Shown: positions 1 to 64,000 of the stretch, in pieces
Layout: each line of letters begins with the position of its first letter
Position numbering within the stretch: position 1 is the first letter of the stretch
NCBI GenBank assembly: GCA_013373015.1
Contig: JABXIQ010000006.1
Coordinates: 1-64,000, forward strand
Length of the DNA: 64,000 nucleotides
Direction: 5' to 3'
Origin: Kangiellaceae bacterium
Lineage (GTDB): Bacteria; Pseudomonadota; Gammaproteobacteria; Enterobacterales; Kangiellaceae
Translations under genes and position numbers: made by a program
The notes under the pieces: generated by a model
Told to the model about the DNA's origin: nothing
Seen by the model: the letters and a program-made list of their open reading frames with translations, nothing else
Database searches by the model: none

Positions 1-32
1 AAAATCACCAAAATACGCGCCACTGAATTTAT

Positions 33-109
33 GGCTATGTAGCTCAGCTGGTTAGAGCACAGCATTCATAATGCTGGGGTCACTGGTTCAAGTCCAGTCA
101 TAGCTACCA
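33..109 (+). tRNA. tRNA-Met (CAT), elongator type
   Basis: A complete cloverleaf can be drawn. The seven-pair acceptor stem starts GGCTATG and closes with CATAGCT, with one G-U pair. The D-arm contains AGCTCAGCTGGTTAGAGC, and the anticodon stem CAGCA/TGCTG surrounds the loop TTCATAA with anticodon CAT at 67-69. The T-arm has GGTTCAAGTCC. CCA is encoded at 107-109. The body resembles E. coli elongator tRNA-Met more than the lysidine-modified tRNA-Ile2, which also has a CAT anticodon. That choice rests on memory of the E. coli sequences. A Rho-independent terminator follows directly. Confidence 0.95.
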
Positions 110-117
110 TATATATC

Positions 118-152
118 AAAGGGTTACGTCATTCCGGCGCAACCCTTTTTTA
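118..152 (+). terminator. Rho-independent terminator after tRNA-Met
   Basis: AAAGGGTT at 118-125 pairs with AACCCTTT from 141, and the T-run continues at once. It lies 9 nt beyond the encoded CCA, so the tRNA is probably transcribed alone or as the last gene of a unit entering from the left. Confidence 0.8.
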
Positions 153-159
153 TTCCCTG

Positions 160-565
160 AAAAACGTAAGTCCACAGTAAGTCCTACGTAGATTAATAAA
201 ACACCTCTTTATTATTGAACAATATATCAAGACTATAATTTTATATTTGTAATTAGGTACCTGTACGTCGCCAAAACATTTTGGACTTGAAGCAGTCTGA
301 GTTAAGAGACACTTTGAGCTCATGATGGTTGGTTAGTTTGTCCATGATAATGGTTTTGTTTTCGCATTGTCATGGTGTTCGTTTTGATTAATTGTCGCTA
401 TCGCTCAGCCTCTCCCATAGAAAACATCCGCTGGCATCAGATTGTTCAGTTATTAGTGGTATCGCTCATAATTATAGTAACTAACGAACTGCTCAATCCG
501 CAACCTGAAGCTTCGTGGGCTAATCCTCCGCTCCATTATAACAACTTAGGAAACGCACTTAGGTT
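160..565. other. Intergenic stretch without a supported gene
   Basis: About 400 bases lie between the tRNA terminator and the small minus-strand gene at 566. One plus-strand reading frame (372-575) could encode 67 residues with a hydrophobic segment. It has no convincing ribosome binding site, matches no family I recognise, and overlaps the 3' end of the gene at 566-748. I see no insertion-sequence ends and no phage attachment site next to the tRNA. Confidence 0.5.
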
Positions 566-748
566 CTATCGATAATTAGTAGGTTTAATGTTTTTTAAAT
601 CTAACTTTTTAATAAGCTCATCAACATCACCGTCACAGGGCTTATCTGTCAAAGGCGTCCAACAATAGGGCCTATTTTTATATTTTGGATCTGTATGTTT
701 AGGGTTTACTCTTTCTTTTTCAAACAAAAGACTAAGAAGTTTTCTCAT
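566..748 (-). CDS. Small hypothetical protein (60 aa)
   Basis: This short frame starts 9 nt after the stop of the DUF3592 gene and has a good GAGG ribosome binding site, which suggests translation from the same message. The product is basic at its N-terminus, has two cysteines in the middle (PYC and KPC) and ends in a lysine-rich stretch. It has no membrane segment and no recognised domain. The spacing and ribosome binding site are its main support. It could be a small partner of the upstream membrane protein, but nothing in the sequence shows that. Confidence 0.5.
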   Translation of the reverse strand: MRKLLSLLFEKERVNPKHTDPKYKNRPYCWTPLTDKPCDGDVDELIKKLDLKNIKPTNYR

Positions 749-757
749 TAAATATCC

Positions 758-2536
758 TCAATTAGTTATTATTCCCAACTCTTCTTTTATCTGCTCAACC
801 CATGCTTCAACATCAGCTTTGACTAATAATTGTTTGGCTATAGTTACTTTTGAGCCATCTCTTAACAAGACATCTATATGATAATAGCGCTTGTCGCCTT
901 GGCTCATATTGCTGTTAATTTGGATAGCTTGGATTTGTTCTTTAGGAATTTCTTTAGTTTGCCCTAATCCTAAATGGCCAGACTGATAAATCAAACTTCC
1001 CCCCGAAACAGTCACTTGACTTCGATAAGTCATCATTCGCAGGCCCCAGTAGGCAATTAATACGCCAATACCAAGAAACATAATTGGGAATAATAAGGGA
1101 GCACCTAATACATGCGCGAGCCAACCAGAACCTGCAAAAAATGAGCCAAAGATAAAGGTTTCAATCGACATACCTTTATGGCGTAAAGCGGGGAAAAAGT
1201 ATTGATTCCCCTGATTGGTAACTTGATGCACCAAACCTAAATGCTGCCAGTCACCACCCGATGACATTGTTGGTTGAGAAGCTTCCATAAATGCTGCGGG
1301 CTTGTCATCAGTAAACAAATCATAATCATCTTTTTCCAGCCCCAGTCTATGCGCTACTACAAATGCTGGAACATCAAAGCTCACTTTGAAATCAACGCCT
1401 TTCAAATCTGCATTAGCGGTCAACTCCCACAACAATTTATCCCGAGAATTACTATCATCGTATTCAGGTAAATCTTTTGGGATTTTAAAATCAAAGTTAA
1501 GTCGTGTTTCTTGATGACCATACAGTTGGGCAAAAACACGTTGATCACCCTGCCATATAATAGTGGTACGTGTGCTTTTATTCTTTCCACTGCCCGTTTG
1601 TTTTTGGCGCTTACAGGTCAAGGTTAAAAGCACAGGAGTTTCACTTGGCAGCGCTTGAGAAACCTCAATATAACCTTTATTGTGTGCACCAATCGCAAAA
1701 GGTAATTGTTGTAGTTGCAAGGTTACTTCGCCAAACTTTTTCCACCGCCGGTACATTACAACACAAGCCGTGATAAGTCCTATTCCAATCAATGGAAATA
1801 ACAGCACCAATAAAATCGCATAGTCCTTTGTGTTAAAAAACTCAGCCATAGCGAAACCACTGCTGGGCAATGAAATAGCATTCCACAGGATGGCAAACAC
1901 CAATAAACCATAGAAACCTAGCTTATTATTGGATTTTAGTGCACCGGATTGCCATTGCTCTTTCCAAAGCCAAGGTTGTTCAGGATTATTGAGTTTAAGT
2001 TGGTTTTCTGTTTCAGCGATCTTTTTACCTTTGCGCGCTAACAACATAATACCCAAGCCTACACCACCAAAAACAATCAGGAATATAGATTGAAAGCCCA
2101 GCATTCCCCAGCGCGTTTTACGATCTAACACTGCTTCAGCTGGATCGTCTGGATTGTAATATACAGTGACAGCTTGGTTGTTATTGCGCTTGCTATTAAG
2201 CTGACGATAAAAGTTTTGCTGGTAATCGCCGATATTATCAGTACCCGTATAAAAGTTAAGTTGATCAGATTGATACTGTTGACCATTCACTTGATAACTA
2301 AAACGTCCTTTTACTCCATACGACGTACTATCATCACCATGTGAAACCACTTGCTCAACATGCTGTAGTTGCGCTTGTACGGGCAACCAATCAGAAGCCA
2401 TCCATGAACTGTAAACATCCTTTAATCCCCACAGAAAAATGCCCACACCGGCAAAGAAAAAGATAGCGCCAAAAATTGTAAGGCAACCAGCTCCTTTATT
2501 AATATCTTTTTGTTCACTTTGCATAGTTCTCTTCAC
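758..2536 (-). CDS. DUF3592 domain membrane protein (592 aa)
   Basis: The N-terminus has a transmembrane helix at about residues 16-38. It is followed by the extracytoplasmic DUF3592 domain, with a YQVNGQQY strand and the YYNPDDPAEAVL motif usual in this family, and then by a second helix near residue 150. Two further helices lie near 205-265. A soluble beta-rich middle region and a final helical pair near 475-510 precede a PH-like C-terminal segment. The family has no established biochemical role, and many members are multi-span envelope proteins. A 60-codon gene follows and a lipoprotein gene precedes it, so the three may form one envelope-related transcription unit. Confidence 0.8.
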   Translation of the reverse strand: MKRTMQSEQKDINKGAGCLTIFGAIFFFAGVGIFLWGLKDVYSSWMASDWLPVQAQLQHVEQVVSHGDDSTSYGVKGRFSYQVNGQQYQSDQLNFYTGTDNIGDYQQNFYRQLNSKRNNNQAVTVYYNPDDPAEAVLDRKTRWGMLGFQSIFLIVFGGVGLGIMLLARKGKKIAETENQLKLNNPEQPWLWKEQWQSGALKSNNKLGFYGLLVFAILWNAISLPSSGFAMAEFFNTKDYAILLVLLFPLIGIGLITACVVMYRRWKKFGEVTLQLQQLPFAIGAHNKGYIEVSQALPSETPVLLTLTCKRQKQTGSGKNKSTRTTIIWQGDQRVFAQLYGHQETRLNFDFKIPKDLPEYDDSNSRDKLLWELTANADLKGVDFKVSFDVPAFVVAHRLGLEKDDYDLFTDDKPAAFMEASQPTMSSGGDWQHLGLVHQVTNQGNQYFFPALRHKGMSIETFIFGSFFAGSGWLAHVLGAPLLFPIMFLGIGVLIAYWGLRMMTYRSQVTVSGGSLIYQSGHLGLGQTKEIPKEQIQAIQINSNMSQGDKRYYHIDVLLRDGSKVTIAKQLLVKADVEAWVEQIKEELGIITN

Positions 2537-2554
2537 TAAATGGTTGTTAGAACA

Positions 2555-3130
2555 CTACTCTTCATTTTCATCAAGGTCAGACAATGGAAAGCTCAAGATA
2601 GGCGTTGAAAATTTATCAGTTTTGACACGCGATAAAATTTTTCGCTTCTTGGTGATTTGATTGCGCTGATTGTCTTTAATGTAATACATAAACTCACTAA
2701 TCCCATGGTACATATCAACCGCTAAAATATCGATCTGAGAACTTTGCGAGGTATCTGACAAATTAACAAGCGGAATAGTCAAACCATAAGTGTCTGTATC
2801 AGTACCAAGCGATGTGTAGAAAAAATGGAGTTCTGTCATTGCTTCACTCGACTCGCTGACCAGATTCAGTCCAAATCTACGCATCAATTCCAACTGTAAC
2901 ATCTGATGAGCATATTCAAGCACTTCATCTTTTTTAATAAAATGGCTTTTTACAAAGACTTTTTGTCCCGTTAAGCCTGCAAAGTCGTCTTGTGGCAGAC
3001 TCGCGATCAGTTTCTCTACGCTATAAGTCACTAACCTTTGCTCAGTAGAACCTGATAAATTACCCACAACCTGACGAGTCGAACATGCTGACAGTAGTAA
3101 TAAGCAGCAAATCAGTATAAGTTGTTTCAT
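2555..3130 (-). CDS. Putative lipoprotein (191 aa)
   Basis: I chose the start at 3130 rather than an upstream in-frame codon because it places a clean lipoprotein signal at the N-terminus: a lysine, a hydrophobic core and the lipobox LLSAC at about residues 13-17. The mature part contains phrases such as LIASLPQDDFAGLTGQKVFVK and is soluble. No domain is recognised. It lies 18 nt upstream of the DUF3592 gene in the same direction, which suggests shared transcription and an envelope role. The ribosome binding site is weak. Confidence 0.7.
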   Translation of the reverse strand: MKQLILICCLLLLSACSTRQVVGNLSGSTEQRLVTYSVEKLIASLPQDDFAGLTGQKVFVKSHFIKKDEVLEYAHQMLQLELMRRFGLNLVSESSEAMTELHFFYTSLGTDTDTYGLTIPLVNLSDTSQSSQIDILAVDMYHGISEFMYYIKDNQRNQITKKRKILSRVKTDKFSTPILSFPLSDLDENEE

Positions 3131-3321
3131 TATTTGAAATTCTATATTTATTTTTGATGTAACAGAAATAAAAACACAGCCAACAACGATAAGCAATATC
3201 TGTATGCGTGCAATTATGAACTATTTGCTATAGGTTTAAGCTGATTTTGGCGTTGGTTGTACCTCTTTTGAGGCAAAAACCGTTACAATACGCCCATATT
3301 TTTGTCTGGAGATTTAATTTT

Positions 3322-4503
3322 ATGGTTATTAAGCCAAAAGTTCGTGGTTTTGTTTGTACCACTGCTCATCCACAAGGGTGTATTGCTCATGTTAACGAGC
3401 AAATCGAATATGTTAAAAGTAATATGCCATCTGATGTGGTCAATGCGCCAAAAAATGTATTGGTGATTGGCTCATCTACAGGCTATGGTTTGGCTTCTCG
3501 CATCGTTTCTGCTTTTGGCTATGGCGCGAAAACACTCGGCTTGTTCTTCGAGAAAGAAGCTACCGAAAGTAAAACAGGAACTGCTGGCTGGTATAACAAT
3601 CGTGGTTTTGAGCTGGCTGCTGATGAAGCTGGATTATGGAATAAGAGCATCAATGGCGATGCCTTTTCTGATCAGGCTAAAGAAGACGCTATTAAAATCA
3701 TTAAAGAAGAAATGGGTAAGATCGATTTAGTGGTTTATTCATTAGCCTCGCCGCGTCGTCAAGATCCTAAAACTGGCGAAGTATATAAGTCTGCATTGAA
3801 ACCGATTGGTGATGCGGTAACTGAAAAAACACTCAATACCGATAAAGGTATTGTCCATGAAGTATCGATTGAGCCGGCCACTGAAGATGATATTCAAAAC
3901 ACTATCAAAGTTATGGGTGGCGAAGATTGGGAGTTATGGATGCAAGCTCTTGATCAAGCAGGCGTCTTAGCTGATGGCGTTAAAACCGTTGCCTATACTT
4001 ATATTGGCAAAAAGCTTACTTGGCCAATTTATGGGCACGCTACTATTGGTAAAGCAAAAGAAGATTTGGATCGTGCTTCTCATGCAATCCATAATCACCT
4101 ACAAGAAAAATATAATGGCACAGCCAACGTGGCGGTTCTAAAAGCTGTTGTCACTCAGGCAAGCTCGGCAATCCCTGTTATGCCTTTGTATATTTCTTTG
4201 CTATATAAAGTGATGAAAGAAGCTAACGTACACGAAGATCCAATCCATCAGATTTACGGTTTATTAGCGGATCAAATGTATGGTCATGATGCCATCTATG
4301 ATGACACTCGCCGTTTCCGCTTGGATCTAAAAGAGTTGGATGACTCTATTCAAGACAAGGTTGAAGCACTCTGGGATTTAGCAACAACTGAAAACATCGC
4401 TGAAATCTCTGACTACAAAGGTTATCAGCACGAGTTCTTTAAACTGTTTGGTTTTGAGGTGGATGGTGTTGATTATGATGCCGATGTGGATCCGCGTGTT
4501 TAA
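3322..4503 (+). CDS. fabV: Trans-2-enoyl-[ACP]/CoA reductase FabV (NADH)
   Basis: FabV carries out the last reduction of each fatty-acid elongation cycle, converting trans-2-enoyl thioester to acyl thioester with NADH. The start at 3322 gives 393 residues, the usual size, with GGAG upstream; an earlier in-frame start would add 25 atypical residues. The nucleotide-binding motif GSSTGYG is at about residues 50-56. The family YX8K active-site pair is Tyr237/Lys246 in PIYGHATIGKAK. FabV enzymes are commonly resistant to triclosan. The gene stands alone, followed by a terminator, and no FabI gene is visible in this window. Confidence 0.95.
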   Translation: MVIKPKVRGFVCTTAHPQGCIAHVNEQIEYVKSNMPSDVVNAPKNVLVIGSSTGYGLASRIVSAFGYGAKTLGLFFEKEATESKTGTAGWYNNRGFELAADEAGLWNKSINGDAFSDQAKEDAIKIIKEEMGKIDLVVYSLASPRRQDPKTGEVYKSALKPIGDAVTEKTLNTDKGIVHEVSIEPATEDDIQNTIKVMGGEDWELWMQALDQAGVLADGVKTVAYTYIGKKLTWPIYGHATIGKAKEDLDRASHAIHNHLQEKYNGTANVAVLKAVVTQASSAIPVMPLYISLLYKVMKEANVHEDPIHQIYGLLADQMYGHDAIYDDTRRFRLDLKELDDSIQDKVEALWDLATTENIAEISDYKGYQHEFFKLFGFEVDGVDYDADVDPRV

Positions 4504-4533
4504 TCGTTAGATACAACTTCTAAACTTCAAAAT

Positions 4534-4571
4534 AAGCCGGCGTTTTCCTACAATATCAAGTCGGCTTTTTT
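4534..4571 (+). terminator. Terminator after fabV
   Basis: AAGCCG near 4534 pairs with CGGCTT before a run of T. The loop is long, about 18 nt. It lies 30 nt after the fabV stop codon. Confidence 0.65.
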
Positions 4572-4648
4572 TACATCCAAAGCTTTTTTTTCGCTATATT
4601 TCGATACAATTAAAAATCTTTTCTTTATAAATCAATTAGTTACTTCTG

Positions 4649-4675
4649 TTGGCACACTTTATGCTTATATATAAA
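4649..4675 (+). promoter_or_regulatory. Sigma-70-like promoter of a putative small RNA
   Basis: TTGGCA at 4649-4654 resembles a -35 box and TATAAA at 4670-4675 a -10 box, with a 15-nt spacer. An alternative -10, TAAAGT at 4672, would give a 17-nt spacer. Either would start transcription just before or within the first hairpin of the RNA described next. Confidence 0.5.
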
Positions 4676-4678
4676 GTG

Positions 4679-4807
4679 AACACAGCAATTGTGTTTTATC
4701 CCCAGCTAATGTCTAGGGCTTTATAGAAATAGTCATGTCTTTAAAGCTCTAGATTGAAGCTTATCAATGCGCAAGCCATTGGCCCATCAAACGATGGGCC
4801 TTTTTTT
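4679..4807 (+). ncRNA. Putative stand-alone structured small RNA
   Basis: This stretch has no plausible reading frame but has a promoter at its head and a strong terminator at its tail. Three successive helices can be drawn. AACACA/TGTGTT spans 4679-4695. An 11-pair stem joins 4713-4723 (CTAGGGCTTTA) to 4742-4752 (TAAAGCTCTAG) with one G-U wobble. The terminator helix spans 4781-4800. It sits between the fabV terminator and a convergent gene, so it is not an obvious leader. I do not recognise it as tmRNA, 6S RNA, RNase P RNA or a CsrB-type RNA. The compensating wobble pair and the arrangement support an RNA, but the family is unknown. Confidence 0.55.
4781..4807 (+). terminator. Strong Rho-independent terminator
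   Basis: GGCCCATC pairs perfectly with GATGGGCC around a 4-nt loop and is followed by seven T. It ends the putative small RNA and lies 12 nt before the stop codon of the convergent LON-domain gene. Confidence 0.85.
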
Positions 4808-4819
4808 GGCACAACAAAA

Positions 4820-5416
4820 CTAGCGCAACCAGTCTAACATCTGATATAGCATAGCAATGCGCGTATCAATAGACTGAGTCTCTAAAAAGGCCTGCTTCTG
4901 GTGTTCGCTGACGGGCATATATTCTGCTAAGCGTTCCATCACAAAGCCAAGCTCATGCCACTTTTTGGGCAAGTCCAAAATATCCACTTGCGGGTGCTGC
5001 GATAATTCAGCTAACAAACCAACTAATTCCGATTGAGTTTCTTCCATAGGTCGCGGTTCAATATCCGCTAACCAAGAAATATTAGCCGTAATCAAGCGAT
5101 CATCCATAATTGTTTGGCTATTAATCCTAAAGCGCTGTTTACCAATGCAAGTAATCAAAAGTAAACCATTATCACGCTGATCAAAGTCCACTACGTCAAC
5201 GTAGGTGCCGTATTCAAATGGTGTGGCAGGGATGCCCGCTTCGTTGCCTTTTTTGATTAATGTGATACCAAAACCTCTATTAGTCACATCATCATTGGCT
5301 AATTGACGAGCAATCATATCTAAATAGCGCTGCTCAAATATTTGCAATTTGAGCACACTATCAGGAAAGACCACTCTTTGTAGTGGGAATACTGGAATTA
5401 CGCTATTTGAAGTCAC
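4820..5416 (-). CDS. LON peptidase substrate-binding domain protein
   Basis: The 198-residue product consists only of the N-terminal substrate-binding domain found in Lon protease. It opens with the typical VIPVFPLQRVVFPDSVLKLQIFEQRY stretch (about residues 6-31) and lacks the AAA+ and Ser/Lys protease domains. Stand-alone copies are widespread in Gammaproteobacteria, are presumed cytoplasmic, and have no settled function. It reads in the same direction as the ABC exporter genes upstream, 32 nt after the permease stop, so it may share their message. Confidence 0.85.
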   Translation of the reverse strand: MTSNSVIPVFPLQRVVFPDSVLKLQIFEQRYLDMIARQLANDDVTNRGFGITLIKKGNEAGIPATPFEYGTYVDVVDFDQRDNGLLLITCIGKQRFRINSQTIMDDRLITANISWLADIEPRPMEETQSELVGLLAELSQHPQVDILDLPKKWHELGFVMERLAEYMPVSEHQKQAFLETQSIDTRIAMLYQMLDWLR

Positions 5417-5448
5417 TTTTTGCTAACACTGAAGTCTAGGATCTGGGG

Positions 5449-6261
5449 CTAGGAGCGAAGCCCTTTACCTTTACCCAACAAGTACAAACAGGTTGCAGCT
5501 AAAATAACGATAAAAACTAAGATCAAACCAAACGCAACTTCAACCGAAATATCGGATTTGCCTAAAAAGCCATAACGGAACGCATTGACCATGTAAATAA
5601 TGGGATTGGCTTTTGAAACATTTTGCCAAAGCTCTGGCAATAGTTGGATCGAATAAAAAACACCACCCAAATACGTCAAAGGCGTCAATACGAATGTTGG
5701 AATAATAGAAATGTCATCAAAAGATTTAGCGAACAGTGCATTCAAAAATCCTGCCATAGCAAATAATACCGAGGTCAGGAATACCACGCTAATCACCACC
5801 CCTATATTATGGATATGAATCGTATCCACAAAAAACAACGAAACTAGGGTAACAATTGTGCCTGTAAGCAAGCCTCGCAACACACCACCTCCGACAAAGC
5901 CACTTAAAATCACCCAGTTTGGTACTGGTGCAACCATCATTTCTTCAATTGAGCGCTGATATTTAGCACTGAAAAATGATGATACGACGTTTGAATAGGA
6001 GTTGGTGATCACTGACATCATAATCAAGCCAGGCACTATATATTGCATATAATCGAAACCATCCATCTGCCCAACGCGCGAGCCAATCAAGTTACCGAAA
6101 ATGACAAAATACAAGCTCATGGTAATCGCTGGCGGCAAAATAGTTTGTACCCAGATACGCATAAAACGAGTAATTTCTTTACGTATGATGGTAACAAAGG
6201 CCGTCCAAATAGAAGTTTGCGCGGTGACTAAGGTTGCTGTTGTTAATTTTTGATCACTCAT
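5449..6261 (-). CDS. ABC-2 type exporter permease (YadH-like)
   Basis: The 270-residue integral membrane protein has about six hydrophobic segments and the ABC-2 permease pattern, including VGQMDGFDYMQYIVPGLI and SFDDISIIPTFVLTPLTYLGG. It is closest in look and length to E. coli YadH. It starts 2 nt after the stop of the ATPase gene 6264-7199, so the two form a two-gene exporter. The substrate cannot be read from the sequence. The N-terminal 25 residues are cytoplasmic. Confidence 0.88.
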   Translation of the reverse strand: MSDQKLTTATLVTAQTSIWTAFVTIIRKEITRFMRIWVQTILPPAITMSLYFVIFGNLIGSRVGQMDGFDYMQYIVPGLIMMSVITNSYSNVVSSFFSAKYQRSIEEMMVAPVPNWVILSGFVGGGVLRGLLTGTIVTLVSLFFVDTIHIHNIGVVISVVFLTSVLFAMAGFLNALFAKSFDDISIIPTFVLTPLTYLGGVFYSIQLLPELWQNVSKANPIIYMVNAFRYGFLGKSDISVEVAFGLILVFIVILAATCLYLLGKGKGLRS

Positions 6262-6263
6262 AA

Positions 6264-7199
6264 CTACGCCTGTTCCCCATTCTTAGAGCCATTCTCAACC
6301 ATTCGCACAAATAACTCTTCTAAGCGATTGGCCTTATTTCGCATACTCAATACTGAGATATTATGCTGCGTTAACGTTGCAAATACACCATTAATTCCAG
6401 CACCTTTTTTTACATCAACTTCTAAGGTGCTTTCATCACGACGACGTATATCGTAACCTTCAAATTCTGGCAGCTGCTCAGGAAGTCCCGCAGTGTCTAA
6501 AATAAAAGTTTCCATATCCAGCTGAGCCAATAAAGCTTTCATACTGGTATTTTGAACAATGATTCCTTTATCAATAATCGCGATATTACGGCACAAGCTC
6601 TCTGCTTCTTCAAGATAATGAGTAGTCAACACAATGGTTGTACCCTGAGCATTCAACTCTTGCATGAAATCCCACATCGAGCGACGTAATTCGATATCCA
6701 CACCGGCGGTTGGCTCATCAAGAATCAATAATTTTGGATTATGAATTAAACCACGCGCAATCATTAAACGACGTTTCATACCGCCTGAAAGTTCGCGTGA
6801 AGCGGCTTTGCGCTTGTCCCATAAACCGAGTTGTTCAAGTAGAGGTTGCGCGTTTTTGACCGCTTCTTTTTTTGATATACCGTAATAGCCAGCTTGTTGA
6901 ACAACAATCTGTAAGACACCTTCAAACATATTGAAGTTAAATTCTTGCGGCACTAAACCTAGCATACGCTTCGCTGCTGCAAGATCTTTATCAATGTCAT
7001 GGCCAAAGACTTTTACCGAACCAGAAGACTTATTGACTAATGAACTGATCACACCAATAGTCGTTGATTTACCCGCACCATTTGGCCCTAACAATGCAAA
7101 AAAATCGCCTTGTTCTACTTCTAGATCAATACCTTTAACCGCTTGAGTACCACTAGCATAGGTTTTAGTTAAATTTTGTATGGATAATGCTTTTGTCAT
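6264..7199 (-). CDS. ABC transporter ATP-binding protein (YadG-like)
   Basis: This is the cytoplasmic ATPase of the exporter. Walker A is GPNGAGKST near residue 38, the signature is LSGGMKRRL, Walker B is LLILDEP, and the H-loop is LTTHYLEEAE. The ATG at 7199 is chosen because AAGG sits 6 nt upstream; an alternative TTG start 18 nt further up is less convincing. It lies 14 nt after ubiX and 2 nt before the permease gene, in one tightly packed run mpl-ubiX-ATPase-permease. Confidence 0.9.
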   Translation of the reverse strand: MTKALSIQNLTKTYASGTQAVKGIDLEVEQGDFFALLGPNGAGKSTTIGVISSLVNKSSGSVKVFGHDIDKDLAAAKRMLGLVPQEFNFNMFEGVLQIVVQQAGYYGISKKEAVKNAQPLLEQLGLWDKRKAASRELSGGMKRRLMIARGLIHNPKLLILDEPTAGVDIELRRSMWDFMQELNAQGTTIVLTTHYLEEAESLCRNIAIIDKGIIVQNTSMKALLAQLDMETFILDTAGLPEQLPEFEGYDIRRRDESTLEVDVKKGAGINGVFATLTQHNISVLSMRNKANRLEELFVRMVENGSKNGEQA

Positions 7200-7213
7200 T
7201 GTAAACCTTTTTA

Positions 7214-7837
7214 TCAATTACCACTGTAACCCCAGCGATGCCCTAGCTGATGCTCTAGTTGGAGGTGGTCTAAAATTCTGGCCACCATAAAATCAACTAG
7301 ATCGTCAATAGATTGTGGTTGATTATAAAAACCCGGAGAAGCAGGCATAATAGTCGCCCCCATTTCCGAAAGGCGAGTCATGTTTTGCAAATGAATCGTA
7401 TTATAAGGCGTTTCACGAGGTACCAAAATTAATTGACCGCGCTCTTTCAACACCACATCTGCAGCTCGCTCGATCAAGTTATCGGAAGCCCCTGTTGCGA
7501 TAGCGCTTAAAGTACCTGTGCTGCAAGGGCAAATAATCATTTGCTTAGGCGCACTTGAACCACTGGCTACTGGAGACATCCAATTATCATTTGAAAATGC
7601 TTGGATAAAACCCTCTGGTAAATTAAGCGTTTCGGTTAATTCTTTTTCAACAACTGAAGGCGCTTTATTAACTTGAATATCACACTCTGTCGCCAAAACC
7701 ACTCGTGCTGCGCTGGATAACATCAGATACACGTGCTGATAATGATGGCTAAGTTGCTGCAACAACTTTAACGCATAAGGAGCTCCAGAAGCCCCCGTTA
7801 TAGCAAGTGTAATAGCTTTATGTTTTTTATGACTCAT
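7214..7837 (-). CDS. ubiX: Flavin prenyltransferase UbiX
   Basis: UbiX makes the prenylated FMN cofactor used by the UbiD decarboxylase in ubiquinone synthesis. The product is 207 residues. It shows the flavin-binding start [14 protein letters not shown] (about residues 12-25), the [26 protein letters not shown] segment, and the [15 protein letters not shown] motif that binds dimethylallyl phosphate. Seven nucleotides separate it from mpl upstream. The two are often neighbours in Gammaproteobacteria. Confidence 0.95.
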
Positions 7838-7844
7838 CCGTTTA

Positions 7845-9209
7845 TTACCCTAACTGCTCTAGTAATTTAGTATGAATACCACCAAAACCACCATTGCTCA
7901 TGACTAAAATCTGATCGGCAGTTTTGGCCAATGCAGATACTGCGGCAAGAATACTCTCGACATCAGCTAAAATGTGTAAATTATCTAATGCTGCAACTTG
8001 CTCTTGTGGGAACTGCCAATCAAACTCATCAGGCTTATGGATAATGATGTGGTCGGCTAATTTCAAGGAATTGAGCAATGTTTCTTTATGAATTCCTGAA
8101 CGCATAGTAGCCGAGCGCAAATCCACAATAGCAATAATTCGGTCACCGCCTACCTTAGCTCTAAACCCAGATAAAGTGGTTTCAATCGCAGTCGGATGAT
8201 GAGCAAAATCATCATAAACCTTGATGCCGCCAGCTTGTCCCTTGAACTCCATTCGACGTTTTACATTTTTGAACTGCATCAACGCTTCACAACCATGCTT
8301 TGCTGGCACTCCTGCATGTCTGGCAGCTGCAATAGCCGCTAGAGCATTATTCACGTTATGTAAACCAATCAAATCCCAGTTGACTACGCCCTGCTTATCT
8401 CCTGCAAAAAACACTTCAAAATGACTTCCATCTTCTGCCAATAAGCGATAGCTCCAACCTTGCTCAGAAGCCGTTTTTTCAGCAGAAATAAGCTCTTGCT
8501 GTGACCATAAACCCTTATTGATGACATCTTGCAAATGCTGCTCGCGCTCAGGGAAAATCACCAAACCATTACCAGGCACAATACGAATCAAGTGATGGAA
8601 TTGGGTTTTAATGGCTTCAACATCAGGGAAGATATCCGCATGATCATACTCAAGATTATTCATAATCAAGGTACGCGGTCGATAGTGAACAAATTTTGAA
8701 CGCTTATCAAAAAAGGCCGTATCGTACTCATCAGCCTCAACCACAAAAAAAGGTGATTCGGTCAAACGTGCTGAAATGCCAAAATTTTCGGGGACACCAC
8801 CTATCAAAAAACCAGGCTCAAGGTTGGCATATTGCAAAATCCAAGCCAGCATACTGGCGGTGGTAGTTTTACCGTGAGTACCTGACGCTGCCAATACCCA
8901 TTTATCATGAATAATATTCTCGGCTAGCCATTGTGGTCCTGAACGATAATTGAGTCCATTTTCAAGCACATATTCCACCGAAGGGTTGCCTCGTGACATA
9001 GCATTACCCACCACCACACAATCAGTATGCTCAGGAATATGCTTCGGGTCAAAGCCTTGAATTAACTCAATCCCCTGCTCTTCAAGCTGTGTACTCATCG
9101 GTGGGTAAACATTTTGATCGCTACCGCTAACCGAAATCCCTTGCTGTTTGGCCAGCAAAGCAATGCCACCCATAAAGGTGCCGCAAATCCCTAAAATATG
9201 TATATGCAT
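7845..9209 (-). CDS. mpl: UDP-MurNAc:tripeptide ligase Mpl (murein recycling)
   Basis: Mpl ligates the recycled tripeptide L-Ala-gamma-D-Glu-meso-DAP to UDP-MurNAc, returning wall fragments to peptidoglycan synthesis in the cytoplasm. The 454-residue protein has a Rossmann-like start [12 protein letters not shown], the Mur ligase ATP loop [12 protein letters not shown] near residue 110, and the motifs [11 protein letters not shown] and [11 protein letters not shown]. The first of these motifs separates Mpl from MurC in my reading. It heads the run with ubiX and the ABC genes. Confidence 0.95.
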
Positions 9210-9525
9210 TGAAAGATACTAAATTTGGTAATAACTGATATGACAGTTCGATTAAAATTATACTTTATCATAAGCCAAGCAACATTTTTCGTCATCTTTT
9301 CAAGCGAGAAAAGTAGAAATAGGTTAAAATCATGCCCAAAATTGTTATGTATTAATGGAATTTTCGATTTTCGTTATGAGCATTGACAATGACACGGCAA
9401 AATTTTTGCAAAGCGACGATTTTAGTATAACTAAACGAGGAGTCTTTAATAAAATTTTAACAAAGCCATTGTTAGCGCAATAGAAAACGAATATTCCGAT
9501 ACTCAGAAATATCGGGAACTTTCTT
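9210..9525. other. Divergent intergenic region mpl/pfp
   Basis: This 316-base AT-rich region separates two divergent genes and must hold both promoters. I cannot assign a confident -35/-10 pair for either gene. The only clear structure is the hairpin at 9494-9517 next to the pfp start, listed separately. No reading frame here looks like a gene. Confidence 0.5.
9494..9517 (+). promoter_or_regulatory. Hairpin covering the pfp ribosome binding site
   Basis: TTCCGATA at 9494-9501 pairs with TATCGGGA at 9510-9517 around an 8-nt loop, with one G-U pair. The only purine-rich ribosome binding site for the gene is the GGGA inside the right arm, 8 nt before the ATG at 9526. Folding would hide it, so translation could depend on opening the hairpin. 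This is inference from sequence alone. Confidence 0.45.
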
Positions 9526-10791
9526 ATGGCTAAAAAAAAGTATAATGCCTTTTACGCCCAATCTGGCGGCGTAACCGCAGTAATCAATGCAACAGCCTGT
9601 GGTGTCATTGAAACAGCACGCAAATCTAAAAACATCGGTAAAGTTTACGCCGGACGCAATGGCATCATTGGTGCTTTACGCGAAGAACTGATCGACACCA
9701 GCAAAGAATCCAAAAAAGACATTGCCGCCTTAAAACACACTCCATCAGGTGCTTTTGGATCTTGTCGCTATAAATTAAAAAGCATTGAAGAAAATCGAGC
9801 AGAATATGAGCGTTTGATCGAGGTGTTCAAAGCCCACGATATTCGTTATTTCTTCTACAACGGTGGCGGTGATTCACAAGATACGGCACACAAAGTTTCT
9901 CAATTGAGCGAAACAATGGGCTACCCCATTACTTGCATCGGCGTGCCTAAAACGGTTGATAACGACTTACCTATCACCGACAACTGCCCTGGTTTTGGTT
10001 CTGTTGCTAAGTATGTAGCCGTTTCCATTCGTGAAGCCGCTTTTGATGTAAAATCAATGGCAGAAAGTTCTACTAAAGTATTTGTTATGGAAGTGATGGG
10101 ACGTCACGCTGGCTGGATCGCTGCGGCAGGTGGTCTCGCATGTGAAAAAGAAGGAGATGCTCCGCATATCATCCTATTCCCTGAAATCGCCTTCAATAAG
10201 GAAAAGTTCTTAAAGAAAGTTCAGCGTACTGTGAAAAAACATGGCTATTGCGCCATTGTTGTTTCTGAAGGCGCGGCTTATAAAGATGGTACCTTCTTAG
10301 CTGACGCAGGCTCGGTTGACGCGTTTGGCCATAAACAATTAGGTGGCGTAGCTCCAGTTGTGGCGCAGATGATCAAAGAAGAACTTGGTTATAAATACCA
10401 CTGGGCAGTATCAGACTACCTACAACGCGCTGCGCGCCATATCGCATCAGCTACCGATGTTGAACAAGCCTATGCTATGGGGCAAGCGGCAGTTGAATTT
10501 GCAGATGCGGGCAAAAACGCTGTAATGCCTACCATTGTTCGTAAAAAGACTAAAAAGTACTCATGGACCATCGGCGAAGCCAAACTTGCTGATGTTGCTA
10601 ATGTCGAGAAAATGATGCCACGCAAATATATTTCTCGTGACGGTTTTGGGATCACGGAAGAGTGTCGTGAATACTTGCAACCACTGATCCAAGGCGAATC
10701 TTACCCACCATACAAAAACGGTTTACCGCAGTATGTTGAGTTGAAGAATGAGTTGGTAAAGAAAAAGCTCAAGAAGAAATTTGACGTTTAA
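9526..10791 (+). CDS. pfp: Pyrophosphate-type 6-phosphofructokinase
   Basis: This enzyme reversibly phosphorylates fructose 6-phosphate with PPi instead of ATP. The 421-residue product has the PFK fold, with FYAQSGGVTAVINA at the start, GGGDSQDT at about 113-120, PKTVDND at 141-147 and a GRHAGWIAAAGGLA stretch. The lysine in PKT, where ATP enzymes have glycine, and the aspartate in GGGD mark the PPi-dependent type. Membrane and soluble pyrophosphatases lie 5-7 kb downstream, so the PPi economy is genomically clustered. A terminator follows. The hairpin over the ribosome binding site may regulate it. Confidence 0.9.
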   Translation: MAKKKYNAFYAQSGGVTAVINATACGVIETARKSKNIGKVYAGRNGIIGALREELIDTSKESKKDIAALKHTPSGAFGSCRYKLKSIEENRAEYERLIEVFKAHDIRYFFYNGGGDSQDTAHKVSQLSETMGYPITCIGVPKTVDNDLPITDNCPGFGSVAKYVAVSIREAAFDVKSMAESSTKVFVMEVMGRHAGWIAAAGGLACEKEGDAPHIILFPEIAFNKEKFLKKVQRTVKKHGYCAIVVSEGAAYKDGTFLADAGSVDAFGHKQLGGVAPVVAQMIKEELGYKYHWAVSDYLQRAARHIASATDVEQAYAMGQAAVEFADAGKNAVMPTIVRKKTKKYSWTIGEAKLADVANVEKMMPRKYISRDGFGITEECREYLQPLIQGESYPPYKNGLPQYVELKNELVKKKLKKKFDV

Positions 10792-10806
10792 TTACTTCTA
10801 TTTTAG

Positions 10807-10832
10807 AAAGGCGAGTTTTGCTCGCCTTTTTT
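10807..10832 (+). terminator. Terminator between pfp and tonB-like gene
   Basis: AAAGGCGAG at 10807-10815 pairs with CTCGCCTTT at 10821-10829 and is followed by more T. A-rich sequence on the left side lets it act for the convergent minus-strand gene too. Confidence 0.85.
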
Positions 10833-10851
10833 ATACCTGCAATAAATTGCT

Positions 10852-11466
10852 TTAATCCTGCTGCAAACTAAACTCAATCGTCACTTTTTGCTCGCTAGTG
10901 GCAACTGGCTGACCGTTTAGCATAGCTGGTTTAAATTTCCACTTCTTTAATGCTTTAACAGCTTCTCTATCAAAAACCCGCTTGGGTTGCGAATCAACAA
11001 CAGAAATATTGGATAATTGACCACTAGAGTTAACATCATATTTCAGAGTTACCCAACCTTCTGTGCCATTCTGAGCAGCTGTTGGCGGATAATTAGGTTG
11101 GCTACGAAATAATGGTATTGCGGCTCGATCTTGACTGATGATGCTTTGGTTTGACAGCCCAACAAATCCTTCAAACTCAATAGACTCCACTGGCAGAATA
11201 TCGATTACTGCAAACTCAGCGCTTTCTACTTTAGAACTAATAATGCGTGTGTCACTCGTTGAAACACCGGGCTCAATCGCGGGTGGTTGTGGCTTTGAAG
11301 GTAGAGGCTGCGGAGGCTTTTTATCAGGATATAGTGTTAAAGTAGGATCTACCTCTACAGTTTTTGGCGGCTCAACTGCATCAGGTTGTGCAATTAATTG
11401 ACTCATAAATAGCAGTAGTAAACCAGTTATACCAAGAGCAATAAATACAGAAATGGTTAATCTCAT
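10852..11466 (-). CDS. TonB-family energy-transducing protein
   Basis: The 204-residue protein has one N-terminal membrane helix (about residues 4-26), a proline-rich periplasmic spacer with KKPPQPLPSKPQPP, and a C-terminal TonB domain with YPPTAAQNGTEGWVTLKYDV and VKALKKWKFKPA. TonB proteins pass proton-motive energy to outer membrane receptors. No ExbB, ExbD or receptor gene is adjacent, so its partner is unknown. An AGGAG ribosome binding site precedes the ATG at 11466. It is shorter than E. coli TonB. Confidence 0.85.
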   Translation of the reverse strand: MRLTISVFIALGITGLLLLFMSQLIAQPDAVEPPKTVEVDPTLTLYPDKKPPQPLPSKPQPPAIEPGVSTSDTRIISSKVESAEFAVIDILPVESIEFEGFVGLSNQSIISQDRAAIPLFRSQPNYPPTAAQNGTEGWVTLKYDVNSSGQLSNISVVDSQPKRVFDREAVKALKKWKFKPAMLNGQPVATSEQKVTIEFSLQQD

Positions 11467-11599
11467 AACTCTCTCCTAATGTGTTTTTTTATAACTACAT
11501 GGTTATAAACGTCCATACACACAAAAAGGGTTGGAATTTTTTGAATCCTTGAATAAAAGCCAGTAAAGTAGGCGCAAAGGAAAACAATAATTCTAATTT

Positions 11600-13063
11600 A
11601 TGCTATTAATACCTGCTGAAAATCGTCTCTCTAAGCAAAACCCTCCTTATTTAACTGGGTGGTTAATATTACTCAATATTTTTGCATACATTTTTATTCA
11701 AGGATCTGATAACGATAAATTTGAGAAAGCCTATCAAAGTTATTATGACAACGAACTTTTGGCAAAAGAACGTAAAGTATTTGAAGAGTATGCTTATCGT
11801 CAACGAACAGATGTTTATGACTTAATCATTGATAATCAAGTACTTCCTGAAGAAATGTTAGTCGGTTTGATTTTGCAAGATAAGCAGTTTGCACAACATA
11901 TTCAGGGGCTCAGTAACTATTCATCTGAATGGCGCGAAAAACGTCAGCAAGTTAACGAGCATCTCAATCAGACCTCTACCTATCAGTACGCTTACTACCC
12001 CTCTGAACCCAGCTTGTTAACAGCATTCACCCATATGTTTATGCATGGCGGAATCGGACATTTGCTCGGAAATATGCTGTTCTTATTTCTGTTCGGTTAC
12101 AACCTGGAATTGTTAATTGGGCGTTTGAGGACATTCGCCACCTATTTGATATCGGGGCTTGGTGCAGTACTCTTCTTTGCTGCAACGACTAGCGATAAAT
12201 TTGTGCCTTTAGTTGGAGCTTCTGGTGCTATTTCAGGCTTAATGGGCGGTTTTGCGGCATTCTACGGCCTCAAAAGTATTCGTTATTTCTACTGGATTTT
12301 TGTCTTTTTTAATTACATTAGACTTCCAGCCTTTTTAGTACTTATTTATTGGTTATTAAAAGAACTGATATCAGCCTCAAGTTCGCAAGATAATGTCGCC
12401 TATATGGCTCACTTTGGTGGTTTATTAGCAGGGGCAGCAAGTGTTTATCTGATTAAACTATTGCCCAGCAAAGCCACTAACGTAAAAGAATTTAATGATG
12501 AAATAGAAGAGAATAATATTAGCGACAATGAACGTAAATTTCATCAAGCAATCCAAGCACAACAAGAACTTAGATTTGATGAAGCAAAAGATCTCTATTA
12601 TCAACTGATACAAGATGATCCTTATAATCAAGAATATATCGCTAGACTTTACTCGATTGAAAAAAACACACCTCAATCAATAGCCTTTACTGAACTCTGC
12701 CAAAAAATACTTTCTCTTTCGCTTCAAAGCTCAAGCTTTGATAAGTTAGCTCAGCAAGCAGTTATCGATCTAAAAATTAAAGCAGGTGGTTTTCAAGCAA
12801 TTACAGCTGACACTTTAATAGGCTATTGCAAAAAATCCCTACGCATCAAACAAGTTGAACCCATTAAGTCTATTATTAATTTCTTGGTAAAGGAATATCA
12901 CTATCATGAGCAATTGCCGGACTTGTTACTACACTTTGCTTTCGCCCAAGATGAAATCAGAAGTTATGAAACCAAACATAAAGTTCTTACCTATTTGGCA
13001 AAAAAGCATCAGGACACATTTGCTGGACAAGAAGCGGCTAAAGCTTTAAAGGAGATGTACTAA
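11600..13063 (+). CDS. Rhomboid-family intramembrane serine protease with C-terminal TPR-like region
   Basis: The 487-residue protein has an N-terminal hydrophobic segment, a hydrophilic insert of about 100 residues, and then the rhomboid core. The core shows HMFMHGGIGHLLGNMLFLF, the GASGAISG motif carrying the catalytic serine, and AHFGGLLAG carrying the catalytic histidine. From about residue 305 it is soluble and helical, probably TPR-like. Rhomboids cleave membrane helices within the inner membrane. A GNAT gene starts at the base after its stop, so they are co-translated. The usual bacterial rhomboid lacks this long tail. Confidence 0.88.
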   Translation: MLLIPAENRLSKQNPPYLTGWLILLNIFAYIFIQGSDNDKFEKAYQSYYDNELLAKERKVFEEYAYRQRTDVYDLIIDNQVLPEEMLVGLILQDKQFAQHIQGLSNYSSEWREKRQQVNEHLNQTSTYQYAYYPSEPSLLTAFTHMFMHGGIGHLLGNMLFLFLFGYNLELLIGRLRTFATYLISGLGAVLFFAATTSDKFVPLVGASGAISGLMGGFAAFYGLKSIRYFYWIFVFFNYIRLPAFLVLIYWLLKELISASSSQDNVAYMAHFGGLLAGAASVYLIKLLPSKATNVKEFNDEIEENNISDNERKFHQAIQAQQELRFDEAKDLYYQLIQDDPYNQEYIARLYSIEKNTPQSIAFTELCQKILSLSLQSSSFDKLAQQAVIDLKIKAGGFQAITADTLIGYCKKSLRIKQVEPIKSIINFLVKEYHYHEQLPDLLLHFAFAQDEIRSYETKHKVLTYLAKKHQDTFAGQEAAKALKEMY

Positions 13064-13663
13064 ATGCTTACCTTATTAAATGAAAGTATCAAACTGCAAA
13101 GTGATTTAATTACTCTAGCTCCGTTACAGATAGAGCATCAACATGATTTAGCCGCCGCTGTAGAGGATGGTAAGCTATGGGAGCTTTGGTTTACAAGCGT
13201 TCCAACAGGAGACGGTGTATTAAAATACATTGAAACAGCTTTACAAGAACAAGCTCATATGAAATCAATACCTTTTGCAGTTATTGATAATAAAACACAA
13301 AAAGCAATCGGCTCTACACGCTACTGTAATATTGATCGTAATAATAGAAGGCTTGAAATTGGCTATACTTGGTATGCAGCTTCTTACCAAAAGACTTCCG
13401 TCAACACCCAAGCAAAACTATTATTATTAACACATGCCTTTGAACAATTAGGCGTTATTGCCGTCGAGTTTCGTACTAATTGGCATAACCATGTTTCTCG
13501 TCAAGCTATAAGCCGCCTAGGTGCTAAGCAAGATGGCGTTTTACGTAATCATATAATTATGGCTGATGGCACTTTAAGAGATACCGTAATATTTTCCATC
13601 ACGGATCAAGAATGGCCTGCGGTTAAAAAGAATTTAGAATACAAACTCTCACGTTATACCTAA
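13064..13663 (+). CDS. GNAT acetyltransferase (RimJ/RimL-like)
   Basis: The 199-residue protein matches GNAT N-acetyltransferases that use acetyl-CoA. It has the opening LITLAPLQIEHQHDLAAAVEDG, the strand phrase KAIGSTRYCNID, and the C-terminal VEFRTNWHNHVSRQAISRLGAKQDGVLR typical of the RimJ/RimL branch that acetylates protein N-termini or small molecules. Its ATG begins at the base right after the rhomboid stop codon. The substrate is not evident. Confidence 0.88.
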   Translation: MLTLLNESIKLQSDLITLAPLQIEHQHDLAAAVEDGKLWELWFTSVPTGDGVLKYIETALQEQAHMKSIPFAVIDNKTQKAIGSTRYCNIDRNNRRLEIGYTWYAASYQKTSVNTQAKLLLLTHAFEQLGVIAVEFRTNWHNHVSRQAISRLGAKQDGVLRNHIIMADGTLRDTVIFSITDQEWPAVKKNLEYKLSRYT

Positions 13664-13698
13664 AACTTAATAACTAAAACTTAATATTTCAGGTGCCT

Positions 13699-14052
13699 AT
13701 GAACAAGCAAGAATTATTAGATTTTGACTTCTCTTTCGTGGCAGCGGCGATTGCAGGAATTATCTCTATTGCCGCAGTGGATACTCAATTTGATTTAACC
13801 GATACTGCTATTGGCATTATTCTATTGTTGATGATGTGGCCAACTTTTTCCCTCAAAAAAACCCTGTATTTACGTTTATTGGTGGCTGTAACCATTGGCA
13901 TGTGTTTATTACTGATATTCGGTGTCGCTTTAGAACATTTTAACTCTGTCTATCAACTGCATTGGCCACATCAAGCCGCGCACTTTTTGATTTGGTTACT
14001 TTGTTCATTGCTAGCCTTTATGTTATTGCACTCTAAGGATAAAAAAATATAA
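13699..14052 (+). CDS. Small multi-span membrane protein (117 aa)
   Basis: After a short acidic start the protein has four hydrophobic segments, at about residues 10-28, 32-48, 52-76 and 88-110, and ends in a basic tail. The layout resembles small VanZ-like proteins, but I see no family signature that would settle it. The ATG at 13699 is preferred to a GTG two codons earlier, because the GTG overlaps the AGGTG that probably serves as ribosome binding site. It follows the GNAT gene by 35 nt and may belong to the same unit. Confidence 0.65.
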   Translation: MNKQELLDFDFSFVAAAIAGIISIAAVDTQFDLTDTAIGIILLLMMWPTFSLKKTLYLRLLVAVTIGMCLLLIFGVALEHFNSVYQLHWPHQAAHFLIWLLCSLLAFMLLHSKDKKI

Positions 14053-14077
14053 ACACTTATCCTTAAAGTACGCATCT

Positions 14078-15517
14078 CTAGCTCTTATTTGAGTTTAGCA
14101 TGCTTGAACAGACATGTAATAAATGCTCCGCTTGCGCGGTATATTTATTCTTCGGTAATTGGTTGAGCAGCTTAGTCAAAATGACAATGGCTTTGTCGTC
14201 ATCACCAATTATTTCTGCATAATACTTAGCCTGCGCCAATAAGGCTTTAGCCAGCATTGGATCTTGGGGAAATTTTTCCCATAAATCACTGCTAAAGTGT
14301 TCAACAAGTTCCTGCTGAGTTCTTGAGCGAAGACTAGAGATAAGTACCGCTCGAGCTTTCGCATTCATCGGCTTGAAGCGTGGTTCAAACTGATGAATAG
14401 CCTTATATAACTCTAAAGCCTGAACTGCATGTTGATCTAAATTAATGTTGTCATAATAAGCTCTCGCTGCCTTGATGGTAGCAACCCTATCCTGTCTAGC
14501 CATATTGAGACGAATCAGTCGCTCTAAAGCCTGAGCTTGATATTTTACTGACTTCGCCACTTGGTATAAGACTGCCTGAGCATCATCAAATCGACCTTCA
14601 TGAATATATACATCTGAATGAGCCAACTGCCGCAACTCTTCAATATCTTGAATGTTTTGATTAGTCACTAAAGTTTCAACATCAATTCCGTAACCCAATT
14701 CCGCATGATATTGATAAACCACATAACCTAACATAGCAAACATAATGATATGGAAGAAAGCCAAAGCCACATAGGTCAGCGCAAATGACAGTGCCTCGGG
14801 CAACCAAAAGGTCAGCGTATCTTGAGCAAACTCCAAGCCTAGTCCAATCAAATACACAAAAACAGTCAATAATAAATAAGGCCAGCCAATGCCATGTATC
14901 GTTCGCGCTATTTCAACTGGATTCAAAGCGGATGATACATGCTTATCCATGGCTAATATAATGATCATAGCAGGCATGGCAAAGCCTAAAAATAAGGTAT
15001 AGATAATCACACCAATTTCTGCAAACATGCTTATTGCAACAAAACCAGCAACGACCAAACCTAAATATAAGCCAATAACTTTAACGGTCATCTCATCTGA
15101 GTTGAATGAAATTGCCTCATCGTATGTTGGAGCAGCGAAATTACCCCGCGCAACTTTAGTCAAAACCTTGAACACATAACCGATACCAATAGAAATAATG
15201 GTAAGCGTTAGCACAAACTTTATAATCCAAAAGGGAATAAAGCTGATGATTAAACCCAGCACAAATGCGATAACGGCAAAAGTCATCAAAAATTTCAACG
15301 CAGCTTCTTGAAAGGGATATTTGTTAAACTCACCTAACTTATTCCAAAATGGTTCAACCTTATCGCTAATACCATAAGAATCTAAGTGGTGGCGGCATAA
15401 CAAGCATCTTGGAGCGATTAGTCCTGGCTCAATATCACAACAATCAATACAAAATGGTGTGTCACATTGCTGACAATGCCACAAAGCATTTTTATTAATA
15501 TGGTATTTACAGTTCAT
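14078..15517 (-). CDS. Zinc-finger membrane protein with TPR-like C-terminus
   Basis: The first 45 residues form a cysteine/histidine cluster (CKYH, CQQC, CIDCC, CLLCRHH) like a B-box or double zinc ribbon. Five or six membrane segments follow between about residues 70 and 285. The last 190 residues are helical with repeats (DDAQAVLYQVAKS, ALLAQAKYYAE) that suggest TPR protein-binding motifs. No enzymatic motif is present. A cytoplasmic zinc finger, membrane domain and TPR tail suggest an assembly or sensing role. This is inference. A clear AGGA ribosome binding site precedes the ATG. Confidence 0.75.
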   Translation of the reverse strand: MNCKYHINKNALWHCQQCDTPFCIDCCDIEPGLIAPRCLLCRHHLDSYGISDKVEPFWNKLGEFNKYPFQEAALKFLMTFAVIAFVLGLIISFIPFWIIKFVLTLTIISIGIGYVFKVLTKVARGNFAAPTYDEAISFNSDEMTVKVIGLYLGLVVAGFVAISMFAEIGVIIYTLFLGFAMPAMIIILAMDKHVSSALNPVEIARTIHGIGWPYLLLTVFVYLIGLGLEFAQDTLTFWLPEALSFALTYVALAFFHIIMFAMLGYVVYQYHAELGYGIDVETLVTNQNIQDIEELRQLAHSDVYIHEGRFDDAQAVLYQVAKSVKYQAQALERLIRLNMARQDRVATIKAARAYYDNINLDQHAVQALELYKAIHQFEPRFKPMNAKARAVLISSLRSRTQQELVEHFSSDLWEKFPQDPMLAKALLAQAKYYAEIIGDDDKAIVILTKLLNQLPKNKYTAQAEHLLHVCSSMLNSNKS

Positions 15518-15647
15518 TGTTATCCTTTTCTGATTATTATTTTTTTGCCTTTTTAATTTCGCATGAAAAATGCGACCCTAAGGCCGCACTTTATCAATTT
15601 TTGATGACTTTCTAAATAAGTAAAATCGGAAGCTAGCTATAATCATG

Positions 15648-15676
15648 ATTTATCTCAGTAGAAAAGTGAGATAAAT
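15648..15676. repeat. Perfect 10-bp inverted repeat
   Basis: ATTTATCTCA at 15648-15657 is the exact reverse complement of TGAGATAAAT at 15667-15676, with a 9-nt loop. It lies downstream of hppA on the minus strand, between hppA and the zinc-finger gene. It has no T-run, so a simple terminator is not certain. Confidence 0.7.
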
Positions 15677-15681
15677 GGTTT

Positions 15682-15764
15682 GCTAGCGAGGCAAATAATA
15701 TATTTCTAAACAAAGTTTGCTGATTGCAATGAGTATTCGAAATATATTATTTAACAACGCTAGC
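15682..15764. repeat. Long composite inverted repeat downstream of hppA
   Basis: AAATAATATATTTC at 15693-15706 pairs perfectly with GAAATATATTATTT at 15739-15752. Outside it GCTAGCG (15682-15688) pairs with CGCTAGC (15758-15764), with small unpaired gaps. The whole would extrude as a long cruciform or fold as a 3'-UTR hairpin of the hppA message. I know no named repeat family for it. Confidence 0.65.
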
Positions 15765-15787
15765 GGACGATTTAGCCACTATGAAGT

Positions 15788-17776
15788 TTATAATAATGGT
15801 GCGATGACTAAAGAAACAATCGCCATCACATTAATCAAAATGTTCATCGAAGGCCCCGAAGTGTCCTTGAACGGATCGCCCACAGTATCTCCAACCACCA
15901 CGGCTGAGTGAGTATCAGAGCCTTTGCCGCCAAAGTTACCTTTCTCTACATACTTTTTAGCATTGTCCCAAGCACCGCCTGCATTAGCCATCATCAAGGC
16001 CATTAATACACAGCCTAATAGAGCTCCCGCCAACATACCCGCCAGTGACACTGCGCCTAAAGTAAAGCCTATAACTGGTGGGGCCGCAACTGCAATCACA
16101 CCAGGAAGCAGCATGCGTTTCAGGGCTGCTGTGGTCGCAATATCCACACACTTAGCTGTATCTGGCTCTGCTTTTCCTTCCAATAAACCTGGAATTTCAC
16201 GGAATTGGCGACGAATTTCATTGATCATATCAAATGCTGCATCGCCAACCGCAGTCATAGTGATGGATGCGATTAAAAAAGGAATAGTACCGCCAATTAG
16301 CATTCCGACAAGGACTTGAGGATTGGCTAAATTAATTTGCGCTACATCAATGCCTGCGGACTTAATGAAGGCTGCAATAATTGCCAGCGCTGCTAAGGCG
16401 GCTGCACCAATAGCGAAACCTTTACCAATAGCCGCTGTGGTATTTCCCAATTCATCTAATGAATCGGTAATATCACGGACTTCTTTACCCATACCACCCA
16501 TTTCAGCGATACCGCCAGCATTGTCGGCTACAGGACCGTAAGCATCAATCGCCATAGTAATCCCCACTGTTGATAGCATACCTACAGCGGCAATACCTAC
16601 ACCGTATAATCCAGCTAACTCTGTGGAAATATAGATAATGGCTGAAATCACCAATAAGGGTAAAACAACCGATTGCATACCCACCGATAGGCCTGTAATC
16701 ATGACTGTTGCAGGGCCAGTTTCACCCGACTTAGCAATTTTTCTCACCGGTGCAGCACCTGTGTAATATTCTGTGATAAGGCCAATCGCCACACCACCGA
16801 CAGCACCACACACAACTGCCCACCAATAATCGGTTGGAATATTCAGCTGACCTACCAACAAATAGGCTGCTAATAAAAACAATACTGGCGCCCCCATGGT
16901 TCCGATACGCAAAGCTGTGGCTGGTGCCGAACCTGAAAAGAAACGCACTACAATGATCATAATCATCGAAGCGACCATACCCACGGTTGCCAACAATAGC
17001 GGGAACATCATTAGTGATGAGCGTAACTCATCACTGGTTAAGGTTGCAGCAATAGCAATTGAAGCAATCATAGAACCACAATAAGACTCAAAAATGTCAG
17101 AGCCCATACCAGCTACATCACCTACGTTATCGCCCACATTATCAGCGATCACACCAGGGTTACGTGGATCATCCTCTGGGATACCAGCTTCAACTTTGCC
17201 CACAAGATCAGCACCCACATCAGCGGATTTGGTATAGATACCGCCACCTACGCGGGAGAATAACGCCACGCAAGATGCTCCCATACCGAAGCCTTCAAGG
17301 GCGTGTACCGCATGCAGATCTTGAGCTGGATTGAAATACCAGAACAAACCGCCAAGACCAATCAGACCAAGTGCAGCAACACACAAGCCCATGATTGAAC
17401 CTCCAAAGAAGGCCACAGAAAGTGCTGCTGAAGCGCCATCTTTTTGCGCTGCCGTTGCTGTTCTAACATTAGCCTTAGTTGCGGCATACATACCTAGCCA
17501 GCCAGCAATCGAAGAAGACAGAGCTCCAGCAATAACCGCGCTAGCAGTCTGTCCGCCTAGTTTCCACCACACCAGTAGCACGAGAACCGCAACAAAGCCA
17601 GCGAGCATGGTATATTCGCGCTTCATAAAGACCATTGCACCCAAATGAATTTGATCAGCAATCTTCTTGATTTTAGGCTCACCTTCTGGATATTTTTTGA
17701 CAAGAATGAAAATAATAAAAGCGAAAAGCAACCCAACTAAACCAAGCACAGGTGGCCATAGAAGTGTATTAAGCAT
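15788..17776 (-). CDS. hppA: Membrane-bound ion-translocating pyrophosphatase, K+-dependent type
   Basis: This integral membrane enzyme hydrolyses PPi and pumps H+ or Na+ across the inner membrane. From the ATG at 17776, which has GGGGGA just upstream, it is 662 residues with about 16 hydrophobic helices. It carries [19 protein letters not shown] and [13 protein letters not shown], the PPi/Mg-binding motifs. [10 protein letters not shown] has alanine and glycine where K+-independent enzymes have lysine and threonine, so it should need K+. The ion pumped cannot be decided by eye. It is divergent from ppa. Confidence 0.95.
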
Positions 17777-17954
17777 AGATCCCCCATTGATTAATAGAAT
17801 TTTTTGCATCAATGCCTACAAAGAGCTTTTTATCTCTTTGATTATTATCGGTTTTTTCAAACCTTGAAACTCAGTCTATATCAGTTACTAGATTTGTACA
17901 ATTTTTATGCAACCTGATTATTAAACAATCATTTTATTTTTTCTGAAAGGTGGT

Positions 17955-17960
17955 TATAAT
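17955..17960 (+). promoter_or_regulatory. Probable -10 box of ppa
   Basis: A perfect TATAAT followed by ACGCGCCC lies 55 nt upstream of the ppa ATG. The -35 region is T-rich and weak. The hppA promoter must lie in the same 238-base divergent region but I cannot place it. Confidence 0.55.
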
Positions 17961-18014
17961 ACGCGCCCTTTGCAGCACCCCAATTTAATTTAATCGACCC
18001 CGAAAGGTATAGAA

Positions 18015-18545
18015 ATGAGCTTGGACAATGTATCTGCTGGTAGTAATGTACCAGAAGAAATCAACGTAATTATCGAAATTCCTGCACACAGCGATCCAAT
18101 CAAATATGAAGTGGATAAAGAAACTGGCGCAATGTTTGTTGATCGTTTTATGGCAACTTGTATGCACTACCCTACAAATTATGGTTATGTGAACAAGACT
18201 TTATCAAAAGACGGCGACCCAGTTGATGTATTAGTACCAACACCATTTCCTCTAATCGCTGGCTGTGTTATACCATGCCGCCCAATTGGTGTATTAAAAA
18301 TGACTGATGAATCTGGTGAAGATGCAAAAATTATCGCTATCCCTACTGGTAAGTTAAGCACCATGTATCAAGGTATTCATGAAGTTGAAGAGTTGCCAGA
18401 ATTATTACGCAACCAAATCGAGCACTTCTTTGAGCACTACAAAGATCTTGAGCCTGGCAAATGGGTTAAAATTGCTGGCTGGGAAGGCGCAGAAGCAGCA
18501 AAACAAGAAATCATCGAAAGCATGCAAGCCTACGAAAATAACTAA
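18015..18545 (+). CDS. ppa: Soluble inorganic pyrophosphatase (family I)
   Basis: Ppa hydrolyses cytoplasmic PPi to phosphate and pulls biosynthetic reactions forward. The 176-residue length is standard. It shows the family I signature DGDPVDVLV (about residues 67-75), [18 protein letters not shown] at the start and the C-terminal [20 protein letters not shown] lies upstream of the ATG. Together with pfp and hppA it offers three competing uses of PPi: waste it as heat, conserve it as an ion gradient, or spend it in glycolysis. Confidence 0.96.
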
Positions 18546-18568
18546 TCATTAGTTTTTACTCTGTGCGT

Positions 18569-18596
18569 AAAAAAGCCTGCAAATGCAGGCTTTTTT
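18569..18596. terminator. Bidirectional terminator ppa / anti-sigma gene
   Basis: AAAAAGCCTGC pairs with GCAGGCTTTTT around AAAT. It is flanked by A on the left and T on the right, so it can stop transcription from both convergent sides. Confidence 0.88.
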
Positions 18597-18610
18597 ATTA
18601 TTTTTAATAA

Positions 18611-19132
18611 CTAGCTGACCAATTTTTTAAGAAGATGACGTTCTTTCTGATAGGACTTAATCAAACGCTTCTGTAAATCAATATTGGCAGGCGCCAGATA
18701 CAAGGCTTGAGTATATAAGGCTTGGCTGTGGCGAATATCTTTTAACGACTGCCATACACCCTCATCAAATCCAGCATTTGCTTGCTCAAGCTGATATCCC
18801 AATTCCGAATAATAAAAGCTATTCGCTTTTTGCAAACTAGCCAAAGTCATTTGCAATTTACTATCCATAACTGGTGTATTTGCTGACTGATATTGATTAA
18901 AACCAATCCCCATGGCAAATAATACAAAACTCGCTGCTACCGCATAGGACAACCCTTTCCAGCCGTTAAAACGTTCTACAGATCGCTTTGGTTCTTTTGC
19001 GATTTGCTGCTTGTTATGCTCAATAGCAGCCTGTATTGCAACCCAACGATCAGGAGCTTGCACCTCATTTGGCAATTGCTGTAACTGTTCTATTAATTCG
19101 TTATCTTTCATCATTTCTAATTTATTACTCAT
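18611..19132 (-). CDS. Putative anti-sigma factor, single-span (173 aa)
   Basis: It directly follows the ECF sigma gene and fits the size and layout of an anti-sigma factor: a cytoplasmic N-terminal helical part with LPNEVQAPDRWVAIQAAIEHN, one membrane helix at about residues 68-86, and a periplasmic helical tail. The zinc-binding HxxxCxxC motif of ZAS anti-sigma proteins is absent, so sigma binding would be by another fold. The ATG at 19132 is chosen; a TTG five codons earlier has its AAGGG too close. Confidence 0.65.
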   Translation of the reverse strand: MSNKLEMMKDNELIEQLQQLPNEVQAPDRWVAIQAAIEHNKQQIAKEPKRSVERFNGWKGLSYAVAASFVLFAMGIGFNQYQSANTPVMDSKLQMTLASLQKANSFYYSELGYQLEQANAGFDEGVWQSLKDIRHSQALYTQALYLAPANIDLQKRLIKSYQKERHLLKKLVS

Positions 19133-19154
19133 TGATCGCGTTGACAACCCTTGA

Positions 19155-19703
19155 TTACACCAGTTGCTCTTTGAGCAAGGCTCGTGCTCTGTTTAAATGT
19201 GCCTTGCACGTTCCTGTAGCAATATCCAGTGTTTGCCCAATTTCTTTGTGCGTCATGCCCATTAGATCATGCAATACCAAAACATTCTTTGCCTGCATCG
19301 GCAAAGTTGCAATAGCCTTTTCCAGATCAAGCTGCTGCTGGGTATGACTTGAGGTTAAAGTATCTTCAAAAGCCTGTTGCCAGTCTAGGTCTGCAAACAC
19401 CTCATATTGATATTTACGTTGATGACCAAGTACCACATTCACTGCAATCCGATACAACCAAGTGCTAAATTGACTATCACCTTTAAACTTGCCCAGCGCC
19501 TGCCAAGCCTTAATAAAGGCTTCCTGCATATGCTCTTCAGCCAACTCCTTGCGACTCGTCATGCGCAAACACAGTAAATATATCTTATTTGAATACAATC
19601 GATACAATTTCTCAAAGCTCACCATACAACCAGCTGTCGCTTGCTTTACAAGCAAATCAACTTCATCAAAAGTCGTCTGTGGTTCTGGCTGTACTGCTAA
19701 CAA
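19155..19703 (-). CDS. ECF-type RNA polymerase sigma factor
   Basis: The 182-residue protein has sigma region 2 (FEKLYRLYSNKIYLLCLRMT, then FSTWLYRIAVN for -10 recognition) and region 4 (LPMQAKNVLVLHDLMGMTHKEIGQTL then GTCKAHLNRARALLKEQL), with no regions 1 or 3. It steers RNA polymerase to a stress or envelope regulon, probably held by the membrane protein encoded next. The apparent start is TTG at 19703, with no better ATG that preserves region 2. The likely regulon is not visible here. Confidence 0.88.
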   Translation of the reverse strand: MLAVQPEPQTTFDEVDLLVKQATAGCMVSFEKLYRLYSNKIYLLCLRMTSRKELAEEHMQEAFIKAWQALGKFKGDSQFSTWLYRIAVNVVLGHQRKYQYEVFADLDWQQAFEDTLTSSHTQQQLDLEKAIATLPMQAKNVLVLHDLMGMTHKEIGQTLDIATGTCKAHLNRARALLKEQLV

Positions 19704-19952
19704 AATTATATTTACTGGATGATTTAAAGATTAGATGCTTAGTGTAGCAAAAAGGTTTAGTCGGTTATAAATATTTCAATTGGCTCTACTCGTCAAAAAT
19801 AGAGCCAAATTGCACCATCTAAGACGAGTACAATAAACTAAATAGATATCCTAAACGGATTTCGTCAGTCACACTCTGACGCAGGAATGATATAGTGGTC
19901 TAGAGCCTTATTCGCGATATTAATGATAACAAACTATTAAAATGACCTATCA
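19704..19952. other. Intergenic region with two hairpins
   Basis: It lies upstream of the sigma gene. TTGGCTCTA at 19780-19788 pairs with TAGAGCCAA at 19800-19808, and CGTCAG at 19863-19868 pairs with CTGACG at 19876-19881. Neither has a proper T-run, so they may be operators, or poor terminators for the DUF2333 gene that ends at 19953. I cannot place a promoter with confidence. Confidence 0.45.
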
Positions 19953-20972
19953 TCAACCTCTTTTTAATAGCTCTATCAAATCAATAATCGCCGCGTTAGC
20001 ACGAGAAATATACGAAGACATCACTAAAGAATGGTTGGCTAAAAATCCAAATTCACGACCATTAACCACCATAGGGCTCCAAATGGTTTCTTGTGTAGCT
20101 TCCAGCTCCATAATAATTTGCTGTAAGCTAGCAGTTGCATTTTTATCTTTAATCACCGAATCAAAGTCATGCTCAATGGCTTTTAAGAATTGAATAAGCG
20201 CCCAAGTCGAACCACGAGATTCCCAAAACACGTCATCAATCTCCAGCCATGGGGTTTTCACTGTAACCAATTGACTCGTATTGGTAGATTGCTCAGCTGA
20301 AGCGTCATTGGCCAGATCTGTATTGATACGAGTACGACCAACACTAGCGCTCAAACGTTGCGATAAGCCACCAAGACGCTTATTTACCAAATACAGCCAC
20401 GAGCGCAAATTATCGGCACGTGCATAAAATTGGGTGTTAGTATCTGTTGAATCAGCTAATCGATCACGATAATCTCGCAACAACTTAATACCTTTACGAT
20501 ATTCACGCTCAGCGCGTGGGAATAACCATTTCTTATGATTGATATTAAAGGCTGGTTCAGCAAATTTTAGCGCTTCGTCTTCTAACGATTGAGATTGCGA
20601 GCGGCTCATATCATTGCGCAAAACTTGAGTAATATCACGAATTTGGACCAAAGCACCAAATTCAAATGCTGGCATATTATCCATAAAGACACTAGGCGGC
20701 ATAACATCATTACTCAAGTAACCACCACTTTTATCAAGTAGTGTTTCGGCAACTTGAGCAACGGTCTCAACCGTAACATAGCCTATGGGCGCATTGCCCA
20801 CATACTCTTTATGGATATTACCCACTTTTAGCGGTTCTGGTTCAGCGCTCCAGATAAAGATAAACACCAAATTGATAATCAACATAATTACGATTACCGA
20901 CAGAATTGCGGCTCTTTTTTTACGTTTTTTATTATATTTATTATCTTGAACGCTTGGATCGCTCGAATACAT
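19953..20972 (-). CDS. DUF2333 family membrane-anchored protein
   Basis: The 339-residue protein has a basic N-terminus (KKRKKRAA), one membrane helix at about residues 22-42, and a large periplasmic domain. The opening of that domain, VAETLLDKSGGYLSNDVMPP followed by MDNMPAFEFGALVQIRD, is the hallmark of DUF2333. The family is common in marine Gammaproteobacteria and has no assigned function. A GGGAAA ribosome binding site precedes the ATG. The PCu(A)C gene lies 34 nt upstream in the same direction, so they may be co-transcribed. Confidence 0.88.
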   Translation of the reverse strand: MYSSDPSVQDNKYNKKRKKRAAILSVIVIMLIINLVFIFIWSAEPEPLKVGNIHKEYVGNAPIGYVTVETVAQVAETLLDKSGGYLSNDVMPPSVFMDNMPAFEFGALVQIRDITQVLRNDMSRSQSQSLEDEALKFAEPAFNINHKKWLFPRAEREYRKGIKLLRDYRDRLADSTDTNTQFYARADNLRSWLYLVNKRLGGLSQRLSASVGRTRINTDLANDASAEQSTNTSQLVTVKTPWLEIDDVFWESRGSTWALIQFLKAIEHDFDSVIKDKNATASLQQIIMELEATQETIWSPMVVNGREFGFLANHSLVMSSYISRANAAIIDLIELLKRG

Positions 20973-21006
20973 AGTGTTTCCCTAGTGCTATTTATGACTT
21001 CTTATA

Positions 21007-21468
21007 TTAGTTAGCATGGCGCACTTCAAAGTTAATCTCAAGAGGTTCAAGCCCCTCAAAATGTAAAAGAATATTATAACTTTTCCCAAGCATTAACGGC
21101 TCTCTTACACCCATAATCATGATATGTTTAGCTCCAGGTTCAAAGCTCATCTGATCTTCTATGGTCAAATCGTCTAAGTGCAACATTTTTGCCATACCAT
21201 CAACAACTTTAGATTCATGCAACATCGCATGACGCGCCCAACTAACCTCTACATCCTTGAAAATTAAAGGTTTATTTGTATTATTGATAATTGTCATAAA
21301 GCCAGCGGTACTACGGCTTCCCTCAGGCATGGCTCGTAACCAAGCATCTTTTACTTCAATATCTTTTTTTATTTGCTGCTGCTGACATGCAGTCAGCAAC
21401 AACATGGATAGAGCAAATAGCCCGACAAAAAGTGTTACAAAAAATACAGAGTTTACTGGCTTAGACAT
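21007..21468 (-). CDS. Periplasmic copper chaperone PCu(A)C, lipoprotein form
   Basis: PCu(A)C proteins carry Cu(I) to the CuA site of cytochrome c oxidase. The 153-residue product has a signal with a lipobox-like LLTAC at about residues 24-28 and the family start IEVKDAWLRAMPEGSRSTAGFM. Copper ligands can be read in HAMLHES, in the methionines of DGMAKML, and in the H-x-M of AKHIMIMG. No copper oxidase or SCO gene is adjacent. Membrane anchoring instead of free secretion is inferred from the lipobox. Confidence 0.85.
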   Translation of the reverse strand: MSKPVNSVFFVTLFVGLFALSMLLLTACQQQQIKKDIEVKDAWLRAMPEGSRSTAGFMTIINNTNKPLIFKDVEVSWARHAMLHESKVVDGMAKMLHLDDLTIEDQMSFEPGAKHIMIMGVREPLMLGKSYNILLHFEGLEPLEINFEVRHAN

Positions 21469-21544
21469 AACGGTATTTCAATAATCATCAATAAAGGTTA
21501 TTGTACTGACAATCGAATAACATAACTAGTCATAGCCATTCCCA

Positions 21545-22231
21545 ATGAGCAAACCTATATTTGAGATTAGACCAACTCCCAGCATTCCGATTTTACAAAG
21601 TGAACAGGTCTTCCCTGTTCGACATATCTATTGTGTAGGTCGCAACTATACTGAACACGCAAAAGAGATGGGCTACTCTGGACGTGAAGCACCTTTTTTC
21701 TTTTCGAAACCCGCCGATGCTATAGTGGTTAATCCGACCAACTTGTCTTATCCAACAGGAACGTCTGAACTCCATCACGAAGTTGAATTAGTGGTAGCTA
21801 TTGGTAAAACAGGGCAGTTAATCGAGATCGATAATGCTTGGGATCATGTTTACGGCTATGCGCTTGGTATTGATTTAACCAAACGTGATGTTCAAGCTGA
21901 AGCAAAAGCGAAAAGTCGTCCGTGGGATATGGCAAAGGCATTTGATCAATCTGCCCCCATCAGCTCTATTATTTCAAAACAAGCTATTGAACATGTCACA
22001 GAAGGTGAGATTTCACTGTGCATAAATAAAACAGTCAAACAACAAGCCAATATCAATCAAATGATTTGGTCAATTCCTGAAATAATTGTCGAGTTATCTC
22101 AACACATCACTTTGCAGGCTGGCGATTTAATTTTTACGGGAACACCTAGCGGCGTTGGCGGAATAAAAAAAGGCCAACACGTGTCAGCCTCTTTATTCGG
22201 AAAACTCCATTTAGAATTCGTTTATAGTTAG
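21545..22231 (+). CDS. Fumarylacetoacetate hydrolase family protein
   Basis: The 228-residue protein has the single catalytic domain of the FAH family, with YCVGRNYTEHAKEMG at the start, the metal-binding acidic residues in HHEVELVVAIG and YALGIDLTKRD, and the closing LQAGDLIFTGTPSGVG. Family members of this size act as acylpyruvases, oxaloacetate tautomerases or decarboxylases, and the true substrate cannot be told from sequence. It is divergent from the copper chaperone gene and convergent with the metallo-hydrolase gene. Confidence 0.9.
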   Translation: MSKPIFEIRPTPSIPILQSEQVFPVRHIYCVGRNYTEHAKEMGYSGREAPFFFSKPADAIVVNPTNLSYPTGTSELHHEVELVVAIGKTGQLIEIDNAWDHVYGYALGIDLTKRDVQAEAKAKSRPWDMAKAFDQSAPISSIISKQAIEHVTEGEISLCINKTVKQQANINQMIWSIPEIIVELSQHITLQAGDLIFTGTPSGVGGIKKGQHVSASLFGKLHLEFVYS

Positions 22232-22245
22232 TTGATTACAGAGCC

Positions 22246-23151
22246 TTATAAACTGTTATAAATTGCGGTTACGATTTGTTCAGGTTTAATAAAGGCTTGC
22301 CCATTTTCCTTGTCGTATTTAGCGCTGGGTTTTGCCGCAAGCACTTCTTCTAACGATTTTCCATCAACTTTTAGGTCAGCGACTTTATTACGAATGTCTT
22401 TGAGCATACCCACATATTGGGTCATCTGTTCTTTATTCGCCATAGGGCCATGGCCTGGAATAATTTGCGTATCATCATTGGCTAATGATAAACCTTTTTC
22501 TAAGGCTGCAATATAACCATCAATCGAACCACCAGAGCCAGTATCAACAAACGGATACCCAATGTTGAAATAACAATCACCCATGTGCAAAACATTATCT
22601 TGCTCGAAGAAAATAATAGAGTCCCCATCCGTATGCGCATTGGCAACGTGATAAACACGCATATTGTCATTATTTAATCGTAGGCTCATTTGTTCTTTAT
22701 AAGTCACACTGGGTTGAGCAATTTTTGCAGCAGGCTCAATTTCTCTACCAAACAAATTTTGCTTAGTACTCATTCGTTGATGCACATTATCGTGCGCAAC
22801 AATTACCGCACCTTGTTTACCAAAGTTTTCATTGCCGCCGGTATGATCGCCATGCCAATGAGTATTGATCACAAATCGCACTGGTTGCTCAGTAATGTTC
22901 TTGATAGCTGTTGAAATTTTATCGCTTAAAGGTGCAAACTGATCATCAATAATATAGGCTCCATCCTCACCGACTGATAAGCCAATATTGCCCCCACGAC
23001 CAAACAACACATAAATGCCATCAGTCAATTGTTGCGCTTTGATTTCAACCTCTTGCTCAAGACCTGCATGAGCTTGCACAGGATTGTAGGTCAATGAGGC
23101 TAAAGTAGAACCCATAGCCACTACAAATAATCTGCTTAATGTTTTTAGCAT
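22246..23151 (-). CDS. Exported MBL-fold metallo-hydrolase
   Basis: The product has a signal peptide (about residues 1-28, ending near VQAHA) and the metallo-beta-lactamase motif HWHGDHTGG. More distant metal ligands are seen in NAHTDGDSIIF and IPGHGPMAN. It resembles periplasmic MBL hydrolases of the SoxH/quinoprotein-relay type more than true beta-lactamases, but resistance activity cannot be ruled in or out. The ATG at 23151 is chosen because AGGAG lies 6 nt upstream; an in-frame upstream codon would spoil the signal peptide. Confidence 0.85.
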   Translation of the reverse strand: MLKTLSRLFVVAMGSTLASLTYNPVQAHAGLEQEVEIKAQQLTDGIYVLFGRGGNIGLSVGEDGAYIIDDQFAPLSDKISTAIKNITEQPVRFVINTHWHGDHTGGNENFGKQGAVIVAHDNVHQRMSTKQNLFGREIEPAAKIAQPSVTYKEQMSLRLNNDNMRVYHVANAHTDGDSIIFFEQDNVLHMGDCYFNIGYPFVDTGSGGSIDGYIAALEKGLSLANDDTQIIPGHGPMANKEQMTQYVGMLKDIRNKVADLKVDGKSLEEVLAAKPSAKYDKENGQAFIKPEQIVTAIYNSL

Positions 23152-23293
23152 AGTAACTCCTAATTGCTTACCAATCGGCATCAGCTATACAATCAAAAGT
23201 TATATCGCCGAGCCCCGAGTTTGCATTACAGTTTACACAAAACTTATGTAGAATGAATGTCTTATATTCACAATTTAACGATAAGGGACTTCT

Positions 23294-24718
23294 ATGGATA
23301 TCCTACTAGCACAACAATTTATCGATAAAAAATGGGATGATGAAATTATTCCTGAATTGATTGAATACATAAAAATACCTAATAAATCACCGCACTTTGA
23401 TCCTAATTGGCAAGAACACGGTTATATGGAACAAGCGGTTCAGCAGATCGCAGCTTGGTGTGACTCCCAAGATATCCCAGGAAAAACACTGGAAATCGTT
23501 CGTATCGAAGACCGAACACCAGTTATTTTTATGGAAATTCCAGCCAGCGATGGTTCTAATAATCCCAATGATGACACTATTTTGATGTACGGTCATTTAG
23601 ACAAACAACCTGAAATGACAGGTTGGGAAGAAGGTCTTGGCCCTTGGATACCAGTAATTCGCGACAATAAACTATACGGTCGCGGGGGAGCTGATGATGG
23701 TTATGCAGCCTATGCCTCATTAACCGCTCTGATGGCGGCTCAAAAGCAAGGACTTGCTCACGCTCGAACGGTAGTGCTGATTGAGGCTTGCGAAGAATCA
23801 GGCAGTTATGACTTACCTTTCTACATTGACCAATTACGAGAGCGTATTGGCGAACCCTCATTAGTCATCTGCTTAGACTCTGGAGCGGGTAATTATGAAC
23901 AATTATGGTGCACCATGAGTTTACGAGGGATGGCCAGTGGAACCTTAACTGTAGAAGTGCTGAAAGAAGGCATCCACTCAGGTTATGGCAGTGGTGTAGT
24001 GCCTTCCTCATTCCGCATTATTCGCCAGTTATTAACACGCCTTGAAGATGAAAAAAGTGGCCGCTTATTGCCAAAAGAATTTTATGCCGACATTCCACAT
24101 CAACGACTTGAACAAACGTTAAAAGTCGCAGATGTGCTTGGCAAAGATGTGGTCAACCCTTACCCATTTGTCGATGGGGTTGAAGCAATGGCAGAGAACA
24201 ATTTTGAGCGCTTACTCAATCGTAATTGGCGTCCAGCACTTTCTTATACAGGGATTGGTGGTATGCCTGACATCAGCAACGCCGGTAACGTGTTACGACC
24301 AAGTACCTCGCTAAAACTTTCTCTGCGTTTGCCACCCACCGCTGACAGTGAGCAAGCAAACAAAGAACTAGCCAGAATTTTATTGGACAATCCACCCTCT
24401 AATGCAAAAGTAAGTTTTGCTGCCGATCAAGCAGCGGACGGTTGGAATGCCCCTGACGTTGACCAATGGTTAGCAGATTCCTTAGAAAAAAGCTCAAAGG
24501 CAGTTTATGGCAAACCTGCAATGTATATGGGCGAAGGCGGAACCATTCCTTTTATGGCCATGCTTGGCGAGAAATTCCCTAACGCTCAGTTTATGATTAC
24601 GGGAGTTTTAGGTCCTAACTCGAATGCTCATGGGCCTAACGAATTTCTACATATTCCATTCGCAAAAAAACTGACTACTTGTGTAACGCAAGTAATCATT
24701 GACCATTACAACAGATAG
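23294..24718 (+). CDS. M20 family metallopeptidase
   Basis: The 474-residue protein is a di-zinc M20 peptidase of the dipeptidase/carboxypeptidase type. Metal ligands and catalytic residues are seen in order: YGHLDKQPE, YGRGGADDGYAAY, EACEESGS (catalytic Glu), CLDSGAGNY and the final His in NSNAHGPNEFLHI. The inserted dimerisation domain lies at about residues 205-330. No signal peptide is present, so it acts in the cytoplasm. An AAGGGA ribosome binding site precedes the ATG. Confidence 0.92.
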   Translation: MDILLAQQFIDKKWDDEIIPELIEYIKIPNKSPHFDPNWQEHGYMEQAVQQIAAWCDSQDIPGKTLEIVRIEDRTPVIFMEIPASDGSNNPNDDTILMYGHLDKQPEMTGWEEGLGPWIPVIRDNKLYGRGGADDGYAAYASLTALMAAQKQGLAHARTVVLIEACEESGSYDLPFYIDQLRERIGEPSLVICLDSGAGNYEQLWCTMSLRGMASGTLTVEVLKEGIHSGYGSGVVPSSFRIIRQLLTRLEDEKSGRLLPKEFYADIPHQRLEQTLKVADVLGKDVVNPYPFVDGVEAMAENNFERLLNRNWRPALSYTGIGGMPDISNAGNVLRPSTSLKLSLRLPPTADSEQANKELARILLDNPPSNAKVSFAADQAADGWNAPDVDQWLADSLEKSSKAVYGKPAMYMGEGGTIPFMAMLGEKFPNAQFMITGVLGPNSNAHGPNEFLHIPFAKKLTTCVTQVIIDHYNR

Positions 24719-24740
24719 CTTTTTACTCACGATAGAAAAA

Positions 24741-24766
24741 AGGCACTCATGTGAGTGCTTTTTTTT
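24741..24766. terminator. Bidirectional terminator M20 peptidase / pldA
   Basis: GCACTC pairs with GAGTGC around ATGT, with A-run left and T-run right, between two convergent stop codons. Confidence 0.85.
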
Positions 24767-24775
24767 GAAAAATAT

Positions 24776-25891
24776 TTATAGCCAATCGGTTAAAACAAAA
24801 CCAACCCCTAAACGATTAGTGCGACGATTATAATCAATCAAACTTTCTCCATAGCCATTAAAGTATTGCACATAGCCGCGCAATTTACCTTTATCATCAA
24901 AAGGGAAAGTCCAGTCCAATTGAATAGCACCCTTGTTATCACTGCGTAAGTTGTTACGCAACATTATGCCAAAGTTCTGATCGTCCCACTGATAACGGGT
25001 CTGCAATTCAAAATAGCCCATAAAGTCATCTATATCCGGGTTGTCATCACCTTCTGGATCGGTTGGAAACTCTTTTTGTTTTTCAGGAATACGCCACCAT
25101 GGTCTAAAAGCCACAACCCAGCGGTCTTTTTCTAACACCCACTCGGTATAGATTCGATTCCAGCTACGTGAACTTAAACCACTACGACCATTAGACTGAT
25201 GTTCAAAACCAAGACTAAAGGTCGGCACTTGCCAACCAAGCACTTTCCAATCGGTAGCCCAAGCAGCAAAAATCTCTGGCTGGTGATTCGTTTCGCGGAA
25301 CGGACTTGATACATCTGAGTTATAAGCTTGCCAATAAGACTGTCCTGTATAAGCAAAAAATAACGCGCTATTGTCACCAAAAGGTTTTTCCCAGAAAGGT
25401 GTTTTGAAACTCACTTGGAATTTAATTTCCACATTATCAATTTCACGCTCATCACCTGCCAAATCAAAACTTTCCTCATTAGGACTGTTATTAAAAGTCA
25501 CAGGCAAAATATAGTTTGGTTTATGCGGCAAGATTGCAAAACGATTTTGGCGAGCTCGATACTCTTGACGCAAACGTGTTTTAACAAGGTCGGAATCTTC
25601 CTCTTGTTTCTCTGCTTCCGCCTTAACAACTTCTTCAGGACCAGCATCTAGAGTATGACTCGGATTATCTTCAATCGGCAATAATTCCTTACTTTCTTTA
25701 TTAAATGCCAATTCAGAACTTTCCGAACATTTTTTCTTAATGTCCACAACGCTAGTCTCAGCCTTAGCACTTTCAAACTCTTGCAGAACACACTGCTCAT
25801 AATCCTGCTGCGATTTTGATGGTTCCACTTGCGCAGACATACTTATGCTTGAAGTTGCCAACAAAAAGACCGATAAAAACCATTTGTTCAT
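24776..25891 (-). CDS. pldA: Outer membrane phospholipase A (OMPLA)
   Basis: OMPLA is a dimeric outer membrane barrel that hydrolyses phospholipids displaced to the outer leaflet. The active-site segment HQSNGRSG...SRSWNR carries the His, Ser and Asn of the family. A signal peptide occupies about residues 1-20 from the ATG at 25891. Between it and the barrel lies an acidic, glutamate-rich extension of about 95 residues that E. coli PldA lacks. The C-terminus ends in aromatic-rich barrel strands. It is probably monocistronic. Confidence 0.92.
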   Translation of the reverse strand: MNKWFLSVFLLATSSISMSAQVEPSKSQQDYEQCVLQEFESAKAETSVVDIKKKCSESSELAFNKESKELLPIEDNPSHTLDAGPEEVVKAEAEKQEEDSDLVKTRLRQEYRARQNRFAILPHKPNYILPVTFNNSPNEESFDLAGDEREIDNVEIKFQVSFKTPFWEKPFGDNSALFFAYTGQSYWQAYNSDVSSPFRETNHQPEIFAAWATDWKVLGWQVPTFSLGFEHQSNGRSGLSSRSWNRIYTEWVLEKDRWVVAFRPWWRIPEKQKEFPTDPEGDDNPDIDDFMGYFELQTRYQWDDQNFGIMLRNNLRSDNKGAIQLDWTFPFDDKGKLRGYVQYFNGYGESLIDYNRRTNRLGVGFVLTDWL

Positions 25892-25970
25892 ACTAAATAT
25901 CAATAGCGATTAAAATTTGTGCAAATTGTAACAGAAACCTTGTTCTGTTCCAGTAATTTGCGCCAGATAA

Positions 25971-25994
25971 AGAAAAAGGCCGCTTTGCGACCTT
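25971..25994 (-). terminator. Terminator of the SRPBCC gene
   Basis: On the minus strand AAGGTCGC pairs with GCGGCCTT (one G-U pair) around AAA and is followed by TTTTCT. It lies 24 nt past the stop codon of the gene at 26018. Confidence 0.75.
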
Positions 25995-26017
25995 CTTACT
26001 CTTCAACAATTTTCTAA

Positions 26018-26551
26018 CTATTCGAGCGTGGATTTGAGTTTTGCCAAGCCTTTTTCATACTCAGGACCTAACATTCCATCCATCATTAACCCAAAATAAC
26101 GCCCCACAATATTACTACCGAAATCTGCGTCAAAACTCCAGGTCAGCTTAGTTTGCTTAGGCCCTAACTCTTCAAGAGTAAAGGTCGCATAACCAGGGTT
26201 TGGATCATCTCCAAAATACAGTTTAGTTTTTACATGGCGCGGATAATCACTCTCAACGATCTCTTGCGAACCACTACCAACTTCTCTCAATTCACTCGCC
26301 CAAGCCATTTTATTGCCAACACCAGCGTCTGGCCCAGAATAAGTATAAGTAGCATTAGGATCCTTTTCGACCCAAGGCGACCATTGATTAAAATTTTGGA
26401 AACTGTTTACCTGTTGAAAAACCGTATCCATTGAGGCGTTAATCGTTGTAGAGCGCTCAACATGTGACTCTTTTGGTAAGAAGAACCCAGCGATAACTAA
26501 TATCGCAACTAACGTAGCAAGAATAATAAAAAACCACTTAAGAAACTTCAT
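26018..26551 (-). CDS. Membrane-anchored SRPBCC / polyketide cyclase-like protein
   Basis: From the ATG at 26551, with GGGGGA just upstream, the product is 177 residues. An N-terminal helix (about residues 4-24) anchors it and the rest is a START-like SRPBCC domain with ERSTTINASMDTVFQQVNSFQNFNQWSPWVEKDP near residues 32-65. Such domains hold hydrophobic ligands, and no ligand is apparent. A terminator follows, so it is a single-gene unit. Confidence 0.8.
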   Translation of the reverse strand: MKFLKWFFIILATLVAILVIAGFFLPKESHVERSTTINASMDTVFQQVNSFQNFNQWSPWVEKDPNATYTYSGPDAGVGNKMAWASELREVGSGSQEIVESDYPRHVKTKLYFGDDPNPGYATFTLEELGPKQTKLTWSFDADFGSNIVGRYFGLMMDGMLGPEYEKGLAKLKSTLE

Positions 26552-26642
26552 ACATCCCCCAAAAATTACTATACCCACTGACACAATAGTAATTTCACGA
26601 TTAATTTGCAACTAAAGCAATGCAAAGGTTTGCAAGGAAATG

Positions 26643-27605
26643 TTACATGAATAAATCTAAAGCTTGCTCAATCACTTCAATACCAGCACCTTTCTTATAA
26701 GCATTTTCGCTTAAATGACGGCGCCATAGCTTGCCTTTTGGTTGGGCGAAAAACAAACCTAGAATATGTCTAGTCATATGTCCAAGATAAATACCTTGAT
26801 CTAATTGTTGCTGTACATATTCCGTATAACCCTGAACTACCTCTACTCGACTAGCAATCTCTTGAGCCGAACCATAAAACATTTGGTCAACTTCAGATAG
26901 CAAGTAAGGATTATGATATGCCTCACGACCAATCATAACTCCGTCAAGATGCTGCATATGTTCTTTGGCTTGCTCAAGAGTTGTTACACCACCATTGAGG
27001 ATAATTTCTAGATCGGGAAAGTCTTGTTTAACTTGGTAAGCCACATCATAACGAAGCGGTGGAATTTCACGATTTTGCTTTGGACTTAAACCACTGAGCC
27101 ATGCTTTACGCGCATGAATTATAAAAGTTGTAACGCCTGCTTGTTTAACCGTTGAAATAAAATGGTGCAAATGTTCATAAGAATCCAAATCATCTATGCC
27201 AATACGTGATTTTACCGTGACTGGAATATCCACAGCATCAGCCATAGCAGCCATACATTCAGCCACTAATTCTGGTTCAGCCATTAAACAGGCACCAAAT
27301 CTGCCGTTCTGTACGCGATCACTTGGACAACCTACGTTTAAATTGATCTCATCATAGCCATAGTCTTCACAAATTTTAGCGCAATGTGCTAAGTCTTTCG
27401 GATCGCTACCGCCTAACTGAATAGCAACAGGATGCTCCTCTTGGTTGTATTGTAAATGTCGCTCAACGCCGCCATGAATGATTGCACCCGTAGTAATCAT
27501 TTCAGTATAAAGCACTGCATTTTTTGTGATAAATCGCATAAAGCGACGTTGATGGCGATCCGTCCAATCCAACATTGGAGCAACGCAAATAGAACGATCA
27601 AGCAT
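26643..27605 (-). CDS. dusA: tRNA-dihydrouridine(20/20a) synthase DusA
   Basis: DusA reduces uridines 20 and 20a in the tRNA D-loop using FMN and NADPH. The 320-residue protein starts with [17 protein letters not shown], has [10 protein letters not shown] and the catalytic cysteine region [21 protein letters not shown], and later the FMN phosphate-binding LNGGV and IGREAY. These phrases distinguish DusA from DusB and DusC in my reading. It is separated from htpX upstream by a strong terminator, so its own promoter should lie at 27,606-27,675. Confidence 0.95.
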
Positions 27606-27675
27606 AGATATAAAAATTCAGGTGTAATATCAGGATTTTACCTGAAAATGCCTGCAATAGAAAAACAAGCTATAA

Positions 27676-27699
27676 AAAAGCGGGCAATTGCCCGCTTTT
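27676..27699 (-). terminator. Terminator after htpX
   Basis: The 24-bp perfect palindrome AAAAGCGGGC / GCCCGCTTTT around AATT has U-runs in either direction. It follows the htpX stop codon by 28 nt on the minus strand. Confidence 0.88.
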
Positions 27700-27726
27700 A
27701 TTACAACATTTTCTTACACGGTGTTC

Positions 27727-28629
27727 TTAGCCATTAAAATTACGCAAAGCTTCGATACGCTCATCTAATGGTGGATGCGACATAAACAATCCACCAAACT
27801 TTTCTTGGAATGAACCTGTGCGACCATTCTTAAGCCCAAAGGCAGTGAATGTTTCCCCCATATCAGATGGCATGTCGTACTCAACTTTAAGTTTTTCCAA
27901 CGCAGAAATCATAGCCGCGGAACCAGCTAACTGAGCACCCGCTTCATCAGCGCGGTATTCACGACGACGAGAGAACCACATCACCACCATACTGGCTAAA
28001 ATGGTTAACACGATTTGCGCAACCATCACCGACACAAAATAACCAATACCATGGCCTCGTTCATTCTTCAAAATCACACGATCGACAAAATGACCAATCA
28101 CTCGCGAGAAAAACATGACAAAAGTATTCACCACACCTTGTATTAAGGTCAAAGTAATCATATCACCATTCGCCACGTGACCAATTTCATGAGCCAGAAC
28201 CGCACGCACTTCATTACGATCCATACGCTGCATTAAGCCCTCACTCACAGCAACTAAAGCATTATTCTTATTCCAACCAGTAGCAAAAGCATTAGATTGT
28301 GGCGAAGGGAAAATACCCACTTCTGGCATACCAATTTTGGCATCATGCGCCAAACTGGTCACCGTATCTATTAGCCACTGCTCACGCTCAGTTTTTGGCT
28401 GCTCAATGACTTGCACACCCATTGAACGCTTGGCCATCCATTTCGAAATAAATAACGAAAATAATGAGCCTGCAAAACCAATTACAGCACACCAAACCAA
28501 AAGTGCTTGCAAATTCAAGTCAACACCATTTTGTGCCATGATGCCATCAAAGCCCAAAAGGCTTAGTACGACACCCGCCAACATAATGACCAAAAAGTTG
28601 GTCAGTAAGAATAAACCAATTCTTAACAT
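27727..28629 (-). CDS. htpX: Membrane zinc protease HtpX
   Basis: HtpX degrades damaged membrane proteins together with FtsH. The 300-residue protein has two N-terminal helices, the HEIGH zinc motif in VLAHEIGHVANGDM (near residue 145), two more helices, and the third zinc ligand in RREYRADEAGA. Length and layout match the E. coli enzyme. A GGAG ribosome binding site precedes the ATG. Regulation by the Cpx envelope response is known in E. coli; I see no clear CpxR box here. Confidence 0.96.
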   Translation of the reverse strand: MLRIGLFLLTNFLVIMLAGVVLSLLGFDGIMAQNGVDLNLQALLVWCAVIGFAGSLFSLFISKWMAKRSMGVQVIEQPKTEREQWLIDTVTSLAHDAKIGMPEVGIFPSPQSNAFATGWNKNNALVAVSEGLMQRMDRNEVRAVLAHEIGHVANGDMITLTLIQGVVNTFVMFFSRVIGHFVDRVILKNERGHGIGYFVSVMVAQIVLTILASMVVMWFSRRREYRADEAGAQLAGSAAMISALEKLKVEYDMPSDMGETFTAFGLKNGRTGSFQEKFGGLFMSHPPLDERIEALRNFNG

Positions 28630-28779
28630 TTATTTCTCCGTATTTGCCCGATTAACGGCTTACAACTATATACCACAGAATATGGGGATTTAAGCATTAG
28701 ACACAAGGGTTTATGTTTAAGTTCTTGTGAAAAGATGTAAATAATCTTGTCAACAAGAATGCAGCCTACAAACTTACAT

Positions 28780-28896
28780 CTAAATTAGGTAATTAAATAT
28801 CAACCACTTAACTAACCAATACAAACCCAAAATCACAATAATGGCTATTATCGCAGCTTGGTAATTTGGTTGATATTTTCTCGACTTTTTAGCCAT
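28780..28896 (-). CDS. Small single-span membrane protein overlapping the PepSY gene
   Basis: A 38-codon frame opens inside the last codons of the PepSY gene: its ATG lies in AATGGCTAA, where TAA is the PepSY stop. The product has a basic start (AKKSRKYQP) and one helix, AAIIAIIVILGLYWLVKWLIF, split here only by description. The overlap implies translational coupling. Neither a family nor a role is known to me. It may stabilise the PepSY protein in the membrane, which is a guess. Confidence 0.5.
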   Translation of the reverse strand: MAKKSRKYQPNYQAAIIAIIVILGLYWLVKWLIFNYLI

Positions 28897-29611
28897 TGAT
28901 TTTAGCTCGTTTAGGCTTAAAAATGACCAACTTTATGACCAAATACAGACCACTAAGACTCATAAATAGTGCCAACAAAGCTGCAATGATTAACAGCGGA
29001 TGATTAAAATCAGAACGCTCTTTATAATCCATAATATGTAACATCCAGAAAAAATCGTAAAAACGCCAAGTGTCATTACGCCGAGCTACCAAGCTCCCCT
29101 TTTCTGCAGAAACATAAATACGAGTATTGTCTTCATCATTAAACTGCATTTGCCACAATGGAGCTTTGCGGCCGCGAACTTCACCAAACTCCTTGATACC
29201 CTCTTCATCAAGCAAAACAACTTGAGCAATTTCACCTTTACCTGCAAAATCTGCTTCGGCTACTTGTCTGGCTTGGTCTTCATTCAGTGGCGTAATCATC
29301 TCGCCAGTTTGGGCATCGACTAATTGATAATGCTGTTTTGACTTTGCCGCCCAAACAAGGTTTCCCATCCAGCCTTTAAGTTCAATACTGGTTGGTACGA
29401 AATCCAAACGCTGGAGCAACTCTTGCGCACTTATGTTAATAGGCTGCTCGAGATTAATGACTTGCTGCTTAGCAATGTTGACCTCTCCACGAACTTTTTC
29501 AATATCAAAAAAGCTCATCACCACACCACCCATCGTCCACAATAACAACTGTAAGCCAATGATTAGGCCAAGCCATTTATGAAATTTACGAAAGAAAACG
29601 ATTGGCTTCAT
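28889..29611 (-). CDS. PepSY domain membrane protein
   Basis: The 240-residue protein starts with RKFHKWLGLIIGLQLLLWTMGGVVMSFF, the first helix of PepSY-TM proteins, with a histidine of the type proposed to bind haem. It has two PepSY-like periplasmic stretches (around DAQTGEMITPLNEDQARQVAEADF and ISAEKGSLVARRNDTWRFYDFFW) and a second helix near residue 215. The phrase WMLHIMDYKER is typical. The family is linked to iron or ferric reductase systems, and no partner gene is adjacent. It is the last intact gene before the integrated element. Confidence 0.82.
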   Translation of the reverse strand: MKPIVFFRKFHKWLGLIIGLQLLLWTMGGVVMSFFDIEKVRGEVNIAKQQVINLEQPINISAQELLQRLDFVPTSIELKGWMGNLVWAAKSKQHYQLVDAQTGEMITPLNEDQARQVAEADFAGKGEIAQVVLLDEEGIKEFGEVRGRKAPLWQMQFNDEDNTRIYVSAEKGSLVARRNDTWRFYDFFWMLHIMDYKERSDFNHPLLIIAALLALFMSLSGLYLVIKLVIFKPKRAKING

Positions 29612-29630
29612 ATTTACTCTTATTAATCAG

Positions 29631-29687
29631 TTAGCTGCTTATATGTACGACGACTTGGCGATTATGATTTCCATGACGATGCTCCCA
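29631..29687 (-). pseudogene. yjbQ: Stranded 3' end of yjbQ
   Basis: On the minus strand, codons 29687 to 29634 read WEHRHGNHNRQVVVHISS and end in TAA at 29631-29633. This matches the conserved C-terminus of YjbQ (the GEHR...RR segment of E. coli YjbQ). No start or other part of the gene precedes it here. Its missing body lies 34 kb away at the right edge of the window, in the same orientation. It is the left chromosomal flank of the integrated element. Confidence 0.85.
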
Positions 29688-29694
29688 CCGGCAA

Positions 29695-29722
29695 TACACG
29701 TTAGTGACAATTTACCCGACAT
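29695..29722 (+). repeat. Left-end terminal repeat of the element
   Basis: It begins TACACGTTAGTG and ends CCCGACAT, 28 bases. Its reverse complement matches the 63,748-63,775 copy at 18 of 28 positions, with conserved edges ATGTC and ACTAAYGTGTA. It sits within 8 bases of the yjbQ fragment, as expected for a recombinase binding site at the junction. Confidence 0.7.
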
Positions 29723-29983
29723 TTATTAGCCCCTTATGTTAATAATTTTTAGACAAAACTGTTTTGTCAGGTGGTATTGTCTAAAAATACCTCTTTCAAA
29801 GCAATTTAAATTGTCGAGTGTCCTGATTTAATTTCTCGCTTAGCGAGATTATTTTAGCCATAAAAATGGCTAGAAATGAAGAGCTGTGCTTTTAGTAATT
29901 CAAGCGTCTGCTGTGTTCGAATAACAGACCTTAACTGAGCCTAAAGAGGCACACGTCCCTACTGCTTAGCCTTGTTAGATTTC
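29723..29983. other. Hairpin-rich noncoding left end of the element
   Basis: No gene is visible. Successive inverted repeats are ATTTTTAGACAA (29745-29756) with TTGTCTAAAAAT (29777-29788), TCTCGC/GCGAGA (29834-29848), TAGCCAT/ATGGCTA (29855-29872), and AGCGTCTG...CAGACC (29903-29932). A further motif at 29960-29980 (TACTGCTTAGCC then TTGTTAGAT) recurs at 54415. The density of perfect stems suggests a structured RNA or remnants of recombination sites. Confidence 0.55.
29903..29932. repeat. Degenerate hairpin repeat, copy 1
   Basis: AGCGTCTGCT is followed by a loop and ACAGACCTT. Similar copies lie at 54325-54354 (inverted) and 55241-55270. All three are noncoding and inside the element. Confidence 0.45.
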
Positions 29984-30613
29984 TTACCTAGTCTCATTTG
30001 CAAGCCTTAACCCCAAAGCAACAAATACAGCACCCATTGCTTTATGTAATACTATTGATATACGACTGCTCTGCCTTAGGCGGGCCGTGAGTACTTGAGA
30101 CAACAAAACTATTGCAATATTGATAGATAGTGCAATAACGTTGACCGTAATCCCTAGAATTATTAACTGATTCAGAGCATTACCTGCCTCAGGCTGAATA
30201 AATTGCGGCAACAGGGAAATAAAGAAAATCGCTACTTTTGGGTTCAATGCGTCACTAACAAAACCTTGCCAAAAAATTGTTTTAAGCTTGGCGCTTTGCG
30301 TGGCGTCATTTGCCTCAACTGGTATGGCTTGCTTAGCGAGAAGCGCCTGACAACCAAGGTAAAGCAAATAAACTGCCCCACACCATTTAAGAATAGTAAA
30401 TGCTATTGAGGATGTGGCGATTATGGCGGAGATGCCGAGCATTGCAGCAAGCAAATGAAAATACCCTCCTAGATTTATACCTATAGCCGCTACTATACCA
30501 GCCTTCCTTCCCTGGGCGATACTGCGTCCTAAGAGGTATATCATGTCTGGGCCCGGGACAATACATAAGACAACACTCGCACATACAAATAGCCAATAAC
30601 TCTGAAAATCCAT
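29984..30613 (-). CDS. LysE-family amino acid exporter
   Basis: The 209-residue protein has six hydrophobic segments and the RhtB/LysE family start VPGPDMIYLLGRSIAQGRKAGIVAAIGINLGG (residues about 20-51), then GAVYLLYLGCQAL and QGFVSDALNPKVAIFFISLLPQF. Such proteins export amino acids such as homoserine or threonine; the substrate is not evident. GGAG precedes the ATG. It is the first gene inside the left end, and a motif resembling an integron attC edge begins 4 nt after its stop codon. Confidence 0.9.
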   Translation of the reverse strand: MDFQSYWLFVCASVVLCIVPGPDMIYLLGRSIAQGRKAGIVAAIGINLGGYFHLLAAMLGISAIIATSSIAFTILKWCGAVYLLYLGCQALLAKQAIPVEANDATQSAKLKTIFWQGFVSDALNPKVAIFFISLLPQFIQPEAGNALNQLIILGITVNVIALSINIAIVLLSQVLTARLRQSSRISIVLHKAMGAVFVALGLRLANETR

Positions 30614-30746
30614 CTGCTTACTCCGATTAAATCTAACATTTAAGTATATGAATTCGATTGGAACAGCTTAATTTATAGGAATAAATTTAGACATTGTTAT
30701 TAGATTTCATCAAATCTTTTAAAACGCGTTCCTCACTTTCTATTAT

Positions 30747-31400
30747 CTACTTACTTATTAACCTGCCTTTTCTAAAAATAATGGCAAGTATCCAATATAG
30801 CATTACGAATAAAAGCAACATTTCAGGTAGCCAGAGCCCTCCTATTTCTTTAATAAGATCTGGAAATATATCTTGTCCAAGAAATGCTGCCATTGCTAAT
30901 TGAAAAGCAAACAGCATTCGCCATAAATGCCGTAATAATCGCTCTTTACCTTCTAGTCCTTTTTTGACTAACACTCGAATGTCTAGTAAAGCACATAAGG
31001 TAGCGAAGCATCCGAATAAAAAATACACCATAAACGGTAAACCATAAAGTGCTTGCTCTGGCAAGCTTTTAGCGTATATACCTGTACTTATGAGCTTATA
31101 TGTTGCCGTGACAATCGTAACAAAGGCTATAACTTCTAGTAATCCAATAGTATTTGGAGGGCGGTACATGGTAAGCCATGAAGTAAATACAAGATAAAAA
31201 GAAAGAACTCCTATATAGATGAAGTCATCTGCTAAATAAGCCATAAGGATTGCACTTAATGAGGTTAATATCATAGATACAACGAATATGCGCCCTAACA
31301 ACTTATGTCTTTTAGTTCCTTTTTGAGTAATTAAAACAACAAATCCTGCTAATAACACCAAACATCCAAAAACAACATGCAAAACTAAAACAAAATTCAT
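30747..31400 (-). CDS. DUF2306-like membrane protein (217 aa)
   Basis: The protein has seven or eight hydrophobic segments and the conserved histidine and arginine pattern seen in four other genes of this element: a His in the first helix (LHVVFG), KRHKLLGRIF after it, and RHLWRM near the end. These histidines suggest a redox or haem-binding membrane protein, which is an inference from pattern only. It lies 15 nt after the stop of the next DUF2306 gene, in a run of at least six minus-strand genes. Confidence 0.7.
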   Translation of the reverse strand: MNFVLVLHVVFGCLVLLAGFVVLITQKGTKRHKLLGRIFVVSMILTSLSAILMAYLADDFIYIGVLSFYLVFTSWLTMYRPPNTIGLLEVIAFVTIVTATYKLISTGIYAKSLPEQALYGLPFMVYFLFGCFATLCALLDIRVLVKKGLEGKERLLRHLWRMLFAFQLAMAAFLGQDIFPDLIKEIGGLWLPEMLLLFVMLYWILAIIFRKGRLISK

Positions 31401-31415
31401 AATTACTCCGCTTGC

Positions 31416-32216
31416 TTATATAGAATTAATTCTTGGTAACCATGCCAACTTCATAACTGCATATGTCCCAATCAAAATAAACAGGCTGCTTAAAATAAAA
31501 GTGGTATTCCATACTTTCCGACTAAGCATTCCATTGTTTGTATATCTGTAAATTTCAACAAACAGCACTGGGATTAAGTAGCACCCAAAGTTCCAAATCA
31601 TTAAAAAAGGTCCAGTAAAAATATCCATATCAATTCCAGGGGGGATCTCAAAAATGAAAAGCCAAAAGTACAAGCCTACTCTAAAAAGCCAGACAGCACT
31701 TGCCACCCAAAATAATCTGATTACCCAGAGTTTATGGTGTACAAACTGTTTTGCTTTCGCGTGCTTATAAGCCAGAACCGCTGCAACTATGACAAATACA
31801 GCATTCAAACTAGCGCTCATTTGTCCCATCAGCCCCGCAGCATCGGCCCCTCTAATCCAGATCATGTAAAGTCCAGACAAGCTGCCTAACAACACAAGGC
31901 AAATATATAACCGGCCTGACCAACGATGGAGCCCTGAAAGCTTGCTCCTAATCTGCTCAGAAAACTGCAGTAAGCCCAGCACAGTTATAAGAGATGCCGT
32001 GACAATATGAGAGCCGACAGCCAAATTTCCTAAAGTGTCGCCAGCAATTAATCCACCAGCAACTTTAGACCATGTTAAATACTCAGACTGAGTACCCTTA
32101 ATCAAAAAGTACTTAACGATGTAAAACACAAACAGGAGCTGGCTAATAGCAACACTACCTAGAAAAATAGACTTAGAACCCAACCCTGTCTTGTTTTCTA
32201 TTGTCACGGCACTCAA
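31416..32216 (-). CDS. DUF2306 membrane protein (266 aa)
   Basis: Eight hydrophobic segments surround GDTLGNLAVGSHIVTASL, the GLHRWSGRLYI motif and VHHKLWVIRLFW, all typical of DUF2306. The apparent start is TTG at 32216, overlapping the TGA stop of the gene before it as TTGA, which implies translational coupling. The family has no assigned biochemical function. Adjacent copies differ enough in sequence to be old duplicates rather than recent ones. Confidence 0.75.
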   Translation of the reverse strand: MSAVTIENKTGLGSKSIFLGSVAISQLLFVFYIVKYFLIKGTQSEYLTWSKVAGGLIAGDTLGNLAVGSHIVTASLITVLGLLQFSEQIRSKLSGLHRWSGRLYICLVLLGSLSGLYMIWIRGADAAGLMGQMSASLNAVFVIVAAVLAYKHAKAKQFVHHKLWVIRLFWVASAVWLFRVGLYFWLFIFEIPPGIDMDIFTGPFLMIWNFGCYLIPVLFVEIYRYTNNGMLSRKVWNTTFILSSLFILIGTYAVMKLAWLPRINSI

Positions 32217-33001
32217 ACTCTATTCAGCCACATACCTGTACTCGCCGCATAAATACCTATTGCAGTTATTACAGAGGCTATTATTAAGACTCCGGTTGTA
32301 AATATTTGTATATATGGCTTTTGTGCCTTTTGAGAATAGAAATAGAGCTCTAATATAGCTAGCGGCAATAAGTATTGTGCAAAGCCAAGGAAGTACAAAA
32401 ATGGCCCTGTAAATGTCTCCCAATCAAAACCAACTGCTTTCCCATCATGTATGAACAGCCAAAGCTGAAGGCCCAATCTTGCAAACCATACCCCTGAAGC
32501 AGCTAAAAATAACCTCAAAGCCCACCGTCTATGTATCTGTATCTTCCTTTTAATAGCAAAATACAAAGCGGATCCAGCAAATATTAAAATTAATATCCCA
32601 TTAATTAGGATACTAATATGCTGAACAGTTCCACCAACTGCACCACGAAAGATCACTAAATAAATTCCGCTCAAAGCAATAAGGCAGGCTAACAGAATAT
32701 AGAAACGCCCATTCCATCTATGAAAACTTGGAAACTTCTTTCTTACCTGTGGAATAAGTTGAAGTGGCCCCATAAATAAGAATGCAGCCGATAAAAACAG
32801 ATGCGCCGCAATAGAGATGTTACCTTTTAAATCTCCTTCAATATAACTTTTTGGTAAGTGCGTATTTTGTAAATATTGGATCCCTTCACTTAAGGAAGGT
32901 ATAAGAAAATACATCAAAATGTAGTAACCAAAAATCCATTGCCCAACTAAAACTATTAAGAACCATAATGTTGCTGCATAGGAAGTGTATTTATTGTACA
33001 T
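32213..33001 (-). CDS. DUF2306 membrane protein (262 aa)
   Basis: It has the same layout as its neighbour: LKGNISIAAHLFLSAAFLFMGPLQLI, SFHRWNGRFYILL, and QIHRRWALRLFL. The ATG at 33001 is chosen because it lies 13 nt after the stop of the glyoxalase-like gene and places the first helix at residue 12. An earlier ATG overlapping that gene would add 16 residues. The ribosome binding site is weak, so coupling to upstream translation is likely. Confidence 0.75.
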   Translation of the reverse strand: MYNKYTSYAATLWFLIVLVGQWIFGYYILMYFLIPSLSEGIQYLQNTHLPKSYIEGDLKGNISIAAHLFLSAAFLFMGPLQLIPQVRKKFPSFHRWNGRFYILLACLIALSGIYLVIFRGAVGGTVQHISILINGILILIFAGSALYFAIKRKIQIHRRWALRLFLAASGVWFARLGLQLWLFIHDGKAVGFDWETFTGPFLYFLGFAQYLLPLAILELYFYSQKAQKPYIQIFTTGVLIIASVITAIGIYAASTGMWLNRV

Positions 33002-33014
33002 ATTACTATTTATT

Positions 33015-33425
33015 TCAGTTGTCGTTACAGAGGAATAAATAAGCATCAATACTTCTATTTTTTAACTCTGACTTTTCCGAACAAGCTAGCTCATGCTGGT
33101 TTCCTGACGGATCCGATAAATAAATCGAATACACAGAGTCGTGCTCTATCACTTTGTGCTTGGCTCTGTTTTGATCAAAATAAGCGATCCAATTTTCAAA
33201 CTCAGCTGGGCTGACATTAAAAGCAATCCCTGATGACGGAGGGCTATTTTCTTCAAAAAGGGCTAAAGCGATACTCTTATCATCATTATAAAGAAATACG
33301 GGTTGCTCTACACTTTTACTAATTGGCTTGAAGCCTAGTACTTTTCCGTACCAATCAATAGAATCTTCAAGCGCCTCGACATAGAGATGTAAATGATCAA
33401 TCTTTCTTAAACTTGGTCTATTCAT
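33015..33425 (-). CDS. VOC family (glyoxalase/bleomycin-resistance fold) protein
   Basis: The 136-residue single-domain protein shows IDHLHLYVEALEDSIDWYGKVLGFKP at the start and SIYLSDPSGNQHELA at the end, the two beta-alpha-beta-beta-beta modules of VOC proteins. The substrate is unknown, and metal ligands are plausible at the first His and the final Glu. Its ATG overlaps the stop of the upstream membrane gene (AATGAATAG), and AAAGG lies upstream. Confidence 0.8.
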   Translation of the reverse strand: MNRPSLRKIDHLHLYVEALEDSIDWYGKVLGFKPISKSVEQPVFLYNDDKSIALALFEENSPPSSGIAFNVSPAEFENWIAYFDQNRAKHKVIEHDSVYSIYLSDPSGNQHELACSEKSELKNRSIDAYLFLCNDN

Positions 33426-33828
33426 TATTATCACCTTTTGTATTTTGAGCTTCTGACATCAAGCAAAGCACCAAGCCAATAAAAACTATCCCAAAACCCA
33501 AAACCCCGATATTTACACCAAAAACCATCTTCTCTGGAGCGTTAACGAAGGCCATATCACCTCCGTATAGCTCTTTTAAAGCATAAGCCATCAAAAAGGA
33601 GCCAGTAACAATCATGCTTAAAATGGTCGGAATAATCAGGCGCTTTCTTATCCAAACTAGATATAAGCAATAAAAACCAATTACCGAATTAGTTATGAGT
33701 TGCCATACCTCATGAATTTTTGCATGCGGTGTCCATGCAGGATTGAATACATGGGTATCATTAACTTCTAAAATTGGTACGACTACGGCATACAAAACTA
33801 CGGCAAGAGTAAGGAATACGCGAATCAT
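33418..33828 (-). CDS. Four-helix membrane protein (136 aa)
   Basis: Four hydrophobic segments are visible. The loop NDTHVFNPAWTPHAKIHEVWQL between the first two is strongly patterned with His, Asp and Trp, and I associate it loosely with DUF6640-like proteins. No enzyme motif is present. It overlaps the VOC gene by 8 bases and is part of the same operon. A CAGG ribosome binding site precedes the ATG. Confidence 0.6.
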   Translation of the reverse strand: MIRVFLTLAVVLYAVVVPILEVNDTHVFNPAWTPHAKIHEVWQLITNSVIGFYCLYLVWIRKRLIIPTILSMIVTGSFLMAYALKELYGGDMAFVNAPEKMVFGVNIGVLGFGIVFIGLVLCLMSEAQNTKGDNNE

Positions 33829-33839
33829 AAATACCTGAG

Positions 33840-34382
33840 TTACTTACCTGCTATAAGTTTGAAAGAAGCGTGCGAAATAATATCAAAAATCAATTGTTGT
33901 ACCGCAGGAACAAATGCTTGCGCAACCTGCTGACAAGCTTTATCTGCCACCCAATTAGTAGAAAAGTCATAAGTCGACTCGACGTCAAAAGTGATATCCT
34001 CGCCGTTTGAAATCGTCACATTAAACTGCCATTGACCATCCCCAATACTCGATCTAAAATCTAGTTTTTTGATCAAACCATTTAAGTTTACAGTTGCATT
34101 TTCTGAATATTTACCCGCAATTCGTAATTCTGTATTAAGCGCATTTCTTAAATAATCATCAAAACTTTCCTTGTTGGGAGTCTCAACAGGCCCTGCTCCA
34201 CGGCAGTAGATCGAATTATTCGCTTCAAGCGATTTCATACCGTGAACTTTATATGTGGCACCACTCAAGTTTTTTAAATTGTTTATATTTTTCTCTGAAA
34301 CGCTATAAGTATTAACGGTATATGTAGAACAACCCGTGAACACAACCAAGCAAATCACTATTATAAAAATCTGTTTTAACAT
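33840..34382 (-). CDS. Putative lipoprotein (180 aa)
   Basis: The ATG at 34382 has GGAG upstream and gives a signal with the lipobox FTGCS at about residues 15-19. The mature protein is soluble and beta-rich, with two cysteines (YCRGAG and DKACQQ), and is not a recognised family. It is the first gene of the minus-strand run toward the DUF2306 genes. The 22-bp GTACC operator at 34404-34425 lies 21 nt upstream of its start, so it is a likely target of the GntR regulator encoded 16 kb away. Confidence 0.7.
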   Translation of the reverse strand: MLKQIFIIVICLVVFTGCSTYTVNTYSVSEKNINNLKNLSGATYKVHGMKSLEANNSIYCRGAGPVETPNKESFDDYLRNALNTELRIAGKYSENATVNLNGLIKKLDFRSSIGDGQWQFNVTISNGEDITFDVESTYDFSTNWVADKACQQVAQAFVPAVQQLIFDIISHASFKLIAGK

Positions 34383-34403
34383 TGTTAACTCCATAAATTT
34401 ATA

Positions 34404-34425
34404 GTACCATTTGAACCAATGGTAC
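34404..34425. promoter_or_regulatory. GTACC operator, copy 1
   Basis: The arms GTACCA and TGGTAC flank the core TTTGAACCAA. Two other copies at 44747 and 51113 share the arms and most of the core, 18 of 22 positions across all three. It lies in the divergent region between a lipoprotein gene and an ArsR gene. The copy at 51113 sits beside a YtrA-type GntR gene, the likely regulator. Confidence 0.65.
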
Positions 34426-34466
34426 ATTTAGTTTGAATAATGTCAATATTTAAAAGCAATTTACTA

Positions 34467-34494
34467 TTGACATATTCCCATATAGGAATATATT
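34467..34494 (+). promoter_or_regulatory. Promoter with embedded ArsR-type operator
   Basis: TTGACA at 34467 and TATATT at 34489 are spaced by 16 nt. Between them lies the near-perfect palindrome ATATTCCCATATAGGAATAT at 34472-34491, which would let the ArsR product block its own promoter. The predicted start of transcription is at or within a base or two of the ATG at 34501, so the message may be leaderless. Confidence 0.6.
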
Positions 34495-34500
34495 GAGGCA

Positions 34501-34836
34501 ATGGCTAGAGAAAAAACGACACTTAACCCTTTCAATGCTGTTGCAGATTCCAATCGGCGGCAGTTAATTGAGCTATTAGCTCGCGGTGAATACACAGTTA
34601 CAGAAGTGGTTCAAGAGTTAGATTGGTCACAGCCTCAAGTATCAAAGCATTTATCGGTCTTAAAGCAGGTTAATCTTGTTCTAGAACGAAAAGAAGGGCG
34701 CAAAAGAATTTACTGTTTAAATTCAGTGGCGCTAAAACCTATCCACAATTGGATCATGCAATTTGAGCAATATTGGATTGGCAATCTCAATAGTCTCGGC
34801 CATTACCTAAATGAAATTCAAAAAAATGAGGATTAA
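34501..34836 (+). CDS. ArsR-family transcriptional regulator
   Basis: The 111-residue winged-helix protein has FNAVADSNRRQLIELLARGEYTVTEVVQELDWSQPQVSKHLSVLKQVNLV, the ArsR DNA-binding region (about residues 11-60). The metal-binding ELCVCDL box of true ArsR is absent, so the signal is probably not a metal; it is closer to the SdpR-like branch found with SRPBCC genes. It overlaps the following SRPBCC gene as TAATG and is probably autorepressed through the palindrome at 34472. Confidence 0.88.
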   Translation: MAREKTTLNPFNAVADSNRRQLIELLARGEYTVTEVVQELDWSQPQVSKHLSVLKQVNLVLERKEGRKRIYCLNSVALKPIHNWIMQFEQYWIGNLNSLGHYLNEIQKNED

Positions 34837-35345
34837 TGATGGAAACAATGCAAAAAGTAGAACCTACTATCATCGAAAAAGAATATAACGCCCCTATTAA
34901 GCTTGTTTTTGATGCCTGGACAAAAGTTGAGCATTTAGCAAATTGGCAATTCCCAATGAAAGGGTTTAAGTGCGCATTTAAAGAAACCGATATATCACCT
35001 GGCGGTCGCACTCTTCATAAAATGACAGCACCGAATGGTTTTGAAATGTGGCTTCTCACAAAATATGAAGAAATCATACCAAACCATACCATAGTATTCC
35101 GTCAATATAATTCTGACGAGAATGGCGAGATATTGCCTAATCCTCAAATGCCGAATTGGCCTAAAGAGCTACAAACTACAATTAAATTAGAAGAAAGTGA
35201 CAACAAAACCAAGTTGCAATTGATATGGCAACCAATTACCCCAAGTGAAGAAGAAGCTACTGCTTTCGATATGAGCCGCTCAGAACATGGCAATGGCTGG
35301 GCTGGCGGATTAGCAAACCTAGAACAATATCTAGAGCAACAATAG
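34836..35345 (+). CDS. SRPBCC (AHSA1-like) protein
   Basis: The 169-residue protein has the AHSA1 pattern: IIEKEYNAPIKLVFDAWTKVEHLANWQFP at residues about 11-39, then SPGGRTLHKMTAPNG, and the C-terminal GWAGGLANLEQYLEQ. It is translationally coupled to the ArsR gene. ArsR-SRPBCC pairs are common. The SRPBCC partner presumably binds or modifies a hydrophobic molecule, but none is known for this gene. A likely terminator follows. Confidence 0.85.
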   Translation: MMETMQKVEPTIIEKEYNAPIKLVFDAWTKVEHLANWQFPMKGFKCAFKETDISPGGRTLHKMTAPNGFEMWLLTKYEEIIPNHTIVFRQYNSDENGEILPNPQMPNWPKELQTTIKLEESDNKTKLQLIWQPITPSEEEATAFDMSRSEHGNGWAGGLANLEQYLEQQ

Positions 35346-35357
35346 TAGCCCCTTAGG

Positions 35358-35392
35358 AGCCCTCAACGCTGTTCAGAGGGCTTCGCTTTTTT
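35358..35392 (+). terminator. Probable terminator of the first ArsR-SRPBCC operon
   Basis: AGCCCTC pairs with GAGGGCT, followed a few bases later by six T. The loop is 11 nt. Confidence 0.6.
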
Positions 35393-35407
35393 AAAAAGGT
35401 ACTCAAT

Positions 35408-36259
35408 ATGCTCAGACTAACCATAATATTTGTATTATCTCTGCTACCAGTAGCAATATTAAATGCTAAAGAGCCAGAACCTTATAAACTGCCTAGAACA
35501 GAAGTCATACCAATCCAAGAGTCTAAAACAAAAAAACAATATGAACTTTATATTAAACTCCCAGAGGAATACTCAAAAAACAAGAATAAAAAGTATCCAG
35601 TAATATATTTTACTGATGCAGTATGGCATATCGAAATACTATCTGCTGCAACTGCATTTCTAATGGAAGACGTAATTCTAGTAGGTATTTCTTGGCAAAA
35701 AGATATTGAAGAGCAGCTTTTATTAGAGGAAGGCCCCCAGGCAAGTCGCTATAGAGATTACTCGATTAGCAAGTCCAGCAAACCGGAAGTGCAGTCAAAG
35801 TACCAATTAGGACAGGCCAATAAACACTTAAATTTTGTTCGCAAGGACGTGTTTGAGTACGTCGAAAGACACTATCGCACCGCTCCTAACAATCGAACTT
35901 ATTTTGGTTACTCTCTTGGAGGGCTTTTCGGGGCCTACACTCTAGTGGTCCAACCGGACACATTTAATAACTACATTTTAGGGAGCCCTTCCCTTTGGAA
36001 AGGTAATCCTAAACTTTCTTTAATTGCTTCAAACCATCTGCCTCACTATAAGGATAAAGATGTAAACATTTTCATTTCTTATGGTGAGTTAGAACAAAAG
36101 TTAAGTGTTCATATTGAAACATTTATCACTCTACTAAAAGAGCATGATCTACATGTTCATCGTTTAGTAGTTGAATCTTCTGACCACGGAACAGCATTCC
36201 CGACCACTGGCATCGAAAGCATTAGGTGGCTTTCAGATTTAGAGCCTAATAGTAAATAA
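35408..36259 (+). CDS. Exported alpha/beta-hydrolase, esterase D / Fes-like
   Basis: A signal peptide covers about residues 1-20 (ending ILNAKE). The mature enzyme has the opening of Fes/IroE-type esterases, YELYIKLPEEYSK and YPVIYFTDAVWH, the nucleophile elbow GYSLGG near residue 168, and a C-terminal histidine in SSDHGTAFP. Such periplasmic esterases cleave siderophores or other esters; no siderophore gene is nearby. A truncated relative lies at 38,841. An AAAGG ribosome binding site precedes the ATG. Confidence 0.85.
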   Translation: MLRLTIIFVLSLLPVAILNAKEPEPYKLPRTEVIPIQESKTKKQYELYIKLPEEYSKNKNKKYPVIYFTDAVWHIEILSAATAFLMEDVILVGISWQKDIEEQLLLEEGPQASRYRDYSISKSSKPEVQSKYQLGQANKHLNFVRKDVFEYVERHYRTAPNNRTYFGYSLGGLFGAYTLVVQPDTFNNYILGSPSLWKGNPKLSLIASNHLPHYKDKDVNIFISYGELEQKLSVHIETFITLLKEHDLHVHRLVVESSDHGTAFPTTGIESIRWLSDLEPNSK

Positions 36260-36284
36260 CTCAGATATTATTCTATAAAAAGAT

Positions 36285-36707
36285 ATGACCATTATTGAAC
36301 ACATCAACATAACAGTACCTAACATAGATGAAGCAATAAACTTCATAAAGATAGTAGCTCCTGACTTTAAAGTAAGGAAAGATATTAGACCATCAGACAA
36401 CTACCGCTGGGCTCATATCGGAAATGACCAGTGTTATTTTGCTCTTCAAGAGCCACACCTTGACGCTGAACCTCATTATCCACTCAAATCCTATAAAAAC
36501 TATGGTGCGAATCATATATCGCTAGCTGTTGAAGATCTCGACAAAATAGAAGAACAATTAATTAAAGCTGGATACAAAAGAAGCATAGATGCTCCTAACG
36601 AGAAATTTAGAAAAAGATTATATTTTTTTGATTCCACTGGTTTTGAATGGGAGTTAGTAGAGTATTTTTCCAACGACCCAGATGAAATGTTCTTGTATGA
36701 GGGCTGA
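36285..36707 (+). CDS. VOC family protein
   Basis: The 140-residue protein starts IEHINITVPNIDEAINFIKIVAPDFKVR and has GANHISLAVEDLDKIEEQLIKAGYK followed by RLYFFDSTGFEWELVEY, the paired VOC modules with plausible metal ligands at His5 and the final Glu. Substrate unknown. It lies 25 nt after the esterase gene and before a beta-propeller lipoprotein gene, all in one direction. Confidence 0.82.
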   Translation: MTIIEHINITVPNIDEAINFIKIVAPDFKVRKDIRPSDNYRWAHIGNDQCYFALQEPHLDAEPHYPLKSYKNYGANHISLAVEDLDKIEEQLIKAGYKRSIDAPNEKFRKRLYFFDSTGFEWELVEYFSNDPDEMFLYEG

Positions 36708-36744
36708 ATAACCATATAAGCACCAGTAAAACAAGGAGAGTACA

Positions 36745-37671
36745 ATGAAATTAACCTATCCATTGGTCTGTACATTCATTATTGTATTACTTAGCAATGG
36801 ATGTAGTGAAAACCGCACTAAATATACCCACGATTCTCAGCCCACTCTTGTAGGCTCTTACCTTGATCAAAAGCCGCCAGGGTTAATACCTGAAGTATTC
36901 GCTCCCGGAATAATTTCTACACGCTCTTGGGAGTATGGAGTTACCTTTTCACCTGATCTCAAAGAAATGTATTACCTCAAAGAAGATAACAAAAAAATGT
37001 GGTTTGCTACCTATCAATATAAAAATAATCACTGGCACGGCACTACCCTATCTCCAAGAGAAGGTCAGCCGTTTCTTTCTCCTAATGGCAACATAATGCA
37101 TTTAGGCAGAAGGTATAAGGAGCGTATTGGCAACGGTTGGTCTGAAGTAAAAATGCTACAAGCGCCTTTTGATAGCATTCCTATTATGCGTCTGACATCT
37201 TCATCGAAAGACACTATCTTTTTTGATGAGTTTAAAGAAGATATGACTGGCGATATACGCTACTCCACACACGAATCTGAAGGCTACTCCCCTCCTAATA
37301 TTCTTGATAGAAAAATCACCCTTGGTAAAAGCTTCCACCCCTTCATTGCTCCAGATGAATCCTATCTTATTTTTGATAGCGAAAGAGAAGGAGGCTTTGG
37401 TGACTCAGATCTTTACATCAGCTTTAAGCAGCAAGATGGCTCATGGGGCAATCCCGTCAATTTAGGGAAAGATATCAACACTGACGCATGGGAAGCTGCA
37501 GCTAGTGTAACCCCTGATGGCAAGTACCTATTTTTTCACCGAATGATAAGTCCTGGAGATGCTAATACTTTACCCAATGTAGATATTTTTTGGGTTGATG
37601 CGAAAGTTATAGAGAATCTCAAAAAAGGCCTTACCGCTTCTAGTGATCATCATCGATACAAGGATATTTAA
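36745..37671 (+). CDS. Lipoprotein with PD40/TolB-like beta-propeller repeats
   Basis: The signal ends in a lipobox LSNGC at about residues 16-20. The 308-residue protein then shows repeated phrases of the WD40-like PD40 type: YGVTFSPDLKEMYYL, QPFLSPNGNIMHL, HPFIAPDESYLIFDSEREGGFGDSDLY, and ASVTPDGKYLFFHR. These fold as blades of a propeller that binds other proteins or glycans. GGAG lies upstream. The next gene starts at the base after its stop. Confidence 0.8.
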   Translation: MKLTYPLVCTFIIVLLSNGCSENRTKYTHDSQPTLVGSYLDQKPPGLIPEVFAPGIISTRSWEYGVTFSPDLKEMYYLKEDNKKMWFATYQYKNNHWHGTTLSPREGQPFLSPNGNIMHLGRRYKERIGNGWSEVKMLQAPFDSIPIMRLTSSSKDTIFFDEFKEDMTGDIRYSTHESEGYSPPNILDRKITLGKSFHPFIAPDESYLIFDSEREGGFGDSDLYISFKQQDGSWGNPVNLGKDINTDAWEAAASVTPDGKYLFFHRMISPGDANTLPNVDIFWVDAKVIENLKKGLTASSDHHRYKDI

Positions 37672-38805
37672 ATGAATATAATTATAAGAACGCTAATTTT
37701 TTGTTTCTTATTAATAACCAACCAATCACTTCTTTCAAAAACAGTTTCTTTTACAGAACAAGATATAGCAATAGCAAACTTTATAACTCAAATAAGAAGT
37801 GATCTCCTCGATGATGATATAAACGGCAGCGTTTCTTTTTCTATAGTCAAAGAAAATAAAGTTATTCTATCGAAATCTTTTGGGCCTATTAGTAGAAAGC
37901 ACAAAATAAAAACTACTAAAAATACAATCTATCGGATTGGTTCTATTACTAAATCAATCACCGGATTCTTATTAATGCAAATGGAGCAAAAAGGGTTGCT
38001 TCACCTTGATGATCCCATTGAGAAGCACCTTCCAGAAATTCGCCAGCTCATAAATTATGATAAATATATGCCCATCACTTTCAGACACTTAGCTTCACAT
38101 ACTTCTGGCCTGGAAAGAGAGCCAAGAAGTAGAGCTGTCAACACAGGAAGTGTGAATGGTTGGGAGCTCAAAGTTTTGGAAGGTATTAAGCTTTCATCTA
38201 TTACAGCTGAGCCTGGTGCCATCTATCGTTACTCTAATATCGGTTACGCTATACTGGGCCTAGCTATCTCACGCGCTGCTGAAGAGTCATATATAAACCT
38301 AGTGGAAGCACATATATTCAAGCCCCTTGAGATGAATAGCACTTTTTTTATAATTCCGGAATCCCTCAAATCACATTTAGCGGAAGGCATTGCAGGAGGC
38401 CCTACCAGCGAATTGAACTATACCCTCCCCAACAGTGAACATAATGGGAGAGGATATAGAGTGCCCAATGGAGGCCTTTATTCCACAAGTAATGATTTGG
38501 CAAAATTTATGATAGCCTGTATGGGATACTCTAATATCATAGAACAAAAGGGTATAAAAATACTTTTAGAAACTCAAACACCATCAACAGAATTGAGAAG
38601 AAACTATAGCTTTGGTTTCCAATTAGGGAAGTACCCTGACATGCTAATGGTTGGCCACGGAGGAGCTACCCCTGGATATTCTGCACATTTCGAATTTGAA
38701 GCCAAAAACAAGTACGGTATTGTCATTCTAAGAAATTATAACTTTGGCAATACTAACCTTGATTTACGATCACATTCATTATTAAAGAAACTTTCAAAAT
38801 TCTAA
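37672..38805 (+). CDS. Exported serine hydrolase, class C beta-lactamase fold
   Basis: The 377-residue protein has an N-terminal signal and the penicillin-binding fold motifs: SxxK in IGSITKSI near residue 88, YSN in YRYSNIGYA, and HGG in GHGGATPGYSAH in place of KTG. These are typical of esterase- or peptidase-like relatives (EstB, D-aminopeptidase) rather than clinical beta-lactamases. It is co-translated with the propeller lipoprotein. A larger relative lies at 47,548. Confidence 0.85.
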   Translation: MNIIIRTLIFCFLLITNQSLLSKTVSFTEQDIAIANFITQIRSDLLDDDINGSVSFSIVKENKVILSKSFGPISRKHKIKTTKNTIYRIGSITKSITGFLLMQMEQKGLLHLDDPIEKHLPEIRQLINYDKYMPITFRHLASHTSGLEREPRSRAVNTGSVNGWELKVLEGIKLSSITAEPGAIYRYSNIGYAILGLAISRAAEESYINLVEAHIFKPLEMNSTFFIIPESLKSHLAEGIAGGPTSELNYTLPNSEHNGRGYRVPNGGLYSTSNDLAKFMIACMGYSNIIEQKGIKILLETQTPSTELRRNYSFGFQLGKYPDMLMVGHGGATPGYSAHFEFEAKNKYGIVILRNYNFGNTNLDLRSHSLLKKLSKF

Positions 38806-38840
38806 AATACACCATATAAATACTTAAGAGTCATCCATTG

Positions 38841-39632
38841 ATGAATACATTAAAAGTTATATTTACCATTACGATAGTTTTTATAAGTTTCACAGCAAGT
38901 GGATATTTTAAAAAGGTAACCATAAAATCTTTAGAACTAAATCAAATACGAGAAGTGAAGATATATAAGCTTAATATTGGAAGTAGGGACAAGAAAACTC
39001 TAACTGCTATTTATATGTTAGATGAAGGAAATGATGACGAATTACTTTTTGAAACAGCTAAAAGCTTGAATATTAAGAACCTTTTAGTCGTCGCTATTTC
39101 AAATATTGATAGAGGATACGACTTTAGGCCTCCGTATACAATGACGAGAGGTGATAATGTGCGTCCTGGAAATGGCAAAAAATTTGTATCTTTCATTAAG
39201 AGTGAGTTAATCCCCTTTATTGATAAAAAGTATGGAAAACCCTCGTAACAATTACTATTTGGACATTCGTTAGGTGGCTCCTTTGCGACCTATTTTCTAA
39301 GTCAAAGCCCTGAACTATTCACAGGATATGCTATTTTCAGCCCAGCTTTTATTTATGAAGAGACCGCAGAAAAGTCAACTGAGCGTTTGTTTAAAGAGTT
39401 GTCTTTAGTTTTTGATAATCGTGAACTCCCAAAGAAAATTTACATGAGTGTTGGTGCAAAGGAAAGAAATGCTTTTATTGATTCATATAAAACAATATCG
39501 GAATTTTTGAACTCAAAAATTCCAAACACCGTCAATTTTAGATTTGAAATCAATGCAAGAGCTGACCACATGAGTAACCCTGAAGTATCTCTTAGAAGTG
39601 CTTTGCAATACCTTCTTTTGTCTCCTCTCTAA
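38841..39632 (+). pseudogene. Esterase (alpha/beta-hydrolase) broken by an in-frame stop
   Basis: A TAA at 39246-39248 interrupts one continuous frame. Before it are an N-terminal signal and VYKLNIGSRDKK...AIYMLDEGN, and directly after it QLLFGHSLGGSFATYFLSQSPELF, which carries the nucleophile elbow. The frame then runs on to 39632 with VGAKERNAF and ARADHMSNP. The stop falls just where intact relatives have the residue before the serine motif. One base change (for example from CAA) explains it. A sequencing error or recoding cannot be excluded. The 136-residue upstream part alone would lack the catalytic serine. Confidence 0.8.
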
Positions 39633-39658
39633 GAATCACCGATTGTTTCAGTCTAGTT

Positions 39659-39706
39659 ATTGACAAAAAGTGTATCACACCATATAGTACACCACATGGG
39701 GTACTA
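39659..39706 (+). promoter_or_regulatory. Promoter and operator of the second ArsR gene
   Basis: TTGACA at 39659 and TATAGT at 39683 are spaced by 18 nt. The inverted repeat TAGTACACC ... GGGTACTA at 39685-39706 overlaps the -10 box and the start codon. A related site lies at 40511 before the second SRPBCC gene. The start of transcription predicted from the -10 box is within a base or two of the ATG at 39696. Confidence 0.6.
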
Positions 39707-40031
39707 TAATGATTCGCAAATCAATAAAATCTTTTCGGCTTTGTCTGATCCGACTCGCCGCGAAATGATAAACCGCCTAAGACATGGTGATATGTCCGTT
39801 TCAGAGCTATCACAGCCCTTTTCTATCGGCAAATCGGCGATCACCAAGCACCTTAAAGCATTAGAAGCAGCGGGTTTAATGAGCAGACGCATAGCAGGCA
39901 GAGTACACCACTGCCATTTAGAACTAGAAGCATTAAAAACCGCCTACGAGTGGCTATCTTTTTACCAAAATTTTTGGGACAACAAACTGGAAGCACTCGA
40001 TAATTTCGTTACCAAAAACAAGGATCCTTAG
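39696..40031 (+). CDS. ArsR-family transcriptional regulator
   Basis: The 111-residue protein has INKIFSALSDPTRREMINRLRHGDMSVSELSQPFSIGKSAITKHLKALEAAGLM, a classic ArsR winged helix without metal ligands. A further-upstream TTG start would place the promoter -35 box inside the coding region, so I start at the ATG at 39696, which lies in the operator and implies a leaderless message. It precedes two SRPBCC genes and probably controls both. Confidence 0.85.
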   Translation: MGYYNDSQINKIFSALSDPTRREMINRLRHGDMSVSELSQPFSIGKSAITKHLKALEAAGLMSRRIAGRVHHCHLELEALKTAYEWLSFYQNFWDNKLEALDNFVTKNKDP

Positions 40032-40036
40032 TAGAT

Positions 40037-40495
40037 ATGCAAGAAGCACTGTTAACACTTAAGGTTGAGCGCAGAATAAAAGCCTCTCCTGAACAATTAT
40101 TTCTTGCATGGACCACTCCTGAGTTTCTTGCTCAATGGTTTGCCCCCACTGGTTTTGAAGTTATAGAAGCATCCGTTGATTTGACAGTAGGCGGGGCCTA
40201 CTCAATATCGATTATTAATTCTGACCAAGAAGTTACTAAGCACTTTGGAACTTACATTAAGATAACCTCTCCATCAGAATTAGTCTTTACTTGGGAACTT
40301 GAAAACCAACAGTGTCAAGGCAGTATTGGTCAATGTGCTACCACTTTGGTAACCGTCACATTCAAAGCTGATAATGATACGACTCTAGTTTCGATAACCC
40401 ACGAACAGCTGCCTACACAAGAGTCATTCGATGGCCATCAATTTGGCTGGAACGGTTGCTTGGATACCTTGGAAAAGGTTATAGCACAGATTTAA
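40037..40495 (+). CDS. SRPBCC (AHSA1-like) protein
   Basis: The 152-residue protein has VERRIKASPEQLFLAWTTPEFLAQWFAPTGFEV (about residues 10-42), LTVGGAYSI and the closing FGWNGCLDTLEKVI. It begins 5 nt after the ArsR stop codon, so it is in the same operon. Ligand unknown. A separate operator-like site follows it, before the next gene. Confidence 0.85.
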   Translation: MQEALLTLKVERRIKASPEQLFLAWTTPEFLAQWFAPTGFEVIEASVDLTVGGAYSISIINSDQEVTKHFGTYIKITSPSELVFTWELENQQCQGSIGQCATTLVTVTFKADNDTTLVSITHEQLPTQESFDGHQFGWNGCLDTLEKVIAQI

Positions 40496-40510
40496 ATTTT
40501 TTTGACACAA

Positions 40511-40532
40511 TAGTACACCGATAGGCGTACAA
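40511..40532. promoter_or_regulatory. Second ArsR-type operator
   Basis: TAGTACACC is identical to the left arm of the 39685 site, and GGCGTAC resembles its right arm; both sites are 22 bases. TTGACA at 40502 lies just upstream, so this may be a second promoter under the same repressor. The -10 box is weak. Confidence 0.5.
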
Positions 40533-40542
40533 AGGAGATGAT

Positions 40543-40968
40543 ATGTATAGCATAGATCACAGAATTACCGTAGAAACTTCACCCAAAAAGCTGCATAAAG
40601 CCCTAACTAAACCCGAAGAGCTTAGTCAGTGGTGGACAAAAGCCACTTTCACAGAAAAGCCCTCACCTACTTTGAACTTCCACTTCGGTGAGAATCATCG
40701 TGTCGATATGCAGGTAATTGATAGCTCGCCTAATAAAATCACTTGGCAATGTAGCGAAGGACCGTGGGTTGGCATAGGTCAATTTGAATGGAATATCGCG
40801 CCAGATGAAAGAGGCTCAGTGCTGACATTTACTCACTCAGGCTGGGAAAGCATTGATGATTTTCATCGTCACTGCAATTCAAAATGGGGCTTCTTTCTAG
40901 GAGTTAGCTTAAAAAATTTCCTAGAAACTGGAACTGGTACTCCATCGCCGAATGAGCCTAATATCTAA
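40543..40968 (+). CDS. SRPBCC (AHSA1-like) protein
   Basis: The 141-residue protein starts IDHRITVETSPKKLHKALTKPEELSQWWTKATF and has WVGIGQFEWNIAPDERGSVLTFTHSGW, typical of AHSA1 domains. AAAGGAG precedes the ATG. It probably can be transcribed both with the ArsR gene and from its own operator-bearing promoter. Ligand unknown. Confidence 0.85.
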   Translation: MYSIDHRITVETSPKKLHKALTKPEELSQWWTKATFTEKPSPTLNFHFGENHRVDMQVIDSSPNKITWQCSEGPWVGIGQFEWNIAPDERGSVLTFTHSGWESIDDFHRHCNSKWGFFLGVSLKNFLETGTGTPSPNEPNI

Positions 40969-40975
40969 CACTTTT

Positions 40976-40999
40976 GCTCTCCAAAATCCTTTGGAGAGC
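40976..40999. terminator. Perfect 10-bp hairpin, probable terminator
   Basis: GCTCTCCAAA pairs exactly with TTTGGAGAGC around ATCC, 8 nt after the SRPBCC stop. The following T-run is short, so strength is uncertain. Confidence 0.55.
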
Positions 41000-41032
41000 T
41001 TAACATTGTAAATCTTAAACCATTGGTTATGA

Positions 41033-42010
41033 CTAATTGTCTAAACTGCCTGATAACCAACTCATCACATTTAAGACGAACTGCTCATTATCTTTGGCCT
41101 CAGGGTGATTTAAGCCGTAACGACTAACACTATCTTCTCGCTTTACCACTTGAGCTGTAAACATAGCCGCTTCACCAAAAACAGCAACGCGTCCTTTTCC
41201 ATACTTCAGCACAGCCCCTTGATAAAGATTATTTGTCGATAGGTAAGGCGTCGCTTCATCAAACTCCCAAGCATCCTTAGGTAAATATACATTCCAATCT
41301 TTGGGCATCTTCAATAATCCTATTGCGCTATCAGGCTTCGTAAATGCTTGCCCTGTGAATGTCACTACTTTGGCTATTTGTTTGTTACTATCTACAGCAT
41401 TGATGATTGGATGATTACCCAAAAGAGCTGTCTCTTTTTCAAAGCCCAAAATACCGCGCTTGTCATAATCCGGAAGAGCAAAACCATTAATAAAGCCGAA
41501 TCCAAACTCTCCAGCCAATTCAGAAACAGCTCCTGGAAAAGGCATATGATCGGCTATCAATAATAAGGAGCCGCCCTCTTGGACCCATTGAGTAAGCAGT
41601 GCTTTTTCTTGTGCCGTGAATGCTTGTTCAATTGGGAGCTTCCACGAACTTTCCTCTCCTCCTTTAATTGCATTAGCAATAACAAAAATCTCTACTTGCT
41701 CTAACAGTTTCTTATTTACAATGGAGTTTGTTGATTCAACAGCGTAACCATCTGAACTAAGTAGCTTCGCAAAAGGTTTAAAGCGCTGTTCAATAGTATG
41801 AAAATTTCCATGAGCGTTATCAACTAACACCAAAGGCTGAGAACCTTTTGAATGCTTAGGTACCTTTTTGCTGGGCTCCCAACTTTCATCGTAAGACTGA
41901 CTGCCACCATTACCATGATAATATACACTGCCAAATGCAGCAGTTTGATATGAAACCAAAATAGAGCAAACAGCACCGATAAAGCATTGTATAACTAATT
42001 GTTTATTCAT
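41033..42010 (-). CDS. Exported DUF4350/GldG-like protein (325 aa)
   Basis: A signal peptide (about residues 1-25) is followed by a domain that resembles glutamine-amidotransferase-like GldG/DUF4350 folds. LVLVDNAHGNFHTIEQRFKPFAKLLSSDGY is followed by EIFVIANAIKGG, TAQEKALLTQWVQEGGSLLLIADHMPFPGA, and a closing GKGRVAVFGEAAMFTAQ. No catalytic residues are assured. It may bind carbohydrate or act in envelope processes. GGAG precedes the ATG. It is the last gene of a minus-strand run. Confidence 0.65.
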   Translation of the reverse strand: MNKQLVIQCFIGAVCSILVSYQTAAFGSVYYHGNGGSQSYDESWEPSKKVPKHSKGSQPLVLVDNAHGNFHTIEQRFKPFAKLLSSDGYAVESTNSIVNKKLLEQVEIFVIANAIKGGEESSWKLPIEQAFTAQEKALLTQWVQEGGSLLLIADHMPFPGAVSELAGEFGFGFINGFALPDYDKRGILGFEKETALLGNHPIINAVDSNKQIAKVVTFTGQAFTKPDSAIGLLKMPKDWNVYLPKDAWEFDEATPYLSTNNLYQGAVLKYGKGRVAVFGEAAMFTAQVVKREDSVSRYGLNHPEAKDNEQFVLNVMSWLSGSLDN

Positions 42011-42039
42011 AAGTTACTCCGTAAAAAGGGATATTCGCA

Positions 42040-42555
42040 TTAATCTAATTTAATGATGGCCATAGCTTTATTTAGATATTTACTCCAGCAGATATACGAC
42101 GGGCTTATATTAAGCCGTCCAAAATAACAGTTCATGTAGTCCTTAGGCGTACTCTTCGAGAGGTGCATGGTTTTTAATAGTTCTACAGGAATGTCAATTT
42201 CCCGCCAACTTTGCTGGTTAAGGGCATCTTCAATCGCTCCGTTATCAAAACCCTTTATTTCTATAAATAGTCGTACATCACGGTTTGAATAATCTCTCCA
42301 CAGAGTAAATTCATCTACAAAAGAAGAGCCTTCTGATGCTTTCAGCAAACTTTCAATAAACTTATGGGAATCCCAAAAATACTTAGATTTTGCTAAATCG
42401 GATAACTGACGATAAGGCTCTGAATGGTTAAGGTAAATATTAAACTCTACTGACTTGTTCCCTTCTTGCTTAACGACCAAGGAAGAACAGGAAGCACTCA
42501 TTAGGCTAATACTAATAAAAAATAGACCTTTCAATTCCAGAAAGGAACTAGTCAT
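42040..42555 (-). CDS. Hypothetical exported protein, possible lipoprotein (171 aa)
   Basis: The N-terminus is hydrophobic and reaches SLMSASCSS, which could be a weak lipobox at Cys23. The rest is soluble, with WRDYSNRDVRLFIEIKGFDNG and several aromatic residues. I do not recognise a family. Its ATG overlaps the stop of the TfoX-like gene by 4 bases (ATGA), so the two are translationally coupled. Confidence 0.6.
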   Translation of the reverse strand: MTSSFLELKGLFFISISLMSASCSSLVVKQEGNKSVEFNIYLNHSEPYRQLSDLAKSKYFWDSHKFIESLLKASEGSSFVDEFTLWRDYSNRDVRLFIEIKGFDNGAIEDALNQQSWREIDIPVELLKTMHLSKSTPKDYMNCYFGRLNISPSYICWSKYLNKAMAIIKLD

Positions 42556-42917
42556 TTATTTCTCTTCTTTGATACTTTCGCTTTTGGATTAAAGTCTATC
42601 GCTAATTGGATCCAATAATTTAAATCCTTTTCGTTTTGAAATCCCCCTTCATCCACAAATACATACCCTTTCATTGGTCGGCCTGTGAAGTCCATTGGTT
42701 TCGCTCCTTTTCTTTTCAGTGCTTCTTGCTCAACTTGCGGATCTAAACGCACCATTAGCCTATCTTTTTGCTTATCCTTATCAATGTCCAAACCTATACA
42801 CATTTTGTCATTGACCATAAAACACAAGCCGCCCATCATTCTTTTTTCAACGAATTCGACATGATGTTCCATAAACCATTGCCTTAGTCGTTCTGCGGTA
42901 ACTTCTGTATAGGCCAC
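42552..42917 (-). CDS. TfoX/Sxy N-terminal domain protein
   Basis: The 121-residue protein has the TfoX-N pattern with VEKRMMGGLCFMVNDKMCIGLDIDKDKQKDRLMVRLD and a later AKPMDFTGRPMKGYVFV. Full-length Sxy/TfoX activates competence genes with CRP, but single-domain forms like this have no known role. GTG at 42917 is preferred as start because GAGGTGA lies just upstream; another GTG 9 nt earlier overlaps the preceding gene more. Confidence 0.8.
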   Translation of the reverse strand: MAYTEVTAERLRQWFMEHHVEFVEKRMMGGLCFMVNDKMCIGLDIDKDKQKDRLMVRLDPQVEQEALKRKGAKPMDFTGRPMKGYVFVDEGGFQNEKDLNYWIQLAIDFNPKAKVSKKRNK

Positions 42918-42918
42918 T

Positions 42919-43329
42919 CTACTCACCTCTTGAATAGATAAAGCCCAAGGCTATACCTGTTAGAAAGAACTGTAAGAATTGATGTGCTGAAGTTAAGAGT
43001 AAAAATTGATTAACTGGTTCAATATTTATTTTTGCGGCTGTGGCTAACACCATAACCGTTGCAACTAATAAGCCAGCTATTAAACTGAACTTAACACCCA
43101 ACACTATTGGATTACCTTGAACTTGCTTTCGGTAAAATGAAAATAGATAAGCAATAACAATGCCTTGAATTATCATTGCAGCCGTACCAAACGGCATAAT
43201 CGGCTCGGGTCTTGTTACGGCCCCCATAAGCTCGTAATCTGCTTTAAACCAAATCAAAAACCATGGATAGCTAATAGCCATGGTGATGACAAAGTAAGAC
43301 ATGGTTGCTAGTATTATTTTTTTCACCAT
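42919..43329 (-). CDS. Four-helix membrane protein (136 aa)
   Basis: Four hydrophobic segments at about residues 5-25, 45-66, 78-98 and 108-130 surround the loop AVTRPEPIMPFGTAAMI. No motif allows a function. GGAAGC precedes the ATG. It lies 9 nt after the GST gene in the same direction, so both may respond to the HxlR regulator divergent from GST. Confidence 0.65.
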   Translation of the reverse strand: MVKKIILATMSYFVITMAISYPWFLIWFKADYELMGAVTRPEPIMPFGTAAMIIQGIVIAYLFSFYRKQVQGNPIVLGVKFSLIAGLLVATVMVLATAAKINIEPVNQFLLLTSAHQFLQFFLTGIALGFIYSRGE

Positions 43330-43338
43330 TAAGCTTCC

Positions 43339-43971
43339 TTATTTAACTTTACTCATATCCATCTCTGTAGATTTCCAGTTATCTATAGAGGAGATTTCAT
43401 CGTAATAGCGACTGACATTAGGATATTTTGACCAATCAAAAGGAATCATTGGTCTAAAAATTTCAATATGTACTATTGCATAATCAGCTAGTGTTAAATG
43501 GTCCGAGACCATATATTTTCTATTTTCTAGGTGTTTATCTAAGACACTCGCAAACTCTTCTAACTTGATTGTTGCCCAGTCAAGAACAGGTTTATCGCCT
43601 TCCATATTTAAAAATTGTGGTTTTGCGACAGCTTCCCAAGCCACAGTTCCAAGCGCCTGATTATAGTGAGCCAGCTCCCAAGATAACCATTGATCCACTT
43701 GAGCTCTTAGTCTTACATCTTCAGGATAGAGTTCGCTACCACCAACCTTCGCGCAAAGATAACGATTTATCGCATTGGTCTCCCATAAGACAAAATCCTC
43801 ATCGACTAATGTTGGTACTTTGCCGTTAGGGTTCAGCTTTAAATACTCTTCTGTTTTGTGTTCCATTTGATAAAGACTCAGCCACTCAATATCGAGCTCA
43901 ATACCTAGATGCTTTGCCACCGACAAGACTTTACGAACATTGTTTGAACCATAAATACCGTATAACTTCAT
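43339..43971 (-). CDS. Glutathione S-transferase
   Basis: The 210-residue protein has the thioredoxin-like GST N-domain with YGIYGSNNVRKVLSVAKHLGIELDIEW, the glutathione-binding NPNGKVPTLVDEDFVLWETNAINRYL (residues about 46-71), and the helical C-domain with DHLTLADYAIVHIE. It conjugates or reduces electrophiles in the cytoplasm. It is divergent from an HxlR-family regulator, with two palindromic operators between them, so induction by an electrophile is plausible. GGGAG precedes the ATG. Confidence 0.9.
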   Translation of the reverse strand: MKLYGIYGSNNVRKVLSVAKHLGIELDIEWLSLYQMEHKTEEYLKLNPNGKVPTLVDEDFVLWETNAINRYLCAKVGGSELYPEDVRLRAQVDQWLSWELAHYNQALGTVAWEAVAKPQFLNMEGDKPVLDWATIKLEEFASVLDKHLENRKYMVSDHLTLADYAIVHIEIFRPMIPFDWSKYPNVSRYYDEISSIDNWKSTEMDMSKVK

Positions 43972-44004
43972 AATAATTTCTCCCTTACTAAGCAGATATT
44001 ATTC

Positions 44005-44049
44005 ACTTGCATTTTGCAAGTATTGATCCAGTGCTTGCAAATTGCAAGT
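44005..44049. promoter_or_regulatory. Two tandem HxlR-type operators
   Basis: The perfect palindrome ACTTGCATTTTGCAAGT at 44005-44021 and the near-identical GCTTGCAAATTGCAAGT at 44033-44049 have centres 28 bp apart. They lie between the GST and HxlR genes, close to the GST start. Tandem palindromes next to an HxlR gene are the usual autoregulated layout. Confidence 0.7.
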
Positions 44050-44088
44050 AATATTGTCTCAACAGTTAATGCAGGTTATGATCTAGCT

Positions 44089-44511
44089 ATGAATAGCGAT
44101 ATATCTTTTCGATCTGGCTGCCCTTTAAGTAGCGCTTTGGATCTAGTTGGTGATAAATGGAGCCTATTGATCATTAGGGACATGATTTTTTTGCAAAAAA
44201 AATACTTTAAAGATTTCTTAAATTCATCAGAATCAATTGCCACAAACATCCTCAGTGCGCGTCTAAATAAACTGGAATGCCTAGGCTTAGTCGATAAAAG
44301 TAAAGACCCGGATAATAAGCGTCAATGGATATATGAACCCACACAAAAAGCATTAGATCTGCTACCAGCAATCGTTGAGCTCATCATTTGGTCAATTAAA
44401 CTCGACTTACCAGTTGGCATTCCTCTTGATATGAAACAATCTTTAATGAGCAATAAAAATTCTTTCATCGAACAGACCATTAGCAAATTTTACGAATCGA
44501 ATAGCAGTTAA
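44089..44511 (+). CDS. HxlR-family transcriptional regulator
   Basis: The 140-residue protein has the HxlR winged helix: CPLSSALDLVGDKWSLLIIRDMIFLQKKYFKDFLNSSESIATNILSARLNKLECLGLV at residues about 10-68, with the near-N-terminal cysteine that senses electrophiles or quinones in relatives. A longer reading frame upstream would run through the operators, so I start at 44089. It probably represses itself and GST through the sites at 44005-44049. Confidence 0.88.
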   Translation: MNSDISFRSGCPLSSALDLVGDKWSLLIIRDMIFLQKKYFKDFLNSSESIATNILSARLNKLECLGLVDKSKDPDNKRQWIYEPTQKALDLLPAIVELIIWSIKLDLPVGIPLDMKQSLMSNKNSFIEQTISKFYESNSS

Positions 44512-44524
44512 GCCTTCATAAAGG

Positions 44525-44713
44525 TCATTGCTTACTATTATCTGTAGTTTCCTTAAAACATAGATACCAATAAGGAATAAACCAAACTGCTGTAATCGTC
44601 CCTAATATCAAGACAAAGTTTTCAGAACTTACAAAAAAGCTTGCCGCAAGCATTAAAACTGCAGCCGCGATTGATACACCAATTATTGATAGAGTTTGTT
44701 GCTTTTTAGTCAT
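44525..44713 (-). CDS. Small two-helix membrane protein (62 aa)
   Basis: From the ATG at 44713, with GAGG upstream, the product has two helices (about residues 10-30 and 35-52) and a short polar tail. No family is recognised. The 22-bp GTACC operator lies 34 nt upstream of its start, in the region shared with the divergent reductase-like gene. It may belong to the GntR regulon. Confidence 0.65.
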   Translation of the reverse strand: MTKKQQTLSIIGVSIAAAVLMLAASFFVSSENFVLILGTITAVWFIPYWYLCFKETTDNSKQ

Positions 44714-44746
44714 ATTAAGTACCTCAATATAATATCTACAACCATT

Positions 44747-44768
44747 GTACCACTTGACCCACTGGTAC
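44747..44768. promoter_or_regulatory. GTACC operator, copy 2
   Basis: GTACCA and TGGTAC arms flank CTTGACCCAC. It sits in a divergent gene-start region, like copies 1 and 3, between the 62-residue membrane protein gene and the dihydrofolate-reductase-like gene. Confidence 0.65.
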
Positions 44769-44812
44769 GCAATAGGTATTATAAATCTCAAGGAAGTTTT
44801 TAGGAGAAAGAT

Positions 44813-45388
44813 ATGAGAAAAGTATCCGCACTAATATTTTCTTCTTTAGATGGAGTGATGCAATCTCCTGCTACAAATGACGAAGATCCTTCGAATGACT
44901 TTAACGCTGGTGGCTGGGCTGCACCCTATTGGAATGATGCAATGGAGTTGGCATTAGAACATGCCATGTCGGAAGATTTTGATCTATTACTTGGTCGAAA
45001 TACCTATGAACAATTTTATAATCACTTTGCCACACAAGAAGAACTAACTGCCCAAAAACTCAATAAATCGAGGAAGTATCTCATTACCCATCAATCCGGA
45101 TTCATCCCTATGTGGGCCAACACGACTGTAATCAATCATGATATATTGAAAACAATAAGCACTTTAAAGTACAAAGAAGGGCCTCTGATACAGCTACACG
45201 GCAGTTGGAAACTGTTACAATATCTATGGTCAAATCAGCTAGTAGATGAGCTAAGGCTTATAACATTTCCAGTTTTAATAGGTTCCGGAAAACGATTGTT
45301 TGAGGAGTCAGACATTACTACTAATTTCGAAATAGACGCTGTTCATAGAAATCGGAATATCTTATTTAGCAAATATATAAAGAAATAA
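44813..45388 (+). CDS. Dihydrofolate reductase family (RibD C-terminal-like) protein
   Basis: The 191-residue protein has the family start KVSALIFSSLDGVMQSP, GRNTYEQFYNHF and the late LVDELRLITFPVLIGSGKRLF, the NADPH-binding reductase fold of RibD-C. True folate reductase residues are not apparent, and the substrate is unknown. GGAG precedes the ATG. It may be controlled by the GTACC operator 45 nt upstream. Confidence 0.85.
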   Translation: MRKVSALIFSSLDGVMQSPATNDEDPSNDFNAGGWAAPYWNDAMELALEHAMSEDFDLLLGRNTYEQFYNHFATQEELTAQKLNKSRKYLITHQSGFIPMWANTTVINHDILKTISTLKYKEGPLIQLHGSWKLLQYLWSNQLVDELRLITFPVLIGSGKRLFEESDITTNFEIDAVHRNRNILFSKYIKK

Positions 45389-45391
45389 ACC

Positions 45392-46270
45392 TTAAGTTAT
45401 ATGCTTAATTATCTTAGAAGCGATAATTTCCCACAATGCCTTATTAAAAAACATATGCCCAGCTCCCTTAAGCATCTCAGAAGTAGCATTTCTTGAATGT
45501 TCAGCACATAGGACTTGATTATCGGGGTGGGTCGGTAAAAAATCTCTCTCTCCTTGTAAGAATAACTTCTTCATTTCTAGTTTTGAAAACTCACGATAGA
45601 TATCGGGGATACTTTCCTGAACATTCATATGATTCCAAGCGGGTTCAATAACCTCTGTTTCATATATAGCCCTAGTGTATTCAGTAGCCATGCCTATGTC
45701 TAACTCCCAATCACCATTGAGGAATTTCCAAGTCTGCAAATAATTACTGAGCCCTCTGTCGAAGTTTGGTTCAAGTGGATTTTGTCCAAAGAAATCCCAA
45801 ATTTCCTTAGCAATATTAGGATCTACCTGCTTATATTTAATAGAGCCTTTTGATAATAGCGGACTAGATATTAAGCTTAGTGTCTGAACCTTATGTGGAT
45901 ACTTTGTTGAAAATATTTGAGCGATAGAACCACCTAATGAATGACCAATAATGTGAGCAGGTTTATCACTTGCGCTAAGTAATACAGCTAAGGCGTCTTC
46001 CGCCATATCGAAAATACTATATGGTACAATTCTTCCAGATTCAGGGCTCGATGATTCGAAATGAGTGGATTTTCCCATATCACGATTATCAAACCGTATA
46101 ACATAAAATCCGGCTTCTGCTAACTGTAAACAAAACCAATCATTCCAAAAAGTTCTAGGTGCCATGGCACCTGGAATTAATACGACAGGAACATTTCGGC
46201 TATCGCCAAAACACTCTAAATAAAGTTCCACAGAACCGTTTTTACAATAATTAGTTGTTAAAGAGCTCAA
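45392..46270 (-). CDS. Alpha/beta-hydrolase
   Basis: The 292-residue protein has VPVVLIPGAMAPRTFWNDW (oxyanion region), VIRFDNRDMGKST, the nucleophile elbow GHSLGG near residue 114, and the late EHSRNATSEMLKGAGHMF carrying the catalytic histidine. No signal peptide is present, so it acts in the cytoplasm. The substrate is unknown; relatives include esterases and lactonases. The start is probably TTG at 46270, 9 nt after AGGAG. Confidence 0.85.
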   Translation of the reverse strand: MSSLTTNYCKNGSVELYLECFGDSRNVPVVLIPGAMAPRTFWNDWFCLQLAEAGFYVIRFDNRDMGKSTHFESSSPESGRIVPYSIFDMAEDALAVLLSASDKPAHIIGHSLGGSIAQIFSTKYPHKVQTLSLISSPLLSKGSIKYKQVDPNIAKEIWDFFGQNPLEPNFDRGLSNYLQTWKFLNGDWELDIGMATEYTRAIYETEVIEPAWNHMNVQESIPDIYREFSKLEMKKLFLQGERDFLPTHPDNQVLCAEHSRNATSEMLKGAGHMFFNKALWEIIASKIIKHIT

Positions 46271-46302
46271 ACTTGTCTGCTCCTATTTCGACTTACTTCT
46301 TA

Positions 46303-47520
46303 TTATTGAAGCTGTTGTTTTAGAGTCATAGCTCTTTCATAGTAAGGACTACTCTCGTCTAATTCCTCAAGGATTATTGCTAAGTTACTTGCTGCCGTTT
46401 TCTTTCTGTCCATACTAGACAATGCATCTATCATTCTTAACTTTGCTGGAGTTGGATCTGCAGCTAAAGTGGACCAATACTCTGCCACATTAAAAGCATC
46501 TTGGTATTTTTTATCACGATAAAGTATTCTAGAAATTGCTGATAAGGAATTGGGGCTATTCCACCTCTCTATTTTAGGAAAAATTGTATAGCCATAACTA
46601 TCAGAGAGATCATCGTAATGTTTTTGAATGCTTTTTAGAGCGTCATCTGAGTCAGCAACTAGGTCTCTATAATTCGGAGCCCAATCTTGCTTGGGGTATA
46701 ACAATTCAAATGCTGACAATAGAGCTTTTATTAAAGCATTGTAGTGATCTTCATTGGATAGAGTTTCAATTTTAAAATCATCTTTATCTAAATGTTTCTT
46801 AAATACCACACTTAAGTCACTAGCATTCTTGCTGAAGACATCTCCTCTTCTTTCCATATCTCGACTAGCAATACCAAAATAAAACTTAGAAGACAAATGG
46901 GAATTGCTATTAAATACCTTATCGAAATCATCTATAAAGCGCTTATTTGCTTCTAGCCCCATTCCTATCATGTCATGAGATGCTAAATAAATATGATTAC
47001 TAAACAAATTTGGCTTTTCTATATAACTTGCTAATGGAAACAAGCTACTTCCAGAAACACCTATAATTGTTCTATGGCTATTCGCTCGATATTCGCTTTC
47101 GAGATAAGGGAATAACTCTCTTTCCAAGAACTGTATATACCGCTTAATATCTCCATACTCATCAATTTTTTCTCGGTTTAACCACATCCCATTAGTAAAT
47201 ATATCGGGAGTATCACCATTTAAAGTTACCACTATACTTTCGGGCATTCTATCCAGCTTCCCTAAATGATTAGTCACACCTGTGAGACTATGAAAGAATT
47301 GCTCTCCGTGAGAGCCATTTATAAAGATCACTGGATAAGTATATAGCTTTGAAGTTTTATGAAAGCTTTTAGGAAGATAGATCATGAATGATACATTTAC
47401 ATCTAACATTTCTGAGTTAAAGACAACTTTGCTAGCATAAGGTATCTGCTGTATATCAACTTCTTTAGCGCTAAGTTCTAAGTGGAGAGATAGGACAACA
47501 ACTAATATAAAAGCTTTCAT
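46303..47520 (-). CDS. Exported esterase-like protein with TPR-like tail
   Basis: A signal peptide (about residues 1-18) is followed by an esterase domain of the Fes/IroE kind, SFMIYLPKSFHK and YPVIFINGSHGEQFF. The elbow GVSGSS replaces the usual GxSLGG, and a histidine follows in SNEDHYNAL. The last 110 residues are helical repeats (DKKYQDAFNVAEYWSTLA) like TPR units. Fusion of esterase and TPR is unusual in my experience. GGGAGC precedes the ATG. Confidence 0.75.
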   Translation of the reverse strand: MKAFILVVVLSLHLELSAKEVDIQQIPYASKVVFNSEMLDVNVSFMIYLPKSFHKTSKLYTYPVIFINGSHGEQFFHSLTGVTNHLGKLDRMPESIVVTLNGDTPDIFTNGMWLNREKIDEYGDIKRYIQFLERELFPYLESEYRANSHRTIIGVSGSSLFPLASYIEKPNLFSNHIYLASHDMIGMGLEANKRFIDDFDKVFNSNSHLSSKFYFGIASRDMERRGDVFSKNASDLSVVFKKHLDKDDFKIETLSNEDHYNALIKALLSAFELLYPKQDWAPNYRDLVADSDDALKSIQKHYDDLSDSYGYTIFPKIERWNSPNSLSAISRILYRDKKYQDAFNVAEYWSTLAADPTPAKLRMIDALSSMDRKKTAASNLAIILEELDESSPYYERAMTLKQQLQ

Positions 47521-47547
47521 AAATGAGCTCCCAATAAAATTATAATT

Positions 47548-49851
47548 TTAATTCATAAACTCAGATGCAATGCCATTTGAAGATTTAAAGTCTTCAAGCT
47601 CAAGAATTGTAGTACCCATAACTTGATTGCTTTCTTGTATTTTAAATGGAATTCTTAGGCCATTAACTTCTCGATAATCACCAAACTCAATACGCGTTTT
47701 AACTTTGCCAAGAACAGGAGATAACATATGAGTTACTACACTAGCTATATCCCCTGATGCAGGGTTAATCATGAGTTTAAGAGCTGGGAGTCCAGGGTTC
47801 TTAACTTGAACAAGCCAATGCTCTACTCCATTTTTCTCTTTTTTACTAATAAATTCAAAATGTTGGAAGTTCTTTTCAAGATCCAGTAAGAACAGCGGAT
47901 GCTTTTCAAGAAGCTGCTGATGGTATTTCCCTAAATGCTCTTTCCTAGGGACCATTCCGTAAGTCGTAGCATATTCTTTAGTAACGATGTTGTTAAGCTG
48001 GCCAAAATCTCCATAATCAGCCTGTTGTCGATAGCTGTCGGCATCAAATTTAACTTGATACTTGCCACTTAAACCACTGTGCAACATTTTTATAGTACCA
48101 ATGAGCTCAATCGGCTTAAACTCCTTTAAAAACTTTCTAGTAGAATCGACATACATAACTCGACCTACATCTTTGATAGTGATAGCCGCAGGTTTGGCCT
48201 CACTTTCTAACCTAGTCGCCCTTGTAATAACTTTTTCTTTATTTTTATAGACAGTCAGTTGCCCTTTTTCAAATAAGGCACTAAATGCTGGATGTGGCAT
48301 CATTTTGCGATGCCCAGCTGAGTCTGGAGCAGCTAATTCAACGTCACCTTGGCCTGGTATATTTATTCGCAATTTATTATCTTTTAAATATACCTCAATT
48401 AATCCATCTCTAGCTTCCTGCTTGTACTTTCCTATTAATTTTTGTAAATCTTTTTTAGACTCTTTTTTTGTCATGCCTTCTTTTGGCAACTCAAACTCCA
48501 TACCTGCCTGATGCATTTTAAGGGATATAACTTTCCCGTCCTTTTCATTGAAAGATACAGCAACTTGATCCGTCATAGTAAAATAACGCTTTCCCTCTTG
48601 GTCTGGAGACTTCAAGGTGTAAACCATTTGCCTTGGTATATCTATAGCTAGCAAGCCATCTTTAACTAAAACAGTAAAATGCTCATCACTAAAGCTAGCA
48701 AAATTAGCTTCATATTTGCCCAAATATTTTTCAAAGTCTTCTTGAGGCTTGGACTCTTGTTTTTTAGCTAAATCATCTTTAGGCCCATACTGGCCCCACA
48801 CTAAATTTATGGACTCCTGCATTAATGGAGTGTTTTGAATATTAGTTAAAATCACATAGCCCAAATTATGCTCTGGCCATAAACTTAACTGTGCGTGAAA
48901 TCCATTGATTTGTCCTCCATGCTCAATCAATTTAGTGCCTTGCCAATCCCTTACAAACCAGCCTAGGCCGTAGTCTATACCTTTAGCAATATTAGTATGG
49001 GACTCTCTAGTGGCAGAAATTGCATCTTTGGAAACTATTGCCTTCCCTTTAAACTCACCTTCTGCAAGCAGCATATTGGTATAATTCAGCATATCCTTGA
49101 TATTCGAATAAATACCTCCAGCAGGACCAATATTCTCTATTGATTTTCGCTCTTCTAGATTCAGTTTTTTTGCTTCTTCATCCCATGAATAGCCCGATGC
49201 AATGGTCACACCATCCAGATTTTCCAAAGACAAATAACTATTATTCATATTTAAAGGCTTTAGAAATACCGTGTTGATTAAGCCTTCCCAGGAGCTATTT
49301 TTCACCTTGCCTGCTATCTCACCAGCAGCCAAGTACATGACATTGTTATAGTTGAATTGACCATAAGGCGTGAAAGGAATGGCTTTCACAGATGTTTTTA
49401 ATATTTGCTCCTTACTAGCGTTGCCACTAACAAATAGAATATCATTCCGAGCAAAACCTGACTTATGAGATAATAAGTCTTCAAGAGTCAGCTTATCCCT
49501 CCCTTCAGGGCTATAGTCTAAATAGTCTATATAGTCTGTTATATCGGTTTCCCAACTTAAACTTCCCTCTTCGACTAGCTGTGCTACAAGCGATGAGGTA
49601 AAGGATTTAGTAATCGAACCGATAGCAAATACCGTATCAAGCTCAACTTTTTCCTGTTTCTCTACATTAGAAAAACCAAATGCTTGTTTATAGATGACCT
49701 TACCATCCTGGATAACTCCTACCACCATTCCAGGAATATGGTTTTCTTTCATTCGTGATTCGAGCAACTTGCTAAATTCATTAACACTAATGTCTTTGGC
49801 AGTAACATTACTCGATAATATAAGAGCTAATGCGAGAATAAGGTGTTTCAT
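47548..49851 (-). CDS. Exported multidomain serine hydrolase (class C beta-lactamase fold)
   Basis: The 767-residue protein has a signal peptide, then a serine-hydrolase domain (about residues 25-345) with SxxK in IGSITKSF, YNN in QFNYNNVMY, and EHGGQINGF. It is followed by two similar beta-domains (starting YLGKYEANF and LIGKYKQEA), and a C-terminal region ending in GDYREVNGLRIPFKIQES that resembles LolA-like outer membrane lipoprotein domains. Such enzymes act on peptides or esters in the periplasm. It may form an operon with the two genes upstream. Confidence 0.85.
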   Translation of the reverse strand: MKHLILALALILSSNVTAKDISVNEFSKLLESRMKENHIPGMVVGVIQDGKVIYKQAFGFSNVEKQEKVELDTVFAIGSITKSFTSSLVAQLVEEGSLSWETDITDYIDYLDYSPEGRDKLTLEDLLSHKSGFARNDILFVSGNASKEQILKTSVKAIPFTPYGQFNYNNVMYLAAGEIAGKVKNSSWEGLINTVFLKPLNMNNSYLSLENLDGVTIASGYSWDEEAKKLNLEERKSIENIGPAGGIYSNIKDMLNYTNMLLAEGEFKGKAIVSKDAISATRESHTNIAKGIDYGLGWFVRDWQGTKLIEHGGQINGFHAQLSLWPEHNLGYVILTNIQNTPLMQESINLVWGQYGPKDDLAKKQESKPQEDFEKYLGKYEANFASFSDEHFTVLVKDGLLAIDIPRQMVYTLKSPDQEGKRYFTMTDQVAVSFNEKDGKVISLKMHQAGMEFELPKEGMTKKESKKDLQKLIGKYKQEARDGLIEVYLKDNKLRINIPGQGDVELAAPDSAGHRKMMPHPAFSALFEKGQLTVYKNKEKVITRATRLESEAKPAAITIKDVGRVMYVDSTRKFLKEFKPIELIGTIKMLHSGLSGKYQVKFDADSYRQQADYGDFGQLNNIVTKEYATTYGMVPRKEHLGKYHQQLLEKHPLFLLDLEKNFQHFEFISKKEKNGVEHWLVQVKNPGLPALKLMINPASGDIASVVTHMLSPVLGKVKTRIEFGDYREVNGLRIPFKIQESNQVMGTTILELEDFKSSNGIASEFMN

Positions 49852-49860
49852 AAATAATTC

Positions 49861-50703
49861 CTATTTCTTATAAACAGAAAAGTCTGTCTGACTTAAATCA
49901 AGTGCATCCAACGATGGCTTCATAAATAACAATAAGGATATCTGAAAGAAGGCGCTATTAATTGTTGCCAATATCTGACTTACCCCAAAAACGTGTGTGG
50001 ATAATGTCAAAATCAAAAAGCCACTGCTTAAACAACTCACTAATACCAAGCCTCGTGCCAGCACTGATATTTGTCTATTTTTATCGTTTTTTGATTGATG
50101 AGGATCTAATTTCTTACCCTTTGAAAAATGATCTAGAACCAAGAAAAAGAACACATTCATTAGTGTTATTGCTAGGATATTTATAATTACTTTGTCAGTG
50201 AAGTTAATACCGTATCTGAAGAAAACAGCCGCCAAAAAACCCAAATATAGTACAGCGCAAAGAACCAACAAGCTCTGAGGTATATAATCTATAACTCGTC
50301 GAGGCGAAAGGTCCGCGGTTTTCACAGAAGACTTATTTGACATCCTCATCACTTTAAGTTGGCGAAATACAACTAATTCTAAATATACAATTGCTAAGAC
50401 TTGTAAAAAGAAGTAAGCAGCAGGAATTGCTTCGGATATTTTACCCTCGTGGTGGTAATCCCAATAAGCTACTAGTCCAAAAACTATTCCGCCTATTATC
50501 AAATTCATATTAGATATGCTGATAAATGTTCTGAGTTTAGAATCTATATATTCTCGACCCAAAGGGTATAATTTAGGGTATTCAGTTTCAGGGTACTTAT
50601 TCAATACTATGGAATACCGCTTTGCTATTTTTGCGGGCACATACCAACTTATTAAAATTATTTGCAGCAAGAAGACTGGATAAAAAATTAAATTTGTCAG
50701 CAT
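49861..50703 (-). CDS. Multi-span membrane protein (280 aa)
   Basis: About eight hydrophobic segments are seen, with basic loops such as RVIDYIPQSLL and FSKGKKLDPHQSKNDKN. No transport or enzyme motif is recognised. It starts 6 nt after the GntR gene, the position where YtrA-type regulators usually have the membrane protein or ABC genes they control. It therefore may be the direct target of that regulator. No ABC ATPase is adjacent. Confidence 0.65.
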   Translation of the reverse strand: MLTNLIFYPVFLLQIILISWYVPAKIAKRYSIVLNKYPETEYPKLYPLGREYIDSKLRTFISISNMNLIIGGIVFGLVAYWDYHHEGKISEAIPAAYFFLQVLAIVYLELVVFRQLKVMRMSNKSSVKTADLSPRRVIDYIPQSLLVLCAVLYLGFLAAVFFRYGINFTDKVIINILAITLMNVFFFLVLDHFSKGKKLDPHQSKNDKNRQISVLARGLVLVSCLSSGFLILTLSTHVFGVSQILATINSAFFQISLLLFMKPSLDALDLSQTDFSVYKK

Positions 50704-50709
50704 ATATCT

Positions 50710-51081
50710 TCACTCTTTCTCGTTATTTACAATTTGTTGAAAGGAAATTCTTAATTCCGCATCGGTAGCGCCCGAGGCACGCAGCTCTTTAACTACGCTG
50801 ATTAATTTGGAATCAATCAATTCTTTAATATCAATTACTGAGTTTTTCAAAGCTTCAGGATGAATAAAAGTCCCACGATAGCCTTTGGTCTGAATGACAC
50901 CATCTCTTTCTAGGTACTTAAATGCCTTAGCAACAGTCTTGTTATTGACCTCTAAATCATTCGCCAACTGCCGTATAGAGGGCAATTGCTGTCCAGGCTT
51001 GAGCTTTTTGTCAATTACGGCTGTCTTTATCTGCTCCACCAATTGAGCAAAGACAGGGGTTTCATTCTCAAGATCAATCAT
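50710..51081 (-). CDS. GntR-family regulator, YtrA subfamily
   Basis: The 123-residue protein has a GntR winged helix, PVFAQLVEQIKTAVIDKKLKPGQQLPSIRQLANDLEVNNKTVAKAFKYLERDGVI, and only a short helical tail of about 45 residues, the mark of YtrA regulators. GGA lies upstream of the ATG at 51081. YtrA members commonly repress their own operons through short inverted repeats. The 22-bp site at 51113 lies 32 nt upstream, and two more copies lie elsewhere in the element. Confidence 0.88.
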   Translation of the reverse strand: MIDLENETPVFAQLVEQIKTAVIDKKLKPGQQLPSIRQLANDLEVNNKTVAKAFKYLERDGVIQTKGYRGTFIHPEALKNSVIDIKELIDSKLISVVKELRASGATDAELRISFQQIVNNEKE

Positions 51082-51112
51082 TATTTCCAAGTATTTTTAC
51101 CTCTTTCAAGGT

Positions 51113-51134
51113 GTACCACTTGAACCAAGGGTAC
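51113..51134. promoter_or_regulatory. GTACC operator, copy 3, beside the GntR gene
   Basis: GTACCA and GGGTAC arms flank CTTGAACCAA. It sits in the divergent region between the GntR gene and a DUF2306 gene and is the most likely autoregulatory site of that regulator. Confidence 0.7.
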
Positions 51135-51176
51135 ACTGACGCTAAAATAGTGTCAAATATTTGTGACATTTAAACC

Positions 51177-51959
51177 ATGAATGTAGAACTTAAACTCTTA
51201 ATTGTATTACGCCATTTGCTATTAATTGGCTTATGGCTATTCGCTTATTATTTACTTTTTTATTATATACATCCATCTTTGACCAAAGGATTGAGTTCTT
51301 GGCAAGATCTGCGCTTACCTAACGGATATATCCCTGGCGATCCAATTGGTAACAGTATAGTTGCAATTCATATATATACAGGCTTCATTGTTAGTGTTAT
51401 TGGTCCACTTCAATTTTCTTCATACATAAGACTGAGTGATCCTGCTTTACATAAAAACCTAGGAAGACTGTTTTTAGTTAGCGCTATATTAGCAAGTTTG
51501 GCAGGACTCTACATGGTATGGGTACGAGAGCATAATGGAACAATTACTCAAGCTATCAGTATAAGTTTCGGAGGACTGCTAACCTTAATTTTCTCTTATT
51601 TTGCTTGGAGATATGCTAAAGCAAGGTACATCAAAAGGCATCAAGTATTTGCGTTACTCGTCTTCTGCACGGCTAATTCAGCTTGGTTTTTACGCATTGG
51701 TTATCAATTCTGGAATTATCTTCGCTTAGGCAAAATAGGACATGACTCGTCTGTTTTTGCTGGTAAATACTTTACCTTATGGACATTTGGCAGTTATTTG
51801 CTACCAGTGATGGCGGTTCTAGCCTATATGTACTTTAAGACTATAAATTCAAAGAGTACACAAATGTTTAACAATGCTTTTTTATTTTTGACTATATGCT
51901 TTCTTGGACTTGGAATAATAAATGCATTCTGGGGCATGTGGTTACCAAGGATCAGATAG
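51177..51959 (+). CDS. DUF2306 membrane protein (260 aa)
   Basis: It has eight hydrophobic segments with GDPIGNSIVAIHIYTGFIVSVIGPLQF, ALHKNLGRLFLV and YIKRHQVFALLVF, matching the pattern of the copies at 31,416 and 32,213. It heads a run of four plus-strand genes and lies just downstream of the GTACC operator beside the GntR gene. Function unknown; conserved histidines suggest a redox or haem role, as an inference. Confidence 0.78.
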   Translation: MNVELKLLIVLRHLLLIGLWLFAYYLLFYYIHPSLTKGLSSWQDLRLPNGYIPGDPIGNSIVAIHIYTGFIVSVIGPLQFSSYIRLSDPALHKNLGRLFLVSAILASLAGLYMVWVREHNGTITQAISISFGGLLTLIFSYFAWRYAKARYIKRHQVFALLVFCTANSAWFLRIGYQFWNYLRLGKIGHDSSVFAGKYFTLWTFGSYLLPVMAVLAYMYFKTINSKSTQMFNNAFLFLTICFLGLGIINAFWGMWLPRIR

Positions 51960-51963
51960 AACT

Positions 51964-52776
51964 ATGCAAAAAAGTATAAATATTAAACCACTAAAGTCTT
52001 TTCTGGCTAAATCTGCATTTATAACTATTGTTATAGGTCAGCTTATATTCGTACTGTATATGCTCATGCATTATGGGTATAGGGGCTATACCCAAGGGTT
52101 AAACTCATTGACCAATACTAAATTACCGACGGAAAATGGAATAGTCCCTGGAGACTCTTTAGGTAACATAGCTTTCATAATACATATCATTATTGCTGTA
52201 ATTGTTTTTGTAGGTGGTCCATTACAATTTATAGATAGAATCCGGGAAAAGCACCCTAAACTTCACCATTGGAATGGAAGGATATATATAATCACAGGTG
52301 TGTTAACTAGTATCGCGGGACTCTATTTAATTTGGATCAGAGGTACGATAGGCGATCTTAGTCAGCACATTAGTACTAGCTTCAATGGCATATTGATAAT
52401 AGCTTTTGCATATTTTGCAATTACGAATGCCGTTCAAAGAAAGGTTCTTAAACATAAACAATGGGTTTTTCGGCTATTTATTGCCTACGCAGGGGTTTGG
52501 TTTATAAGAATCATGTTAATGGCTTGGATAGCTATGACTAATGGCGCAGGAATAGATTGGAGTACTTTTTCCGGCCCAGCTCTTACCGCTATTCACTTTT
52601 CTAGCTACATTGTTCCACTGTGCATTCTTCAGCTGTACTTTTTCAGTGGAACTAAAAGTAATAACTTACTGGATATGACTTTAGTTGCTTTATTTACAGC
52701 ATGTATAGCATTTATGCTATTAGGAATTTATGCCGCAACAATGAGCTTATGGTTACCTAAAATATTGGGTGTGTAA
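51964..52776 (+). CDS. DUF2306 membrane protein (270 aa)
   Basis: It has the same fold pattern: GDSLGNIAFIIHIIIAVIVFVGGPLQFI, KLHHWNGRIYIITG and LKHKQWVFRLFI. The ATG at 51964 lies 4 nt after the stop of the preceding DUF2306 gene and is preferred over an upstream in-frame start inside that gene. The pair therefore is likely co-translated, and may act together. Confidence 0.78.
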   Translation: MQKSINIKPLKSFLAKSAFITIVIGQLIFVLYMLMHYGYRGYTQGLNSLTNTKLPTENGIVPGDSLGNIAFIIHIIIAVIVFVGGPLQFIDRIREKHPKLHHWNGRIYIITGVLTSIAGLYLIWIRGTIGDLSQHISTSFNGILIIAFAYFAITNAVQRKVLKHKQWVFRLFIAYAGVWFIRIMLMAWIAMTNGAGIDWSTFSGPALTAIHFSSYIVPLCILQLYFFSGTKSNNLLDMTLVALFTACIAFMLLGIYAATMSLWLPKILGV

Positions 52777-53730
52777 ATGAATATATTATTAGCTTTATTG
52801 GCTACTGTTACATTTTTATCATCGGATAATTTAGAAGCGAAGACAGACTCGACAGTCTATGGAGAGGATTATAAGCAAGCTATTTTAGATGGAGTTTTAA
52901 CCATTAAAGAAGCGGATAATTTAATAAAGAAATACTCTCATATAATTGAAACGCATCCAGATTGGTACGGAGGTTATTCAGCTCTTGCAACAATATACTT
53001 GATGATTGAGAAATATAACGAATCTGTACACTATTCAAAGTTGTCTTTGCAAAAGGAGGCAAACGCAGATGCTTATCACAATTTAGCTATAGCCTTTACT
53101 AGAGTCAGTAAGTATCAACTTGCAATAGAAGCCGCTGATAAAGCTTTCTCTTTGAATAAAGAGTACCAATCAAACCTTGACTTTATGACTAGCACATCAA
53201 GAGCATATGCAGAAATAGGAAAATTAGATACTGCAAAAAATCTTCTAGCCATGCTTATTGCTAATAATCCCAGTGTTAAGCAAAAATTAAAAGCAAATAA
53301 GGATTTTATAGCTATTGGCCACTTATTACAGGCTAGGAAAAGCAATTCTCAAGTAACTAAAAATATTCATTCCATGCACCCCTCAAAATATCTTTTGAAA
53401 GCTAATAGGCTTTTTGCGGAGGGTAAAAAAGATGATGCCATTAGATGGTTCTATATAGGACAAATTCGCTATCGAGCTTATTTATTAGCAAATCTTAATC
53501 TCGATCCATCAGGAGATAAGGCGCTATTTAACTCACTTTTCCAACAAATAGGCCCTCAAATTAATAAATATGCCGCTCAAAACAAGTCTAAATGGCTTAA
53601 TTTGATTGATGAAGCCATTCAGTGGCATAGCAACAATGAATATGAAACACTTCCTCAAAAAAATAATGAGGATATTTACATAGAAGCTCTAAAAGGTATT
53701 GAAGAGTTAAAGATTTTTATTCAAAAGTAA
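52777..53730 (+). CDS. Exported TPR-repeat protein (317 aa)
   Basis: A short signal-like segment (about residues 1-20) is followed by TPR-like repeats: YGGYSALATIYLMIEKYNESVHYSKLSLQ, DAYHNLAIAFTRVSKYQLAIEAADKAFSL and TSRAYAEIGKLDTAKNLLAMLI. The C-terminal half is helical without clear repeats. Its ATG follows the DUF2306 stop codon immediately, so it is translated with the membrane proteins and may scaffold them in the periplasm, which is a guess. Confidence 0.75.
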   Translation: MNILLALLATVTFLSSDNLEAKTDSTVYGEDYKQAILDGVLTIKEADNLIKKYSHIIETHPDWYGGYSALATIYLMIEKYNESVHYSKLSLQKEANADAYHNLAIAFTRVSKYQLAIEAADKAFSLNKEYQSNLDFMTSTSRAYAEIGKLDTAKNLLAMLIANNPSVKQKLKANKDFIAIGHLLQARKSNSQVTKNIHSMHPSKYLLKANRLFAEGKKDDAIRWFYIGQIRYRAYLLANLNLDPSGDKALFNSLFQQIGPQINKYAAQNKSKWLNLIDEAIQWHSNNEYETLPQKNNEDIYIEALKGIEELKIFIQK

Positions 53731-53746
53731 GTTTAAAGAAAAGTAT

Positions 53747-54274
53747 ATGATTATATGTGAAACAGAAAGGTTGATAATCCGACATTTTAAATTAAGTGAT
53801 TCCGAATTTATTCTTGACCTATTAAATCAGAAGAGCTTTATTAAATACATAAAAGACAAAAATGTCAGAACCATAACTGATGCTGAGGAATACTTAAAGC
53901 AAGGTCCTATGAACAGCTATATTACTCATGGATTTGGACTGAACTTAATTCAAGATAAAGGAGCAAACAAGCCAATTGGAGTGTGTGGAATACTCAAGCG
54001 AGATCATTTAGATTATCCTGACCTAGGCTATGCGCTATCTGAAAAACACTCTAACAAAGGCTACGCCCTCGAAGCATCAAAAGCAGTTATTCAAAATGCC
54101 GTTACAGATTTACATTTTAACAAAATCCTAGCTATCACAAATTATAACAACACCAGCTCTATACGCCTCCTTAAAAAGCTAAATTTTAAAGTAATTGGGA
54201 GTATCAAGTTCTATGAGGATCAACCTGAAGAGATGCTATTAGAATACTCTGCTAGTAAAGCTATCAATAAATAG
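53747..54274 (+). CDS. GNAT acetyltransferase
   Basis: The 175-residue protein starts CETERLIIRHFKLSDSEFILDLLNQ and has GVCGILKRDHLDYPDLGYALSEKHSNKGYALEASKAV and NTSSIRLLKKLNFKVIGSI, the acetyl-CoA-binding features of the RimJ/RimL branch. The substrate is unknown. It lies 16 nt after the TPR gene, last in the plus-strand run. Confidence 0.88.
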   Translation: MIICETERLIIRHFKLSDSEFILDLLNQKSFIKYIKDKNVRTITDAEEYLKQGPMNSYITHGFGLNLIQDKGANKPIGVCGILKRDHLDYPDLGYALSEKHSNKGYALEASKAVIQNAVTDLHFNKILAITNYNNTSSIRLLKKLNFKVIGSIKFYEDQPEEMLLEYSASKAINK

Positions 54275-54324
54275 ACACTATCGCGTACAGATATTCAAAT
54301 ATGTTATTTATAAAATAGATTGCA

Positions 54325-54354
54325 AATGTCTGCTTTGTGACGGAAGCAGACGCT
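54325..54354. repeat. Degenerate hairpin repeat, copy 2
   Basis: GTCTGCTT (54328-54335) pairs perfectly with AAGCAGAC (54344-54351) around an 8-nt loop. The inverse complement begins AGCGTCTGCT like copy 1 at 29903. No T-run follows. Confidence 0.5.
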
Positions 54355-54414
54355 CGGAGATTAAGTATTTACGGCCGTATTAGGCGTCTCGTGGAGACCA
54401 GAAGGGCCGGAACA

Positions 54415-54435
54415 TACTGCTTGCGTTTGTTAGGC
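54415..54435. repeat. attC-edge-like motif at the 3' end of the next gene
   Basis: TACTGCTTGC followed by GTTTGTTAGGC resembles the motif at 29960-29980. Read on the minus strand it is GCCTAACAAACGC, like the first edge of an integron attC site, and the stop codon of the gene 54430-54954 lies in it. A matching second edge is not found, so a true attC is not shown. Confidence 0.35.
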
Positions 54436-54954
54436 ATTTTCTTTTGGTCTAGCAAGAGGCATTTGAAAAAACGGAAGCCAGGCTCGCAACGGACGCCAGC
54501 GTTTTATTTTAGCTTTCTTTGGATAAAAACCAATTTCTTCGGACGTCAAATTGAATGAAACACCTTTTGTCCAACCTCTTTCGGAAAATTTTTCGCTCTC
54601 ATCTGTGAATTTATGAGAAACCTCCTTTAGCTTATAGAGCTCTATGTTAGACATAAACTGATTTATTTCATCTCTGACTTTCGGCGCCCATAAGCACTTC
54701 CAGCCACCTGTTAATTGGTATCTAATTTCGCTCCCCTTAGGTACGTTTTCGAGAAGCTTCTCTTTGAATACTTGCAGGGTCTCAATCCTTTGTTTGCTAG
54801 GGATATCAAAGTGAAACATAAACGAAAAACCGTTACTCGCTTTTCCACAAAAAACCGTACATTGAGCTACGTTGGAAGTGGCTAAAATTTGGATATTGTC
54901 TTTATCCGTAATATACGTCCATTCACCCTGATAAATTTCGAAGGAATTACTCAT
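54430..54954 (-). CDS. Unassigned protein with a CheD-like Cys/His pattern (174 aa)
   Basis: No family is assured. The segment TSNVAQCTVFCGKASNGFSF followed by MFHFDIP (about residues 26-52) repeats the spacing of the catalytic Thr-Cys-His in CheD/CNF1-like glutamine deamidases, where a cysteine is followed after about 20 residues by H-F-x-x-P. The rest has a tryptophan-rich C-terminal part (WRPLRAWLPFF). The resemblance is by eye only. It is monocistronic, ends in an attC-edge-like motif, and lies among candidate defence genes. Confidence 0.55.
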   Translation of the reverse strand: MSNSFEIYQGEWTYITDKDNIQILATSNVAQCTVFCGKASNGFSFMFHFDIPSKQRIETLQVFKEKLLENVPKGSEIRYQLTGGWKCLWAPKVRDEINQFMSNIELYKLKEVSHKFTDESEKFSERGWTKGVSFNLTSEEIGFYPKKAKIKRWRPLRAWLPFFQMPLARPKENA

Positions 54955-55312
54955 ATCTATCCATTTTCACAAAACATAAGAAAACTAGGATTCGGTTGTA
55001 AGACTCTGGTTTACAATATAAAAAAACGAAGTTTCGAAAGTGTCACAAATACCATAGAAAAAGCGGTCTAAAAGTGCATGCTCCCTCGGAATTCCGACTT
55101 TGTTGATATTAAATGACAAATTTCTGACAAGTGTATCCGATATTTCTTGTTTTTGTTTTATTCGTTAGCTGTAAGGTTAATATAGGATATATGTTTGAGT
55201 CAAAGTTATAGCCAAGTTAAAGTTTATTGAACAAACTCCAAGCGTCGGCTTTGTAAAGCTTACAGACTATTAGATTCTTTCATCTGCTACCCACAATAAT
55301 TTTTCTTTAATT
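54955..55312. other. Noncoding stretch with degenerate repeat copy 3
   Basis: This AT-rich intergenic region holds the hairpin-like repeat AGCGTCGGCT ... ACAGACTAT at 55241-55270. It must also contain the promoter of the minus-strand gene 54430-54954. I see no convincing reading frame or terminator. Confidence 0.45.
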
Positions 55313-55633
55313 CTAGTATTCGTCACTGGCTATTTTTAGAACCAAACAGCTCTGCTGTACTAATATTGCATTAACTGCTGAAGCTTCATCGAATGTTAAT
55401 AGCGATAAATGGAGCGGTAGGGGTAGTGAACCAGTGTCAATCTTGCATCTAAGTGTATCCGCCTGAGAATCACTCTGGCAAAGAATCATTAAATCAATAT
55501 CAGAAGCATTTGGCTCGTCTCGGTTAACGGAACCAAACAAGTGCCAATCAGTTCCATTTGCAATCGCCCCAAGTGATTGAGCAAGTTCTTTGATATGAAA
55601 GATAGCATCTGAACGAGTTAACTTGCTAGACAA
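55313..55633 (-). CDS. Small nucleotidyltransferase (MNT-like) domain protein
   Basis: The 106-residue protein has the pol-beta-type motif HLFGSVNRDEPNASDIDLMIL, i.e. GS...D-x-D with the two metal-binding aspartates near residues 46-48. This size matches minimal nucleotidyltransferases, which often act as antitoxins that adenylylate a HEPN partner. No HEPN gene is adjacent; instead it overlaps the end of the unknown gene 55618-56262 by 16 bases. The start appears to be TTG. Third gene of the HNH operon. Confidence 0.8.
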   Translation of the reverse strand: MSSKLTRSDAIFHIKELAQSLGAIANGTDWHLFGSVNRDEPNASDIDLMILCQSDSQADTLRCKIDTGSLPLPLHLSLLTFDEASAVNAILVQQSCLVLKIASDEY

Positions 55634-56262
55634 CCTAGCAACCCTCGAAAGGTTAACGCTTTAGCCCCCATAGATCTAGCCGCCTCTTCTGCTTGTTTAG
55701 TTATAGAACCATAGCTTGTGGACTTAACCACAATATCAAAATTACCAAATCGAGCTCTGGCATTTCGTACATCTTCAGCACTCATATTGTACGCTTCTAC
55801 TACTGCCACAATGAGGCTATTTCCCATGAGGCGGTTAACCTGAAATACGGTATCGTATACATAAGATACGCTTCGCACATTACTGTGCTGCTGCATGGCA
55901 TTTATGAAAAAGCCCATATTTTTATCACGAAAATCACCGACATTACTCACTCTTGCTGAACGATATATATCCCCCATCTTACCAAATGCTGCATTATTTG
56001 AGTGAATATAGTCTATTGCAGAGCCACTCCACAATATATTTGAGGGGACATTAATTACAAGTTGAGGCTTGTTTTCGCCAGAAAAAAGGGGACGAACTGC
56101 ATCGGCTCGAATAATTCCTTTAAGCCCTAATACTGCAACAATAAATCTATTGCCATCTTTCCTATCAATAACTAAAAAGTCCTCAGCGGTTGTCTCTACA
56201 ACTTTTATATTATTCTCATCTTCTGATAGCTTTTTAGCCACCCAGGCGCTTTTATTGCTCAT
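55618..56262 (-). CDS. Unassigned protein of the HNH-nucleotidyltransferase operon (214 aa)
   Basis: I do not recognise a domain. The sequence alternates beta strands and helices (DFLVIDRKDGNRFIVAVLGL, SLIVAVVEAYNMSAEDVRNAR, FDIVVKSTSYGSITKQAEEA), which suggests an alpha/beta fold. Polar residues in the last phrase might form a nuclease or ligand site. It starts 3 nt after the HNH gene and overlaps the nucleotidyltransferase gene, so all three products are probably needed together. Confidence 0.65.
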   Translation of the reverse strand: MSNKSAWVAKKLSEDENNIKVVETTAEDFLVIDRKDGNRFIVAVLGLKGIIRADAVRPLFSGENKPQLVINVPSNILWSGSAIDYIHSNNAAFGKMGDIYRSARVSNVGDFRDKNMGFFINAMQQHSNVRSVSYVYDTVFQVNRLMGNSLIVAVVEAYNMSAEDVRNARARFGNFDIVVKSTSYGSITKQAEEAARSMGAKALTFRGLLGCLAS

Positions 56263-56265
56263 ACT

Positions 56266-56964
56266 TTAGTTCTTATATACTCTTGATAGTTCTGCTGGAA
56301 AGCGAGAAGCATCTTCCATACTCCCTTCTATATGGAAAGCTTCAAGATCGTCTATGTGCTGCCGAAATAACTCAACTGCATGCTTTTCGTCGTCAAGAAG
56401 AATGTGGCGATTAGTATCCAAAATAGTAAGTAGTCTTCTATTGTTAGGTAATATACGAGAAAGAACTTTGCGCTTCCACTGCTCTGCTGCCCCACTTTCA
56501 GGATTCTGGGCTGCTTCTATATGAGGACCATACAACTGAAAAATTGTGTAATTTTGTTCAAGAATAGGCTCTACTACTTCACGAGCAGAAGCACGATCAT
56601 CAAATTTCACAGCCCCAAAGAGCTGCTGAAGCTTATTAGCATGCTCTACCTTCCACTTTCGCATCATTGAATCTGGAAAATCAGAAGGGGCTTTGTCTAC
56701 CTTCGTATGACAGTTTGAACACAGAACAATTAAATTATCAAAAGTTCCTCGCTCTTCTTTACTTAACTCTGGCTTAGCTCGAGGACCTTTATCACTTGCC
56801 GCAAAAACATGTGCCAATTCAGCTATATGAAAAGACCCTGAAGGAGTATCTATAAACAGTTCTTCTACACAACTAGGGTTCTGACAATACCCAGCAGAAG
56901 AAGAGAAAAGTCGACGTTGTGTATGCGCACTTGGCGACGCGGTCCCTTTAGAGCAAGACATCAT
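56266..56964 (-). CDS. HNH endonuclease
   Basis: The 232-residue protein has a zinc-stabilised HNH fold: CQNPSC near residue 27, then IAELAHVFAASDKG, FDNLIVLCSNCHTKVD, with the catalytic histidine in AELAH and the second zinc pair in CSNC. It is a DNA-cutting domain. The C-terminal 120 residues are helical and may sense or bind partners. It is the first gene of a compact operon with an unknown gene and a nucleotidyltransferase, an arrangement that suggests a defence system. Confidence 0.85.
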   Translation of the reverse strand: MMSCSKGTASPSAHTQRRLFSSSAGYCQNPSCVEELFIDTPSGSFHIAELAHVFAASDKGPRAKPELSKEERGTFDNLIVLCSNCHTKVDKAPSDFPDSMMRKWKVEHANKLQQLFGAVKFDDRASAREVVEPILEQNYTIFQLYGPHIEAAQNPESGAAEQWKRKVLSRILPNNRRLLTILDTNRHILLDDEKHAVELFRQHIDDLEAFHIEGSMEDASRFPAELSRVYKN

Positions 56965-57224
56965 CACACCATTTATCCATTATTTTCCTTTTTACTGCAA
57001 GACTCCAATTATTAAGGATAATATTAGCACAGTAGAAACCGATGTACATTCAGCAAATAGTATTAACTTATCTATATAATCAAAATATCCAAATTCGATT
57101 ACTTAGAAGTAATCGAATATCAAGCCCTTTGCACTACATTAAAATAGTCTTGCTAGATAGAAAATAGTTGATATCCTTTATTGAATCCTTCGTAAGAATT
57201 TTTAACTGGCTGTTATAACTAACT

Positions 57225-58358
57225 ATGGACTTAATAATAGACTCTCAAGATAAAGATATTATAGACATTTGTACTCGCTATTGGTCCCACAATAACGGGC
57301 AATTTAACGAAAGCGTTAAAGACATTCTTAAAAGCTATAACAATCTTAAAGGGTTAAACTCTATTGTAGAAGAGAATTGCACGGCATACTCTTTAATAAC
57401 TTCCTGCCTTACTTGTGGTGACAAGTATATCTATAAAAATAGAAATGACTTTAAAAAAATATTTAATAACGAAGATGACTTCATTTGGGAGTGCGATGAC
57501 TGCATATATTTTCAGACCAAACAGTTAGAGGAAACTCAAAGAAATGAACTTGTTTCGAGCTACAAAACAGCTATACAACACCCTGTGATGATAGAGGAAT
57601 TAACTGTAAAAGAAGCTGTTGTTTTACGCTCTTTAATATTGCACCTAGCTACAGAAGATATGGAGTACTTAGAATATCTAGACCAAGTCGATGGCGAGAT
57701 CTCTCTGAGCCCATTTAGGGAATACAGTTTAGAACTACTTCGAGAAATGTATCGTTCCTCCGTAATTAGCATTCACCCATATACTTCTTTAAATCGAATT
57801 AACTTTACTGCCGATTTAAATTTCTCCTTTTCACTTTCAGAAGTTCCATGGCTAATAAACATTCCTGAGGGCATGAAGATGGAAGAGTTTTCCATTGCAC
57901 TGTCAAATAAAATTTCTTCATTAGAGTATATTGAGGAAAGGCCTGACGAAGTAATTGAGTTATGTCATGAAATAAGCCTGAAAGAGTGCATATCATATTT
58001 AGAGTATTTAGGCGACGAGTATGGATTTGACTTTAAAGTTGGTCCAAAAACTTTAGAAGCATTAAACAAAGTACTTACGCATTTTTCAGTTGCTCAGGCA
58101 TATAATTTCATATGGAGAGCCTGCAAAGATGCGGCTGCGTATTATCAACGCTCGCAAGTATCTAAACGCCAAGCTGCCAACTCCATTGTTGGCAATATTG
58201 ACAGGGCAATTGATCAAGCATTAGCTAATAACTGGGATGTTAAAGCATATAAGAGAAGATATGACGCACCACAATCCGTTATTAGCCAAGTATTATTCAA
58301 TCATTTATTACATACAGATGATGGAGGATTTAATTCCAAACTAAAAAGCTTGCTATAA
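57225..58358 (+). CDS. Unassigned zinc-ribbon protein (377 aa)
   Basis: Near residues 63-105 it carries SCLTCGDKY followed after about 30 residues by WECDDCIYF, a CxxC...CxxC zinc ribbon. The middle region is acidic, and the C-terminal 110 residues are helical, with FIWRACKDAAAYYQRSQVSKRQAANSIVGNIDRAI and a closing YDAPQSVISQVLFNHLL. I do not recognise the family. It is convergent with the recombinase operon and divergent from the HNH operon, a frequent place for accessory or defence genes. Confidence 0.65.
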   Translation: MDLIIDSQDKDIIDICTRYWSHNNGQFNESVKDILKSYNNLKGLNSIVEENCTAYSLITSCLTCGDKYIYKNRNDFKKIFNNEDDFIWECDDCIYFQTKQLEETQRNELVSSYKTAIQHPVMIEELTVKEAVVLRSLILHLATEDMEYLEYLDQVDGEISLSPFREYSLELLREMYRSSVISIHPYTSLNRINFTADLNFSFSLSEVPWLINIPEGMKMEEFSIALSNKISSLEYIEERPDEVIELCHEISLKECISYLEYLGDEYGFDFKVGPKTLEALNKVLTHFSVAQAYNFIWRACKDAAAYYQRSQVSKRQAANSIVGNIDRAIDQALANNWDVKAYKRRYDAPQSVISQVLFNHLLHTDDGGFNSKLKSLL

Positions 58359-58374
58359 AAATAACCGCTTTTTA

Positions 58375-58770
58375 TTACTCTAACTTTTTGAAGCGCGCAA
58401 TCTCCTGCTCCTTTAAAAACCTATTTTCATACTCTAGTTGTTCATTAACTGTCGTTAAAGCCACAACTATGTTAGTTAGCTTTTCTATTTTTTTATTCAA
58501 GCGCTTGATTCTTTTTACATCAGACTCTCTTCTCTTTTTCGTTGTTTTTCTAGAAGAAGGAGGAGCCCGGTGTATTTCTGAATATGCTTTAACCTCACTA
58601 TGCAGCTGCGGATATCGATCGCCTCTGAAGCTAGCAGGGTTGATTCCAGCTTCTTTTGCAACATTTGTCAATGTGATAGGAGCCCCCTGATCTAGCAAAG
58701 ACGGCTCACCATTCTTTAAACGCTCAAAAGCCTCTCGAAGGGGGGATTCAACACTTTTCTGACGTGGCAT
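58375..58770 (-). CDS. Small HTH/coiled-coil recombination auxiliary protein
   Basis: The 131-residue protein has an N-terminal HTH-like part (SPLREAFERLKNGEPSLLDQGAPITLTNVAKEAGINPASFRG) and a C-terminal coiled coil (VKRIKRLNKKIEKLTNIVVALTTVNEQLEYENRFLKEQE). This is the layout of Tn554 TnpC, and of the small fourth gene (srap) in SE elements. GmtX of Gamma-Mobile-Trio elements may be comparable. It overlaps the end of the recombinase gene upstream by 23 bases. Confidence 0.75.
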   Translation of the reverse strand: MPRQKSVESPLREAFERLKNGEPSLLDQGAPITLTNVAKEAGINPASFRGDRYPQLHSEVKAYSEIHRAPPSSRKTTKKRRESDVKRIKRLNKKIEKLTNIVVALTTVNEQLEYENRFLKEQEIARFKKLE

Positions 58771-60739
58771 GAAAAAACACCTCTATTGCTTGGTTTTCAA
58801 GTTTAAGTTTTGAATGACGCGGGGTATTCTCTTGTAGTGATTTCAACTCTTCTTCATTGCTTTCTTTCAATTGTCTTAACCTCTTACTATTTTTCTTTAC
58901 AAATACAGCATCTTTGCAAGGACCAAGCCCATCGACGCCAGCGCAGTGTACCGCTGACTCGACACCTCCATATTGGCAACTTTCGACCATACAAAATCCA
59001 AGAAGTGTTTGGCGCGCCCCAACCAGCCCTCTTTTAACAAGCTCTTTCAATTTCTTATGCTCTCCATCACTAATCAACCTAACGACTTTAGAGTCCATAA
59101 GATTTTCCCCCGCAGCATGAATGTATTCACTCAAGTTACTTTTAGTTATATTTACTAAATTACGTACTGTTGTTTGATAAGCTTCTATCATTACAGTTCG
59201 AGAAACTTCCCCATTCACTCTAATTCGTGTGTAATTTCTCCCATAATAATAACTTTGTTGCAATGTTTTATGCTTCATCATCCATTGAATAACGCTGTCA
59301 GGAACATCTGATACAAACAAGTTAACTGACAAACTTCTTCTTAACTGATGTGCGGAGAACGACCAAATACCGCCTACTTTAAACCAGGATTTTTCCGTGA
59401 GGCGGGGTGTAAGCTGATAAGCAATTTTGTAGTCTTCTTCAGAAATCGTAAAATCTTTTTTATTAAATGCAAGCGGGTATCTAATAATTACACTGCCTAG
59501 GCTCCATTGATTTATTTTTTTAGCTTTATGCGCACTAAAAGGTTCAAGCCCTCCAATCATTAAATATGGATTACCCGTATATTTAAGGTCAATACTTTCT
59601 AACGTTGACCTCAATCTAAGCTGAGTGATGTAATTCAATATATTAACTGCACGTTCTACCGACAAAGGTACCACCCAATTAGCATCACTATCTGGATCTG
59701 TTTTAGTTGTCTCTCCAACTATCAGTCCAACTTTTCCTAGGTTAGGGTCATCGTCTGTTTGAAAGCAATCAGAACGTAGAGATAGGCCTTCACCTACTCT
59801 TTGAATACTATGTGCTAAGATGTATGTAAAGGCAGCATCTCGAACCAAGTTAAGATACTCAGACATCACATTCAGCTTATGGGTAAAATGCTTTGGTTCA
59901 TTCACCCATCTATTGAGAAGCGCCTCCAAGCCACGGTCTTTATAAAATGCGTCAATTCCACCTTCGTAGGAGCAGCGAGCTCCTCTCTTTTTATCTCCAT
60001 ACGAAACACTTTTCGTATTAATAAATGGACTCACAGAGGAATATCCTTCTTCTGTATTATGTTTGTATGCTTCAAAGACCCACATCCATGCATCTACAAA
60101 GCAGTTTTTGTTAAGTTCAAAGTCAGCCATTACTCTCTCCGTTGACTTTATTAATGACATCCAGATTCGAGGAGGGATATATGCATGTTGAATAGGAATA
60201 TGTGGAACTCTTAGTTTTTTTAATTGCTCAATGAAATGTAAATCTGCAATTTTCCATCCAAGAACTTTGCATTCCCTCAGCAGTGAAGACAAAGTCCAAA
60301 TCAACTTCAAATGCTGTGCAGGACTTGTAATCTTAATTAGCTCCGCAGCTAACAATGGAAACCTGTAAAGTTCATCAATCGAAATCCCGTGTTTATCAGA
60401 AACCTTACATATCTTACAAAGCACCTTAAAAATGTGCCCTAGTGATACAATTTTACCTGGGAAAAGAGGCATATGATAAAGGTGAAGAAACATCAACTGT
60501 TTGAGCAAATGATTATTTTTATAAGAGAGCTGCTGTCTTTTAAAGTTAAAACCACAATGACCATATGCTTTAAAGTTCCAATAACTATCGCCATATTTTG
60601 AAAGTGGATTTCCTTGTTCGTCCACTGAAACAACGAAATGACTTGGAGGAGGAAAAGATAAAGGTTTGTAGTTATCTAGCTTTGATGCTTCTTGCCCCTT
60701 ATCTAGATTAGCGCAGAATCGCAATTCACTAACGTTCAT
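58748..60739 (-). CDS. Tyrosine recombinase, IntB-like, with zinc-binding tail
   Basis: The 663-residue protein keeps all catalytic residues of the tyrosine recombinase fold: Arg in HSIQRVGEGL, HxxR in AHQLRRSL, His in WMMKHKT, and the nucleophile among SYYYGRN. A C-terminal cysteine cluster (FCMVESCQYGG, HCAGVDGLGPCKD) probably binds zinc. The GGGAGGGG ribosome binding site is strong. Its ATG overlaps the previous stop by 4 bases. It corresponds in position to intB of SE elements or to a second recombinase of GMT elements. Confidence 0.88.
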   Translation of the reverse strand: MNVSELRFCANLDKGQEASKLDNYKPLSFPPPSHFVVSVDEQGNPLSKYGDSYWNFKAYGHCGFNFKRQQLSYKNNHLLKQLMFLHLYHMPLFPGKIVSLGHIFKVLCKICKVSDKHGISIDELYRFPLLAAELIKITSPAQHLKLIWTLSSLLRECKVLGWKIADLHFIEQLKKLRVPHIPIQHAYIPPRIWMSLIKSTERVMADFELNKNCFVDAWMWVFEAYKHNTEEGYSSVSPFINTKSVSYGDKKRGARCSYEGGIDAFYKDRGLEALLNRWVNEPKHFTHKLNVMSEYLNLVRDAAFTYILAHSIQRVGEGLSLRSDCFQTDDDPNLGKVGLIVGETTKTDPDSDANWVVPLSVERAVNILNYITQLRLRSTLESIDLKYTGNPYLMIGGLEPFSAHKAKKINQWSLGSVIIRYPLAFNKKDFTISEEDYKIAYQLTPRLTEKSWFKVGGIWSFSAHQLRRSLSVNLFVSDVPDSVIQWMMKHKTLQQSYYYGRNYTRIRVNGEVSRTVMIEAYQTTVRNLVNITKSNLSEYIHAAGENLMDSKVVRLISDGEHKKLKELVKRGLVGARQTLLGFCMVESCQYGGVESAVHCAGVDGLGPCKDAVFVKKNSKRLRQLKESNEEELKSLQENTPRHSKLKLENQAIEVFFHATSEKC

Positions 60740-62418
60740 TTCCCCTCCCAGAATTTAATAATATCAGCCCATATAGGATGATAATTTCCTTCATCTACTT
60801 TCAATAAAGCCTCCTTTACCCACAACATCGATTGCTTAGTTAGACCCTTAAAAGTTTCAATTTTTTTATTCAAACGTTCTACAGTTATATCGGCAGGCAA
60901 CTCTCGACTCACTGGCTGAGCTGCTTCAATAAGTTTTAGTTGGCGAAAAGATACAAGTGACCAAACATAGTCCTCCGAATTAACATCTCTGTGATTTTTA
61001 CAAAATAAACATCCTGACTGACTAATACAGTCTGGTTTATTTATTCCGCTAGGTAAATTATCCACAGGTTCCGGGGCTCCTCTACATCCTCCTCCAATAA
61101 GGTTAATTGGGTTGTCTCTCCAAAAAGTTGTCAACGCAGTCATAGCGCGCTGTTGAGATGGTTTGTGATAGTGTTGCTCAAATGTTTCTTTAGCATGCTG
61201 AGCTATTTCGCTGCTTACGTTTGCATCATCGATCAAACGATTTAAAAAGTTAACTCTTGTATTCCTAGTTTTACTGGGAGGTATCCAAGGAACCTTATCC
61301 CGCTTAAGGTGCTTCTTAAGTAAATTATAGTTTACAAGTCCTTTTGCTTTAATTAATGAGCGGGTTAAAGGGAAAAGATAAGGCTGCTCTGGTCGAAACC
61401 GATCTATAAATACAATAAACTCTTTAAACCGCTCTTTATAATCTTTATATATTACAAATGATTTAGGACCGCCGGCTCTTGCTTTATTTTGCGTGACTAA
61501 CCAATCACTATGCCCTTGTAATTTATATGAAAAACCCCTTCTAGAAATATGCAAAACTTGAGTAACATTCATTCCAGTTTGATAGACAAAAATTACAAGC
61601 TCAACAAGAATTCTCAATGTTATTAAGCCTCTTCGATAGGGGTCTAGATCTTTATATTCCATTACCTCTACTGGTTCACAAGCATTCTTAGCTTTCGTTT
61701 GGCATGTTTTTCTCTCTGACTTCAAGCCATTCTCAATACTAACAGGTAATTTAACGCTTACATTAGTGCCATCTGGTTTAGTCAACTTGGCTTTTATAGG
61801 TAATCGACCAATTACTGCTTTTGTCGTAAGGCTGTTTGCAATATCTACACAATAAAAGCCAAGTTTTTGCGAGTCGCCAATATGCTGCTTTTCTGAGGCG
61901 CGACTAATTGCTACTTTCGCAGGATGTTTAAATGCTTTAACAACTCTTGATGAATACCTAAAATCTTTATATTCAGGGAGTTTTACTGCATTCCCTATGA
62001 CTTTAGCTACTTGAAGAACTAGTCCATATGCACTTTCTTGTTTAATTTCTTTCTTTATCCATGCCCTATAATATTGATATTCATCAAAATGGATGAAATT
62101 ATTTTTCAAGTTATCTTCATCTATATCCAACAACAAGTCCCTTTCATCAATAAATTTTATAAACAGCTGAAAACTAGATAAATAGGTATAAAGTGAAGAA
62201 TCTGGCATACCTCTTGTTTTTTCAAGATTGAAAGAATCAGTCACAGCCTCAATGAATGGAATGCGCTCTTTTATAAGACTTTTCCATTTAGTATCGCAGT
62301 CATTTTCCCGAAACCACCATCTTGCATCGCTTGAGGCGCCGCCTTTAATAAGAAATCTTCTTAAGTCTCCAGCTTTTCGATTATAACCTCTTATCTTTAA
62401 ATGCTGTATCTCATCCAT
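60736..62418 (-). CDS. Tyrosine-recombinase-fold protein with degenerate active site (Tfp-like)
   Basis: The 560-residue protein has the fold, but the first catalytic arginine is replaced: VYQTGMNVTQVLHISR has Asn where active enzymes have Arg. HxxR is replaced by TRNTR, while QHAKETFEQHYHKP keeps a histidine and tyrosine. A cysteine/histidine cluster (CRGAPEP...DCISQSGCLFCKNH) probably binds zinc. Similar catalytically altered middle recombinases (tfp) occur in SE elements. It probably has a structural or strand-selection role. Confidence 0.8.
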   Translation of the reverse strand: MDEIQHLKIRGYNRKAGDLRRFLIKGGASSDARWWFRENDCDTKWKSLIKERIPFIEAVTDSFNLEKTRGMPDSSLYTYLSSFQLFIKFIDERDLLLDIDEDNLKNNFIHFDEYQYYRAWIKKEIKQESAYGLVLQVAKVIGNAVKLPEYKDFRYSSRVVKAFKHPAKVAISRASEKQHIGDSQKLGFYCVDIANSLTTKAVIGRLPIKAKLTKPDGTNVSVKLPVSIENGLKSERKTCQTKAKNACEPVEVMEYKDLDPYRRGLITLRILVELVIFVYQTGMNVTQVLHISRRGFSYKLQGHSDWLVTQNKARAGGPKSFVIYKDYKERFKEFIVFIDRFRPEQPYLFPLTRSLIKAKGLVNYNLLKKHLKRDKVPWIPPSKTRNTRVNFLNRLIDDANVSSEIAQHAKETFEQHYHKPSQQRAMTALTTFWRDNPINLIGGGCRGAPEPVDNLPSGINKPDCISQSGCLFCKNHRDVNSEDYVWSLVSFRQLKLIEAAQPVSRELPADITVERLNKKIETFKGLTKQSMLWVKEALLKVDEGNYHPIWADIIKFWEGK

Positions 62419-62422
62419 AATT

Positions 62423-63637
62423 TCAACTAAAGTTTGGTCCTAGAAAGTACCTTATAAATGACTTATTAGCTTTCCTTGCTGTTTTGGAGTTCTGTAAAAA
62501 TTTAATATACCTCCATGTTGTAGCTTCATTCTTGTGCATCAGCCAATCACGAACATTATTTATCGCATCATTATCACTGTGCTTCATGAATTCACGAGCC
62601 AGCTCTGTACCACAAGTAGCTCTGGACTGATGAAACTTAAGGTCGTGAAACTGAGTATATCCGTCTCTAATTAATGTTCTTCTTAATTCACTCATAGCTG
62701 TATTAATGCTCCCTTCACTATACGGCTGCCCATCTTTTGTAAGAAATAATAACGATTTATTATCTTTATTTGCTTTAGCCTGTCTTTTAAGACGGACTAT
62801 ATTCGTTTCAGCATAATCAAGAATAAAATAATAGACTGGCTTCAAAAACCTGATGAAACCTCTCACATCATATTTAGTGTTAATTCCTGTCCCAGGGCCG
62901 GCAGCAACAAGCATAATATTTGGATCAATTTTATCTGATATTGCTCTTTTTAGATTTTCAATCCTCAGCGTTCTGATAGAACCAATACGTGAGCCTGTAA
63001 AAAACCCAATTACGAACATTGCGTGTAAAACCGTATTACTCTCGCTTTTGTGTTCATTCAAATATGTTAAAAGAGTATCGCGGTCTTCGCCTGAAAGAGG
63101 TAAAAGCCCATCTTCAAGTTTCGAAATATTTGCTTTTCTATGTGAAATTCTCAGATCGGTTGTTGAAACTGTTAGTGTTCGCTGGAAGCCAGTTTTATTG
63201 AAGTATGTTACTGATACTTCCTGCTCTTCCCACATTTTTATTTGTTTATCTATATAACCACGCTTTTGAGCCCATTTATAAAAGTTAACGACTGCATTCA
63301 TCCTTCTAGAAGGAACTGCACTTGTTCCATTAGACGATCTAATGAGATGTCCTCTAAAGCGCTCTAAACAACGCTCGGCTTGCCTGATAGGAAAATGTAG
63401 CCATGTGATATTATTATCTTCCAACCAATCAGCATATGCTTTTAAGTCATATGCATTACTTCGTAATGTCGAGCTTTTACTTCTTTTTTCAGATAGATAG
63501 ATTAGAACTTCTATCCAAGGCTTACAATCAGACCAGAAAATCAAATAATTTGTTTTGGATTTTCTTGTATCATCCTTAACCCATTTACCACTAACGAATT
63601 GATACGGTTGCGCTTTATAACTTTGTATATATGCCAT
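62423..63637 (-). CDS. Tyrosine recombinase, IntA-like
   Basis: The 404-residue protein has an N-terminal SAM-like binding domain (about residues 40-130) and a catalytic domain with Arg217 in TGSRIGS, Lys in NTKYDVRG, HxxR at 336-339 (HQSR), His368 in LMHK and the nucleophile Tyr377 in TTWRYIKF. All residues for activity are present. It is the first gene of the four-gene operon and lies 110-165 nt from the right-end repeats, the site on which it presumably acts. This is the expected position of intA (SE) or GmtY. Confidence 0.9.
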   Translation of the reverse strand: MAYIQSYKAQPYQFVSGKWVKDDTRKSKTNYLIFWSDCKPWIEVLIYLSEKRSKSSTLRSNAYDLKAYADWLEDNNITWLHFPIRQAERCLERFRGHLIRSSNGTSAVPSRRMNAVVNFYKWAQKRGYIDKQIKMWEEQEVSVTYFNKTGFQRTLTVSTTDLRISHRKANISKLEDGLLPLSGEDRDTLLTYLNEHKSESNTVLHAMFVIGFFTGSRIGSIRTLRIENLKRAISDKIDPNIMLVAAGPGTGINTKYDVRGFIRFLKPVYYFILDYAETNIVRLKRQAKANKDNKSLLFLTKDGQPYSEGSINTAMSELRRTLIRDGYTQFHDLKFHQSRATCGTELAREFMKHSDNDAINNVRDWLMHKNEATTWRYIKFLQNSKTARKANKSFIRYFLGPNFS

Positions 63638-63747
63638 CGGTAAATCAGCATCCTTATATTAATTTTTGAAATCATCAACTTTAAGAAATACTAAAAATAG
63701 AAAAGAAAACTGCGTTCGTAAAGAAAAAAATGTAGGGATATCTAAGA

Positions 63748-63775
63748 ATGTCAGATTTGAAATTACTAATGTGTA
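63748..63775 (-). repeat. Right-end repeat, inner copy
   Basis: The 28-base unit starts ATGTCAGAT and ends ACTAATGTGTA. It shares 18 of 28 positions with the reverse complement of the left-end repeat and recurs as an outer copy at 63779. Confidence 0.65.
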
Positions 63776-63778
63776 GTT

Positions 63779-63803
63779 ATGTCAGGTCATACACTAATGT
63801 GTA
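63779..63803 (-). repeat. Right-end repeat, outer copy at the junction
   Basis: ATGTCAGGT ... ACTAATGTGTA, 25 bases, reaches to within 2-3 bases of the yjbQ coding sequence. With the inner copy it forms a direct repeat with 28-bp spacing of the conserved ACTAATGTGTA edge. Relative to the left end it is inverted. Confidence 0.65.
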
Positions 63804-64000
63804 AAGTAAACCCCTTGCCAAGTCCCTAAAGCCAAACGCCCATCAACAATAGGGATACTCAAACTGGTTGCGGTCAAAGCGGCCTTAATATGCGCAGGCA
63901 TATCATCTGCACCCTCATAAATATGCGTATAAAGTGGATCATTTTCTGGGACTAAACGATTAAGCCAACGCTCTAGATCATGCTTGGCGCTAGGATCGGC
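63794..64000 (-). pseudogene. yjbQ: yjbQ, 3'-truncated by the element (partial at window edge)
   Basis: Reading from the window edge it encodes ADPSAKHDLERWLNRLVPEN, YEGADDMPAHIKAAL, and LGTWQGVYF, the conserved body of YjbQ. The last two codons (Thr-His) and the TAG come from the element. The normal EHR...R C-terminus lies at 29,631. YjbQ is a small UPF0047 protein reported to have weak thiamin-phosphate synthase activity. The lost 18 residues are conserved, so function is probably lost or altered. Confidence 0.88.

What the first reader, a model, noticed from the sequence alone, without database searches (positions are those of the whole stretch)
29688..63805. A 34-kb integrative element splits yjbQ
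The codons for the YjbQ C-terminus (WEHRHGNHNRQVVVHISS, stop at 29631) are separated from the rest of yjbQ (ending LGTWQGVYF at about 63,806) by about 34.1 kb. Removing the interval restores GTT TAC TTT TGG GAG CAT in frame. This sets both borders of the element without any comparative data. The target is a protein-coding gene near its 3' end, not a tRNA.
Basis: partly seen in the sequence, partly recalled or inferred. Interest (0 to 1): 0.92.

Follow-up and report, generated by a model that had tools for sequence, protein, structure and literature searches.

The report
SE-type mobile island inside yjbQ
A 34-kb mobile island in a Kangiella-type bacterium sits inside the last codons of the gene yjbQ; its four recombination genes and its ends place it in a recently described family of mobile elements (SEs), so it is a well-resolved new member of a known kind rather than a new system.

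Summary
The split of yjbQ is real. The genome is in the same genus as Kangiella sp. HZ709. Motif C (63792-63803) and its imperfect inverted copy C' (29695-29706) bound a 34,109-bp element. [quoted passage not shown] All four proteins align with a locus whose Tfp is that of published SE-PaeBT2436 (28-39% identity). The SE 6-bp rule (TTACTT stays at attL, footprint TTGCCG at attR) restores GVYLWEHRH; Leu stands there in 28 of 28 intact relatives read. Kangiella sp. HZ709 has the same core at the same codon with different cargo, although its YjbQ is only 69% identical, so common inheritance does not fit. A Methylophaga MAG (IntA 70%) uses the same codon; a distant lineage (IntA 38-41%) uses nearly the same site. 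The IntA tree rejects one clade for these four (p-AU 0.012), so yjbQ may be a reused target. Circle formation, strand bias and activity are inferred. Text searches found no paper on an element in yjbQ (lists partly capped, supplements not readable).

The parts
29695..63803 (-). The element, motif C' to motif C, 34,109 bp
   Evidence: Inverted repeat at both ends; identity with the G012 element stops at or next to these points
63792..63803 (-). Motif C, TACACATTAGTG (its ACACATTAG gives the new stop of yjbQ)
63764..63775 (-). C1, copy of motif C 28 bp inside the element
   Evidence: same arrangement in G012 and in the Methylophaga locus; a C1 near C is described for Tn6283 (PMC5991714, passage)
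63804..63809 (-). attL spacer TTACTT, read as original yjbQ bases (TTACCT in G012)
29695..29706 (-). Motif C', CACTAACGTGTA (11 of 12 complementary to C)
29689..29694 (-). 6-bp attR footprint TTGCCG, identical in G012
62423..63637 (-). intA, 404 aa tyrosine recombinase
   Evidence: Phage_integrase 34.3 bits, cut-off 27.1; R217, H336, R339, H368, Y377 invariant in A1
60736..62418 (-). tfp, 560 aa, no Pfam match; Asn at the place of the first catalytic Arg
58748..60739 (-). intB, 663 aa large tyrosine recombinase
   Evidence: Phage_integrase 29.4 bits; alignment
58375..58770 (-). srap, 131 aa
   Evidence: 39% over 90 aa to the small fourth protein of the L064 locus
29984..58358 (.). Cargo: e.g. 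LysE exporter, DUF2306, glyoxalase, AHSA1, esterases, serine beta-lactamase-fold proteins, GST, GNAT, regulators
   Evidence: 36 of 38 ORFs of at least 100 aa scanned with Pfam
63797..64000 (-). yjbQ 5' part, cut by the window end (121-codon truncated ORF on the contig), ends LGTWQGVYFTH*
29632..29688 (-). Displaced yjbQ 3' codons (WEHRHGNHNRQVVVHISS, with stop)
   Evidence: end positions approximate

Best explanation
[quoted passage not shown] Mechanism, inferred from published SEs: IntA and IntB, helped by Tfp and Srap, join the two ends on one strand; a double-stranded circle is copied out whose joint carries the 6 bases left of motif C, and the resident copy stays. On insertion the 6 target bases stay beside C and the 6 bases carried by the circle are left beside C' as a footprint. 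Shown here: the four genes in SE order, homology to a published SE, C/C' ends, and 6-bp spacers that restore the conserved Leu in two hosts. Inferred: circle formation, strand bias, present activity, loss of YjbQ function.
For: Four packed genes at the C end: recombinase, protein without the first catalytic Arg, large recombinase, small protein. All four align with L064, whose second protein is WP_034039553.1, the accession given for Tfp of SE-PaeBT2436: 36, 28, 28 and 39% over 387, 567, 665 and 90 aa. Ends and spacers in window and G012 both restore YLWEH under the 6-bp rule. Same core, same codon, different cargo in G012. Of 36 cargo ORFs scanned, no Pfam match named a relaxase or conjugation protein. 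Element 37.0% G+C, left flank 40.3%; lower G+C is usual for SEs (PMC10214605).
Against: The inverted repeat is 12 bp, just under the 13-19 bp given for the first SEs. TTGCCG is identical in both Kangiella copies, so a fixed element end cannot be told from a footprint. In a 14-row IntA tree and elsewhere, homologs are distant (28-39% to the named SE). In the Aeromonas plasmid locus L045 the annotated small fourth gene is not similar to Srap (E 2.5). In G217 the bases beside C do not follow the 6-bp rule simply. No experiment.
Confidence: 0.92

Rival explanations
1. It is an SE but no longer moves: a resident island kept for its cargo (overlaps with the best explanation; it differs only on present activity).
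For: Cargo of ordinary metabolic and detoxification type; at least one published putative SE gave no circle (Shewanella putrefaciens ATCC 51753, PMC10214605).
Against: The four core genes are open; IntA and Tfp are 96% and 93% identical to those of G012 while YjbQ is 69% identical, so the core moved fairly recently; both ends are intact.
Confidence: 0.25
2. The 6-bp TTGCCG is a fixed part of the right end and not a footprint: the element ends asymmetrically and integrates like a conventional island.
For: TTGCCG is the same in the two Kangiella copies in different hosts.
Against: The rest of the anatomy is that of SEs, for which footprints are shown by experiment (PMC10214605, PMC9345347). The same footprint is also expected if both circles came from one donor site.
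Confidence: 0.2
3. A GInt (ginABCD island) rather than an SE.
For: Same general layout: three recombinase-type genes and a small gene at one end; the size, 34.1 kb, is near the GInt median of 34.9 kb and above the SE median of 15.7 kb (PMC10214605).
Against: In GInts the first two genes are catalytic and the third is not; here the second is the non-catalytic one (gene description in PMC10214605, PMC5385486). All four proteins align with an SE locus. No Gin sequence was compared directly.
Confidence: 0.03
4. The window and G012 elements descend from one insertion in a common ancestor, or were passed on by recombination in the flanks.
For: Same codon and same TTGCCG in both.
Against: Core mostly 89-98% identical per 250-bp bin, but YjbQ 69% in protein, with identity dropping at the element ends.
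Confidence: 0.05

Closest known systems
SEs: SE-6283 (Tn6283), SE-6945, SE-PaeBT2436 (PMC10214605, PMC5991714, PMC9345347)
   Same: Order intA-tfp-intB-srap, inverted C/C' ends, inner C1 copy (as in Tn6283), 6-bp spacer logic, insertion in a protein gene, no mobilization genes found
   Different: Core proteins only 28-39% identical to SE-PaeBT2436; target yjbQ instead of bcp, insJ or yjjN; 34.1 kb against a median of 15.7 kb (largest published 58.5 kb); inverted repeat 12 bp
Element of Kangiella sp. HZ709 (G012), found here
   Same: Same core, same codon, same footprint
   Different: 25,396 bp; other cargo (RND and cation efflux); attL spacer TTACCT
GInts (Bardaji et al. 2017, PMC5385486)
   Same: Three recombinase-type genes plus a small gene at one end, variable cargo, short AT-rich other end
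   Different: Position of the non-catalytic gene; published targets differ (ABC transporter gene in pseudomonads)
Tn554 (as described in PMC10214605)
   Same: 6-bp footprint, one ordinary and one large recombinase, small third protein
   Different: No Tfp counterpart; hosts are Staphylococcus and Enterococcus

Membership tests
SE | Four core genes intA, tfp, intB, srap in that order at one end | tested here: met
SE | Sequence homology of Tfp and Srap to published SEs | tested here: met
   Tfp 28% over 567 aa (E 1e-64), Srap 39% over 90 aa (E 7e-18) to the L064 locus with WP_034039553.1
SE | RHRY in IntA and IntB, absent from Tfp | tested here: met
   Read by eye on alignments: present in IntA and IntB; in Tfp the first Arg is Asn in 5 of 5, though a late His and Tyr look kept
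SE | Imperfect inverted repeats of 13-19 bp (C, C') at the ends | tested here: inconclusive
   Present at both borders, but 12 bp, 11 matching
SE | 6-bp spacers: attL from the target, attR footprint from the donor | tested here: inconclusive
   attL spacer and 6-bp removal restore Leu in window and G012; donor origin of TTGCCG not shown; G217 does not fit simply
SE | No mobilization genes | tested here: met
   36 of 38 cargo ORFs of at least 100 aa, no such Pfam match
SE | Strand-biased circle without empty site | not testable with these tools
   needs PCR and sequencing
GInt | First two genes catalytic, third not | tested here: not met
   second gene is the one lacking the first Arg
GInt | Homology to GinC and GinD | not tested
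   no Gin sequence was fetched
RIT | Three recombinases of 315-410 aa, all with catalytic Tyr (description in PMC10214605) | tested here: not met
   404, 560 and 663 aa
Tn554 | No Tfp counterpart | tested here: not met
   tfp present
ICE/IME | Conjugation or mobilization functions | tested here: not met
   none among 36 of 38 cargo ORFs; Xis not searched for specifically

The most novel reading that the evidence does not exclude
The last codons of yjbQ (GxYLWEHR) are a recurrent SE target, taken up at least twice independently: by a Kangiella/Methylophaga IntA clade and by a distant IntA lineage (G217). A conserved 8.6-kb left end and about 0.2-kb right end carry exchangeable cargo, and both Kangiella insertions came from circles made at one common donor site outside yjbQ, which left the same TTGCCG footprint.
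Probability: 0.4. Interest if true: 0.5.

Novelty: new member of a known kind. Interest (0 to 1): 0.4.

Why it matters
It is a precisely bounded SE with a natural replicate: same core, same codon, two hosts, different cargo. That lets the published 6-bp rule be examined in wild genomes and adds a target gene. If yjbQ is a recurrent target, truncated yjbQ would be a simple marker for finding SEs, which are easily missed because no tRNA is involved and the element does not rebuild the gene it cuts.

Tried and rejected
tRNA-type island: rejected, the one tRNA found is at 33-109. GInt: considered first from the layout, set aside on the position of the non-catalytic gene without a direct comparison with Gin proteins. 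Viral contigs: no IntA relative. Phage collection: one partial Srap match, not followed. IntA scans of relatives, class, order, order of G217 and phylum (4 of 61, 3 of 369, 14 of 394, 1 of 27 and 4 of 398 genomes with a match, at different E-value limits and with overlapping genomes) gave few close relatives. Of those whose upstream side was read, G217 lies in yjbQ; G330 and G592 lie in genes that look by eye like umuC and a DNA methylase; the site of G1032 was not identified. The other, weaker hits were only tested for a yjbQ match beside them (none). The end pattern C-C1 occurs in 2 of 40 genomes of the family, the window genome and G012. Promoter scan at the C end: 1 found, 1.3 expected. 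pAQU1 was opened for a named SE, but only 50 kb of 204 kb was read and no SE was identified there. Inheritance of both Kangiella copies from one insertion: set aside. AlphaFold and fold searches were not used.
Full report
Observation. On the minus strand, after two genes that I recognise by eye as dnaB and alr, yjbQ reads normally to LGTWQGVY and then runs into FTH*. About 34 kb lower the codons of a YjbQ C-terminus, WEHRHGNHNRQVVVHISS, stand alone, followed by a gene whose start, MKPIVFFRKFH, is that of the gene after intact yjbQ in L006; its counterpart in G012 matches PepSY_TM. Only one yjbQ match was found in the window's genome, which is 95% complete.

Borders. TACACATTAGTG (63792-63803, minus) and CACTAACGTGTA (29695-29706, minus) form an inverted repeat, 11 of 12. 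The motif by itself is not rare: with up to 2 mismatches it occurs 6 times in the window, 5.95 expected; its three matches with at most 1 mismatch are the two borders and a copy, C1, 28 bp inside one of them. Leu stands there in 28 of 28 intact loci read and Trp follows in 27 of 28. One search found yjbQ in 51 of 61 genomes; 30 loci were returned, two of them (G000, G012) with the element, so 28 of the 49 other positives were read.

What the element is. Next to C lie four tightly packed genes: 404 aa with a Phage_integrase match, 560 aa without one, 663 aa with a C-terminal Phage_integrase match, and 131 aa. Against L064, a plasmid locus whose second protein is WP_034039553.1, the accession given for Tfp of SE-PaeBT2436, identities are 36, 28, 28 and 39% over 387, 567, 665 and 90 residues. 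Against two other plasmid loci they are 40, 34 and 39% (L045, IntA, Tfp, IntB) and 42, 34, 39 and 38% (L046, all four); the small gene annotated at the fourth place in L045 does not match Srap. In the Tfp alignment the first catalytic Arg is Asn in 5 of 5, while a late His and Tyr look kept (by eye); Idola et al. describe Tfp as lacking RHRY. What I read of the papers: PMC10214605 abstract, first part of Background, Results, Discussion and passages; PMC5385486 abstract and first part of Results; PMC5991714 and PMC9345347 passages only.

A natural replicate. G012 matches Kangiella sp. HZ709 contig NZ_WKJC01000001.1 in length, position and sequence. It has a 25,396-bp element at the same codon. 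From about 55.2 kb to motif C, which takes in the four core genes and four neighbours, identity is 89-98% per 250-bp bin; the right end matches over 269 bp, 34 of them flank, at 90%. The cargo between differs: two RND efflux sets, one of copper type, and a cation efflux gene in G012 (10 ORFs scanned); esterases, DUF2306, AHSA1, glyoxalase, LysE and similar genes here (36 of 38 ORFs). YjbQ of the two hosts is 69% identical and identity falls at the element ends, so inheritance of one old insertion does not fit. The attL spacers differ (TTACTT, TTACCT) while the attR 6-mer is TTGCCG in both. By the SE rule both circles then came from a donor with TTGCCG left of C, which no yjbQ read here supplies; or TTGCCG is a fixed part of the end. 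These data cannot decide.

Reuse of the target. A Methylophaga MAG contig (IntA 70%) has its left end at the same codon; its right end was not in the contig stretch held. G217, another family of the class (IntA 38-41%), also runs from yjbQ GTWQGV into an SE left end, but its contig stops inside tfp, and compared with 9 intact relatives (8 with LWEHR, 1 with LYEHR) the bases beside its motif do not follow the 6-bp rule simply. On a 14-row IntA tree window, HZ709 and Methylophaga group together (100/100). G217 falls with two plasmid SEs (85/86 and 93/98, not starred); one clade for the four is rejected with p-AU 0.012, and 0% of 200 bootstrap trees have it, but the well-supported branches alone do not exclude a single origin. 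This suggests at least two origins; it does not prove them.

Effect on the host. YjbQ loses its last 19 residues, replaced by FTH. In the solved relatives the aligned C-terminal part is present (9 distinct chains, 3 alignments shown). Loss of function is inferred and was not modelled.

Literature. Searches combining yjbQ with genomic island, integrase, insertion site, integrative element or strand-biased showed no paper on an element in yjbQ. In some searches only 15 of 2,164 and 10 of 2,240 matching papers were listed, and none of those listed holds yjbQ. One search (yjbQ with strand-biased) found 0 papers. One search (yjbQ with genomic island) found 1, which lists yjbQ only in expression tables. 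Supplementary target lists were not readable.

Verdict. A new, precisely bounded member of the SE group, with a target not met in the papers searched. Shown: anatomy, homology, ends, a 6-bp pattern that restores the gene in two hosts, and the same codon in a third, related element. Inferred: copy-out movement, strand bias, activity.

Noticed in passing
window 55313-56967: Three adjacent genes (HNH protein with PADLOC matches to endonuclease effectors, 3e-30 at best; a 214-aa protein without a match; a 106-aa nucleotidyltransferase-type protein) lie in the part shared with G012: a possible defence or toxin-antitoxin module that travels with the core.
   Followed up: partly
window 29695-29930: The C' end is a stretch of about 235 bp with inverted repeats and no ORF of 100 aa, conserved in G012; as single-stranded DNA it folds better than 200 of 200 shuffles (z -3.55). 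Possible recombinase landing site or terminator.
   Followed up: partly
window 30747-33049 and 51177-52776: Five DUF2306 membrane-protein ORFs in two groups within one element.
   Followed up: no
L081 (G330) and L048 (G592): Related SEs appear to sit in a umuC-like gene (after EPYSID) and in a DNA methylase-like gene (after DPACG), read by eye: like yjbQ, conserved protein motifs.
   Followed up: partly
L047/L063 (G217): SE left end in yjbQ, but the bases beside the motif (GTGTTGTTTACA) match neither the native codons of relatives nor the 6-bp rule.
   Followed up: partly
phage record MT835978, 6124-6312: A 63-aa stretch 49% identical to the N-terminal half of Srap in an unannotated phage record from human faeces.
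   Followed up: no
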